DNA from: Tachypleus tridentatus
Lineage: Eukaryota; Arthropoda; Merostomata; Xiphosura; Limulidae
Direction of reading: 5' to 3'
Assembly: GCF_004210375.1 (NCBI RefSeq)
Contig: NW_027467782.1
Location: 28,189,276 to 28,253,275, forward strand
Length of the DNA: 64,000 nucleotides
Shown: positions 1-64,000 of the stretch, one piece after another
Layout of the letters: each line of letters starts with the position of its first letter
Position numbering within the stretch: position 1 is the first letter of the stretch
Program-made: the position numbers and the translations under genes
Notes under the pieces: generated by a model
What the model saw: the letters and a program-made list of their open reading frames with translations, nothing else
Told to the model about the DNA's origin: nothing
The model's database searches: none

Positions 1-570
1 AGAGCCCATAAAATCAATATGGATCAATTCTACCACTCATCCCATTGAGGTAACCAGGGGTAAGCCCTGGGAAACTAAAGAGACACAATAAATAAAAAGC
101 CATTGTCCAGCACCACTAAAACCTTTAGTTTAGGCAACCTAACACCTCAAGGCCTTCATTAGACATAAGAAACAATGGGAACCCATCATTTATATGTGTG
201 AAAATAAAGAGGTCAGATGAATCAGTGAAAGTATTTATCCCTTTCCCTGGCTGCCAGTGGTAAGGTAAGAAGGACCTATCTGGATACAGAAAAACATGGG
301 TAGAATGAAAAAGTGTCCTCTGTAAGTGTAATGCAAATAACTCTGACTGGTGATGTCCACAGGCCAGAAGCAACATAAAATAAACCCTAAGGGAAAAGTG
401 GTACATGGTATATGAGATAAGGGTTGATTAGGCCAATCTCGTGCAATCAACAGAATACAAGAGATTGAAGAAATCATTGCTAGGAAGCTGGGTAACAGAT
501 TATTCAGTGGGTAGGTGTATAAGCACAATCCAGTCCAGTTATGACTGAATAAAACTATTGTCAATGCCTA
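1..570 (-). mobile_element. DIRS-like retroelement fossil, tyrosine recombinase part
   Basis: On the minus strand a short stretch near 235-380 resembles the part of DIRS-type tyrosine recombinases with a SEL-x-AL motif followed by a YPDRSFLP-like motif; a similar YPDRPFLP motif occurs in the DIRS-like fossil near 37850. The fragment is old and broken, runs off the left window edge, and no terminal repeats are visible here. Family assignment is by motif memory only. Confidence 0.4.
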
Positions 571-2352
571 AGGGTGGGTTACTAGAGACCAAAAGGCTGG
601 TAGTTGTGTGTTCCAAAGAAAATGAGAAGTTTTAGCTCTGATAATAAATTCTATCTTTTTTGCTTTAGAGAAATAGTATCTGACTGTGTTGTGATGCTGC
701 TACTAGTAGCAAGATGTCCATGTAATGGTGTGTGCACAGGCCCAGAGGATGGGGTTAATTAAAAAAGATTTGTAAACTTTAATAGTCAATAGCAAGAAAA
801 AAATGAAAATGGTTAATCATTTTATTTTTTATTTTTATGTATATTTATAAAAGTAACTAAAGTGTAAAAATAAGTATCCTTTTAGTTTAGTTTAGGCAAA
901 ATAAGTAATAATAATATTTTTTCATGAGCAAGCAACTCACGAGTAAATTTAATTTATTAATGTAACGTGAGCTGCATGTTTCCCAGGTGATTAACATCTT
1001 ATAATGGTGGGATAATGGTTTAATTATAAGTAGATTTATTCTGCTATGAGCTTAAAACTTCTTGGGATAAAAGAATGTAGGTTTATGTTACAATTTGAAG
1101 TCATTCTGGAAAGAAAAGATGGGTGCTTTTTTGGTTGTTGTTTTCTGGTGCTTATGAGATAGCTAATATTGACTGATTCCATTTTAAGATAGGGTAAAGA
1201 AAATAACATGAACTATAAACTGTAAACATATGGAACCAGTGTGAGTTTAAATGGCAGAGAGATGACCTGCAGCACCAAACCCTTGTGCACAAAACATAGA
1301 TAGTAGCAGGATGACTTCACCATGGAAATGTGTAGATAGGCATTAGCAACATTAAACATGGTCAACAACATTCCCAACAAAAAAACACCAATATAGAATC
1401 AGGAATGACTCCACCGTGAACTGTGGAAGATTTAGGAATTGATTTAAATGAAAAGACTGATTACAATATGGGCACAACAAATATACAGAAATAAACCTTA
1501 GTAAGAACTGAAACAACTCTCTCAATCACTCCAATGACCAACACATCTCTGATAACCATGGATGGAATGAAGTTAAAACATTTGAGGACTTGCAGGAAGT
1601 GAAATACTATAAGATGATGAAAAAATGGTAGTGGATATGAGAAATGAATGATCAATTCTGATGCAAGGGCCTGTAGTACCCATGGATCTGTGGTAAAGGT
1701 TTTCTACATGTACAAAAATTAATGTAGATGAGTCCCCACAGGACACAAAGGAATACAGTAGTCATTTACACTGCTGGCAATACTCCAATCAATTGAACAT
1801 GGAACCCTGTAGATAAGGGCATAAAATATTGTAAGTAATGATGAAACAAGGGGTTGTTGTTAGGGTCAGGACAACATTGGAACTAGACCTCCTGTAAGAG
1901 CTGAGGAAAGTCAAGCAACCAACAACTAAGACGAATGCAGATGGGTGACATAAGCCCTTGAATATGAAGGGTCTGGAATGCCTGCAAAAATCAAGAGTTT
2001 GAGAAAAAGGACTCATATAACACATGGAGGTTGTCAGTAAGTAGACAAATGCCTTCTAATATGTTTCAATGAAATACCACCCACAAAATTCAGGAAAGTG
2101 TTGAAGTCGACAACTGAAATGAGGACAAAAAAAAAGTGTCCATACAGTAAATATTACAGTGTTAGTTAAGGTCAAACAAATCCTACAAAACTGTGATATA
2201 TTCAGATTAAGCATAAACTTCTTTATGGAACTTCACATTTTCAGGAGCTGATCTATTCTCTGAGAGTCTAAACGTGTATCTACCTCATGATAATGAGTTA
2301 AACATGCTGTTCTGACAAACATGGCAGACAAGACATAGCTGTCCCTTCACAA
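571..2352 (-). other. Unclassified, repeat-like sequence; no gene recognised
   Basis: Several short open segments (near 1461-1655 and 1789-2025) lie on the same strand as the DIRS-like fragment to the left, which hints at one decayed element. I recognise no domain, terminal repeat or splice-bounded exon. It could be an extension of the DIRS-like fossil or an unrelated old repeat. Confidence 0.25.
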
Positions 2353-2490
2353 AACTGAGCAATAAACATCTCTTATATGAGCCTCAGTATCAGGGAATGG
2401 AAGGAGGACTAAGTACTCACCAAACTGAGCAGTAAACATCTCTATATGAGCCTCAGTATTAGGGAATGGAGGGAGGACTAAGTACTCACC
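2353..2490. repeat. Tandem duplication, about 70 bp x 2
   Basis: Two consecutive copies begin with AACTGAGC at 2353 and 2423 and end with AAGTACTCACC. They differ by a few substitutions and a two-base length change. It is a simple local duplication inside the unclassified repeat-like region. Confidence 0.9.
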
Positions 2491-4569
2491 TTCAGACCTT
2501 TCCACCCCAAGGAAAACCCACCAAGTAATGTCAAAAACATGACACACTGAATGAACTAAGTAAAGAAAAGAAGTTGGTAAAAGGTGATCAAAATTAGCCT
2601 CATTAGAAGCAAACAGATGAAAGGAAGGCACAAGAAAAAGCAAATCTAAATTCTCTCCAGAATGTCCAGGATCACCTAAAAGTTCAGCATCACAGTCCCC
2701 TGGAGACCACCACATCAAACCTATGTTTCCACCTTACTACAGATAAGGTCATGGACAGCCTCAACTAAGAGCGACTCCTTTCCCAATTTGGGAGCAATGT
2801 TATATATCAGAGGTGAGATAGGAGAGGCCTAATTTGTTTCCATGCTGGATACATTAATTCATGAATTCAAGCTGTAAATGTACATACCAAACAATTTTTT
2901 TTTTTTTACTTCATGAAAGTCAAATATATAACCTGAAAAAATGCATAAAATATCTTCAACAACTGTACTACATGCACCTGTTAAGAAATGCTTATATACA
3001 GTTTTAAAACAGAGGTCACATTGATGTAGGTGAAAAGTGTAATGAGATAGATTTAAAGGTGAAATAAAACACTGGAGCAAGGGAGAAAAAAATCAGACCT
3101 ATACTTAGATGGACAAAGGAAAAGAAACCATAGCAGCTGAATAATAACTGTAAGGTAAGAAGATATAAATATATTTTGGAAATTTTATTTTTGATGTAAT
3201 GCAACTCACCATTGAACTAATTGTTTCTTTTTTAAGAGGTATAAGATACTAATACTGCACTGATGTGGTTCTAATTTGAGATAACAATCATATGCATAAA
3301 TAAAATTTATTTATTTACTATTAGTTCAAAAAATGCAAGTCGACAGAAAACTGTTATAACTAAACACTAAAATTTGCCAGTAAAGTGCCAAAATAAATAG
3401 ACTGCTGTAACATTTTTGTTAATTACAAATTCATCATTATAATCTTCACAAAAACTCAGATTCAAAGTAAATATTACAGTTTAGAAATACCAAATGTTAT
3501 GGTGTTTGATGAGAGAACATTTTTTACTGCCTCAAATATAAACATTTTTCACTTCCAAGGTTAAATTCTTAATGCTTTTAAGTTCCAGAATCTTGTACTT
3601 CCAAATGTATACATTTAGAACATACAATGTTCATAATTTAACAGTTTCAAAGTTTAAAAAAGTGACATTTATAAATTAATAATTTTCAAATTTACTACAT
3701 TATAACATAATAGTTCAAAATTTTAAATCACAGCAAAATCCTGGAGCTTCCAATTTCACAATTTTGGCATTTCAAAATATTAAAAGAGGTACTTTAAATA
3801 ATTTCATCAAAAGTTTTACAAACAACTAAGAACAGTATCTGCTTTAATAATTACAAAAAATATTACCACTGAGATTTATATTTACTTTATTCCAGTGTCA
3901 CTTAGATTTTTCCACAAATGTCTCAGGCATGTTTAATACTGAAGCTTCTAGCAGACAACTATAAGCCCTCTGTTGATGACCACTTCTAAAAAACACAGGT
4001 TGAAAATACTATTCTGAAAATTAATGGACATGATTCATTGTACAGTTAATGGATTCTAATCATAATGTATGCAATATAATAGTGCAATTAATTATTACAT
4101 AATTAATATAATTATGCAATTAATTATTACACAGATACTTCTTAGTTTTTAATAACAGTTAAATCTAATGATATAATTTAATTACAACTCATTCTTAAAT
4201 AAATTCTACACTTAGTGTATGGTACTAATTCTACAGTTATCAGATGAATTACTATCAAATATAATATTTATTCTAATGATTCAAATCTAGTACCAGTTCT
4301 GGACTTTAGCAGTGAACTTGAATACAAGCTATAATATGCACAAGATAGTTGATGAACACATGAAAGCTTCAAGCATGTCAAGAAATTGAAGTGGCTATAA
4401 AAATATACGAGTTAAAACAAAGAGCATTTATTATCATAAAAAAAAAAAACCTAGATACAGCACTTACAGATTCCTGTGCTAACAAACTTCCAAAACAAGC
4501 ACTGAGAATCTAATGTCCCCATAAATTAAATCAATTATAGAAAGCATGGTGTCCTGAGACTCGTTGTTG
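2491..4569. other. AT-rich DNA with no recognisable gene
   Basis: Very AT-rich, with A- and T-runs and many stops in all frames. Short open frames at 2859-3204 on the minus strand have no domain or splice context. Nothing functional is supported. Confidence 0.5.
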
Positions 4570-4795
4570 AATGTTTATGCAAAGCTACACAAGAGCCATC
4601 TGCACTAGCCTTCTCTAATTTTGAGTGATGAATTATATAGAAAGCAATTAGCCAATACCATCCACCACTAACCTTTGTCAGACTGAATAGTGGGACAGAC
4701 TGTCACAATATATAATGTTCCCACAGCTGAGAGGGTAAACATGTTCAGTAATGAGGTTCAATCCTGTAATCTGTAGATTACGAGCTGAAAAGCCT
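4570..4795 (-). mobile_element. Old copy of tRNA-derived SINE (family 1)
   Basis: Matches the better preserved copies at 22538-22803 and 26622-26892 in order: tail with GCAAAGCTACACAAG, the GCCATCTGCACTAGCC block, a TAGTGGGA block, then a degenerate tRNA-like head (read on the minus strand) with TTACGAG near 4780. Many substitutions make this the oldest copy in the window. Target-site repeats are not obvious. Confidence 0.75.
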
Positions 4796-6979
4796 AATTA
4801 TCAAGTTTCAGATGTAATTTCTACATGACAGTTGCATGAAAGAGCCTTCTGTAATGGAGACTGTGCTGTCAGAATATTGTCAAGATGTACAATCGTTAGA
4901 CAGAGCACAACTATGTGGCAACATGAGCTGCAGCACTCCAACAAAATCATTGACTCATTCTCTGTGTTTGAATATTTTCAATAGGGGTATACAAGTTTAG
5001 ATTGATTGATATCCTAGGTAGATTATGTATGATATCAGTAGTAACCAGATGTATACATTTATTCGTATTACCTTTTGTTATATGGGGTTCAAGTCCTATT
5101 ATTTTAGCATTACTCTAAGAAGAAAACTATATGTCAGAGATTTCTCTAAAAACACATATACAGGATATGTACACAATATTAAGTCAGAAAAGCATTTAGA
5201 AGCCAAAAACAACTGTAATTAATTTGTATCAAATCACCTAACAGAGAGAGATCATATACAGCATCTTCTGTGGATTCCAATATCCTGTAGAAACATCAAG
5301 ACTAAAAACACTAGAATTCAGAAATATAAGAGATACACAGTAACTGGTAAAAGTAATCTATTATAAAAGCCCACCATGCCACAGAATAATTCTACCTTAA
5401 GGTTCAGAAAACTGCTAGTGGGGTAATTGTCAAATTATCAATACAATATCATTTTCATATTCAAACCCAGTTCTGCACAAGAACCATATCAATCCACACA
5501 CACAAAATGTTATCCTCATCACCTCTTATGCCAGACTTACAGTCCCCTGAAACATGTATGTTGTATTTATTCACTTATGTACAGAAAATGTGAGATAGAA
5601 GAACATAATCAAATATCTATCAGATCAACTGAAACAAGCTTTAGTTTCATTACATCCATCAGTAGGCCTCCATATTTCTGTAAAGTTTGAGGTCTGTACC
5701 CTCACGATTTTGGACATTTTGCTACTCTGGTATCAAGCTAATCCCTAAAAATTAAGCAACTTCAAAAATAATCTATTCTAGACAAAGTTCAATGGTTCTT
5801 ACAATATTCTGAGTAATGGCACACATTTAAATCTCCATTATCATACTGTTGACAAAAAGAGAAATAAAAGCAATGCCAGATGGTAAACAAAATTATTTTT
5901 GAAACAGTATGATTTGGTTTGTAATGTCCTCTTTTGTTTGATCATTCCTGTATAAAACTTATGGACCTTACCTATGAAGATAGAATCCTTTTAAATATGA
6001 AGTTTTCTTTCAAACTTATAACTGGGTTATAAATAATACATGTCTTTTAACTTGACATAATTTTAGGCTAAAGTGACAATGCATAATTAAAATATATATG
6101 TAAAACGGCTGGTATGGGCAGAGAAAAACTCTATGTAGCAGGTTTTCTCACCATCATGGATCATAAATTATTTCTTTAACATTTTACTATGTGACACTAA
6201 CAACAGAATCAAAAAGTCAGATTTTGATGAGAAATACTCCCCCAACTTAACTCAGTAAACTGGATTACGAATTTGTTTTTTTTAAAACTGCATTTAGTTT
6301 AAATTTTCATCAGAAGCTTACAACCAAGGTGTGCTACTTGTATAAATTGTGAGACTAATATATAACTTTACTGTGATTATAAATTAAAATAATTTAATAA
6401 ACATTAATGATTCTGTTAATGTGAACAAAGTGTTAGAAGAAAATGATACCCCATAAACACATTATATAATATTCTCTCTGTGAGAATGTACATAAAAGCT
6501 CAATAATGTCTTACAAAGAATTAGAAATGAGTAATAACTTCTACATGCATGCACTGACAGGTTTAGGAACTTTTCAATGTGATATCTTCAGTATTAGTGG
6601 TGCAGGAAGGAGAGAAATAGGTGGAGTGCTTGACTAGACACGCAAAATTTACAACGAGGAATTTAAAGTATAAGAAGCTGCTAAAAGTGTTTCCCCCTGC
6701 TGTCAAAGTCAGTTAAGCCTGTAAAGATTTAGGGCATGCCCTCACCAGAAAATTGATATAATTTACAGTTGCTATGCATGTAAAATATGTAAAAGTGGGG
6801 ATGTTACAACACCTTCAGGTCTGATGCCTCTGAAATACTCCATACACATTTCAGAGAAATGTATGTTACTATATGATATTAATGAAAGAACAGATCAGAT
6901 TAATAATTGACTGAAAAGTTAAAGGAACAGTACAGATGAGCTGATTACAAGAATTTATTTGCAGTGTAATAAAACCTAC
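4796..6979. other. Probable intron or intergenic DNA, no exon recognised
   Basis: AT-rich sequence left of (downstream of) the ATR-like exons. I searched the minus strand for the next FAT-domain exon (following the CWLQSAKLARK stretch) and found none. Open frames at 5025-5222 and 5427-5690 on the plus strand have no domain. Confidence 0.4.
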
Positions 6980-7122
6980 TTTCTGGCAAGTTTTGCACTT
7001 TGTAACCAGCAAGTTACGATTTCGTAATCAATCTTTTTGGTCTGCTCAGGAATGTGGTTCTTGGCTATTGTAAGGAGAACCCGGTACAGATTAAGAAGAG
7101 GTTCCTGATAACGAAGTGAGGA
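6980..7122 (-). CDS. ATR: ATR-like kinase exon (FAT domain)
   Basis: A 143-nt exon with acceptor TTTTACAG and donor AA|GTAGGT, open in one frame for 47 codons plus two bases. The peptide contains YQEPLLNLYRVLL and CWLQSAKLAR. ATR FAT domains have the same order, with EPILALRRALLSL followed by ECWLQSARVARK. ATR is a nuclear PIKK-family kinase that signals replication stress; this segment belongs to its helical FAT scaffold, not the catalytic centre. The linker between the two motifs is longer than in vertebrates. The preceding exon is at 7912-8004 and joins in phase 0. Identification rests on motif memory; another PIKK FAT domain is less likely because of the CWLQSAK motif. Confidence 0.75.
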
Positions 7123-7911
7123 CTGTAAAACAAAGAAGTAAAAAAAAAACACTCATGAATACAAAATATTATTTCTAATTCAAAATCTCCTCTACTAAGT
7201 ACTGTTTAAAGGGAAGTTAAATACAATTAACAAACATTTATAATCATAAAATATAATTCATCTAAATTTTAGCCTTTAAAATAAAGAATTAAGTAAAAAT
7301 AGACAAATATTATATGAAAACCAATGAAACAGTTGTTATAATTAAAATGGTATATCTTTAAGTTTGGGTCATGGTATTTCAGTAAATTTCATTTCTATAT
7401 TACTTTTAATTATTTCTAGAGAGACAAACAGAACTATAAGTGCCTGTTCAAGGTTAGATTAATAAAATTTTAATCTTTGTTTTAATGTAGACTTTGATTA
7501 TTAGTATACTAATTATTTTAAAACGTTTGTGTATATGATCATTAAATGATTCTTTATTATTTATATTGTATAATCTGCTTTAAACAATTTATGTTTTTAA
7601 ACTCAGAAATGTGTTCTCGTACCTAAAAATGTACAATATCAAAGATATAAATGTTGAAGTTCTTATCATTAGAGTAGTTGCTCCCGATATATAATGAGAC
7701 ACTTTTTTTTTAAAACAAGAATGATAAGTGCTTTCTATTTTTCTCTTCACATCTCATTTGGTATCTTTAAAGCTTTAAAGAAATAATCAGTAATGTATAC
7801 AAACTATAAGTTAAATTATCAATATCATTAGATAAAAAAATCATTCCTAGCTTTTGAGACTGCAGTTTTATATATTCTATTTGTAATAAAAGTAAAACCT
7901 GAAACACATAC
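7123..7911 (-). other. Intron between two ATR-like exons
   Basis: It starts with GTATGT at 7911 and ends with TTTTACAG at 7123 (minus strand), phase 0. The content is AT-rich with no visible element. Confidence 0.65.
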
Positions 7912-8004
7912 TTGAACCAATTTTCTTCTTCCTCTCCACTCTTCTAAGAGTGGAGTTCAATCTACTGACTGAGGAGTAGCTTCCTTGAAATGAAGGGCAG
8001 AGAC
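7912..8004 (-). CDS. ATR: ATR-like exon with an in-frame TGA
   Basis: A 93-nt candidate exon bounded by acceptor TTTTTACAG and donor CAA|GTATGT, phase 0 at both ends. Its last residues, EEWRGRRKLVQ, join the next exon (SSLRYQEP) so that W, R, Q, S, R and EP fall at the same spacing as in the ATR segment beginning WVARLEMTQ. The exon has one TGA in this frame about 15 codons after its start. It could be a true nonsense change (pseudogene), a sequence error (GAT-TGA may derive from GAT-CGA), or a sign that the true acceptor is the CTCTTAG just downstream of the stop. Another frame is open across the exon but does not join the next exon in phase. Confidence 0.6.
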
Positions 8005-8789
8005 CTGTAAAAACTTAGACTGCTTTCTCCATATCTGTCAACATGTGTAGTCTGGAAGAAAAAACAAACACATACTCCCTAAAATCTTAAACTACATTTC
8101 AGTGTCTGATGAATACAGAAAAACTAGTATATATATATAAAAAAAGTAAACTAACAAAAGAAAAACACAACTGAGATAGAGAATCATGTTAAATATCTTT
8201 CTAAACCATTTAAACATTTTTTAGCATGAAAAAAGAAAACACAGCTGAAAGCAGCATAATAAAAAAACATACTTCTAATTCACTGTTACTAAGATAAAAG
8301 AATAATATCTGATGATATGATGATACCCCCAAACAAATGTAACATTTCCATGCAACTAGACATGGAAACAATTACATGGATGGCTGGTTGATTTGGTGTT
8401 CTAGCAACCAGGCTATGTGCACCAAACATCTGGTTAAAAGTTAAAAGTAAAGTAAAATTATTAAAATTCATTAAAGGAAATTAAAATAAAGCAAAACAAA
8501 GTTACATTTTTGAATTAAAAACACAAATAGCATTAAATCCAACTTTTACATCTAGTCTACAGCAGTAAGAAAAAAAAACTACAGTAATACAAGTTGTGAA
8601 GGACTTTTTACAGCATAATTATAATTATCATAACTTGCCAGAATGACCAACAGGTAGTTAAAAAGTAGCATTAGTCACCTGAAGTTGGCCTTTCCATTCC
8701 TGGTTTCAAGTTATTGGATGTTATGGCCATTTTCTAATTTTAGATCGAACTAGATGTACTTTGATTCTTAAAAGTGAATCACATCAAAA
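8005..8789. other. No gene recognised
   Basis: AT-rich with A-runs. No exon with plausible splice sites and PIKK-like sequence was found, and the open frame at 8289-8471 on the minus strand is unsupported. Confidence 0.4.
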
Positions 8790-10130
8790 AAATGTCTAAT
8801 ATATAAAGTAAAAAAAAACAAAAAAAACTTTAATAGCATTAAAAAAGATTAATAGACTTTAAACAACTAAAAACATTTCAAAGGTGGACAATGTCACCAT
8901 CGCCAATAACAATATCTAACAAATAAACCTTGGGACAAAACATGTTTAAAATGGTGCCATAATTAAGTCGTAATGACACCAAAACAGTAAAATATGGCTT
9001 AATGTAACAGACAATACATTGGTGCATCAGTCCCAGATAAAAGAAAACGATGAATTAAGAAACTGTGACCAATGTGTAGTCTAGTTAGGACAATTTCCTC
9101 TTTCCATTTCTGGTTCTTAAGAAAGCAAGATAGCCAAAGTCCAATAGCACGTTTTATTTAGAAAAGCTTGTTTTCACGTTGCTCACTCCAAGTCGACTGC
9201 TAACTGGCATGAAGCTGAGCCTTGAATACAGGACCATAGTCCACGTATGGAACAGAAACAGCAGTGATAGAGCCAGAGCAGACAGATTTATCTGCAGTGT
9301 CACCAAGCTCGTTCCTGCAAATACCAATGTGGCCCAGTATCCAAAAACACTGGACAGAAGTAGATGTTAAAGAGAAATGGGCCAGTCGATTTTGAATATC
9401 AGTAAGAACTAAGATGAAACAATTCAAGGACCAGTAGAGAACTAAGCGAGTCAGTATAAATAGTACAATTTGAGTACTGCTTAGCTTCTGTGTGATACAG
9501 GACAAGAGAAATGACATACAGTTCAGCAGTGAACACAGAAACTGTAGAGAGGATTCTCTGCACAACCACCAAACCATGGCTGAGCCCACAGAGTCACCTG
9601 AATTTGAACCATCTGTATAAATAGGAATGGAAGGGTGGTTTGAAAGATGTTCTGCAAATAACATACAGTATTTCCAATCAGGAGTGTCTGCTTTTCTCAG
9701 ATGACTTAAAGAAAGGTTACATCTTGGGACTGTAATAAGCCAAGGTAGGATGAGCTGACCAGTGGATACAGCAAATGTTATCCAAGGATAGACCCAATTC
9801 ATCCAACTGTACTTGGATACAAAGGCCAAAAGGAGCAATGGCTGATTGTCTATTTTGCAAAAGCATGGCCCACTGTGGAAAGAAAACATAATCCCAGGTG
9901 GAATGTTATGGTAAGGACTGAATTTTTGATTCATGAGATTCTACGTATAAGCTATGAACAGGGGAAGTGCTGAAAGCCCTGGTGCAGAGCTGAAGTCCCT
10001 GATGATGATCTTGAAGGCCAAGGTGCTGGCAGAGCCATAGACCAGTGATCCATACTCTAGTTTTGATCAAGTAATAGCCTGATATATCTTTAGCAAAGAA
10101 CATTGATCCACTTCCCAAGATGTGAAAGAG
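8790..10130 (-). mobile_element. 5'-truncated LINE with RNase H domain
   Basis: On the minus strand, from high to low coordinates: the segment after the reverse transcriptase (10118-9906, with a GLQLCTRAFSTSPV-like stretch), then RNase H with YTDGSNSGDSVGSA near 9600, an ADIQNRL-like stretch, the ILGHIG...RNELGDTADKS motif near 9300 and VDYGPVFKAQL near 9220. After that a decayed C-terminal tail runs to an A/T-rich 3' end near 8800. The same family occurs at 38040-40045. It is clearly non-LTR, with RNase H as in I/R1/LOA-type clades; the exact clade is uncertain. Several frameshifts and stops make it dead, and it lacks the endonuclease and RT (5' truncation). Confidence 0.85.
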
Positions 10131-10339
10131 TGGATAGCTTTAAGTCTAACTATTGAGACCTATGAAGAGAGAATAAAGTACATGTAATTAATAACCATGG
10201 AAAACATGGCTGACTAAACGACAGCACAATTTTAGAATTTCTGATTTCAGACAAACGTTTGTAATTTTCTTCATTTCTTGTACATTAGGAAATACGTTAA
10301 TCAACACTTGATTCCAGCTATAAGCGTGTACATCTATAG

Positions 10340-10580
10340 TGAGTGTGAACAGTACAAGTCAAAACACAGATCATTGTACACTATTGCACAAGTACAAATA
10401 TGTAACACAGATCATTGCACATTGTCAACTGTAATAGTACAAACGTGTAAAACAAATTATTGTACACTGTCATCTGTACTTGTCAAATATGTAACACAGA
10501 TCCTTGTACACTGTCAACTGTACTAGTCAAATATGTAACACATCCTTGTACACTGCCAACTGTAATAGTAGACACATGTA
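10340..10580. repeat. Degenerate tandem repeat, unit about 44-51 bp
   Basis: Repeated phrases of the type ATGTAACACAGATC, TTGTACACTGTCAACTGTA and TAGTACAAA/TAGTCAAAT recur about five times with substitutions and small length changes. No coding or structural role is visible. Confidence 0.8.
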
Positions 10581-10730
10581 ACTTAGAGATAACACAGAAT
10601 AGTTATTTGTTGTCAAATACATAAAACAGTTCTAACAGGTTTTAACAACTGTGGAGTGACATACATTAAAATATGTAAAAAATTACGTGAAAAATATGCA
10701 TGGAACTGTAGATCTAACTGTAATACTATC

Positions 10731-10914
10731 ACAGAGAAATAGTGTGCAAGTTTTATCTGCAGTACTGTCAAGATAGTGTGCAAGTTTTATCTGCAGTACT
10801 GTCGCAGAGAAATAGTGTGCAAGTTTTATCTGCAGTACTGTCGCGGAGAAATAGTGTGCAAGTTTTATCTGCAGTACTGTCGCAGAGAAATAGTGTGCAA
10901 GTTTTATCTGCAGC
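10731..10914. repeat. 39-bp minisatellite
   Basis: GTGTGCAAG starts at 10742, 10776, 10815, 10854 and 10893, i.e. spacings of 34, 39, 39 and 39 bp. The unit contains TTTTATCTGCAGTACTGTCGC and AGAGAAATA. Copies are nearly identical, so the array is young. It is too regular and has no unique spacers, so it is not a CRISPR-like structure. Confidence 0.95.
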
Positions 10915-11539
10915 AACAGAACCATTGTAAAATATAACAGACGTATATTAGCACTCAGTGAACTATTATAGAAAAAAACACAAATAGAGTAGAACACTAG
11001 AAATATGGTAGAACACAACAGAAATTTTAAAACACAATTGAAAAAATTGAAATCTAGGTCTTATTAGGTAAAACTTGTTTCAAAAGGAGTTTCAACAACT
11101 CCCAGACCAAATATATATCTTCACTTGAGAATGACACTAGATAACAATAATGGAATATAGGAAGTCCAGTTAGCTTCTATTCTGGAAATAGTAAATAGGG
11201 AATTTATATGTGAAAACCATGTCTTAAAGTGAAAGGTTCTTTTCAGATGTTTTAAAATATTATTGAACGAAAATCAACCATGTAGCACAAAGATTGCACC
11301 CAAGGATTTTAACTCTTGCAACACATCTGTGAATAAACTCATGTCTAAATACTTTGTCAAGAAAAAGTGATAACATTATTTGAATGAGGGTCTCATTTAC
11401 ACTACCAGAATAGAAGGATCATTGATGTAACTGGAAAGTATTACAAGACAAATATCTTTATGGGCAATTGAGTGCATTACAAAAGATTGGAGCAAGTGTA
11501 AAAAATTCAGACCAATGCTTAGATGGGCAAAGGAAGAAA
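10915..11539. other. No gene recognised
   Basis: AT-rich. The minus-strand open frame at 11397-11660 overlaps the LINE ORF1-like fragment on the opposite strand and is a shadow. Confidence 0.4.
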
Positions 11540-12012
11540 TCCTAAAGGTCCAATAACTGCTATAAATGTCAGTGGAGGGAGTATGTTTTAGAATTTGTTT
11601 GCTAGATACTAAAGTACAAGACATTATGAAGCATGTTGATAATTTACTTGTTGGTACCAAGAAACATCCTCTTTTTGTAGTGCATGTAGGAAAAAATGAT
11701 AATGAAAACTAGACAAGAGAGAGGAAATGCTTAAAAAGTATAAAGAATGCCATAAGAGATTTAAGGATAGAAGTACACATCTGAGGTTTAAGGAATACTC
11801 CTTCAAGCCAGATACTGAAATAAATTATTGAGTAAGATCCAAAGTTTAAGTAAAAGATTGTCAAGTGGAAGTGGATACTTAGGCCAACTTAGTTTTTACA
11901 ATAAGGGAGAGATTATATGCTAAAGATGAGATTCACTTAAGTAGGTTAGTTAGTAGGATGTCTGGTGAACTTCTAAAGATGTTTGTAAAGATATTCAGTC
12001 AGTTACTATCAT
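11540..12012 (+). mobile_element. CR1-like LINE fragment, SGNH/esterase-like ORF1 part
   Basis: Near 11661-11710 the plus strand reads HPLFVVHVGKNDN, which matches the V-V-H-V-G-x-N-D motif of SGNH-hydrolase-like domains in CR1-type LINE first ORFs. Further along come KYKECHKRFKDRS and, near 11910-11960, ERLYAKDEIHLSRL, matching the usual LYAxDGxHLSRLG ending. There are stops and frame changes between them. Endonuclease remains of probably the same element lie at 13590-15185 on the same strand, with the 12389-12661 ORF in between. Confidence 0.7.
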
Positions 12013-12239
12013 ATCCAAAGTCACATGTTGCTGCTATCAGGAACTGCTGCCAACCTGATCTATTATTCATCCTATGACTCAACTCTACAAGACCCTTTTG
12101 TATAGTTGCAAATAAGCTAACTAGGGCAATGTGAAATTTGTATACATGAAGTATAACAAGATAAATACGTATTAAAGACAAATTTAGTAAATTTGACAGT
12201 GATTCCATGCACTAGGCAACCAGCATTTTGCATAACTTA

Positions 12240-12388
12240 ATTTTTGAAGTCATCCTGGATCATTTGTTCATTGGCTAAAACCTACAAAAACCTGATTGGA
12301 CAAAAAGCAGATAATTGTCACACCCATAAATCACATATTGTACTGATCTTGTATTGATAAAACAATATTAATACAGGAAAAGAAGAAA
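12240..12388 (+). promoter_or_regulatory. Putative promoter with two inverted CCAAT boxes
   Basis: Directly upstream of the 90-aa ORF lie ATTGGC (12270-12275) and GATTGG (12294-12299), both reverse CCAAT boxes 24 bp apart, followed by an AT-rich stretch (TTGATAAAACAATATTAAT, about 12355-12373) close to the start codon. The spacing is typical of NF-Y-type promoters. This is pattern evidence only. Confidence 0.4.
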
Positions 12389-12661
12389 ATGGCTTGTAAG
12401 TGCAAAGGGCATACGTATGATACTTGTAGGAAATGTTCTCGATGTCAGTGTGGATGCAACAGTTTAGGCTTGGAGATCAAAATGGCAAAAGAAAGTGGGA
12501 AACAGCTGCAGAGAAAATTAAAGGCAGAAAGAAGAGGAAGGATTGATTATACTATTCCATTCTGGAGTGATAAAGATGAAAATTCTAACATTATTTCTAA
12601 AGATCCCTTGGATTTCATGATACCAAAAAACGAAGCAGATTATCCACGAACTCACGTGTAA
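12389..12661 (+). CDS. 90-aa Cys-rich small protein, function unknown
   Basis: Single open frame with a good start context (GAAGAAA-ATG-G). The first 23 residues hold seven cysteines (3, 5, 13, 16, 19, 21, 23) and His8, arranged as CxC, CRKC and CQCGC, which could bind metal. Residues about 28-50 are charged and helix-like (IKMAKESGKQLQRKLKAERR), and the C-terminus is acidic to polar (PFWSDKDENS, DPLDFMIPKNEADY). No signal peptide or membrane segment. I do not recognise the family. It lies among decayed CR1 pieces yet is itself intact and has CCAAT boxes upstream, so it may be a real single-exon gene or a retrocopy. The last codons (CAC-GTG-TAA) could also hide a weak donor, making this a first exon. 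The mirror copy encodes the same protein. Confidence 0.5.
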   Translation: MACKCKGHTYDTCRKCSRCQCGCNSLGLEIKMAKESGKQLQRKLKAERRGRIDYTIPFWSDKDENSNIISKDPLDFMIPKNEADYPRTHV

Positions 12662-13589
12662 ATGCAAGGTATTATTGTAGTACTTCAACAGGGCACAGGA
12701 ATGATGTCTATTCATTTTGAAAGTTTTTTTTTTTGGTATCAAATCCAGAGCAATGTCAAACTTCCAAATTAAGAAGTTTGATAGACGGAATGTTTCAGAC
12801 CTCTTGACAAGAATAATTATTTGCTTGCATTCTGTATGACTATAATAAGGATTCTATGCACCATGTTACTTCAAAGAGATGCTTAAGGTCTAATGTACAT
12901 AATAGGAAATGACATTTTTTAACATATATGATGATACAAAAGTATTCTCATCTGTCAACGATGTGCAACATTCTCTGCCAGAGAAAAGTTATACTTGCTC
13001 TGATATGTTACTCAGGGGCATTCAAAGAAGTGAAAGAGAGATTGAAGAAGAAGCTTTTTAAACAACTACATGGCACTTTCATTGACTGAAGACTGGGTTT
13101 CAGCTAGAACCTACAGAATGATTTGTCCAACTGCACTGAAAGCAATAGAGTACCATTGACCAAGGTGATGAGGATTATCCCACTAATGCCAAGATGAAGG
13201 CCTTTGTTTACTCTGAAAACAAATAGAAAAAAATAGAGAAGAATACAACAAACTATGCTTGATCTTAGAAAATAGGCTGAGAAAGTTAGTCAACAACACA
13301 ATACTATACATACATCTTCCAAGGTGGACATTCACCAAAAAGAATTAAGTTGAATACTGTGTACTATGAGAGTCAAAAACTTGCAACAGTGCTGGTAATT
13401 TGTGAATTTTTCATTAAAATTCTGTTTGGAATTTTAGTTAAACCTGAAAACACTAAAAATATGGTTTTAACTCATTGTGAAATAATGTTACATATTAATG
13501 TCTACCATACAGCCCAAATCCTAAGTGCCTGGCCCTTGAAAGCATTGTTTAAAATAAAAATAGTAAATTCAACAATTTGCTTAGCTGCT
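12662..13589. other. No gene recognised
   Basis: Contains a T-run at 12724-12733 and a plus-strand open frame at 13350-13625 without a domain, whose end overlaps the LINE endonuclease start. The rest may be decayed LINE sequence linking the pieces at 11540-12012 and 13590-15185. Confidence 0.35.
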
Positions 13590-13809
13590 ATTATTCTAGT
13601 ATCAGGAATATTAGGAACAAGATAGACAAGTTCAAAGTTGTAGTTGAAATTGGAGAGTGTGGTATAAGAGGAAACATGGGAACTTTGTTAAGCTTGGAAA
13701 ATATTGATATTAGGAATCATTTTGAAACTAGCTGATGTAATGTATCAATTCAAAGCATATGGAAGACAATAGGGATCCCTTGGGGTAGAATAGTACATCA
13801 GATCCAACT

Positions 13810-14010
13810 GCCCTAAGGGTACCTGTGAGGTTTGGTGACAAAAAGTTTAATAGTTTGCCAGCCATAAGTGAACAAATGTACAGGAAAGACATAAGGTCCC
13901 CATGCTAACTATTTGAGGTCCCTAAAGGTACAGGCCAGATTTGGTGACAATCAGTCCAGTGATTCACAAGTTACAAGTGGACACAAAATTTTTGTCAAGT
14001 AGTGCTTCAT
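13810..14010. repeat. Imperfect direct repeat inside the LINE remains
   Basis: Two similar segments of about 90 bp contain CCTAA(A)GGTAC, TTTGGTGACAA and a CA(A)GTTACAAGTG/CATAAGTGAACA block. They separate the N- and C-terminal endonuclease pieces and look like an inserted short element of unknown type. Confidence 0.5.
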
Positions 14011-14191
14011 AAATAGATAAGAGGTCAAATTATTTAACAGTGAAAGGCTTTTTAAGGAAAAGGGGGTTGAGAGACTATTTACCTAAGAAGTAAACTGTGG
14101 ATTGTTAAGTTGAAAACTTTAGAATGGAAGTTACAATTAAAGGTTGCAAGTGCAGGAAGGTTTTAATTGGATTATTGTCAAGGGAGTGAAC

Positions 14192-14247
14192 ATTATACAG
14201 TTTATTACTGACCTTATGTATGTGAGGTCGATGATAAACTGTATAAT
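14192..14247. repeat. Short hairpin, 23-bp arms
   Basis: Arms at 14192-14214 and 14225-14247 (starting ATTATACAGTTTAT) pair with three mismatches around a 10-nt loop. The mirror copy at 61878-61933 keeps it. It lies within LINE-derived sequence. Confidence 0.85.
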
Positions 14248-15189
14248 AACATCAAGGATTTTACTAATACAAATATTGATGCAATTGTAATAGGAGAATA
14301 ATTTTAGACACATTGATTGAGACCGTGTAAAGTCAAGTAATGAAGGAGAGAGACTTCTTGAAATGATTCAAGATGGTTTTCTATACCCAATAGTCAGTCA
14401 GCAAACAAGCAAGAAGGTATTCTATTTTGGATTTATTAACTGCTAATCTTTAAAGATGAAATGCTTCTATGAGTTGAAGTGGAGGAGTATTTAGAGAAAA
14501 GTGATCACTAAATAGTTAAGTGTAATGTTTTGCTATACTTTGAGAAAAACAAGAAATGAGATCTTTGTTCTTCTGAGACCTTGATGCAAGATTTATCATT
14601 CGTGAAAAAAATAGATTAAGCCAAAAAAGCAAAAGAATAACAGGAAAGATCAAATTTAACTAGTTTACTAAAGATATAAAAGAGAAAATCAGGGATAAAT
14701 ACCATGATGTTAAGTGATTTTAAGATATTTAAATTGACAGATATGTTAAAAAATTTGTAGAACTAGAGAAAAGCTACAGATTTTCTTAAAAAAAAAATAG
14801 GAAGCTCAAATGGGCTTATTTAGCTGATAAAGTTAAAACTAATTACAAAGATATATTTTCAAAGTATGTTAAAGACAACTAAATTGTTAATGGTAGGAGT
14901 GGCTTCTGGTTCCTCATACTGGTTGACTGGGTTGTAAGGAAATTTGGACTAAAGTCAGGTATACATAAATGATCCTAATTCTACATTCAGAAATAAATCT
15001 TCTCTATCAGGTTTGATACTGAAGAACCAGCATTCCTGCTGCTCAAAATATTTGAAATTAGGTATAATCTTTATGATTATACATTCTTTTAACTATATAT
15101 AAAGTTATGAAATGGACTTGAAGTTTGAAACATAGCAAATAAATGTCACATAACATCAGAATTATTGATTCTGACAACAGAAACATATT

Positions 15190-17103
15190 CAAGTACATAT
15201 TGAGTTTCTGTCTTTTCTAATATTCAGCCTGTAAAGCCGTTATCAAATATAACAAATTCAGAAAAGAAAAATAAAAGAATGTAATAAAATGTGTTACAGC
15301 AAATGACAGAGATAACATGAGAGTTGTTGCAAAGTCAAATTTATGAGTTATTTCAAAACACCATAGTATATTTATGATGTGTTATATTTACAAAGTTTAA
15401 TTTGTTAAATTATTTTACATAAATACAAAAACAAAACAGTCCAATTTATGAATCACTACTATTTATAGGAAATGATTTATGTTTCTACCACAAAACTACT
15501 ATGGGACTTGTAAACCTGATTAACTATTCTAGCACAATCCTTTTGAGAATTGGCAAATACAAATAAAAAACCAGCATATCAGTTGAAAGGAAAGATTGGA
15601 AATGGGTAAGAGGAGGTAAAGTACATATTGGAAATACATTTTCAATGTAAGAAAATGTTAGTTTCTGAATAAGTACTACTTCCACTCACCCAAAGACAGA
15701 ATTCCATACTGCAAAGGTGGAGAGGTTAGTAAAGGTGTGACAGTATGAATACTGTCATTGAGCAGATAGCAACTGCCTTAAAAGAATGTGTAACATATGA
15801 TAAAAGAAGGCACACATGTGGGGTATAGAACTGTTTCTAGAACAGGTATGCTCTTCTCCTAGTAATGAACAGAGTAATACCTGTGAGGCAATATGTAATA
15901 GGCAAGCATCATATCTGTTTGTAATTGATAATGGGCCCAAATAAATATGTGCCAAGGGTAGAGTGTTGGGGCACACTGGAGCATGTCAGTTGATGTCTAA
16001 CTGAGCAAAACATTAAGTAGAAATACTTTGTTATTGTGAGCAACAAAATCAATCTTCCTCATCAAAACAGCAAAAAACAAAAACTCCATGGGAAGCACCT
16101 TGTACAAGTACTTTGACAAAAAGTTGTTAAGTAATTCAGAATCAGCCAATTGTTAATAGATAATGCATAAGTTGTCTATATATATAACAAGTGTTAGCAG
16201 TGAACATAGTGACAGTTAGTCACAGTAAGGTGGCTGATAATGTGATATAAGTGGCTAAGGGAAAAAGCCTCAGGATACATCAGATTATGCAAAGTGCTGT
16301 CATTTTCTAAAAATTACAGGAATAAGCACCTTGGATACATTGTATTAGGCCAAATGTGGTCTGGCCATGCAGAAACATCCAGTGCAAATGCCTTGCATAA
16401 GAAATTGATTTTGAGATAAACAAGCATGGTAAAACACGTCAGAGGAAGTGTCTTGGATCCAGAACATTATGTTGCTGAATAATCAATAATTATATTGACA
16501 ATAGCCCTCTGCTTACCAAGTGAGTACATGTGAGCTGTGAAGTTTGATTTATTTCATTGAAAAATTCCCATTCAGGAGGAAACTTCCATGGTCCAGGACT
16601 CCAGCTACTGGGAACTAGAAGTGGAAAGGACTCTCAATGCTCCAGTAGAATAGGGGGTAGGGGAATGTGCACTGGGCAGTCTGGATGAATGATACACTGG
16701 AGACAGTGAAATGAGTGTGTGAGATTTCCTATATATTTTGAAAAGCAGAAAGATCCTGATTGTAAGAATCATGGATCAGTATAGAAGGACAAAAATACCA
16801 GTCTGCTTTGCTCATGGAGTCTGTTAGTGATGGTCCTTTATAGGTGAAATAGTGATTAAAACAATTATGTATATACACACACACCACTACACAAGTGCAC
16901 AGTAGTCTTACAAAAACACACCATCTAACAGTGAGCATTATAAGAGTATACAGATTTAGTGCTGATATAATTATAAGCATACTTGACCAGGCAACATCTA
17001 TCACCAGGTTGGGCCCTGAAATATAATGTATATCAACAAAATAAAGTAAAAGTTATTAATACATTGTCTTAAGAAAACGATAAATGCCCAAAAACGACAT
17101 AGC
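15190..17103. other. 1.9 kb block present only in the left arm
   Basis: Right-arm sequence jumps from the equivalent of 17104 to that of about 15189 with a few shared bases at the junction. The missing piece continues the DIRS-like fossil that both arms carry on its right side, so a deletion in the right copy explains the data better than an insertion in the left. Confidence 0.85.
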
Positions 17104-18127
17104 TAGGATGTGCAAATAATGTGTGACAAATGTATTGGGAGTTGTCTGCATACCAGCCTGAATAATCTTCTCTAAAGGACAGTAGTTTTGAGCAGCTAAA
17201 GAACCAGTTAAATGACAAATTTGGTGAGAAAAACTTTATGTCAAGAGTGATCTTCCATGAACACATCAGAATATACCAGTTGTACGAGTTAATGAAACCA
17301 ACCAGTAAGCATAATAGGTGACAGATCACAGGAAACAAAGAAATTCCATTGCAAGACTCATAAAATGAAGCAGTACAAACCACATAACACAGAAGAGAAG
17401 AAATTGGACACAGAAGTCAGTCCAGATACGAAGAGGAGAACAGATGAAAAATGAGAGGTAAGGAGATAGGAGAAAAGGTGAAAAAAACCTTCTTGGGCAT
17501 CCTATGTCTTGGGAAGGTAGGTCTAATCAGGATAGAGGATAACATACAAGGAAAAGTAAAGAAAGTGGAAAACATTAATGCCATAAATACTGGGAAAAAT
17601 GATGAATGTATGCCAGGAAAAAGAGAAAATAGCTCTTAATGAAAAGATGGTACAAGGAACATATTGCAATGACTTCAAAGGGAGAACTGGATACGGCACA
17701 AATGTGAACATTGAGATTCTAATCAAGCAGAAGAAAGGAAGGTGGCAGATGGCTACATGAGATTAAGTCCCTGAATAAAGCAAAAATATCAGATAAATGG
17801 CACACATGGAGATGGAGTTTGGTGATGTTGGTATGAAATACCTCCTAGAGCAGTTTCTGGAGGAGCACTCAGGACAGAGGGAAGGGCAGAGGCTGTTGCT
17901 CCAATAAGAGACAAAGCAGAAGGAAACATGTCCATGCTAGCTAATATGATGCAACCAGCAGAATATAACAAGGAGTGGTCAGGATAAGAGAAATAACTTT
18001 GGAGAGAATTCTGGTCATAAGGTAGGCACATAGGTGAAGACCTCTCCAATAGTGACTGAAAGCATCCTCCCCCAAAGTTATAAGGTGAGGGACTAGAAAT
18101 CAAAAAGAAAGAAGTGAGTGGTGAATG

Positions 18128-18165
<38 letters not shown>

Positions 18166-18480
18166 TATTTATAGAGCGAGACAGTACTCTCAGTTGAGAA
18201 CACAGCTACAGAAATACCTGAGGATGAAGAGACCACCACTCTGAAAGAAAAACCTGGTCAGAATGGGATAAATAGCTAGACACAGGTTTCATAATTTTGG
18301 GAATATGAAACACTAGAACTTTCATGTCATAGTAGTTGGTTTAGTACAAGATATCCCCAGCCTGAAAACACAGAGATCTGGACATGGTTCCCTCTTACTT
18401 AGCTCATGACAGTGGAATTGTCAGACTGAATCATGAAAACAAACCCACAAAAACCCAAAAAGACAACACAAAAGTAAAAA
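15600..18480 (-). mobile_element. DIRS-like retroelement fossil
   Basis: Read on the minus strand: an RNase H-like stretch with DSDNSTV near 18410-18440, then a long divergent segment, then the C-terminal part of a tyrosine recombinase near 17080-17230. Near 15610-15690 follows a terminal-type motif (CTAACATTTTCTTACA...GAAAAT) that also occurs in inverted pairs at 41122-41448. The element is broken in several places and clearly old. No intact reading frame was sought or is claimed. Confidence 0.65.
18127..18170. repeat. TA/CA microsatellite
   Basis: An AT run followed by a CA run. The right arm has a shorter, differently arranged version at about 59881-59913, so it is a length polymorphism between the two copies. 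Confidence 0.95.
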
Positions 18481-18743
18481 CCTAAACTGAATAACATGAG
18501 AATAAAAAAGTACCTGCTCAACAATGACATGTTTGAACTCACATCTACTGTACAATTAGATGTGAATAGCAGTAAAGAAAGAGGAACTTTCAAAGTAAGT
18601 AACATAAACACTGAAAATAAGTAAAAATAACAAACTGCCACACCCAAAAAATTAACCAAAGAGACATATATCCAAACAGTAATGATTATGCAAATCAGTA
18701 CAATATTTGTTTAGAACAGGTGAAACTGTTTATTTTAAAATAC

Positions 18744-18811
18744 CTGTTATAAGCTTTCAAAGATGTCATTCATATTCACAGTCCCTCTGTAGAATTGAAA
18801 GCTTCTACTTC
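18744..18811 (-). pseudogene. Fossil duplicate of the dynein 'AEGLCRW' exon
   Basis: About 95 bp downstream (in gene sense) of the dynein exon at 18906-19051 lies a stretch that aligns to its 3' half: AGCTTTCA..., AGAGGGA(C)TGTG, ...TATGAATGACATCT, AAGC(T)TATAACAG followed by GT. In translation it keeps AF, EGL and KAY-x-R but has stops. It includes the ancestral donor position (ACAG|GT). The simplest origin is a local tandem duplication of the exon followed by decay. Confidence 0.7.
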
Positions 18812-18905
18812 TGTTAATTAACTTGTTACAAGACTTTAAAATTACACCCTCACCTTAGTAGTCCTTCTGAAGTAATTAATACTGCTTTTCCTTGTATTCA
18901 CTGAC

Positions 18906-19051
18906 CTGTCATAGGCTTCCATAGCTATCACCCATCTACACAATCCCTCTGCAGCAGTGAAAGCTGTTTTTATTTTCTCTGGGTCAAAGTCAGCATTTGA
19001 AGTGTACTTATCTCTAATAGCTTTGATTGATTTAGCAGAGATGTTGTCCAA
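18906..19051 (-). pseudogene. Dynein heavy chain exon (after the stalk), probably pseudogene
   Basis: Encodes DNISAKSIKAIRDKY, then DFDPEKIKTAFTAAEGLC and RWVIAMEAYDR, the conserved segment of axonemal dynein heavy chains C-terminal to the second stalk helix region. The donor is good (GACAG|GTCAGT). At the 5' end there is no AG acceptor next to the first conserved residue (sequence TTTACTTTATTG), and the conserved 25-30 residues that should precede DNI (the WGPSKRLLGDMKFL-type segment) are not found between this exon and exon B. AEGLC-W-AM spacing fits the DNAH3/7/12 inner-arm group best. Confidence 0.75.
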
Positions 19052-21112
19052 TAAAGTAAAACATAATTTTTACTAGCAATATAGAAACTACTAATTTTTA
19101 ACAGGCAAAACAATATGGCTAATATAGCCTACCATCTCTGTTACCATTATAATACAAATGATAAACCAAAATGCTTTCTGTACACTAATAACAATATACC
19201 TACAAACATTGTTTTTAAAGTTTAAAAACACCACAGGTATAAAAATTATTACTCATACACAAGATCACACAACCAGTACAAAAACTATCTGAACTGACAA
19301 ATGAACCAAAACAGCTGCAGAAATATTTCAGTAACCAAACTCAATTTTTATATAAATCATAAGAACAAATTCTTATAATAATACATATTTTTTTTTTATT
19401 TTTCAAAATGTATTAAACCCTATATTAAATTATTTATGGAATATCCTATATGCCATAACCAGTGAACAAAATAAACGTGAGTGAAAAATAAATTAAATCT
19501 AATCAGTACTGAATCAGTTTATTTCTGAGTTTGTTTGTCTTTTCCAGCACAAACCCACATGCTGTGTCTACCATGGGATATAAAACCCTGGACTTTAACA
19601 TTGTAAGTAATATATTCAACTAAACATATATAATTATCTCATGGAAAAATACTGATAAACTGCTTTTTATCTCTTCCGTGAATCTAAGTTCAATTAAACT
19701 CAATAAATTACATGGCGTTAAATTGAATTTGGTAGTAAACATACATTTTGCAAAATTGTGGAGATTGCTGAGTTGTAATGAAGCATCAAGTGATCAGGTT
19801 ACAAATACAGAAAAACCTTTTTAAAAAATGAAATACATGTAAAAATGGCTAAAACTAATCTTTAAAAACAATGAAAACAAAATAGTAGTGATGGCATATT
19901 CCTCCATGACAGCATAGGGAAGAATTAATGTACAGCAATATCCTACAGTACTGAAACACTTGCTTATATGTGTGATTCTGGAAAAACTTTTTTATTATGT
20001 GATCTGCATTACACTACCAGTTTTTTTAGTTGGAGGGGTATTTTTAGAATGGTCATTTGGGCTTTAGGCCTGTCAGTTGCTAACATCATTAAGGCTATCA
20101 ATATGGATGTGTGGAGCTGTAATAATGAAGTTATCAGCACTTGATCGGTTGTTGTGTGGCTGTGTAGCCTAAAAAGGGCACTGCTGCACATAATTTAAAG
20201 TTCTAATGACCTGTTGAGCTAACTCTCTTCCTGACCACTATCCATTTCCCTATTATATATATCATTTAGTAAATTTTATGGATACACTTATTTGACTACT
20301 TATCCAAATTAGCACAAACAATAAATTAGTGTAAGTCATAATAAAAATATGAAGAATTAGTTTAGGTTACCCACATGGGTAGGATTATCTGGATATTAAG
20401 AAATCTGTCCTGACTGGGGCTTAAATCCATGATGCTTACTTACAATAATACTCTATAATAGTGTTCTATTATCTAAGCTATCAGGCTTCAAGTCCCAAAT
20501 AGCATACTTCTAACCTAACTATTATACCAATATACAAAGAATTTTCAAAAATCTCATATGTGCAATTTTTCACCCATTAGTTATGTTCAGTTGCAACGTG
20601 CAACAAATAACTACAACTGTTAGAAAAGTCCAGACTAATTTTTTTCGTACAAAATTACTTTAGGTACTGTTCATTTTCAAAATACTTTGAGAAGAAATAT
20701 TAAATAATACCTGTTACGAATGCAACTTCTACAAATGTTTCTACTTTCAAAATATCATTTGGTTTGATATTTTTCACACAATAAAATTTTGCCAAACCTA
20801 TAATTTTTCAAAACTTATTTTGTATACAGTCTGAATTGGTCCCTTTCAGGACAGAGTTTCAGACAATAAACTGCTATTTCTAGAAAAATTTACGAAAATG
20901 TTTCATTTAATACTATTTCTGAAGGTCTGGATTAACTTATAGGCTACAAAGATCAACAAACACATACTGCTTACAAAAGGTTCCGAGTATTGTTGCATGC
21001 GTTCATATTTGGATGTAAAATTCTACAGATATTAGAAATTTCTACAAGACTAAAAAAAAGCATTTGGATCATACATCCCTTAGAATATATATATATTGCT
21101 CTTGGCACATAC
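19052..21112. other. Region between dynein exons
   Basis: Mostly AT-rich. It should hold the WGPSKRLLGDMKFL-type exon if the gene were intact, but I see none in either arm. It does hold a tRNA-like element near 20400-20510. The right arm lacks about 18 bp here (near 20115) between short CAT repeats. Confidence 0.5.
20398..20495 (-). mobile_element. Possible tRNA-derived SINE relic
   Basis: On the minus strand a box-A-like TATAGCTTAGATAATAGA is followed about 40 nt later by a box-B-like GGATTTAAGCCCC and then AGTCAGGACAG. The spacing and box B fit a tRNA head; no tail or target-site repeat is clear. It differs from the two other SINE families. Confidence 0.4.
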
Positions 21113-21230
21113 CACTTCCAGAAGGGTCAGGAATACGATCTGGCTTGATACCTTTGAGGATACAAATTGCTTCCATGACAAGCTTAACCCCTGCAGGAGG
21201 TCTCTTCATAGTTTTCACAATAGTAATATC
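21113..21230 (-). pseudogene. Dynein heavy chain exon B (stalk base), acceptor lost
   Basis: A 118-nt exon encoding DITIVKTMKRPPAGVKLVME then ILKGIKPDRIPDPSGSG, the highly conserved segment after the ascending stalk helix. The donor AGTG|GTATGT is intact. The acceptor reads TTTTTTGG here, where the right arm has TTTTTTAG, so this copy has lost its AG at 21231-21232. It also carries MKRPP where the right arm and dyneins in general have MKSPP. The sequence type (KGIKPDRIPDPSGSG) points to the DNAH3/7/12 inner-arm clade. Confidence 0.85.
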
Positions 21231-21668
21231 CCAAAAAATAAAATAAATTTAAAAGGAATATAAAATCTAAGATAAGAGATCGTATTCAACATTACTATGA
21301 TATGATAAAAATATGTAAAAATAAAATTTACAGAAAATAAGTAGTTTTTGTAAAATAAACAAAATAATACATTAACATATATTAACTTTAATAGCATATA
21401 ATAATTTTTTAAAACAAAATGCATGATGTATGAATAATTCTCTATAATTAACAATAATTAAAAGTAAAGAGTACTTAAAATCAAGAGTTCAGATGAAATA
21501 CATGTATAAAACTGTCAAAATGCAGAATCTGTTGTGTTCATAACATAAATAGAAATACTGACAAATGGTTAGATAATATTAAATCTACATATAATAATAT
21601 ATTAGAACTTAATATGAATGTGTTATGACAAAGTAACTGAATAGGCAAAATATTCAAGAAAGACTTAC

Positions 21669-21985
21669 AGCTGGGGTTAAAGTGTTGAGTGCTGCCAAAG
21701 CAGCTTCTAATACTGGCACAGCTTCTGCTAAGTCAGTATCACATTCATTTTTAATGGCCTGAGCAGCTTCAGCCTGCTCATCAACTTTAACAATCCGCTC
21801 CACTTCAGCAATTTCTGCTGATTCTTTCGCTACCACAATCATGATCTCATCAACTTGTTGACTAGCAATTACCAGTTGTGGTTGGAGTTCAGTAAGTTCA
21901 GTCTGCATTAGAGATACCTTGGCTAGCAGCACGAGCCAGTTTCTCTAGTCCAACCTCGTAACGTTGTTTTTGTTTCATCACAATC
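21669..21985 (-). pseudogene. Dynein heavy chain exon A (microtubule-binding stalk), frameshifted
   Basis: A 317-nt exon (acceptor GCTTTAG, donor CAGCT|GTAAGT). It encodes QRYEVGLEKLARAASQ, then in a shifted frame SLMQTELTELQPQLVIA, VDEIMIVVAKESAEIAEVER, IKNECDTDLAEAVPVLEA and ALAALNTLTPA, i.e. the stalk coiled coil of an axonemal dynein heavy chain. One extra G in CAAGGTATC breaks the frame between AASQ and VSLMQ in both arms. The segment also lacks about six residues after IVKVDE relative to the family. With the missing downstream exon, this indicates a pseudogene, a shared sequence error being the main alternative. Confidence 0.85.
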
Positions 21986-22537
21986 CTAAAGCATACATTA
22001 GTGCACTAAGACTTTAAATTTATGATACATTATTTGATTTAACTAATTTTTATGTCAACATTTAAAACATCAGATCATATAAAATATTTGGTGTTGCTGA
22101 AACTTGTACAAATAAATAATCATTACTTACACTATTTCACCTGTTTTTGTCAACTTTTAAGTCGTTATAAAAACCTGTCACATACTAGGATTAATATTAA
22201 CAATATTTTAATTCCAAAACAAACACAATGAAAAGTCTATGCATTCTATGTATGTTTCTTATAATCAGACAGATGTGCAATAATAACAAGATGGCAAACA
22301 ACAATTTATAAGCATAATAAAATGATTTATTTTAGAATATACTACAAATTTTGACAGAATACTGGACTCTCCTCTTCAGGTATGATCTCTAGCTAAGCAA
22401 TATAGGGTTCGTAAATAAGCACAGAAATTAAAACCACATGGATTTAATGTAACAAAAATTATGTCACATGGTGAGAGGATTATAGACAAAGATAAATGCT
22501 GGTGAAATGTAAAAGTGGTAAATAAATTTTGCCAAAT

Positions 22538-22803
22538 TTGTTTGTTTTTGAATTTCACGCTAAGCTACACAAGGGCTATCTGTGCTAGCCATCCCTTATT
22601 TAGCAGTGTAAGACTAGAGGGAAGGCAGCTAGTCATCACCACCCACTGCCAACTCTTGGGCTACTCTTTTACCAACAAATAGTGGGATTGATTGCCACAT
22701 TATAATGCCCTCTCGACTGAAAGTGCAAGCATGTTTGATGCAATGGGATTCAAACCTCAGATTATGAGTCAAATGCCTTAACCCACCTGGCCATGCTGGG
22801 TCA
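22538..22803 (-). mobile_element. tRNA-derived SINE (family 1) with target-site repeats
   Basis: Flanked by an 11-bp direct repeat, TTTTGCCAAAT, at 22527-22537 and 22804-22814. The body runs from TGTTTGTTTTTG and AAGCTACACAAGGGCTATCTGTGCTAGCC through the TAGTGGGATTGA block to a tRNA-like head read on the minus strand (CAGCATGGCCAGGTGGGTTA as box A, AATCTGAGGTTTGAATCCC around box B). The clear target-site repeat shows normal retrotransposition. Confidence 0.9.
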
Positions 22804-23022
22804 TTTTGCCAAATAAAATTGATGTTGCTCAAACCATTATCAGTGTTTAATGAAAGGGTCTCTTGCCTTTTGGGTTGGTGTAGGAGAAAAATTTTGTCTG
22901 AAAGCATTTTGTGTGACCTGATTCAAACTGATGACACATCCAAACACATGTATGGAACTCACTTTTGTGCATGTGATCTTAGTGACTTTGGTCCTTATTT
23001 CAAATAAAATTTTTACTGTATA

Positions 23023-24355
23023 TTGGGTTGAGGAATAATTCGTGAGCGTTTTTTCAAGTTAAAAAATATTTCATGTCATTTAGTAGATAATGTTTTGCTC
23101 TGATAGATGGTGTGTTTGATTTTCATATGTCTTTAATTTTTGCTTTCATTTTCAGCTCATTAAATGGAATGTCAAGTGGACAAAATCGAGCATTTTCGAC
23201 ACCATCTGCTTTTCGCATTTAATCGAGGTGTTAACGCCGCCGAAGCTGCTCGTGAGATCTGTTCTGTGTATGGCAAAGGAGCAATGCCTGAAAGTACCGC
23301 CCGCCGTTGGTTTTCGCGCTTTAAAAATGGTAATTTTGATCTGAAGGACGGGTCACACACTGTGTTTGATGAAGAGCTTCTCCACGTCACACGACTAGAG
23401 AATTAGCGGAGCAGATGGATTGTGATCAAAAAACTGTGGTGAACCACCTTCATTCAATGGGCAAGGCTCAGAAACTCGGCGCTTGGGTGCCACACTGTTT
23501 GAGCGAAAAGAATAGAAATCAGCGCATCACAATTGCCGCCAGTTTGCTTGCTTGCTCGACATCGCTTAACACATGGTCACAAGGAGCGCTTTCTTTACCG
23601 CATCGTCACTGGCGATGAAAAATGGTGCCTGTACATCAATATGAAGCGGCGTGAAGAATGGCTCAGCCCCGACAGAAACGCGACTCCTCGAGCAAAACAA
23701 GACCTCCATCCTCGAAAGACTATGTTGTGTGTATGGTGGGACTGGGAAGGCATAATCCATCACGAACTGCTTTGGCGCAACCAAACAGTTAATGCGGATC
23801 TCTACGTTAAACAACTGCACCGACTTAACGAAGCAATTCAGCAAAAAAGACCAAATCGACAAAACAGTGTTCTTCTGCAGCACGACAACGCTCGTCCTCA
23901 CATCGCCAATATGACCAAAGCAGCGATTCAAGAACTTAAATGGGAAGTGTTGCCTCACCCTCCATATTCGCCAGACTTGGCGCCATCAGATTTTCATCTC
24001 TTTCGATCGCTTTCGAATGCATTGCGCGGCGTATCGTTCAATAATGACGTGGAATTGAGCGCTTGGTTGGACGAATTCTTTGAGTCAAGACCGAAAGACT
24101 TTATCGCCGAGGCATTGAGAAACTTATTGAACGATGGGAGGAAGTTATCAACAACAATGGAGATTTTATTGTTGACTAATTTCTTGCAATTTCGTTTAAA
24201 ACAATGCATGCTATATACCAAGGTATTACATGAAATAAAGTATCATAATAAATGTTTTGGGTGTAATGTGATCATGCATTGAAGTATTGTATAGTCTTGC
24301 ATGTAATGCTTGAATGAAATTATTTAAAACGCTCACGAATTATTCCTCAACCTAA
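23023..24355 (+). mobile_element. Full-length mariner (Tc1/mariner, DD34D), inactive
   Basis: Terminal inverted repeats of about 30 bp start TTGGGTTGAGGAATAATTCG at 23023 and end with the matching ...CCTCAACCTAA at 24355, flanked by TA dinucleotides. The transposase region is nearly complete: helix-turn-helix part at 23164-23406 (ICSVYGKGAMPESTARRW, FSRFKNGNFDLKD), then WVPHCLSEKNR, then the catalytic core with TGDEKW, HDNARPH and YSPDLAPSDFHLF; 34 residues lie between the second and third Asp. The frame breaks near 23385 and again near 23560 (a 4-bp TTGC slippage). It inserted before the two arms diverged because both share these lesions. Confidence 0.97.
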
Positions 24356-25189
24356 TATTTCTTCTTATGTTTGCATGAAAAACTGTATACGTTTTACTTT
24401 TGTTCCTTTAGTACCGGTTATTTCAAATTAGATAGTTAATGTTAAGTGAAGGTTTGAATAGTTTGTATTCAAAGCATTGTATATCAATGTTCAAGTTATT
24501 AAATAGATTGGTAATCTCATTAGCAATGTTTGGCACAAAAATAAAATGAAATAACTTTGTTATGCTTTACACCATTGATAGGGGAAAGGTTAGCGTTTCT
24601 TATGGTTTTAGAGTTTAATAAAAGCTCTATCTATGATAATGGTATTGAAACCTCTAGATAGTGCTAGATTTCTTAAGTAGTTCCAGTCAATTTGTATGTC
24701 TTCATTGTGGATACAAAGTTGTAGAGCATAGTTTGCATAGGCAAAGTAGAAGGATTTTTATGTGACAGATATTGATTAGATCTTATGTGTGATGGTAAAG
24801 TAGTAGCACAAGGTTTCCTGTCTAGAGATGGTCACTTTATTGTTTTCTCCTTTCACGTTAATATCCAATAAAAAAGTAAGACCGCTGTTAGATTCTACTT
24901 CATGTGTAAAAATGAAGACATTAAATCTTAAGGCATTTTAATGAAATTAGGTGAATTATCTTTCTCATGCCACAATATACTAAAAACACTAAGAGACAGA
25001 CTTTCTTAATTGTCCAATTTAATGCCACCAGTGTTCTGAAACAAATTTCTCTGAGTATGAATCTTATACAAACACATAATAATGATTGATGATGGACAAA
25101 GCTTGTTGAATGTGTGTTACATTTTTCCAGCAAAACATAGAAATACAGAATGAGTAAATAGGAAGATTAAAGTAAATTTATTATGGAAA
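24356..25189. other. No gene recognised
   Basis: AT-rich flank of the mariner. The minus-strand open frame at 24921-25133 has no domain. Confidence 0.4.
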
Positions 25190-26621
25190 GCGAGACCTGT
25201 CAACACTGCACTAGTTGTACAGATATGAACAAAACATATCACAACAGAAAGCTGCTGTTCACAAGCATATTGACTGTAGCTTCTTCGATCAGTGCCATTT
25301 CTGAAGCAGTGAGTGTTTAGTTACAGGTTTCACTGCTACAGCCAGGTAAAGATTGTCAAAGTTAACGATGTTAATCTTAGATAAACGAAAAAGTTAACTA
25401 TCTGAAACTAAACCGTATATCTCGCACTACCAATGACCAGCAAATACGCGTGTGTTGAGAATGCTGGTCTCGCACAACGAATATCTTTATAAAGTGGGTA
25501 TATCCAGCAAAAACTTTCGAAGGTCGTCTTTTACAAGATGTCACGTGCCACTCCAATTCTCTAACATATGCATAGGTCTAGACAATTGTCTTTTTTATAT
25601 GCTTATAAAATAAGTAAAGGAATAATAAAGATATTGTATGTCGGCTCAATATACGGTCACATTTTACATGAACAAGCAAAACATACTGTGGAATTAAAAG
25701 TAGTTAAAATTTATTTAACTTCTGCATTTCTATCAGAACTTTCCACCAATCTATGGGTTTGTTTATGCACTTGAATTATCTTTACTTGGAAAAGAAAAGG
25801 ACAATATAAACCTACAATATTTTCAACTCTAACAAGTTTGTTTCGCATAAAATTAAAAAATATTATCAGACGTATAAATACGGATAAGATATTTGTGCAC
25901 TAGATATCGCGTCCATCTTACATTAAAATTAGAGATAACTTCCACATTAAACTTGTGTGGAGGTTAGGGTAAGCCTTGAGACCACCATAAATGCCGAACT
26001 AAATTCAAGGCCGTTATGATGTAATTCGCAATTTGATCTTTAATTAGCTTTGCGAGCACCGTAATAAACCATAGGACGTTCAGCTCTAGGGAACGAGCTG
26101 TCAAGGAATAATATACTAAATGTTCATCAGAGGGCTATTGAAACTATGGTAAGGGACGAGTCACATCCATTCAAAGAACAGTAGTTTACAGTGAACACGG
26201 TTTTATAGAACACCGTATCTGTAATGGTAACTGTGTGTGCCTACGAACAAATACGTGAACACCATTTATCACAGACGAGGTCATACTTTATATTTTTTTC
26301 GCAATTGCAGTATCAAGAACTGACCAAAAGTAAATTGAGTTAAATCGCTCATTCTGTGTAAAATAGAAGTCTCGAACAACAGTTAACCGATTCCATTCGT
26401 TACAGAGTCCCAAATAACATGACACAAAGTCATGGACTCGGTGTTTCAGTATACTTTTCAGAATATAAAATATCGAACCGTTAGATTCACTGCTCGATAC
26501 GCAAATAATTGACTTTACAATTTTTTCTCTTACATAGTAACCGGCAATGTGCAATATCTGAAGACATTCATGTGTTTAATTTAGCTATTAAACAATAAAT
26601 CAACGTATACCATTAGCGAGA

Positions 26622-26892
26622 GTTTGTTTGTTTTGGAATTTCGCACAAAGCTACTCGAGGGCTATCTGTGCTAGCCGTCCCTAATTTAGCAGTGCAAGAC
26701 TAGAGGGAAGGCAGCTAGTCATCACCACCCACCGCCAACTCTTGGGCTACTCTTTTCTCTTACCAACGAATAGTGGGATTGACCGTCACATTATACACCC
26801 CCACGGCTGGGAGGGCGAGGATGTTTAGCGCGACGCGAGCGCGAACCCGCGACCCTCGGATTACGAGTCGCACGCCTTACGCGCTTGGCCTA
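26622..26892 (-). mobile_element. Well-preserved tRNA-derived SINE (family 1)
   Basis: Starts GTTTGTTTGTTTTGGAATTT and ends TTGGCC. Reading the minus strand from the right: TTGGCCAAGCGCG-type box A region, an anticodon-like loop CTCGTAA (CGT, suggesting a tRNA-Thr ancestor) and GGGTTCGCGCTCG around box B, followed by the central blocks and the GTTTG tail. The head is CpG-rich with little decay, so it is younger than the copies at 4570 and 22538. Confidence 0.9.
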
Positions 26893-27072
26893 TATAGCAA
26901 GCTACTTTAGAAATACTCAACAATACACACCGTCTCTTAGGAACCAAACTATCACTACACAAGTTTCGAAGTCTCTGTGAAAAAACAAACAAACTGCGGC
27001 GTATATTTCAAAATATTAATTTTACTAAAAGTAATTACAAAGCCTCTTTGGAAGATCTGAGTTAACATAATT

Positions 27073-27276
27073 ATGATGTCTATTCTGGAGTGTTTAACTC
27101 ATGTATTTCTGTTGCTTCTAATATGCTGTTGGAGGGATATCTTAATACAGGCTCTCTTTAGGTTTTTGATCGTAGCATCAATAATGGCTTCTATATGCTA
27201 CTTAATTAAAGTAATGACGGCTTCCTGTAAATGTAAAACCACGGAAGATATGAAAGACGCTTTAAATAACTTTTAA
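27073..27276 (+). CDS. 67-aa membrane-type small ORF, unproven
   Basis: ATG-started frame with two hydrophobic stretches, about residues 10-20 (HVFLLLLICCW) and 27-46 (ALFRFLIVASIMASICYLIK), then a polar tail (CKCKTTEDMKDALNNF). The mirror copy is identical. It ends 9 bases before a hammerhead-like motif, so it may belong to the same mobile element. I do not recognise a family, and a chance ORF is possible. Confidence 0.25.
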   Translation: MMSILECLTHVFLLLLICCWRDILIQALFRFLIVASIMASICYLIKVMTASCKCKTTEDMKDALNNF

Positions 27277-27284
27277 GGTCATCG

Positions 27285-27330
27285 TGTGAACCTGAGGATG
27301 ACCGAAGAAGGTCGAAACGTTGTTCGCTCT
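27285..27330 (+). ncRNA. Hammerhead-like motif, Penelope-type
   Basis: CTGAGGA at 27292-27298 fits the CUGANGA core, and GAAAC at 27314-27318 fits the second core strand. Between them GACC and GGTC can pair as stem II around a GAAGAA loop. A T between CTGAGGA and GACC would have to bulge, and stems I and III are not obvious, so cleavage activity is doubtful. From memory, the phrase GGTCGAAACGTTGTTC is common in Penelope-like elements, which are known to carry hammerhead ribozymes. Confidence 0.4.
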
Positions 27331-28909
27331 TCTATGTAAAATATTTTCTCAACCCAAACGAGTCGTTTTGCATATAAATCACTCGAGAGTTAACTGCGCT
27401 AAACTTAGAGAATAAGCTGAAATTTAGCAATACACATTTAACAGTATAAGTTACATGGATTTGTAAATATGTATTTAACTGAAACAAACGTCGATATTAA
27501 AATACATATATATTAGTAAATCCGTTACAACACATTTTCTAAACATACATTAGATATAATGTATACTTTTTTGTTTATTTATATTTTTGCATGTGATAAT
27601 ATAAACAAAATAAGGCTGCAACTCATGCCTCTATCCATTAAATGTTGTAATTAAAGAAAATGATTTTGTATGGTTGTAGATAAGTAAGAAAGGATATTTA
27701 CTTATTATAATATGTTTATAGTATTTTCTGATAAAACTAACTTTTCGACAAGCGTCATAAAGCTAGATTGCTAATAACTGCAGATTCAAATAGAAAATAA
27801 GAAGAATAATTATAAATCTGGTAACTACATTTTCTAGTATGAGTTAACTCACAAAACTTAATAAAATTAGTAAACACTGATACAATATTGATTATGAGAG
27901 AAATAAAAACGGAATATATGTGCTTACAGATACATAATCACATTAAAATTATATTTGGTTTAGTTTTGTCACACAACTTTCACTCTGTCACAATTAATTT
28001 CAATAAAACTAAAAATAACGATTTTCAGTTAAGGCTATATTCAAAGAACTCCAAGTGGAAGTGAATTAAAAACAAGCTGTGCGTGAATTGAAAACGTTAA
28101 ACTTTGTTTCTTTGTCCAATCGACAGCGTTACCTTGTGGAATTTGTTCTCTCAAAGTATTGAGTGGCTGTTCTGTTTAAATACCTTGAACTTGGTCAGCA
28201 GAAAACATTACAATCAGTAGCTGCTTCAACTGTTATATTATATATTACTGCAAAATCGTCTTCGGCAAAATTGATTGACTGTCTCTAATATAGAGACTAA
28301 AAATCAAAACAACTACAACGAACCATTCTTAATGACTTTCTGAACTACAAGTTTACGCTAAAACTGCATGCAAACCAAATAAACAAAACAGTTTTAAAAT
28401 CTGTATAACACTATAGATTTAAAAAACATGTACCTGTATATATATTTCACCCTTACTGGAGAATGAGTGTAATAATTCTGTTTGGAAGAATTGACCAAAT
28501 TTTGTTTAAATTCACATTATTTTAAGAAAAAAGGGTTAAAGTTTATCTTACTGAAAATAAAAAACTTTCATATAAATATTGATGTTCCACTGCATGTTCC
28601 TCAGTCTCTTTTTTGGGAATATTTTTGTTGTTGTTTATTGTTTTATGTACTCTATTCCTCTCACAAAACCTTGATTCTTCGGGGTCTTGTTTTGTTCTCT
28701 GTCTTTAACTGAAAATGTGTGATACCTGTAAATCTTTGAAAACGAAAACACAGCAACATATGCATTACTCTAATGTCAGTTTATGCCACATTTTATTTAT
28801 TGAATTTTGCTAGAACAAAATTTACTTTCACGTTACAGGTATTAAATAGGAATATATAATGGTAATATAGTGTCAATTTTTTTCAGTTTCTTTCGCAGTT
28901 ACCAAGACA

Positions 28910-29033
28910 GTTTGTTTGTTTGAAGTTATATACAAAGCTACACTATAAGCTATGTGCGTGCTTTGCCTATCATAGGTATCGAAACTCGGTTTCTAGCGCT
29001 GTAATTCTGCAGACATGCTGTTGTGTCACTGGT
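28910..29033 (-). mobile_element. tRNA-derived SINE (family 2)
   Basis: Shares the GTTTGTTTGTTTGAA and AAGCTACAC tail with family 1 but has a different head. Read on the minus strand: CCAGTGACACAACAGCATG as box A area, then GAAACCGAGTTTCGATACC around box B. Its short length (about 125 bp) and the shared tail suggest that both families use the same LINE machinery. Confidence 0.7.
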
Positions 29034-29599
29034 ATGCTGGAAGATAAAACATTAGAAATTATATTCATGCAAAACAATCCCTCTAGCGGATACTATTATA
29101 ATTCACTATTTAGATGCTGTTTGGTATTAAAATGATGGTGTGGTATGATCATTTTATATTTTTAACTCGAAAGTTTTCTTGGAAAATATTATAGAAAGGT
29201 ACGAGGAAAGTGGAGCTAGAATGCCATTGTATATTACACAATTTTAGACAGTTGATTAACTGAGAAACTTTACTAATGAAAATAACTAAGCTACTTAACG
29301 TATTAGGCTAAAGTAAGTGGAAAGGAAACCAAACGAATTGCCCTAATATTAATAACTACCGTTAGTTTTGGTAAAAGCATATATTATTATAAATTCTAAC
29401 GTTATTAATTACAAGCCTTTCCTGTTTCCATCGTAGATATAAAACTATAATGTAAAATTTAAGGGCAACATGGAACTTGGTGATCTACTTAGACGATAAA
29501 ACTATTTAAAAAAATAAATAAAACCACTTATTTTCATTATTTAAAAGGCCAAACACCTTACTGGTCATAGTCATAATCATATAAAATTTAACGTGTGAT
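29034..29599. other. No gene recognised
   Basis: AT-rich sequence between the family-2 SINE and the CR1-like LINE. Confidence 0.4.
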
Positions 29600-31480
29600 C
29601 ACCCAAAAATTATTTTAATTGAAGAAGAGTCATAATCTACCAAATTTGTATCAGTGTTACAAAGTCTTACCATTCTTACAATAAAATATGAAAAAAAGTA
29701 TACTTCCACACTGTTCGTTTCATCTAGAAAAAAAAATGGAGATCTTGTTTTTCTATAACAAAGTTCCCATCCTAGGTATCACTCTAATGCTAGTAACCAT
29801 TCTCTGGACCTTTTCTAACTGTTTAGTGTCTTTCCTAAGGTAAGATGTTCAAGACTTTGCATATTTCAAATAAGACCAAACAAGTACTATGAAATTACAA
29901 TTTTTTTAGGCTTACATTCTATATTTCTACCTCTATATAATCTGAAGTGTTAGTCATATAAAATTTAACTTGTGATAATCCAAAAGCATTATATTGCTTT
30001 TATGATAATTAAACATGATCTGCCATTTATATGCCTGTTAGCTATGTAGGAAGTGCAACAAACAATCAATTTATTTATTAATGAAGATGAAAATGGTTGA
30101 AAAATATGTACTACATTTTATTTACAAGTTTGAACAATTTGAAATAACTTGTGTAAAACTATAAACATAATTTTACAGCTGAGTTATGTGTGAAAATTTA
30201 GAATAATTTTAGGGTTAAAACTTTGTGAATCATCAAGGTTCTTTTGTTATGCAAAATGAAAATGAAATGTACCAGTTAAAAACTTAGTCTGTGAACAATT
30301 GGGAGTATCTAAAAGAACCAGTTATCCACTACTTAAACCCAGCCACTCGCCCAGTTATGTACATTCTCAAACTACAAGTCATGATGTATCATTTAAGGAT
30401 TTCTCTGTCATCACAGCAGGATCTTTAGACCCTGAATTCTATTGTTTTTAAAAAAGTCTACCATATAGCTGAAGATCACCTTAATGATTGACAAAGTTCT
30501 TTAGACCTAAAGTTGTTATATGTATAAACATTGGTTTATCAGTCCTTTAACTGCTTTTCTTAACTAAATAAATTAATGATGATGATATAATTTCAGGAAC
30601 ACAATTTTCAAATTTTGTTGATGATGAAACAAGTTATTTCAAAACATTCAAACTTCTAAATAAAATTTTTCTGTTCTATCAACTGCCTTATCTTCATTAT
30701 TAAACCATCATGAATCCATTGCTAGCAGTATATTTACCCAAAACACCAAATAATCTAAATAATTTTGTAAATCAGAAGCATCTTTCTTACAACATTCAAG
30801 ACCTAGAGAAATTTGTCAGTTATTTCTTTGTCTGTGTCACTTTGATGTAATTCAAAATTGGTAAAGACTCTGATACTATACCCAGAGGTATGCCAATGGT
30901 GACATTAATTCAAGTTGTCTAAATTTTGTTTATAACAACCATATATATTCTTCCATCCAAAAGCTTTTCTATTAGGTAAACCAACTTATCTCCCACATAT
31001 TTTTTAACAAGTTTTGTATACTCTCTGAAAATCAATATACACATTCTACACCCTCAACTATTTTAATGAATGCCAAAAAATTATCCCCTAGTGAATACCC
31101 AAATTTGTTAAACTTTGATGAAATAATTTACTACAAATCTTTTATCAAACTTTTAAAAACTATCCATCACAGATGTAATGCTAACAGACCTATACTTATA
31201 TGAACAGTTTTTCTTATCACTTTAAAAAAAGGAAACATTAGCAGACTTGTCTTCTGAAACCTGTTCATTGTTCCTGAATTTACAAGAAATAGTAGCAAGT
31301 CGCTCATGTTTGGTCTGTAACCTTCTTCAAAGCACTGAAGTAATATCTAGTCCAAGAGAAGTATCATTCTTTCCAATTCCTTGTAAGGTCAAAATTAATT
31401 TGATTTTGTTTCTATCTAGTCAGTGGCAGAATAATGGGAGGGAAGACAGAACTGCAGCCTAGGAGACTTAAGGCAAATGT
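29600..31480 (-). mobile_element. Decayed CR1-like LINE (reverse transcriptase to 3' part)
   Basis: On the minus strand, from high coordinates: a KYRSVSITSVMDSF-like stretch near 31150-31200 (cf. NYRPVSLTSV), LLDGRIYMVV and an IGIPLGIV motif (cf. SGVPQGSVLGP) near 30900-30980, and an ASDLQNYLD stretch near 30770. Near 29830 comes LGKTLNS and KVQRMVTS (cf. KDIEQLEKVQRRAT). Many stops and frameshifts are present. The conserved order supports a CR1/L2-type LINE in one piece. Confidence 0.75.
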
Positions 31481-33266
31481 AGACCCCAAAAAATACAGGC
31501 TAGGATACTGTATTTATATTGAAAAAGTAAGAATAATTTAAAAAGAAATGAGTTTAAAAAAATTTTAATTAGTAATGCAACTTGAAATTTTATAATAATT
31601 ATGAAAATTTTTTTTCTCAAGGATTCATGTTAAAATAAGAATAACAATTAAACATGTATCCTAAATAGAAATTAAAAAGGTATCCTAAATAGAAATTTAA
31701 TTATTTTTTCATACATTTGTAGACTAAGGTGTATATTTAATCATGAAGTAATAATTGTATAACAAAAATAATATGCTTGAATAGGCTTTGCATTATTCAC
31801 TGTTCTAGACCACTGCATCTAACAGCTGTTCAGGTTGAGAGATGTCACTTAAATCTATTCGTAAATATTTAAGAAGAAATAAAATTTAAAAACTAACAAA
31901 CAATAGTAATGAGTCTTCTTGTGTCATCTCTCAAATTTGAGACCCCACTCCCATCGTAACATTTTGCTTTTAATATTTTTACAGAATTTGTTGCTCTTAT
32001 TTCATACATTTTAAGCAAATCTCTTTCTTGTATGATGTTTTTTATTTCATGTCATCCTATTTAACCACCCCTCTTGGTCATCTTTCTCCTGTCACAGCAG
32101 TAATGCTCTTCTTTAAATGTATTTATTGTGCTCTTTGTGATTCATCCTGAGTTGGTACTTTCAGCCACACTTTTCTTGTTGTTTTTTTATAAGCAGCATG
32201 TGTATTTCACACTAAAACAGTAAACAGTATTCCAAGTGACAACTATATAGTTATTTATCTTGAAAAGGAATGCTTGTTTTGACTTGTAATGAGTATGTGC
32301 TATTAGTTGTCTTAACCCTTTTGCTGTGGGTTTGGTGTATGATACATGAGTTTGTCTACACATTTGCATGCATTAAGTATTTGCATTATAACTTTTGATA
32401 CAGTATGTGTATCTTCACAAACTTTGGTAGACTTTTAGTAAACATTACAATTATGCTATATAAAAAAATCAGATGTAAGACTTTATATTTTTAAGTTTCT
32501 TTACTCAAACTATGTAGGGTCAGTCACTTGACCAACCTCGTAAACATCATAAAAAATTAAGAAATATAAATTATGCTTTTTTGTGCTAGAATGACTACAT
32601 ATTATAAAATGAAAGTACAAATGTTTAAGTAGCTTAAGTCTCATGATGGTATATATTTTCATATAATTTTTTTATTATATGGACCTTACAGTCATGTCTA
32701 ATTGCATAACAAATCTTTCATTGATGTAGGGCACATGCACTTATATCCAGTAAAATATAACTGATCTTTAATTTTCCCTGTCTTGGCTGTGTTTTAGTGG
32801 ACTAGTATTTTGTGATATATAGTCATATTTCAATTATTATACAATATATATATGTATATTGATTTTTCCAATTTAGAAATAAATTATTAAACTTATTTTT
32901 CTTAACATATAAAATGATAAATCAAGAAGTAAAGGAAACAATTATTTCTTTTGGCTATGAACTTTGGACTTAGTTGCTGCTGGACACAAGTTGCTAAGCT
33001 TTTAAAATTTTGTACTAGAGGATATCAAACAATTTTTTAAAATTCTTTTAGGTTTTACATATACATTTGAATAACCAAAAAATCAGAAATAACCAAAATG
33101 ATACCATTCAATTTCACTATAATTTATTAATCTTAGTTTATAAAATATATTTAGATTTAAAAAAAACTAAATGAAACTTCAAGTAGGCTAAAGATGCAAC
33201 CTTTAAATCTTGAATTGAAGGAATGTGGAAGCCTTTTCAAAGATTAAAATAGCAGGTAAAACCACT
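31481..33266. other. AT-rich DNA, no gene recognised
   Basis: Innermost part of the left arm. It contains many A/T runs and a short TA repeat near 32847. No domain or splice-bounded exon was seen. 33266 is the last base paired with the right arm. Confidence 0.5.
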
Positions 33267-33899
33267 CTGGGGATATTTTAAGCTGTTTATTGATTATTCA
33301 CGTCATATGTTGAAGTAATTGTATATAAGGAACCGTTTCCAAAAATGGAAAGAGGTGAACAATGTTTGATTCAGTATAGAAGCTATATCTCTGTAAAATA
33401 AAAGATATGAGGTTCTTATTTGATATTATAACTTGATAATGTTTGTAATTTGAGTTCTTAAATTTGTACAAAACTAGATTTGGTACGTTGACATCACAAA
33501 CATCAAATTTTAAACAATGCTACATTTAACATATCATGCGACTCACTAATATCTATATTTGGATGTGTTCTTTGAATATTTACTTTTAAATTAGAAATTA
33601 ACTCATATATTATATTAAAGTTTGAATTATAACCTTCAGTTTGATTCCAAACTTACTGATGTAAATTCATAAAATAGTACAATAAAATTTTTAATGCAAC
33701 ATAACAAACTTAATGATATGGTCTTTGATCTGACATGAAAGGGTTAAATGACTTATCTGCCACATCTAAAACCATCTATATCAAATGCATAATACAAGTT
33801 ATAATAATTATTTCACTTAATATAGTTAAAAATAATTTACCAAATGTTTGTCCTATTTAAAATGTGACCCTCAACATAATGAATACAGCTAGAATAATT

Positions 33900-34560
33900 A
33901 GTTTGTCATTGGCAAACTTGACTAATTTATTAGTTCTTTACATCAGTATCATACCACTGATCCTCCGAGTTTCTCCACTAAAAACAAGGGTCTGTTAGAT
34001 TGGTTAGACTTTGTAGCAAATGTTTGCTGCTTTTTTCTTCTTTTTTTTCTTCCAGCTACTCTATAAATCCCACTGTCCAGTCTTTACCTAACTCCTACTG
34101 GTGTGATTTACCTTGCTATTCTTTTTTTGTGGCACCTTATCAAAAGCTTAATGAGAACCCAAGTTCATCGAGTCTACAATCTTTCTTTTGTAACAGATAA
34201 GTAAGATTCTCCGTTGGTGAAAGGATATTTAATTTCTTTTATGACATAATTTTTCTCTCAATTACTTTGTAAATCTTCTTTTACCAGACCTAGATTTTTT
34301 TTCACTGTGCAAGTAAGATTAACTGACATATAATTTCTCTAACTCTTAATATGCCCTTTAAAAATAAAATAAACGTAAGCATCTCTCCACCCCTCAGGCA
34401 ACACTTTCTTGATTTATCAAAGGCTAAAGAAAAAGTTTTGAATAAATCTTTATTCTAAGTGCCAAATATTTTATTTCTTCAGTACTCAAGACTTCAGTTA
34501 AATTTTTTGGGTAATCATTTCTAAGCATCAAGTATAATATTGTTACAACTACTTTGTCAG
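33900..34560 (-). mobile_element. CR1-like LINE fragment (reverse transcriptase)
   Basis: On the minus strand, LPEGWRDAYV near 34400, a segment aligning to the NYRPVSLTS block near 34320, and a KLLIRCHKKRI stretch near 34150 (cf. KAFDKVPHKRL) occur in RT order. Frame changes and stops are common. Outside the inverted arms. Confidence 0.6.
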
Positions 34561-35689
34561 TCACTTTTTATTTTACTTAAACTAAAATATTTTAATGATT
34601 TTATTTATTTTGTGTATTTGTTTTAATATATATTTCTACTAAAACTAAACTTGTGTAAAATATAAAATTTCAGGTTTTATTTTGTGTTTAGTTCCATTGT
34701 ATGGATTGTCTGTGAATGTGGTTGGCCAGAAAAGTAGCCCATGAAATGACCCAAGTTATGCACCATTCTTTGTGTAATACTCTTTGATGACAGAGCAGTA
34801 AGTTTGTTTAATTAATTTACAGTTGCTTCTTTAAAACTATATGTTGACAGACCATGGTTTACAGTTCATTAAATTTCAAGATATCTTGATTTTTATTCAA
34901 AATTAATCTATCATTTCCTTTATTAACTTCATGAGTTGTTGTGGGTGTTGAGAATGTTGAAGAGTGCTTTATAAAAGATTCAGTGAAAAAGCTTTATCCA
35001 TAATCAGTTTTAATAATTGTACATGTACATTACTTCTCTGTTTCTTGATGCTAAGGCTATAATAAATTCACTAAGTTATTTCTCACATGAATCATATATT
35101 GTTTTGTTTGAAAGACCTTAGTGATGTATTATAACATGAAATTTGTCCTTGTGTGTTACTACATAATGATTTTATTGCTATTAGCAATTTTTTATTATAA
35201 AACAAATAATAATTTCTGTCAGCATTTCTCTAGACATGAAACCCCATGTTTTTATTAACTGTGGTACATGGTAACTGCAGTAGCTTCTACAATGAAAATG
35301 TTTTGCCTAACTTCATTCCTTTTTCAAATAAGGCTTGTCAAAAAGCCAATAAAACAAGAGTTGTGATTTTTAATATCACTACTACTTTTGCAGGTGTTGC
35401 AGTAACTAGTATCCTGTTCACTGAAGTAAGAATCAAAAGATGTATTTACTGAACTGAGAAGCTAAACCACTAGTTACTTTTACTAAGAAAATTGTTTCCA
35501 AATCATACTTAAATCTGTTGATAATACAGCCATTTCTCAATCTCTAAGACTTTGACTCTTTGCCTATCTAAGCATTTAGAATGCTTGTTTCAGTCTTTTG
35601 TACTCCACTGAAGTACCTTAGGCAAAATCTCAATCTTTTTGTTTATATTTATATATTACATAAAAAATGAAAAAATCTTACTGATAAGT
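34561..35689. other. No gene recognised
   Basis: AT-rich single-copy sequence. The plus-strand open frame at 35246-35452 has no domain. Confidence 0.4.
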
Positions 35690-38040
35690 ATAAATTCTCA
35701 AGTTACAGTTCTTATTGCAGAGCTCAAGCAAACCTCTCCTCTTCTGCCTCTCATATCTAGTGTTTGTCACCTGATGGGATGGGTCAGTCTCATTCAAACA
35801 TGTCCATGATATGATCTGTTGTGATGCGAACCAAGGGTATCTCTTCAGAGGATTCTGAGGTGGCTTTTGCAAATCATTGAGGAGAATTTAGACTTTCTTT
35901 TCTGGCTGTTCCTTTTACTAAATTGACCTAAACAGAGAAACATTTTGATAAGCCACCTCCAGCCTCTTTTCTTCAGTTGTTTTCTTGGATTTTTGTGAGG
36001 TTTTGGGGAGCGTTGCAGTTCAGAGCTTTACCTTTTGGTTTTATATCAGCATCTTGTGTCTTCTTCAAAGTTTTGAAGTTTTTCTCATAACCTGAATTAC
36101 ATGGATCTGTGCATACATCATCATATGGAAAACTTGCTCCTTCTTATCAATTAGTAGAACAACACTCTCAGATTCTCCTTTCAGAAGCCACAAAATTGGG
36201 CTTCGTTATCACACTGAATAAATATATTTTGTCACCAGTACAATATCTCATTCATCTGTGTGTATTTTTCAATACTCTCTTAAGATGTGTTCAACCACCA
36301 TACATAAGGCTTCAAGCCATGGAAAGAGCTGTCAGGTTTTTACTTCTCTTGGTTATCTTTTTTTTTTTTTTTTTGATGTGAGCATCCATTGAGCCTATCT
36401 TTCCTTTGGGATGAATGCATATGATGTCCCTTTACTAATCACTGTGAAATCAGTAGATCATGCATCCTGATCCTTTGATGAGCTGTCTCCTTGCATAGAG
36501 CAACATTGTCATTTGTGAAATAGTGATTGGATCGGAACAACACTTTTATTCCACCACCTCATCCCAAGATCCATTTGTTCAGACATCTTTTTAGGTATGG
36601 TGTGCTTATCTTCAAGGTTAGGAGCTCCAGGGTACTTGGATGGAAGATAAATCTATCCTTCACATCAATGTTCTTAAACTTCATGCAGTACGCTGGGCAA
36701 TGGTTCAAAGCATGTTTTCCTTGAAGGGAAAAATTGATATGATACATTCTGACAATTCCATGGTGGTATCTCAGATTTCTCTTCGAGGAAGTACACATTC
36801 TCAAGACCTTTGTTTTCATACCTTGGACCTTCTGTACTGTGCATATTCTTATCCAATGAGTCATTAAGTATGTCATGTTCCAAAGGGGTTAAATTTAATT
36901 TCAGATCACTTGTCTTAACCCAACTGAATTTTCCAGCATGACTGATGCTACATCATAAGGTTTATAAGTGGATTTGCTCACATTTTGGATCTCCAATGAT
37001 GAATGCCTTTGTGAATCATTGGAATCCTACACTGCAGTTGTTTTGATCTTCAATACCTTATTCTCAAGCATTGCAGTAAATGTGTTCATTTAGCACTGGA
37101 CAGATTCATATCTGTATGCATTTTCTCCCAGTTTGGCTGTTTATTCAGGTTCTAACTATGGTTTGTTCTATTCCCTGTTGAGTTCTCTTGGTTACACCAT
37201 ATTGGCCAACTCAAGCATAATTTCTGCTTTTTCACTACCTGCAGGAGTGTCCACCTTTATTTCTTTCATATTCTCAGTCTTTGCTGAGGCAACCTTGATC
37301 AGACATTCTCCACCCAGACATATGGAAACTCCATCTTCTAATTTGGAAATTGTGTTCCTGTTCCTTTGTATTTAATTAAATCTCTCTGTAGGCCAGTCAT
37401 GATCATTTATCAACAAAAGTGAAATATTTATTGTCAGTTGTGTATTGAGAGGTATTTAAACCCTCTTCATTCCAAAGTATTTACCATATCCTGTTTTGTG
37501 ACATGGGTATTTGAGAAGGGTCTTGCTTTGTCTACAATGGCTTTATATAAGGCATCTTTATCCACTATTTTTAGGCATTCCAAATATTGGAAGGATTTTG
37601 AATCCCCAGTTCTATATGGTCTGCTAGAATCCTTTTGTATTCTTTAGCTAAAGCAAACTTTTCAAGTTACCAAATTGGGATTTTACAGTTGTTTTTCATG
37701 TCTCATCCTCCTTTTGAGGCCTTAGTTCCTTGTTCTTTTCTTCATCGTTCTCTTAAATACTGTTTTTGTTGTTGGTCAGTGTTGTTTGCAATTGATGTGC
37801 ATAGGACTAGTTATCATTGCCCATTTGTCCTGCTTTACCCTGATAGGCCTTTTCTTCCCAAGACTCATGCAATCAGGAAAGGAGGAGCCTTCTTACCAAT
37901 CCATTTGCCAGCCATTTTCACCTTTATGACATCCCCAATCCTGATCTGTTGGTATGTCCTGTAGAACCTTCAAGTGTTATGTGGCTTGTACTAACTCATT
38001 GACGTACTAGACTCGTGCAGAATAATTACCTCTTTCCTTT
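35690..38040 (+). mobile_element. DIRS-like retroelement fossil, 5' part
   Basis: Plus-strand order: reverse transcriptase remnants (about 36020-36360), RNase H-like part (about 36640-36860, with a MIHSDNSMVVSQIS stretch), then tyrosine recombinase remnants (about 37130-38040, including a YPDRPFLP motif near 37850). RT, RH and YR in this order is diagnostic for DIRS-type elements. The copy is broken in several places and old. A LINE interrupts it at about 38040. The 5' terminal repeat is not recognised. Confidence 0.7.
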
Positions 38041-40045
38041 CAGGCTGATTGTCTCTATGACTATAATCGTTCCTTTACACTTGTGGAACTCAAACTGGCC
38101 CTTTGTTGGTCGGACCTAATGGTATACACTTTAAATGCTGTGCCATTCATCTCCTGCATCTCTTGCTATTCTTCTGATTGTTTTTAACTAGATCTGGCAG
38201 GAAAATGTTTTTCCTGATGCCTGGCACTAGGATATTTTCCTACCTTACTCTAAACCTGAGAAGGATCCTAAGAATCCTTCAAATTACCATCCAGTTGCTT
38301 TAACAAGCTGTCTATACAAAATCTTAGAGAGGATTGTTAATTCTCATCTTGTTTGTTTCCTCAAAGTAAACAGCCTGTTCTTGCCCACCCAGCATGGGTT
38401 TTGATGACAATGCTCCACCGTGGACCACCTGATTCGCTTCAACCCTCAACCAGAGAAGTTTTTCTCAAACGACATCTTGTATCAATATTCTTTGACCTTG
38501 AGAAGACTTATGATACAACATGGAGGAATGGTATTTTGCAAGACCTCCATTTATATGGGTTACGTGACCATTTGCCCATATTTATTTTAAAATTTTTAAT
38601 GGGCAGGCGATTCCAAGTTTGTGTGGGTTCAGCACTTTCCTGTCCTTTTCTACAGGAACTTGCAGTCCCTCAAGGCTGTGTTTTGAGTGTCACACTTTTC
38701 ATTATAAAGATTAATGCTATCACAGAACAACTCCCTCTTACTGTTGTAAACTGGCCCTATGTCAACAACTTTCACATCCCATGTCAGCATTGAACATGTG
38801 TTATATTGAGCAGCAGCTACAGACTGCCTTTAATCATATATTGAAGTAGACCACAGCAAACAGTTTTACCTTTTCTGTCTCTACAATTGTTTGCTTGCAC
38901 TTTTATCACCAACGAGGTATTCACCCTGATCCTAACTCCATATCGGTGAAGTTGTGCTACCTGTGGTCCCTGAATCAAAGTTCTTGGAATTTATCTTTGC
39001 CCGTAAGCTGACTTTTATACCACACATCAAGCAACTATGGGTCGAATGTACAAGAGCACTGAGCATCCTCCTTGTCATTTTTTCCACCATTTTGGGAGCA
39101 GATTGATGTTCTATGCTTAAGATATATTGTTCTCTTATTCGAATGAAACTAGACTATGGATCACTGATCTATGGCTCTGCCAGGACCTTGGTCTTAAAAA
39201 TGCTGAACCCCGTTCATCAACAGGGACTTTGGCTTTGTATTGGGGCTTTCTGAACTTCCCAGTTCAGAACTTACACACAAAGTCTCATGAACGTCCTTGC
39301 ACCTCTGCCATTTGCAACTGTCTACTGTGTGCTTTGAAACTTCATTCCTCACCAAAGCATCCCACCTGGGGTTGTGTTTTTTGTTTTTCCTTGATGGGCC
39401 ATGCTTTTTCAAAACAGGCAATCTGCCATTGCTCCTTTTGGCCTTGTTATCCAAGAGCAGTTGAGTGAATTGGGCTTGTCCTTGATAGCATTACTGTACC
39501 CACCAGTCAGCCCATCCCATGTTTTATTACAGACCACAAATGTGACCTATCTGAGAAATGCAGATACTCCCTATTGGAAATACTGTCTGTTATTTGCTGA
39601 ACATCTTTCAAACCATCCTTCCCTTCCTATTTATACAAATGGTTCAAAATCAGGTGACTCTGTGGGCTCTGCCATAGTTTGTTGTGGTTCAGTGGTTGTG
39701 CACAGAATCCCCTCTACAGCTTCTGTGTTCACTGCTGAACTGTATGAAATTTCTCTTGCCCTGGATCACATAGAAGATAAGCAGTACTCAAATTGCACTG
39801 TTTATACTCACTTGCTTAGTTCTCTACTGGCCCTGGAACAATTTCACGTAAGTTTATACCCTGTTCTCGCCGATATTCAAAACTGATTTGATCCAGTTTG
39901 TCTAGATACCAATCCATGTTGCCATTTGTGGGAATGAGCTTGCAGACACTGCAGCTAAATCTGTCTGCTCTGGCACTATCACTGCTGTACCTTTTCTATA
40001 CATGGACTATGGTCCTATATTCAAGGCTCAGCTCCATGGTTTATA
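38040..40045 (+). mobile_element. LINE (RT and RNase H) nested in the DIRS-like fossil
   Basis: Plus-strand order: DCLYDYNRSFTLVELKLAL near 38050-38100, an SNYHPVALTS-like stretch near 38280, RT segment 38353-38793 (IFFDLEKTYDTTW, GRRFQVCVGSA, VPQGCVLSVTLF, YVNNFHI in place of the YxDD box). A DYGSLIYGSA-type stretch follows near 39150. RNase H is at 39540-39890 (YTNGSKSGDSVGSA, STASVFTAELYEISLALDHI), ending near DYGPIFKAQL at 40020-40040. Same family as 8790-10130 but with more 5' sequence and a truncated 3' end. Stops and frameshifts make it inactive. Confidence 0.85.
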
Positions 40046-41460
40046 ATTGGTTTGCCTATTGCACTGTTTCCAGAACACTGTTTCTCAGGATTTTCTGACA
40101 CGTATTACTCACCAGACTACTAAAGGAGCTTGAGAACCCCCAGTTTTGAGTTGCTGGGGTGATGGACATCGTTTTGTTTTTTTTCATCTAGGGTGTTTGA
40201 GTGTGTTTCTCCAGTCTTGGAGAAGAGGGTGAAGTTGGGGCCCTTCTTTTTGGGTCTCTGGATGTTTTTCCCAGATGTTAGTAGGAGTGACACCTTCTTG
40301 CTTTTGAGCCTACTTGTAATTTCAGCTGAAGTTTGACATGATGTTATCCAGTTGAGGATTGTGTGGCTCTTCTTTTTGATCAGTGTTGGTTTTGTACAAT
40401 GTTCACGAAAGGAGGTCAGCTATCTCCTCAAAATTCCAAATGCAAAATGGTTTCATCCTAGGCCATTGGTTGAGTGCAGGTTCTACGTCTTCTCCATAAT
40501 TCTGGGTCAAGTGAAATACTCCTTCTCCATATGGTTGAGGAGTAAGGATGAGTGTTCATAATTCCAGACTGGATGAGTTCTGTTCCTTTGGTTGAGTATG
40601 GTGTACACAATCCCATCATTCTGTGCCTAGTGTGTTGCCTTTTGGACTTTTTCAAGTGGAGGAGAAAGTTTGTCTATTTAGGTACTGTTTACATTTTCAT
40701 CATGATGATTCCAGTGTGGTGAAGTGTATCATACTCTGGCTACAGGTTGGAATACAATCAAAACTAAGTGTGTGTGTGTGTGTCTATATATGTACCACTA
40801 ACGTGTACATCAGTAGCCAATTTTTTTTTACCATCAAAACGTGGTACATAGGTGCCACAACTCTTTTAGTTCCAATCCCAAGTTGTGGAATTTCAGCAGT
40901 CTGGTCAGGTCTGATCTCAACTGACACTTACTCGTGTTCTATTCCACCTTTGATGTCAGAGGTGAAGAACATATCTGTTCTGGATGTAGTGCAGTTCTCC
41001 CACTCTTATACCAATTTTTATTGTGGTACACTCTTGTTCTGAACAGATGTTTTCTGTATGGATAATGCCTACACCAGCCTCAATGTAGAATTTTAGCCAT
41101 ACATAAGTGGATGCTTAGTATGTTTTGAAAGCTAACATTTTCTTACACTGAAAATATATTTTTAATAACACTTTCCTCTGCTGACACTATTCCATCCTAC
41201 CTCCCCACTAAAAGCCATTTTATGTCTTGAATAAGGTGTTCATATATTGTACCTAAATAGAAGAAGTTTGAAAATTGGAATTCACCTAAAGCATTTGAGT
41301 GGGGTATAAAAGGCTAGAGCAAATTTTTTTAATATTAAGCTAAGATGGGCAAACAGTGGAAATGCTGGAGACTGAGAAATATGGATATTATCAGAGGAGG
41401 TATTATTAGAAATACATTTTCAGCTTAGGAAAATGTCATCTTTCAAACCACTTACTCATT
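40046..41460 (+). mobile_element. Probable 3' part of the DIRS-like fossil, with inverted repeat
   Basis: After the nested LINE the sequence runs through a GT-rich microsatellite (40769-40784) to an inverted repeat: 41122-41195 and 41377-41448 are reverse complements at roughly 80 percent by eye (GTTTTGAAAGCTAACATTTT... against ...AAAATGTCATCTTTCAAAC). Inverted or split terminal repeats are a known DIRS feature, and the same motif ends the fossil at 15600-18480. Assignment of 40046-40900 to this element is inferred from position only. Confidence 0.45.
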
Positions 41461-42022
41461 AATTTTATTTACTAAGTAAAGAACTTCTGTATGTCCTATA
41501 AAGAATGTTCTATATAACATATATCAGTAAATGTCAATATGCATGTGTATCTATTCCTTTTAGATTTCCATATTTTTTGATCAGTCAGCACCAAACTTAG
41601 CACAGTGACTTGAGGAAGGTCATGGGAGAGGGTTAGTCCCCTTTTCTAAATTTGGAAAAACTATCAATGTTGAGTATCCTTCAGCATTAGAATGACTATG
41701 TCACCACTGATATAATTTTTATAAATGGTATCTTTCTTTTCAGTATTGGTACTGTTACATATTGTTATTGCATTTTTAATGTTATTATGTTTAAGAAAGA
41801 AAAATAAGGCACAATTTTCAATCTTTTGGTAGATACGAGTTTTGTTTCATTCATTTAATGAACAGGTACAGTGGCTATATACATATGCACACCTGAAAGA
41901 CATAAAGTGGTTGAATTTCAAGAGATTATGCACATTTCAAAATAATTCAACCAAATTATATTAAAAATATTATTCAAGTGGTAATGCAATAATATTAATG
42001 TAACTTTTCCTTTTTCTTACAG
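41461..42022. other. Intronic DNA upstream of the AKTIP-like exon
   Basis: AT-rich. No other exon was recognised. The polypyrimidine tract at its right end serves the next exon. Confidence 0.4.
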
Positions 42023-42087
42023 TGTGATGCTTCAGAGACGAAGGTTACCTGGGGTATATGTTGTTCCATCAGCTGGTTCACCACTGA
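42023..42087 (+). CDS. AKTIP: AKTIP/FTS-like exon (UEV domain)
   Basis: A 65-nt exon with a strong acceptor (CCTTTTTCTTACAG) and a consensus donor (CTGA|GTAAGT). Its 21 whole codons give VMLQRRRLPGVYVVPSAGSPL, which matches the KQKLPGVYVIPSYRSAL stretch in the catalytically inactive E2-like (UEV) domain of AKTIP/FTS, a subunit of the FTS-Hook-FHIP complex that links cargo to dynein. Neighbouring exons (WFGVIF...) were not found before the gap at 44261. The short length limits certainty. Confidence 0.6.
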
Positions 42088-42519
42088 GTAAGTTAGCCTC
42101 TGTATTTTAAACATCACTTTTACTTTAATACAAATGTAGTATATCATTTTTAACATAGGAAATTGTGGTGTTTGAGCAGATTTGTTTGAGTTTATTGTGA
42201 TAAAATTATCACTATTTATTTCAGAAGTTACTACAAAAATGAAATACTAGTTCAAAGCTGTTACAGAAATAGAAAAGCTTTATAAAATATGTCATTGCTT
42301 TACCCATGGTTAGTTTTGTGAGAATCAGTGAGTATTTGTAGCATAGCTACAGTTAAACAATGTTAGTTTGTATACTTAGTTGTTCACAAAAAATAAAACT
42401 TATAATGAAAGTATCTTTTGGGCTTATCTTACATTTTAATTATAAAATTGTACATGTATTTATTTCCATGAAAATGAATAGAATTCTGCATTATTGTATT
42501 GAAAACAAAGAACATTTAA
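42088..42519. other. Intronic DNA downstream of the AKTIP-like exon
   Basis: AT-rich. The plus-strand open frame at 42360-42596 has no domain and overlaps the 3' end of a LINE. Confidence 0.4.
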
Positions 42520-42810
42520 TTTGTTACATTTACATAAAATTTAAGGACAGCAAGGGACCTGTCAGCTCTTTCAGGCTATCCCATCCATTAAAGTAATTTT
42601 AGGTGAAACTACAAGTTTTAAAATACTTGCCAAGTCTTTTCTTAAACTCCATTAAATTTACTACATCTATTACATCTGAAAACAATCCATTCCAAAGGCC
42701 AGTTGCTGTATCAGAAAAATAAAAGTGCTTTTACTGAAGATATTCCTACCCAGTGGAAGTGAAGGAAAATATCAGTCTGGGCAAGATTTCAGAGTGCCAT
42801 TGCTGAGGAC
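42520..42810 (-). mobile_element. CR1-like LINE 3' end
   Basis: The minus strand encodes, from right to left, a YFSDTATGLWNGLFSD stretch, VVNLMEFKKRLGKYFKT and WDSLKELTGPLLSLNF. This is the usual C-terminus of CR1-type polymerase proteins (x-x-W-N-x-L-P-x-x-V-V...FKxxLDxxF). Isolated 3' end, as expected for 5'-truncated insertion. Confidence 0.7.
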
Positions 42811-44260
42811 TTGTGTACTAAATTAAACACCAAGCCTAATGAAATAACTTTATTACAAATCTGATATAAGATATTTGCAGTTGAACAGTCACACTTGTCC
42901 TGCCAAGCATCCAGTTGTTGTTCTGATGAGATGGATCACATCTTCCTAGCCTTTAATGAGCCAGACTTCTATATCACAGCTTTGGAGTTAATTGGATTAG
43001 CTAGTTCATGTTTGATGGAGAGGATGGCTAGGTTATTGAGCATTAATTGACTTATTGTGGATCTCAAGTAAGTCTTAATTTCAGTTTGGAAAAGCTATTT
43101 ATATGTTGTATTGCTCACACACTTAGTGAAAAGGAATGTCCTCAATATGATGAGAAAGTTAGGGAAAGATTCCTCAAATCTCTACTTACCATATTTAAAT
43201 ATTCCACATGCCTTTTGTCTACTGTTTTGTTTCTGGTGGCTTCATCATAGATTTTGATGTGTCAACAAAGATGATGAAATTCTTTCTGTAGTCCACTGTT
43301 GATGATATCATAACATATCTCTATGAGATGGTAAAGGGAGGGAGCATATCTATATATGTAGTTCACAGTCTGCTTGTCCTAACCAACAGTGTGAGATATA
43401 AGGAATATGGCTTTTTAATTCCAACTTAGAGTGGAGAAATCTTGGCTACTTTCTTTGGGTCTGGCTTGTAGTCTTGATAAATTAGGTAACATTTCCACCC
43501 ATATATGAAGAACATGTCTATTCTGAATGTAGTGCACTAGGGTGTGAATTATCCATTGACTCAGTTATGATCTATACAGATGATGCTTTCATCAGTCCCT
43601 TCACTTTATCAATGTCGGATTTTAACTATAAGTGTAAGAGGGGGTGAGTATTTTTTGAAATTAACATACTCCATTGAGAGCCAGTGTTATCCTGGCAGTT
43701 GAGTAATAGTTGTAAATGTAAGTAGAGGGTAAGTACTATTGGAAATACTTTTGATTTAAGAATATTTTAAGTTTTAAATTATAATTCATTTATAGTTCAA
43801 TGAAATGCTTAAAATTAAGAAATAGAAATGTGTTTTTTCATTTTAACTCTGTTGAATAATTCATCTCAAAATATCTTCCTTGGATCATATATATAATTTC
43901 ATATCTGTTTTCAGTTATAGTTCAATTTAAATGTTTCATTTTCCTTTCCTGTTCCTTACTGTTGATTATATACATCACATGTCAACAGGAATCAGCAGGC
44001 AATAGAATGGTATGAACAGCAGAGATTCCTTTATTTTTTGACAAAAAATAATTTAATACACTATTTTGTACTTGTAAGACATGTAGAGCAAGGGCAAAGT
44101 TTGGTTATTTTGTAGCAGTTATTAAACCTTTCAAATGTGAATTTTAAACAGAATACATAATTAACTAAAATATAAAATGTACATACAACTTAAGTGTCTC
44201 TATAACATTTATGTAAGAAACAAATGAAGTGCTGCTGTGAACAAAGTAACCAATACTAGT
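42811..44260. other. Repeat-like DNA to the gap; contains a relative of 40900-41080
   Basis: Near 43505-43545 the phrase GAAGAACATGTCTATTCTGAATGTAGTGCA repeats one at 40966-40995 with few changes, and 43700-43760 weakly resembles the terminal motif at 41377-41448. The stretch therefore probably carries the end of another DIRS-like copy. No gene recognised. Confidence 0.4.
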
Positions 44261-44760
44261 NNNNNNNNNNNNNNNNNNNNNNNNNNNNNNNNNNNNNNNN
44301 NNNNNNNNNNNNNNNNNNNNNNNNNNNNNNNNNNNNNNNNNNNNNNNNNNNNNNNNNNNNNNNNNNNNNNNNNNNNNNNNNNNNNNNNNNNNNNNNNNNN
44401 NNNNNNNNNNNNNNNNNNNNNNNNNNNNNNNNNNNNNNNNNNNNNNNNNNNNNNNNNNNNNNNNNNNNNNNNNNNNNNNNNNNNNNNNNNNNNNNNNNNN
44501 NNNNNNNNNNNNNNNNNNNNNNNNNNNNNNNNNNNNNNNNNNNNNNNNNNNNNNNNNNNNNNNNNNNNNNNNNNNNNNNNNNNNNNNNNNNNNNNNNNNN
44601 NNNNNNNNNNNNNNNNNNNNNNNNNNNNNNNNNNNNNNNNNNNNNNNNNNNNNNNNNNNNNNNNNNNNNNNNNNNNNNNNNNNNNNNNNNNNNNNNNNNN
44701 NNNNNNNNNNNNNNNNNNNNNNNNNNNNNNNNNNNNNNNNNNNNNNNNNNNNNNNNNNNN
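44261..44760. other. Assembly gap (500 N)
   Basis: Exactly 500 unknown bases. The round size suggests a scaffold gap of arbitrary length rather than a sized gap. Open frames running through it on both strands are artefacts. Left of the gap lies single-copy sequence; right of it the inverted arm starts at once. Confidence 0.98.
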
Positions 44761-44761
44761 A

Positions 44762-46559
44762 GTGGTTTTACCTGCTATTTTAATCTTTGAAAAGGCTTCC
44801 ACATTCCTTCAATTCAAGATTTAAAGGTTGCATCTTTAGCCTACTTGAAGTTTCATTTAGTTTTTTTTAAATCTAAATATATTTTATAAACTAAGATTAA
44901 TAAATTATAGTGAAATTGAATGGTATCATTTTGGTTATTTCTGATTTTTTGGTTATTCAAATGTATATGTAAAACCTAAAAGAATTTTAAAAAATTGTTT
45001 GATATCCTCTAGTACAAAATTTTAAAAGGCTTAGCAACTTGTGTCCAGCAGCAACTAAGTCCAAAGTTCATAGCCAAAAGAAATAATTGTTTCCTTTACT
45101 TCTTGATTTATCATTTTATATGTTAAGAAAAATAAGTTTAATAATTTATTTCTAAATTGGAAAAATCAATATACATATATATATTGTATAATAATTGAAA
45201 TATGACTATATATCACAAAATACTAGTCCACTAAAACACAGCCAAGACAGGGAAAATTAAAGATCAGTTATATTTTACTGGATATAAGTGCATGTGCCCT
45301 ACATCAATGAAAGATTTGTTATGCAATTAGACATGACTGTAAGGTCCATATAATAAAAAAATTATATGAAAATATATACCATCATGAGACTTAAGCTACT
45401 TAAACATTTGTACTTTCATTTTATAATATGTAGTCATTCTAGCACAAAAAAGCATAATTTATATTTCTTAATTTTTTATGATGTTTACGAGGTTGGTCAA
45501 GTGACTGACCCTACATAGTTTGAGTAAAGAAACTTAAAAATATAAAGTCTTACATCTGATTTTTTTATATAGCATAATTGTAATGTTTACTAAAAGTCTA
45601 CCAAAGTTTGTGAAGATACACATACTGTATCAAAAGTTATAATGCAAATACTTAATGCATGCAAATGTGTAGACAAACTCATGTATCATACACCAAACCC
45701 ACAGCAAAGGGTTAAGACAACTAATAGCACATACTCATTACAAGTCAAAACAGGCATTCCTTTTCAAGATAAATAACTATATAGTTGTCACTTGGAATAC
45801 TGTTTACTGTTTTAGTGTGAAATACACATGCTGCTTATAAAAAAACAACAAGAAAAGTGTGGCTGAAAGTACCAACTCAGGATGAATCACAAAGAGCACA
45901 ATAAATACATTTAAAGAAGAGCATTACTGCTGTGACAGGAGAAAGATGACCAAGAGGGGTGGTTAAATAGGATGACATGAAATAAAAAACATCATACAAG
46001 AAAGAGATTTGCTTAAAATGTATGAACTAAGAGCAACAAATTCTGTAAAAAATATTAAAAGCAAAATGTTACGATGGGAGTGGGGTCTCAAATTTGAGAG
46101 ATGACACAAGAAGACTCATTACTATTGTTTGTTAGTTTTTTAAATTTTATTTCTTCTTAAATATTTACGAATAGATTTAAGTGACATCTCTCAACCTGAA
46201 CAGCTGTTAGATGCAGTGGTCTAGAACAGTGAATAATGCAAAGCCTATTCAAGCATATTATTTTTGTTATAGAATTATTACTTCATGATTAAATATACAC
46301 CTTAGTCTACAAATGTATGAAAAAATAATTAAATTTCTATTTAGGATACCTTTTTAATTTCTATTTAGGATACATTTTTAATTGTTATTCTTATTTTAAC
46401 ATGAATCCTTGAGAAAAAAAATTTCATAATTATTATAAAATTTCAAGTTGCATTACTAATTAATATTTTTTTTAAACTCATTTCTTTTTTAAATTATTCT
46501 TACTTTTTCAATATAAATACAGTATCCTAGCCTGTATTTTTTGGGGTCTACATTTGCCT
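44762..46559. other. Mirror of 31481-33265, no gene recognised
   Basis: Innermost right-arm sequence, AT-rich, nothing recognised. Confidence 0.5.
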
Positions 46560-48430
46560 TAAGTCTCCTAGGCTGCAGTTCTGTCTTCCCTCCCATTATT
46601 CTGCCACTGACTAGATAGAAACAAAATCAAATTAATTTTGACCTTACAAGGAATTGGAAAGAATGATACTTCTCTTGGACTAGATATTACTTCAGTGCTT
46701 TGAAGAAGGTTACAGACCAAACATGAGCGACTTGCTACTATTTCTTGTAAATTCAGGAACAATGAACAGGTTTCAGAAGACAAGTCTGCTAATGTTTCCT
46801 TTTTTTAAAGTGATAAGAAAAACTGTTCATATAAGTATAGGTCTGTTAGCATTACATCTGTGATGGATAGTTTTTTAAAAGTTTGATAAAAGATTTGTAG
46901 TAAATTATTTCATCAAAGTTTAACAAATTTGGGTATTCACTAGGGGATAATTTTTTGGCATTCATTAAAATAGTTGAGGGTGTAGAATGTGTATATTGAT
47001 TTTCAGAGAGTATACAAAACTTGTTAAAAAATATGTGGGAGATAAGTTGGTTTACCTAATAGAAAAGCTTTTGGATGGAAGAATATATATGGTTGTTATA
47101 AACAAAATTTAGACAACTTGAATTAATGTCACCATTGGCATACCTCTGGGTATAGTATCAGAGTCTTTACCAATTTTGAATTACATCAAAGTGACACAGA
47201 CAAAGAAATAACTGACAAATTTCTCTAGGTCTTGAATGTTGTAAGAAAGATGCTTCTGATTTACAAAATTATTTAGATTATTTGGTGTTTTGGGTAAATA
47301 TACTGCTAGCAATGGATTCATGATGGTTTAATAATGAAGATAAGGCAGTTGATAGAACAGAAAAAATTTTATTTAGAAGTTTGAATGTTTTGAAATAACT
47401 TGTTTCATCATCAACAAAATTTGAAAATTGTGTTCCTGAAATTATATCATCATCATTAATTTATTTAGTTAAGAAAAGCAGTTAAAGGACTGATAAACCA
47501 ATGTTTATACATATAACAACTTTAGGTCTAAAGAACTTTGTCAATCATTAAGGTGATCTTCAGCTATATGGTAGACTTTTTTAAAAACAATAGAATTCAG
47601 GGTCTAAAGATCCTGCTGTGATGACAGAGAAATCCTTAAATGATACATCATGACTTGTAGTTTGAGAATGTACATAACTGGGCGAGTGGCTGGGTTTAAG
47701 TAGTGGATAACTGGTTCTTTTAGATACTCCCAATTGTTCACAGACTAAGTTTTTAACTGGTACATTTCATTTTCATTTTGCATAACAAAAGAACCTTGAT
47801 GATTCACAAAGTTTTAACCCTAAAATTATTCTAAATTTTCACACATAACTCAGCTGTAAAATTATGTTTATAGTTTTACACAAGTTATTTCAAATTGTTC
47901 AAACTTGTAAATAAAATGTAGTACATATTTTTTCAACCATTTTCATCTTCATTAATAAATAAATTGATTGTTTGTTGCACTTCCTACATAGCTAACAGGC
48001 ATATAAATGGCAGATCATGTTTAATTATCATAAAAGCAATATAATGCTTTTGGATTATCACAAGTTAAATTTTATATGACTAACACTTCAGATTATATAG
48101 AGGTAGAAATATAGAATGTAAGCCTAAAAAAATTGTAATTTCATAGTACTTGTTTGGTCTTATTTGAAATATGCAAAGTCTTGAACATCTTACCTTAGGA
48201 AAGACACTAAACAGTTAGAAAAGGTCCAGAGAATGGTTACTAGCATTAGAGTGATACCTAGGATGGGAACTTTGTTATAGAAAAACAAGATCTCCATTTT
48301 TTTTTCTAGATGAAACGAACAGTGTGGAAGTATACTTTTTTCATATTTTATTGTAAGAATGGTAAGACTTTGTAACACTGATACAAATTTGGTAGATTAT
48401 GACTCTTCTTCAATTAAAATAATTTTTGGG
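46560..48430 (+). mobile_element. Decayed CR1-like LINE (mirror copy)
   Basis: Mirror of 29600-31480. Here the LINE reads on the plus strand: KYRSVSITSVMDSF near 46830, LLDGRIYMVV near 47070, IGIPLGIV near 47140, and GKTLNS followed by KVQRMVTS near 48200. Confidence 0.75.
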
Positions 48431-49000
48431 TGATCACACGTTAAATTTTATATGATTATGACTATGACCAGTAAGGTGTTTGGCCTTTTAAATAATGAAA
48501 ATAAGTGGTTTTTATTTATTTTTTTAAATAGTTTTATCGTCTAAGTAGACCACCAAGTTCCATGTTGCCCTTAAATTTTACATTATAGTTTTATATCTAC
48601 GATGGAAACAGGAAAGGCTTGTAATTAATAACGTTAGAATTTATAATAATATATGCTTTTACCAAAACTAACGGTAGTTATTAATATTAGGGCAATTCGT
48701 TTGGTTTCCTTTCCACTTACTTTAGCCTAATACGTTAAGTAGCTTAGTTATTTTCATTAGTAAAGTTTCTCAGTTAATCAACTGTCTAAAATTGTGTAAT
48801 ATACAATGGCATTCTAGCTCCACTTTCCTCGTACCTTTCTATAATATTTTCCAAGAAAACTTTCGAGTTAAAAAATATAAAATGATCATACCACACCATC
48901 ATTTTAATACCAAACAGCATCTAAATAGTGAATTATAATAGTATCCGCTAGAGGGATTGTTTTGCATGAATATAATTTCTAATGTTTTATCTTCCAGCAT

Positions 49001-49124
49001 ACCAGTGACACAACAGCATGTCTGCAGAATTACAGCGCTAGAAACCGAGTTTCGATACCTATGATAGGCAAAGCACGCACATAGCTTATAGTGTAGCTTT
49101 GTATATAACTTCAAACAAACAAAC
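49001..49124 (+). mobile_element. SINE family 2 (mirror copy)
   Basis: Mirror of 28910-29033; the tRNA-like head comes first on the plus strand, then the CAAACAAAC end. Confidence 0.7.
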
Positions 49125-50705
49125 TGTCTTGGTAACTGCGAAAGAAACTGAAAAAAATTGACACTATATTACCATTATATATTCCTATTTAATACCTGTA
49201 ACGTGAAAGTAAATTTTGTTCTAGCAAAATTCAATAAATAAAATGTGGCATAAACTGACATTAGAGTAATGCATATGTTGCTGTGTTTTCGTTTTCAAAG
49301 ATTTACAGGTATCACACATTTTCAGTTAAAGACAGAGAACAAAACAAGACCCCGAAGAATCAAGGTTTTGTGAGAGGAATAGAGTACATAAAACAATAAA
49401 CAACAACAAAAATATTCCCAAAAAAGAGACTGAGGAACATGCAGTGGAACATCAATATTTATATGAAAGTTTTTTATTTTCAGTAAGATAAACTTTAACC
49501 CTTCCTTTTTTAAAATAATGTGAATTTAAAAAAAAATTGGTCAATTCTTCCAAACAGAATTATTACACTCATTCTCCAGTAAGGGTGAAATATATATACA
49601 GGTACATGTTTTTTAAATCTATAGTGTTATACAGATTTTAAAACTGTTTTGTTTATTTGGTTTGCATGCAGTTTTAGCGTAAACTTGTAGTTCAGAAAGT
49701 CATTAAGAATGGTTCGTTGTAGTTGTTTTGATTTTTAGTCTCTATATTAGAGACAGTCAATCAATTTTGCCGAAGACGATTTTGCAGTAATATATAATAT
49801 AACAGTTGAAGCAGCTACTGATTATAATGTTTTCTGCTGACCAAGTTCAAGGTATTTAAACAGAACAGCCACTCAATACTTTGAGAGAACAAATTCCACA
49901 AGGTAACGCTGTCGATTGGACAAAGAAACAAAGTTTAACGTTTTCAATTCACGCACAGCTTGTTTTTAATTCACTTCCACTTGGAGTTCTTTGAATATAG
50001 CCTTAACTGAAAATCGTTATTTTTAGTTTTATTGAAATTAATTGTGACAGAGTGAAAGTTGTGTGACAAAACTAAACCAAATATAATTTTAATGTGATTA
50101 TGTATCTGTAAGCACATATATTCCGTTTTTATTTCTCTCATAATCAATATTGTATCAGTGTTTACTAATTTTATTAAGTTTTGTGAGTTAACTCATACTA
50201 GAAAATGTAGTTACCAGATTTATAATTATTCTTCTTATTTTCTATTTGAATCTGCAGTTATTAGCAATCTAGCTTTATGACGCTTGTCGAAAAGTTAGTT
50301 TTTATCAGAAAATACTATAAACATATTATAATAAGTAAATATCCTTTCTTACTTATCTACAACCATACAAAATCATTTTCTTTAATTACAACATTTAATG
50401 GATAGAGGCATGAGTTGCAGCCTTATTTTGTTTATATTATCACATGCAAAAATATAAATAAACAAAAAGTATACATTATATCTAATGTATGTTTAGAAAA
50501 TGTGTTGTAACGGATTTACTAATATATATGTATTTTAATATCGACGTTTGTTTCAGTTAAATACATATTTACAAATCCATGTAACTTATACTGTTAAATG
50601 TGTATTGCTAAATTTCAGCTTATTCTCTAAGTTTAGCGCAGTTAACTCTCGAGTGATTTATATGAAAAAACGACTCGTTTGGGTTGAGAAAATATTTTAC
50701 ATAGA

Positions 50706-50751
50706 AGAGCGAACAACGTTTCGACCTTCTTCGGTCATCCTCAGGTTCACA
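50706..50751 (-). ncRNA. Hammerhead-like motif (mirror copy)
   Basis: Same core strands as at 27285-27330 on the opposite strand, with no change in CTGAGGA, GACC/GGTC or GAAAC. Confidence 0.4.
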
Positions 50752-50759
50752 CGATGACC

Positions 50760-50963
50760 TTAAAAGTTATTTAAAGCGTCTTTCATATCTTCCGTGGTTT
50801 TACATTTACAGGAAGCCGTCATTACTTTAATTAAGTAGCATATAGAAGCCATTATTGATGCTACGATCAAAAACCTAAAGAGAGCCTGTATTAAGATATC
50901 CCTCCAACAGCATATTAGAAGCAACAGAAATACATGAGTTAAACACTCCAGAATAGACATCAT
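50760..50963 (-). CDS. 67-aa membrane-type small ORF (mirror copy)
   Basis: Identical protein to 27073-27276. Between alleles this identity says little about selection. Confidence 0.25.
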   Translation of the reverse strand: MMSILECLTHVFLLLLICCWRDILIQALFRFLIVASIMASICYLIKVMTASCKCKTTEDMKDALNNF

Positions 50964-51143
50964 AATTATGTTAACTCAGATCTTCCAAAGAGGCTTTGTA
51001 ATTACTTTTAGTAAAATTTATATTTTGAAATATACGCCGCAGTTGTTTTTTTCACAGAGACTTCGAAACTTGTGTAGTGATAGTTTGGTTCCTAAGAGAC
51101 GGTGTGTATTGTTGAGTATTTCTAAAGTAGCTTGCTATATAGG

Positions 51144-51414
51144 CCAAGCGCGTAAGGCGTGCGACTCGTAATCCGAGGGTCGCGGGTTCGCGCTCGCGTC
51201 GCGCTAAACATCCTCGCCCTCCCAGCCGTGGGGGTGTATAATGTGACGGTCAATCCCACTATTCGTTGGTAAGAGAAAAGAGTAGCCCAAGAGTTGGCGG
51301 TGGGTGGTGATGACTAGCTACCTTCCCTCTAGTCTTGCACTGCTAAATTAGGGACGGCTAGCACAGATAGCCCTCGAGTAGCTTTGTGCGAAATTCCAAA
51401 ACAAACAAACTCTC
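51144..51414 (+). mobile_element. SINE family 1 (mirror copy)
   Basis: Mirror of 26622-26892. On the plus strand: GGCCAAGCGCGTAAGG (box A area), CTCGTAA loop, GGGTTCGCGCTCG (box B area), ending in CAAACAAAC. Confidence 0.9.
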
Positions 51415-52850
51415 GCTAATGGTATACGTTGATTTATTGTTTAATAGCTAAATTAAACACATGAATGTCTTCAGATATTGCACATTGCCGGTTACTATGT
51501 AAGAGAAAAAATTGTAAAGTCAATTATTTGCGTATCGAGCAGTGAATCTAACGGTTCGATATTTTATATTCTGAAAAGTATACTGAAACACCGAGTCCAT
51601 GACTTTGTGTCATGTTATTTGGGACTCTGTAACGAATGGAATCGGTTAACTGTTGTTCGAGACTTCTATTTTACATAGAATGAGCGATTTAACTCAATTT
51701 ACTTTTGGTCAGTTCTTAATACTGCAATTGCGAAAAAATATAAAGTATGACCTCGTCTGTGATAAATGGTGTTCACGTATTTGTTCGTAGGCACACACAG
51801 TTTCCATTACAGATACGGTGTTCTATAAAACCGTGTTCACTGTAAACTACTGTTCTTTGAATGGATGTGACTCGTCCCTTACCATAGTTTCAATAGCCCT
51901 CTGATGAACATTTAGTATATTATTCCTTGACAGCTCGTTCCCTAGAGCTGAACGTCCTATGGTTTATTACGGTGCTCGCAAAGCTAATTAAAGATCAAAT
52001 TGCGAATTACATCATAACGGCCTTGAATTTAGTTCGGCATTTATGGTGGTCTCAAGGCTTACCCCTAACCTCCACACAAGTTTAATGTGGAAGTTATCTC
52101 TAATTTTAATGTAAGATGGACGCGATATCTAGTGCACAAATATCTTATCCGTATTTATACGTCTGATAATATTTTTTAATTTTATGCGAAACAAACTTGT
52201 TAGAGTTGAAAATATTGTAGGTTTATATTGTCCTTTTCTTTTCCAAGTAAAGATAATTCAAGTGCATAAACAAACCCATAGATTGATGGAAAGTTCTGAT
52301 AGAAATGCAGAAGTTAAATAAATTTTAACTACTTTTAATTCCACAGTATGTTTTGCTTGTTCATGTAAAATGTGACCGTATATTGAGCCGACATACAATA
52401 TCTTTATTATTCCTTTACTTATTTTATAAGCATATAAAAAAGACAATTGTCTAGACCTATGCATATGTTAGAGAATTGGGGTGGCACGTGACATCTTGTA
52501 AAAGACGACCTTCGAAAGTTTTTGCTGGATATACCCACTTTATAAAGATATTCGTTGTGCGAGACCAGCATTCTCAACACACGCGTATTTGCTGGTCATT
52601 GGTAGTGCGAGATATACGGTTTAGTTTCAGATAGTTAACTTTTTTCGTTTATCTAAGATTAACATCGTTAACTTTGACAATCTTTACCTGGCTGTAGCAG
52701 TGAAACCTGTAACTAAACACTCACTGCTTCAGAAATGGCACTGATCGAAGAAGCTACAGTCAATATGCTTGTGAACAGCAGCTTTCTGTTGTGATGTTTT
52801 GTTCATATCTGTACAACTAGTGCAGTGTTGACAGGTCTCGCTTTCCATAA

Positions 52851-53676
52851 TAAATTTACTTTAATCTTCCTATTTACTCATTCTGTATTTCTATGTTTTG
52901 CTGGAAAAATGTAACACACATTCAACAAGCTTTGTCCATCATCAATCATTATTATGTGTTTATATAAGATTCATACTCAGAGAAATTTGTTTCAGAACAC
53001 TGGTGGCATTAAATTGGACAATTAAGAAAGTCTGTCTCTTAGTGTTTTTAGTATATTGTGGCATGAGAAAGATAATTCACCTAATTTCATTAAAATGCCT
53101 TAAGATTTAATGTCTTCATTTTTACACATGAAGTAGAATCTAACAGCGGTCTTACTTTTTTATTGGATATTAACGTGAAAGGAGAAAACAATAAAGTGAC
53201 CATCTCTAGACAGGAAACCTTGTGCTACTACTTTACCATCACACATAAGATCTAATCAATATCTGTCACATAAAAAATCCTTCTACTTTGCCTATGCAAA
53301 CTATGCTCTACAACTTTGTATCCACAATGAAGACATACAAATTGACTGGAACTACTTAAGAAATCTAGCACTATCTAGAGGTTTCAATACCATTATCATA
53401 GATAGAGCTTTTATTAAACTCTAAAACCATAAGAAACGCTAACCTTTCCCCTATCAATGGTGTAAAGCATAACAAAGTTATTTCATTTTATTTTTGTGCC
53501 AAACATTGCTAATGAGATTACCAATCTATTTAATAACTTGAACATTGATATACAATGCTTTGAATACAAACTATTCAAACCTTCACTTAACATTAACTAT
53601 CTAATTTGAAATAACCGGTACTAAAGGAACAAAAGTAAAACGTATACAGTTCTTCATGCAAACATGAGAAGAAATA
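52851..53676. other. Mirror of 24356-25189, no gene recognised
   Basis: AT-rich flank of the mariner; nothing recognised. Confidence 0.4.
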
Positions 53677-55043
53677 TTAGGTTGAGGAATAATTCGTGAG
53701 CGTTTTTAAATAATTTCATTCAAGCATTACATGCAAGACTATACAATACTTCAATGCATGATCACATTACACCCAAAACATTTATTATGATACTTTATTT
53801 CATGTAATACCTTGGTATATAGCATGCATTGTTTTAAACGAAATTGCAAGAAATTAGTCAACAATAAAATCTCCATTGTTGTTGATAACTTCCTCCCATC
53901 GTTCAATAAGTTTCTCAATGCCTCGGCGATAAAAAGTCTTTCGGTCTTGACTCAAAGAATTCGTCCAACCAAGCGCTCAATTCCACGTCATTATTGAACG
54001 ATACGCCGCGCAATGCATTCGAAAGCGATCGAAAGAGATGAAAATCTGATGGCGCCAAGTCTGGCGAATATGGAGGGTGAGGCAACACTTCCCATTTAAG
54101 TTCTTGAATCGCTGCTTTGGTCATATTGGCGATGTGAGGACGAGCGTTGTCGTGCTGCAGAAGAACACTGTTTTGTCGATTTGGTCTTTTTTGCTGAATT
54201 GCTTCGTTAAGTCGGTGCAGTTGTTTAACGTAGAGATCCGCATTAACTGTTTGGTTGCGCCAAAGCAGTTCGTGATGGATTATGCCTTCCCAGTCCCACC
54301 ATACACACAACATAGTCTTTCGAGGATGGAGGTCTTGTTTTGCTCGAGGAGTCGCGTTTCTGTCGGGGCTGAGCCATTCTTCACGCCGCTTCATATTGAT
54401 GTACAGGCACCATTTTTCATCGCCAGTGACGATGCGGTAAAGAAAGCGCTCCTTGTGACCATGTGTTAAGCGATGTCGAGCAAGCAAGCAAACTGGCGGC
54501 AATTGTGATGCGCTGATTTCTATTCTTTTCGCTCAAACAGTGTGGCACCCAAGCGCCGAGTTTCTGAGCCTTGCCCATTGAATGAAGGTGGTTCACCACA
54601 GTTTTTTGATCACAATCCATCTGCTCCGCTAATTCTCTAGTCGTGTGACGTGGAGAAGCTCTTCATCAAACACAGTGTGTGACCCGTCCTTCAGATCAAA
54701 ATTACCATTTTTAAAGCGCGAAAACCAACGGCGGGCGGTACTTTCAGGCATTGCTCCTTTGCCATACACAGAACAGATCTCACGAGCAGCTTCGGCGGCG
54801 TTAACACCTCGATTAAATGCGAAAAGCAGATGGTGTCGAAAATGCTCGATTTTGTCCACTTGACATTCCATTTAATGAGCTGAAAATGAAAGCAAAAAAT
54901 TAAAGACATATGAAAATCAAACACACCATCTATCAGAGCAAAACATTATCTACTAAATGACATGAAATATTTTGCGAAAGCGTTTCATTTATGAATATAT
55001 TTTTTAACTTGAAAAAACGCTCACGAATTATTCCTCAACCCAA
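53677..55043 (-). mobile_element. Mariner (mirror copy), inactive
   Basis: Same insertion as 23023-24355, with TA flanks and the same two frame breaks. It is longer by about 30 bp because the left copy has lost a segment between two AAATAT-type repeats just inside its first terminal repeat (the extra bases lie near 54973-55002 here). It has an additional two T near 53932 that shift the end of the catalytic frame (after SRPKDF). Confidence 0.97.
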
Positions 55044-55262
55044 TATACAGTAAAAATTTTATTTGAAATAAGGACCAAAGTCACTAAGATCACATGCACA
55101 AAAGTGAGTTCCATACATGTGTTTGGATGTGTCATCAGTTTGAATCAGGTCACACAAAATGCTTTCAGACAAAATTTTTCTCCTACACCAACCCAAAAGG
55201 CAAGAGACCCTTTCATTAAACACTGATAATGGTTTGAGCAACATCAATTTTATTTGGCAAAA

Positions 55263-55530
55263 TGACCCAGCATGGCCAGGTGGGTTAAGGCATTTGACTC
55301 ATAATCTGAGGTTTGAATCCCCATTGCATCAAACATGCTTGCACTTTCAGTCGAGAGGGCATTATAATGTGGCAATCAATCCCACTATTTGTTGGTAAAA
55401 GAGTAGCCCAAGAGTTGGCAGTGGGTGGTGATGACTAGCTGCCTTCCCTCTAGTCTTACACTGCTAAATAAGGGATGGCTAGCACAGATAGCCCTTGTGT
55501 AGCTTAGCGTGAAATTCAAAAAACAAACAA
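55263..55530 (+). mobile_element. SINE family 1 with target-site repeats (mirror copy)
   Basis: Mirror of 22538-22803. The target-site repeat ATTTGGCAAAA stands at 55252-55262 and 55531-55541. Confidence 0.9.
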
Positions 55531-56079
55531 ATTTGGCAAAATTTATTTACCACTTTTACATTTCACCAGCATTTATCTTTGTCTATAATCCTCTCACCAT
55601 GTGACATAATTTTTGTTACATTAAATCCATGTGGTTTTAATTTCTGTGCTTATTTACGAACCCTATATTGCTTAGCTAGAGATCATACCTGAAGAGGAGA
55701 GTCCAGTATTGTCAAAATTTGTAGTATATTCTAAAATAAATCATTTTATTATGCTTATAAATTGTTGTTTGCCATCTTGTTATTATTGCACATCTGTCTG
55801 ATTATAAGAAACATACATAGAATGCATAGACTTTTCATTGTGTTTGTTTTGGAATTAAAATATTGTTAATATTAATCCTAATATGTGACAGGCTTTTATA
55901 ACAACTTAAAGTTGACAAAAACTGGTGAAATAGTGTAAGTAATGATTATTTATTTGTACAAGTTTCAGCAACACCAAATATTTTATATGATCTGATGTTT
56001 TAAATGTTGACATAAAAATTAGTTAAATCAAATAATGTATCATAAATTTAAAGTCTTAGTGCAGTAATGTATGCTTTAG

Positions 56080-56393
56080 GATTGTGATGAAACAAAAACA
56101 TTACGAGGTTGGACTAGAGAAACTGGCTTGTGCTGCTAGCCAAGGTATCTCTAATGCAGACTGAACTTACTGAACTCCAACCACAACTGGTAATTGCTAG
56201 TCAACAAGTTGATGAGATCATGATTGTGGTAGCGAAAGAATCAGCAGAAATTGCTGAAGTGGAGCGGATTGTTAAAGTTGATGAGCAGGCTGAAGCTGCT
56301 CAGGCCATTAAAAATGAATGTGATACTGACTTAGCAGAAGCTGTGCCAGTATTAGAAGCTGCTTTGGCAGCACTCAACACTTTAACCCCAGCT
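56080..56393 (+). pseudogene. Dynein exon A (mirror copy)
   Basis: A 314-nt exon, 3 nt shorter than the left copy (CAT-TAC in place of CAA-CGT-TAC) and with CGT changed to TGT (R to C) in the LARAASQ stretch. It shares the extra G that breaks the frame in the left copy. Confidence 0.85.
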
Positions 56394-56833
56394 GTAAGTC
56401 TTTCTTGAATATTTTGCCTATTCAGTTACTTTGTCATAACACATTCATATTAAGTTCTAATATATTATTATATGTAGATTTAATATTATCTAACCATTTG
56501 TCAGTATTTCTATTTGTGTTATGAGCACAACAGATTCTGCATTTTGACAGTTTTATACATGTATTTCATCTGAACTCTTGATTTTAAGTACTCTTTACTT
56601 TTAATTATTGTTAATTATAGAGAATTATTCATACATCATGCATTTTGTTTTTAAAAAATTATTATATGCTATTAAAGTTAATATATGTTAATGTATTATT
56701 TTGTTTATTTTACAAAAACTACTTATTTTCTGTAATTTTTATTTTTACATATTTTTTATCATATCATAGTAATGTTGAATATGATCTCTTATCTTAGATT
56801 TTATATTCCTTTTAAATTTATTTTATTTTTTAG

Positions 56834-56951
56834 GATATTACTATTGTGAAAACTATGAAGAGTCCTCCTGCAGGGGTTAAGCTTATCATGGAAGCAATTT
56901 GTATCCTCAAAGGTATCAAGCCAGATCGTATTCCTGACCCTTCTGGAAGTG
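56834..56951 (+). pseudogene. Dynein exon B (mirror copy), splice sites intact
   Basis: A 118-nt exon with acceptor TTTTTTAG and donor AGTG|GTATGT both present and the family-typical MKSPPAGVKL. This copy is better preserved than the left one, so the AG loss at 21231-21232 is private to the left copy. Confidence 0.85.
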
Positions 56952-57571
56952 GTATGTGCCAAGAGCAATATATATATTCTAAGGGATGTATAATCCAAAT
57001 GCTTTTTTTTAGTCTTGTAGAAATTTCTAATATCTGTAGAATTTTGCATCCAAATATGAACGCAAGCAACAATACTCAGAACCTTTTGTAAGCAGTATGT
57101 GTTTGTTGATCTTTGTAGCCTACAAGTTAATCCAGACCTTCAGAAATAGTATTAAATGAAACATTTTCGTAAATTTTTCTAGAAATAACAGTTTATTGAC
57201 TGAAACTCTGTCCTGAAAGGGACCAATTCAGACTGTATACAAAAAAAAAGTTTTGAAAAATTATAGGTTTGGCAAAATTTTATTGTGTGAAAAATATCAA
57301 ATCAAATGATATTTTGAAAGTAGAAACATTTGTAGAAGTTGCATTCGTAACAGGTATTATTTAATATTTCTTCTCAAAGTATTTTGAAAATGAACAGTAC
57401 CTAAAGTAATTTTGTACAAAAAAAATTAGTCTAGACCTTTCTAATAGTTGTAGTTATTTGTTGCAAGTTGCAACTGAACATAACTAATGGGTGAAAAATT
57501 GCACATATGAGATTTTTGAAAATTCTTTGTATATTGGTATAATAGTTAGGTTAGAAGTATGCTATTTGAGA

Positions 57572-57662
57572 CTTGAAGCCTTATAGCTTAGATAATAGAA
57601 CACTGTTATAGAGTATTATTGTAAGTAAGCATCATGGATTTAAGCCCCAGTCAGGACAGATT
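57572..57662 (+). mobile_element. Possible tRNA-derived SINE relic (mirror copy)
   Basis: Mirror of 20398-20495: TATAGCTTAGATAATAGA then GGATTTAAGCCCC. Confidence 0.4.
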
Positions 57663-58990
57663 TCTTAATTTCCAGATAATCCTACCCATGTGGGTAATCT
57701 AAACTAATTTATATTTTTATTATGACTTACAATAATTTGTTGTTTGTGCTAATTTGGATAAGTAGTCAAATAAGTGTATCCATAAAATTTACTAAATGAT
57801 ATATATAACAGGGAAATGGATAGTGGCCAGGAAGAGTTAGCTCAACAGGTCATTAGAACTTTAAATTATGTACAGCAGTGCCCTTTCTAGGCTACACAGC
57901 CACACAACAACTGATCAAGTGCTGATAACTTCATCCATATTGATAGCCTTAATGATGTTAGCAACTGACAGGCCTAAAGCCCAAATGACCATTCTAAAAA
58001 ATACCCCTCCAAATAAAAAAACTGGTAGTGTAATGCAGATCACATAATAAAAAGGTTTTTCCAGAATCACACATATAAGCAAGAGTTTCAGTACTGTAGG
58101 ATATTGCTGTACATTAATTCTTCCCTATGCTGTCATGGAGGAATATGCCATCACTACTATTTTGTTTTCATTGTTTTTAAAGATTAGTTTTAGCCATTTT
58201 TACATGTACTTCATTTTTTAAAAGTTTTTTCTATATTTGTAACCTGATCACTTGATGCTTTATTACAACTCAGCAATCTCCACAATTTTGCAAAATGTAT
58301 GTTTACTACCAAATTCAATTTAATGCCATGTAATTTATTGACTTTAATTGAACTTAGATTCACAGAAGAGGTTAAAAGCAGTTTATCAGTATTTTTCCAT
58401 GAGATAATTATATATGTTTAGTTGAATTTATTACTTACAATGTTAAAGTCCAGGGTTTTATTTCCATAGACACAGCATGTGGGTTTGTGCTTGGAAAAAC
58501 AAACTCAGAAATAATCTGATTCAGTACTGATGCAACACTGATTAGATTTAATTTATTTTTCACTTATGTTTATTTTGTTCACTGGTTATGGCATATAGGA
58601 TATTCCATAAATAATTTAATATAGGGTTTAATACATTTTGAAAAATAAAAAAAATATGTATTATTATAAGAATTTGTTCTTATGATTTATATAAAAATTG
58701 AGTTTGGTTACTGAAATATTTCAGCAGCTGTTTTGGTTCATTTGTCAGTTCAGATAGTTTTTGTACTGGTTGTGTGATCTTGTGGATGAGTAATAATTTT
58801 TATACCTGAGGTGTTTTTAAACTTTAAAAACAATGTTTGTAGGTATATTGTTATTAGTGTACAGAAAGCATTTTGGTTTATCATTTGTATTATAATGGTA
58901 ACAGAGATGGTAGGCTATATTAGCCATATTGTTTTGCCTGTTAAAAATTAGTAGTTTCTATATTGCTAGTAAAAATTATGTTTTACTTTA

Positions 58991-59136
58991 TTGGACAACA
59001 TCTCTGCTAAATCAATCAAAGCTATTAGAGATAAGTACACTTCAAATGCTGACTTTGACCCAGAGAAAATAAAAACAGCTTTCACTGCTGCAGAGGGATT
59101 GTGTAGATGGGTGATAGCTATGGAAGCCTATGACAG
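58991..59136 (+). pseudogene. Dynein exon C (mirror copy)
   Basis: Same as 18906-19051, donor GACAG|GTTAGT. Again no AG acceptor directly before the DNISAK stretch and no WGPSKRLLGDMKFL-type exon between this and exon B. Confidence 0.75.
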
Positions 59137-59229
59137 GTTAGTGAATACAAGGAAAAGCAGTATTAATTACTTCAGAAGGACTACTAAGGTGAGGGTGTAA
59201 TTTTAAAGTCTTGTAACAAGTTAATTAAC

Positions 59230-59298
59230 AGAAGTAGAAGCTTTCAATTCTATAGAGGGACTGTGAATATGAATGACATCTTTGAAAGCTTATAACAG
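59230..59298 (+). pseudogene. Fossil duplicate of dynein exon C (mirror copy)
   Basis: Mirror of 18744-18811. GAAGCTTTCAATTCTATAGAG, GGACTGTG and AAGCTTATAACAG|GT align to the end of exon C about 95 bp upstream. Confidence 0.7.
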
Positions 59299-59609
59299 GT
59301 ATTTTAAAATAAACAGTTTCACCTGTTCTAAACAAATATTGTACTGATTTGCATAATCATTACTGTTTGGATATATGTCTCTTTGGCTAATTTTTTGGGT
59401 GTGGCAGTTTGTTATTTTTACTTATTTTCAGTGTTTATGTTACTTAGTTTGGAAGTTCCTCTTTCTTTACTACTATTCACATCTAATTGTACAGTAGATG
59501 TGAGTTAAAACATGTTATTGTTGAGCAGGTACTTTTTTATTCTCATGTTATTCAGTTTAGGTTTTTACTTTTGTGTTGTTTGTCTTTTTGGGTTTTTGGG
59601 GGGTTTGTT

Positions 59610-60950
59610 TTTATGATTCAGTCTGACAATTCCACTGTCATGAGCTAAGTAAGAGGGAACCATGTCCAGATCTCTGTGTTTTCAGACTGGGGATATCTTG
59701 TACTAAACCAACTACTATGACATGAAAGTTCTAGTGTTTCATATTCCCAAAATTATGAAACTTGTGTCTAGCTATTTATCCCATTCTGACCAGGTTTTTC
59801 TCTCAGAGTGGTGATCTCTTCATCCTCAGGTATTTCTGTAGCTGTGTTCTTAACTGAGAGTACTGTCTCGCTCTATAAATATGTGTGTGTGTGTGTATAT
59901 ATATATACACACATTCACCACTCACTTCTTTCTTTTTGATTTCTAGTCCCTCACCTTATAACTCTGGGGAGGATGCTTTCAGTCACTATTGGAGAGGTCT
60001 TCACCTATGTGCCTACCTTCTGACCAGAATTCTCTCCAAAGTTATTTCTCTTATCCTGACCACTCCTTGTTATATTCTGCTGGTTGCATCATATTGGCTA
60101 GCATAGACATGTTTCCTTCTGCTTTGTCTCTTATTGGAGCAACAGCCTCTGCCCTTCCATCTGTCCTGAGTGCTCCTCCAGAAACTGCTCTAGGAGGTAT
60201 TTCATACCAACATCACCAAACTCAATCTCCATGTGTGCCATTTATCTGATTTTTTTGCCTTATTTAGGGACTTAATCTCATGTAGCCATCTGCCACCTTC
60301 CTTTCTTCTGCTTGATTAGAATCTCAATGTTCACATTTGTGCCATATCCAGTTCTCCCTTTGAAGTCATTGCAATATGTTCCTTGTACCATCTTTTCATT
60401 AAGAGCTATTTTCTCTTTTTCCTGGCATACATTCATCATTTTTCCCAGTATTTATGGCATTAATGTTTTCCACTTTCTTTACTTTTCCTTGTATGTTATC
60501 CTCTGTCCTGATTAGACCTACCTTCCCAAGACATAGGATGCCCAAGAAGGTTTTTTTCACCTTTTCTCCTATCTCCTTACCTCTCATTTTCCACCTGTTC
60601 TCCTCTTCGTATCTGGACTGACTTCTGTGTTCAATTTCTTCTCTTCTATGTTATGTGGTTTGTACTGCTTCATTTTATGAGTCTTGCAATGGAATTTCTT
60701 TGTTTCCTGTGATCTGTCACCTATTATGCTTACTGGTTGGTTTCATTAACTCATACAACTGGTATATTCTGATGTGTTCATGGAAGATCACTCTTGACAT
60801 AAAGTTTTTCTCACCAAATTTGTCATTTAACTGGTTCTTTAGCTGCTCGAAACTACTGTCCTTTAGAGAAGATTATTCAGGCTGGTATGCAGACAACTCC
60901 CAATACATTTGTCACAGATTATTTGCACATCCTACAATACGTTTCTGTTG
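59610..60950 (+). mobile_element. DIRS-like retroelement fossil (mirror copy, 3' part missing)
   Basis: Mirror of 17104-18480. It begins with the RNase H-like stretch and ends in the tyrosine recombinase remnant near 60945, where the 1.9 kb present in the left arm is absent. Broken and old. Confidence 0.65.
59881..59913. repeat. GT/TA microsatellite (mirror copy)
   Basis: GT run, TA run, then CACACA; shorter than the left version at 18127-18170. Confidence 0.95.
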
Positions 60951-62535
60951 TCAGAATCAATAATTCTGATGTTATGTGACATTTATTTGCTATGTTTCAA
61001 ACTTCAAGTCCATTTCATAACTTTATATATAGTTAAAAGAATGTATAATCATAAAGATTATACCTAATTTCAAATATTTTGAGCAGCAGGAATGCTGGTT
61101 CTTCAGTTTCAAACCTGATAGAGAAGATTTATTTCTGAATGTAGAATTAGGATCATTTATGTATACCTGACTTTAGTCCAAATTTCCTTACAACCCAGTC
61201 AACCAGTATGAGGAACCAGAAGCCACTCCTACCATTAACAATTTAGTTGTCTTTAACATACTTTGAAAATATATCTTTGTAATTAGTTTTAACTTTGTCA
61301 GCTAAATAAGCCCATTTGAGCTTCCTAATTTTTTTTGAAGAAAATCTGTAGCTTTTCTCTAGTTCTACAAATTTTTTAACATATCTGTCAATTTAAATAT
61401 CTTAAAATCACTTAACATCATGGAATTTATCCCTGATTTTCTCTTTTATATCTTTAGTAAACTAGTTAAATTTGATCTTTCCTGTTATTCTTTTGCTTTT
61501 TTGGCTTAATATATTTTTTTCACGAATGATAAATCTTGCATCAAGGTCTCAGAAGAATAAAGATCTCATTTCTTGTTTTTCTCAAAGTATAGCAAAACAT
61601 TACACTTAACTATTTAGTGATCACTTTTCTCTAAATACTCCTCCACTTCAACTCATAGAAGCATTTCATCTTTAAAGATTAGCAGTTAATAAATCCAAAA
61701 TAGAATACCTTCTTGCTTGTTTGCTGACTGACTATTGGGTATAGAAAACCATCTTGAATCATTTCAAGAAGTCTCTCTCCTTCATTACTTGACTTTACAC
61801 GGTCTCAATCAATGTGTCTAAAATTATTCTCCTATTACAATTGCATCAATATTTGTATTAGTAAAATCCTTGATGTTATTATACAGTTTATCATCGACCT
61901 CACATACATGAGGTCAGTAATAAACTGTATAATGTTCACTCCCTTGACAATAATCCAATTAAAACCTTCCTGCACTTGCAACCTTTAATTGTAACTTCCA
62001 TTCTAAAGTTTTCAACTTAACAATCCACAGTTTACTTCTTAGGTAAATAGTCTCTCAACCCCCCTTTTCTTTAAAAGCCTTTCACTGTTAAATAATTTGA
62101 CCTCTTATCTATTTATGAAGCACTACTTGACAAAAATTTTGTGTCCACTTGTAACTTGTGAATCACTGGACTGATTGTCACCAAATCTGGCCTGTACCTT
62201 TAGGGACCTCAAATAGTTAGCATGGGGACCTTATGTCTTTCCTGTACATTTGTTCACTTATGGCTGGCAAACTATTAAACTTTTTGTCACCAAACCTCAC
62301 AGGTACCCTTAGGGCAGTTGGATCTGATGTACTATTCTACCCCAAGGGATCCCTATTGTCTTCCATATGCTTTGAATTGATACATTACATCAGCTAGTTT
62401 CAAAATGATTCCTAATATCAATATTTTCCAAGCTTAACAAAGTTCCCATGTTTCCTCTTATACCACACTCTCCAATTTCAACTACAACTTTGAACTTATC
62501 TATCTTGTTCCTAATATTCCTGATACTAGAATAAT
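60951..62535 (-). mobile_element. CR1-like LINE endonuclease remains (mirror copy)
   Basis: Mirror of 13590-15185, read on the minus strand; includes the hairpin at 61878-61933. Confidence 0.7.
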
Positions 62536-63465
62536 AGCAGCTAAGCAAATTGTTGAATTTACTATTTTTATTTTAAACAATGCTTTCAAGGGCCAGGCAC
62601 TTAGGATTTGGGCTGTATGGTAGACATTAATATGTAACATTATTCCACAATGAGTTAAAACCATATTTTTAGTGTTTTCAGGTTTAACTAAAATTCCAAA
62701 CAGAATTTTAATGAAAAATTCACAAATTACCAGCACTGTTGCAAGTTTTTGACTCTCATAGTACACAGTATTCAACTTAATTCTTTTTGGTGAATGTCCA
62801 CCTTGGAAGATGTATGTATAGTATTGTGTTGTTGACTAACTTTCTCAGCCTATTTTCTAAGATCAAGCATAGTTTGTTGTATTCTTCTCTATTTTTTTCT
62901 ATTATTTGTTTTCAGAGTAAACAAAGGCCTTCATCTTGGCATTAGTGGGATAATCCTCATCACCTTGGTCAATGGTACTCTATTGCTTTCAGTGCAGTTG
63001 GACAAATCATTCTGTAGGTTCTAGCTGAAACCCAGTCTTCAGTCAATGAAAGTGCCATGTAGTTGTTTAAAAAGCTTCTTCTTCAATCTCTCTTTCACTT
63101 CTTTGAATGCCCCTGAGTAACATATCAGAGCAAGTATAACTTTTCTCTGGCAGAGAATGTTGCACATCGTTGACAGATGAGAATACTTTTGTATCATCAT
63201 ATATGTTAAAAATGTCATTTCCTATTATGTACATTAGACCTTAAGCATCTCTTTGAAGTAACATGGTGCATAGAATCCTTATTATAGTCATACAGAATGC
63301 AAGCAAATAATTATTCTTGTCAAGAGGTCTGAAACATTCCGTCTATCAAACTTCTTAATTTGGAAGTTTGACATTGCTCTGGATTTGATACCAAAAAAAA
63401 AAACTTTCAAAATGAATAGACATCATTCCTGTGCCCTGTTGAAGTACTACAATAATACCTTGCAT
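62536..63465. other. Mirror of 12662-13589, no gene recognised
   Basis: Nothing supported apart from short unsupported open frames. Confidence 0.35.
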
Positions 63466-63738
63466 TTACACGTGAGTTCGTGGATAATCTGCTTCGTTTT
63501 TTGGTATCATGAAATCCAAGGGATCTTTAGAAATAATGTTAGAATTTTCATCTTTATCACTCCAGAATGGAATAGTATAATCAATCCTTCCTCTTCTTTC
63601 TGCCTTTAATTTTCTCTGCAGCTGTTTCCCACTTTCTTTTGCCATTTTGATCTCCAAGCCTAAACTGTTGCATCCACACTGACATCGAGAACATTTCCTA
63701 CAAGTATCATACGTATGCCCTTTGCACTTACAAGCCAT
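63466..63738 (-). CDS. 90-aa Cys-rich small protein (mirror copy)
   Basis: Encodes the same 90 residues as 12389-12661, with the same seven N-terminal cysteines. The CCAAT boxes upstream (about 63828-63857) are kept. Confidence 0.5.
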   Translation of the reverse strand: MACKCKGHTYDTCRKCSRCQCGCNSLGLEIKMAKESGKQLQRKLKAERRGRIDYTIPFWSDKDENSNIISKDPLDFMIPKNEADYPRTHV

Positions 63739-63890
63739 TTTCTTCTTTTCCTGTATTAATATTGTTTTATCAATACAAGATCAGTACAATATGTGATTTA
63801 TGGGTGTGACAATTATCTGCTTTTTTGTCCAATCAGGTTTTGTAGGTTTTAGCCAATGAACAAATGATCCAGGATGACTTCAAAAATTAA
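63739..63890 (-). promoter_or_regulatory. Putative promoter (mirror copy)
   Basis: CCAATC (near 63828-63833) and GCCAAT (near 63852-63857) mirror the two boxes at 12270-12299. Confidence 0.4.
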
Positions 63891-64000
63891 GTTATGCAAA
63901 ATGCTGGTTGCCTAGTGCATGGAATCACTGTCAAATTTACTAAATTTGTCTTTAATACGTATTTATCTTGTTATACTTCATGTATACAAATTTCACATTG

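Follow-up and report, generated by a model that had tools for sequence, protein, structure and literature searches.

Does the inverted repeat at this locus hold two parental versions of one place, as the original prediction had it, or two separate copies of a repeated segment? The window, meaning the whole 64,000-nucleotide stretch that was analysed, lies in the chromosome-scale sequence C19. Window position 33266 corresponds to C19:28222541 and position 44761 to C19:28234036. The main features are as follows.

1..33266, + strand: left copy (AL), window part, from BLASTN of the window against itself and copies in the assembly
44761..64000, − strand: right copy (AR), inverted, window part; starts at the first base of its contig and, outside the window, reaches ~C19:28305040
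44261..44760, no strand: scaffold gap between two contigs, 500 N

Two contigs carry one segment in opposite orientation

We compared the window with itself using BLASTN. As predicted, there is an inverted duplication of more than 19 kb; positions 12127-33266 are repeated, inverted, at 44761-64000. Here, 12127-15189 pairs with 64000-60936 (99.35%) and 17104-33266 pairs with 60934-44761 (98.43%, gaps counted). Matches of 16 kb at 98% exclude chance. Also as predicted, base 33266 pairs with base 44761, the first after the gap, which is the single N run in the window. Arm identity is 98.4-98.8% with gaps counted and 99.2-99.5% by SNPs. Where AL and AR align, their SNP divergence is 0.45% in the outer part and 0.77% in the inner part.

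The arms pass the window edge. Thus, C19:28173845-28222541 pairs with 28234036-28280729, beyond which 12,295 bp is present on the right and absent on the left. The arm does not end at C19:28173845/28280729, as pairing resumes past these extra 12.3 kb. It picks up at C19:28173846/28293025 (251 bp, at the edge of the fetched sequence) and again from C19:28169275/28297594 to 28160475/28305040. The 4.3 kb between the two outer blocks is equal in length on both sides and lay outside the sequence comparison. The left contig (73,111 bp) extends from C19:28160425, outside the window, to window position 44260. A second 500-N gap, at C19:28159925-28160424, directly precedes it. Hence, there are gaps at both contig ends. 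Collinearity with the right side covers ~62 kb of the contig, leaving out at its start just the first 50 bp.

This layout suits a haplotig. On that reading, the 73-kb left contig would be allelic to the right arm, retained by the assembler and scaffolded beside AR in reverse. The contig is short, lies between gaps and is collinear with AR over nearly the whole arm part. By an insect yardstick, the AL-AR distances are plausible as heterozygosity. The genome looks insect-like and a vertebrate origin was dropped: the mitochondrial contig C205 has 12 internal TGA in COX1 and carries ND2, COX1, COX2 and ATP6 in an insect-like order. A haplotig should also be separated from its partner by a gap or unsupported join, and 500 N lie between the copies here. 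Such a gap is usual for false duplications, according to an excerpt of PMC9516828.

The inner edge of the arms is set by the assembly

Assembly breaks tend to fall at the edges of near-identical repeats. Hence, the argument that a natural palindrome would not be expected to begin at a gap is doubtful. That the gap sets the inner edge is borne out by other copies, none of which shows a boundary at 33266. Five of them (BR, C, C4, C13 and C11) continue through this position unbroken, and the inverted BL extends 1,458 bp beyond it, up to its own gap. BL and BR are the arms of a facing pair at C19:26.38-26.43 Mb. C is a further copy compared with AL, AR and BR, while C4, C13, C11, C1, C9, C6 and C8 denote other sequences. 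Two stretches cross or adjoin the edge.

27376..41805, + strand: present on C4 in a single collinear alignment, which stops at the limit of the fetched sequence (41805)
33267..44260, + strand: spacer joined to the left copy, also at C19:26.40 and 27.09 Mb

Parts of 27376-41805 also occur on C13 and C11, and the copies on C4, C13 and C11 all cross 33266. Position 33266 is no natural boundary, and the true inner end of the repeat is missing from the assembly. The apparent start of the arm at 44761 reflects the end of the right contig at that base. Whether the copies are real or allelic, this edge should not be taken for a natural breakpoint.

The spacer has no inverted mate at the window locus. 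It had been described as single-copy, a description refuted by the 2-kb piece that we tested (36500-38500). This piece has three copies at 99-100% on C19 and one at 99% on C4, with further copies at 92-97% on C13, C11, C1, C9 and C6. Hence, a depth test with the middle as its single-copy baseline would mislead. At C19:26.39 and 27.08 Mb, left-contig sequence continues at least 6.3 kb past the gap point, and the tested part of this continuation had no match listed at the window locus.

The arms belong to a multi-copy family

Window positions 2500-8500 have 19 full-length copies on C19 (98-100%) and four on C4. For C19:28174275-28179275 there are 12 full-length copies on C19 and one on C4, and an inner-arm piece is present five times on C19. 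As in segmental duplications or amplicons, several kb-scale copies with >90% identity occupy separate loci. Haplotigs are usually, if not strictly, otherwise single-copy; the 19 and five copies on C19 depart from this.

The arms are probably two non-allelic copies of a ~60-kb segment, parts of which would have been amplified many times, in both orientations, on C19. Copy numbers and positions are direct observations; non-allelism we infer. The arms resemble two members of a much-amplified set on one repeat-rich chromosome more than two parental versions of one place. Recent duplication would keep the copies 98-99% alike. Exchange between copies, which we infer because the closest relative changes along the arm, probably does so too. 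Were the copies real, removing one as a haplotig would lose a genuine amplicon copy, and C19 would lend itself to studying how repeat-rich insect chromosomes grow. Were they allelic, genes and repeats at the locus would be counted too often.

AL and AR are not consistently closest relatives

We divided AL into six non-overlapping segments and recorded the best match of each. AR was best in two, as the haplotig reading would have it, the inverted copy at C19:28.09-28.10 Mb in two, and BR in two where the comparison was among fetched loci only. In the four segments scoring both, the 28.06-28.10 Mb copy was nearer to AL than AR was in two. SNP distances over 17104-33266 were 0.77% for AL-AR, 0.54% for AL-BR, 0.51% for AL-C, 0.55% for AR-BR, 0.53% for AR-C and 0.24% for BR-C. 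Hence, AL and AR are the most divergent of the six pairs among these four copies, which argues against allelism.

Rooted trees point the same way. For 22801-33266, rooted with C4 (which spans only 27376-33266 of this interval), AL and AR were sisters in three of nine candidate trees, with AU p values of 0.003, 0.001 and 0.040. Rooting 20010-22482 with C8 gave p values of 0.005-0.006 for three of nine. Thus, all six tested rooted trees with AL and AR as sisters had AU p < 0.05, three having been tried per set out of the possible rooted five-copy trees of this kind. Other tests were kinder to the haplotig. Of the two rooted sets, that with C4 gave no rejection of sisterhood by the SH test (p 0.06-0.09). 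In the unrooted five-copy test, AL+AR appeared in three of 11 trees and none was rejected (AU p 0.12, 0.24, 0.12). Among four-copy SNP patterns, nine separate AL+AR from BR+C, ahead of the other splits (3 and 1); three of the nine are no more than 5 bases away from a TA repeat.

Local comparisons point both ways. Against our preferred reading, the AL-BL distance (0.30%) between 28863 and 33266 exceeds AL-AR (0.14%), and both shared SNPs in this part favour other splits. A 1-kb AR query, too, had AL as its top match by a margin of 2 bits. In 17104-22536, ten SNPs set AR+BL against AL+BR+C, three set AL+AR against the rest, and three other splits have one each. AR and BL are mate arms. Nine of the ten AR+BL sites fall within 684 bp (20863-21546) and could reflect a single conversion event.

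We disfavour the haplotig reading and consider it unlikely. The layout that it describes stands, with a 73-kb contig that lies between gaps and follows its neighbour collinearly. The step to the other allele is not supported, given the multi-copy family, the AL-AR distance and the rooted AU tests. Also against it are the comparable facing pair at 26.38-26.43 Mb, likewise joined at a gap, and the variants common to mate arms.

Orientation of the copies

The pair at 26.38-26.43 Mb is, like that in the window, joined at a 500-N gap. At both loci, the arms face each other as in a palindrome, yet the join is a gap. Elsewhere on C19, neighbouring copies also lie in opposite orientation in the assembly (for example, − + − + at 38.59-38.91 Mb). 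C19 has five inner arms to three spacers, although collapsed copies could have made the spacer count too low. This tally, with the variants common to AR and BL, hints at real facing pairs. As far as sequence comparison goes, we lean slightly towards two copies that truly face each other, in a palindrome with a spacer of ~16 kb or more.

The orientation of the 73-kb left contig as assembled is not proven. A mis-oriented contig is a sub-case of non-allelic copies that overlaps our preferred reading, and we hold it to be a serious, if minority, possibility. Were the contig flipped, a direct series would result from the copies at 28.06-28.10, 28.16-28.23 and 28.23-28.31 Mb, with no palindrome at the window locus. 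The flanking copies do run in the same direction, and the short contig between them is the exception. In Hi-C scaffolding, orientation is least reliable for short contigs. Against an error here stand the same facing arrangement at 26.38-26.43 Mb, the ratio of inner arms to spacers, which fits pairs, the variants that AR and BL have in common, as mate arms would, and the opposed neighbours at 38.59-38.91 Mb.

A narrower form of the amplified-copy reading is a true palindrome whose arms stay alike through gene conversion between them, as on the mammalian Y. Facing pairs at two loci are consistent with this, as are two stretches without SNPs between AL and AR (23104-24103 and 30104-31103). However, copies outside the pair are equally close in both stretches. 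Hence, these stretches do not indicate within-pair conversion. The arms are also less alike than those of human Y palindromes, for which part of PMC3723533 gives >99.9%. We regard such a palindrome as quite improbable.

Features inside the arms

15190..17103, + strand: 1.9 kb in the left copy only of the two arms; absent from AR, junction 60934-60936
23503..24282, + strand: mariner-type transposase remnant inside the arm, Pfam match Transposase_1
53915-54532, − strand: mate of this remnant, in the right arm

A 1.9-kb presence/absence difference had been noted, and BLASTN of the window against itself agrees: 15190-17103 is missing from the right arm. The sequence also occurs at C19:26.42 Mb, C19:26.37 Mb and C11:0.95 Mb. 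Because of these three other loci, the right arm seems to have lost this sequence by deletion, and we rejected an insertion in the left one. We identified no gene family in either arm; the scanned frames had only transposon-type matches to Pfam.

Relation to known systems

False haplotype duplication, in the excerpt of PMC9516828, likewise places two near-identical copies on one scaffold with a gap between. In contrast, the family here has many copies, and AL and AR are not clearly mutual closest relatives. Y chromosomes of the Drosophila simulans clade also carry many near-identical duplicated segments on one chromosome (PMC8794474, in part). Sex-limitation of C19 is, however, a guess, and the arms offer transposon-type Pfam matches in place of an identified gene family. 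Mammalian Y palindromes are likewise large facing inverted repeats (PMC3723533 and PMC3403216, both in part). Unlike them, AL and AR fall short of >99.9% identity by either measure, their centre is unassembled and pair-specific conversion lacks support. A narrow literature search turned up no paper on inverted repeats of ampliconic type in insects or on B chromosomes.

That C19 is a Y or B chromosome is a guess, for which part of a paper on Fulgoridae (PMC4722918) serves as context only. A doubtful extension is that C19 is sex-limited or B-derived and grew from autosomal pieces as opposed pairs; the spacer-attached and mate arms at 26.4 and 28.2 Mb would then be orthologous, their palindromes having been copied whole in an insect. 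Among the 150 RRM matches scored out of 488 candidates, three are on C19, where ~5 would be expected by length, and all three lie at 52.0-52.2 Mb.

The inverted duplication and its copies

The window corresponds to C19:28189276-28253275 in an assembly that comprises 2.17 Gb in 205 contigs. Comparison of the window with itself confirmed one 500-N run, at 44261-44760; a common Hi-C scaffolder inserts gaps of this length by default. The left copy, AL (window 1-33266, plus strand), pairs with the inverted right copy, AR (44761-64000, minus strand). Window 12127-15189 aligns with 64000-60936 (99.35%) and 17104-33266 with 60934-44761 (98.43%). As predicted, a 1.9-kb piece is present in the left arm only. 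With flanks included, C19:28173845-28222541 pairs with 28234036-28280729. The right copy alone then carries 12,295 bp (C19:28280730-28293024), beyond which pairing restarts (251 bp seen). Further outward, C19:28160475-28169275 pairs with 28297594-28305040; the 4.3 kb between these two outer matches were compared by length alone, which is equal on both sides. The inverted duplication is real and bigger than originally described. The left contig is collinear with its neighbour along nearly the whole arm part (about 62 kb), and its final 11 kb are the spacer. Separately, a 2.5-kb inverted repeat (90%; C19:28149276-28158967) lies immediately left of the other 500-N gap. The relevant features are:

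C19:28160425-28233535, left contig (73,111 bp), gap at each end
C19:26376000-26425999, second facing inverted pair
C19:26.376-26.388 Mb, BL, one copy of that pair
C19:26.404-26.426 Mb, BR, its facing copy
C19:27.085-27.115 Mb, C, a further C19 copy
D4, E13 and F11, copies on C4, C13 and C11, respectively

AL and AR belong to a multi-copy family rather than forming a lone pair. Copy counts include the window's own arms and are lower bounds, since searches scored only the best 26 to 40 candidates. Window 2500-8500 has at least 19 full-length copies on C19 and at least four on C4 (98-100%). C19:28174275-28179275 has at least 12 full-length copies on C19 and at least one on C4. For the inner arm (44761-45761) there are at least five on C19 and at least one on C4, all at 99% or more. 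Window 19000-21000 occurs at five or more C19 loci, one partial. Spacer 36500-38500 has at least three copies on C19 and at least one on C4 (99%), with other matches (92-97%) on five further chromosomes. No mate of C was found among matches listed for the 44761-45761 and 19000-21000 queries. The C4 matches to window 2500-8500, at 20.24-20.52 Mb and 45.37 Mb, comprise at least four full-length copies (98%) and one partial; four of the five form a small cluster. C11:949099-982340 matches window 14500-17800 (99%) and sequence past the spacer (98%), and is absent among matches listed for inner-arm and spacer queries. Part of the amplicon may have come from this locus.

The arm edge at 33266

The original argument that the gap sets the arm edge was right: five other copies (BR, C, D4, E13 and F11) continue across 33266. 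The AL/AR inner edge is a contig end. BL and BR are also joined at a 500-N gap (C19:26388345-26388844). BL extends 1,458 bp further inward, to the equivalent of 34723, and lacks about 6.1 kb (equivalent to window 22766-28862) found in AL, AR, BR and C. Sequence past window 44260 is common to BR and C. The 3 kb that follow at the B locus match the C locus, 26.93 Mb, C11:0.98 Mb and, partly, 25.02 Mb; among the 108 matches listed (best 40 of 3248 candidates), none lies at 28.23 Mb. Should the window locus extend in the manner of B and C, at least 6.3 kb would be hidden in its gap.

AL and AR as alleles or amplicon copies

The original prediction held AL and AR to be probable alleles, one contig being joined in the wrong orientation. 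We compared full-length matches to AL by bit score, per segment:

AL 28160475-28164827: inverted 28.10-Mb copy 7738, AR 7643
AL 28166141-28169275: inverted 28.10-Mb copy 5557, AR 5461
AL 28174275-28179275: AR 8732, 28.08-Mb copy 8682
AL 28191775-28197775: AR 10497, next 10459, 28.06-Mb copy 10421
AL window 17104-22536 (fetched loci only): BR 9312, AR 9045
AL window 28863-33266 (fetched loci only): BR 7854, C 7843, AR 7828

AR is the top match in two of six segments. In the reverse query, with 1 kb of AR, AL is best by 2 bits. Across 17104-33266, AL-AR has the largest SNP distance of the six pairs among AL, AR, BR and C. With BL included, AL-AR is again largest in 17104-22536 (1.86%); in 28863-33266, AL-BL (0.30%) exceeds AL-AR (0.14%). 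The outer 30.4 kb, where the comparison covered few copies besides AL and AR, differ by 138 SNPs (0.45%).

All shared-variant and tree (AU/SH) evidence is weakened by linked sites and exchange between copies. Among four copies, AL+AR versus BR+C is found at nine sites (three inside a TA repeat) and the other splits at three and one. This speaks for a haplotig, or for BR-C kinship. Among five copies, in 17104-22536, AR+BL versus AL+BR+C has ten sites, AL+AR versus the rest three, and three other splits one each. Rooting with C8, which covers nine of the ten AR+BL sites, seven are derived in AL+BR (and C) and two in AR+BL. In 28863-33266 there are two shared SNPs, AL+BR versus AR+BL+C and AL+AR+BR versus BL+C.

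Three of the nine rooted trees tried for 22801-33266 join AL with AR. The AU test gave these p = 0.003, 0.001 and 0.040; they were not rejected by the SH test (p = 0.06-0.09). For 20010-22482 (likewise three of nine), p was 0.005-0.006 by AU and 0.03-0.04 by SH. Without a root, 11 of the 15 possible five-copy trees were tried; the top one joins AR with BL, and the three with AL+AR were not rejected (AU p = 0.12, 0.24 and 0.12). Overall, allelism is disfavoured and is the less likely reading. Most likely, AL and AR reflect amplicon biology of an already known sort, viewed through an assembly break.

Whether the two copies truly face each other is a separate matter, and we put this slightly above even. 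The same facing arrangement occurs at two loci (the window and 26.4 Mb), inner arms outnumber spacers five to three, and AR and BL have variants in common. However, the joins at both loci are gaps and, among neighbouring copies at 28.05-28.31 Mb, AL alone is oppositely oriented.

Indels, elements and chromosomal context

AR appears to have lost the 1.9-kb piece by deletion, because BR, BL and C11 all carry it. A 1.3-kb repeat in AL (C19:28164828-28166140), with many copies elsewhere (98-99%), is missing from AR and the 28.10-Mb and 30.03-Mb copies. The 12.3 kb found only in AR contain a CENP-B_N/Tc5-like DNA-binding frame, and a 6-kb piece has at least three further full-length 99% copies on C19. 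Of the 83 indels in the outer arms, 65 involve one base, so they may be either errors of the consensus or variants. Elsewhere in the window, remnants at 9208-10122 and 39088-40038 (74% inverted match) look LINE-type. There is an RVT_1 match at 38341-38790 (E = 1e-6, just under the Pfam cut-off) and a weak RNase_H match within 9203-9940 (E = 0.07).

C19 (69.8 Mb) carries many near-identical copies that also have relatives on other chromosomes. Three of 150 scored RRM matches are on C19, all within 52.0-52.2 Mb. Together, these features fit, and do not prove, a Y-, W- or B-like chromosome. The three RRM matches cluster in C19:52008315-52208316 and are similar in extent to one at C11:82234255; possibly, a gene was copied from C11 and then multiplied.
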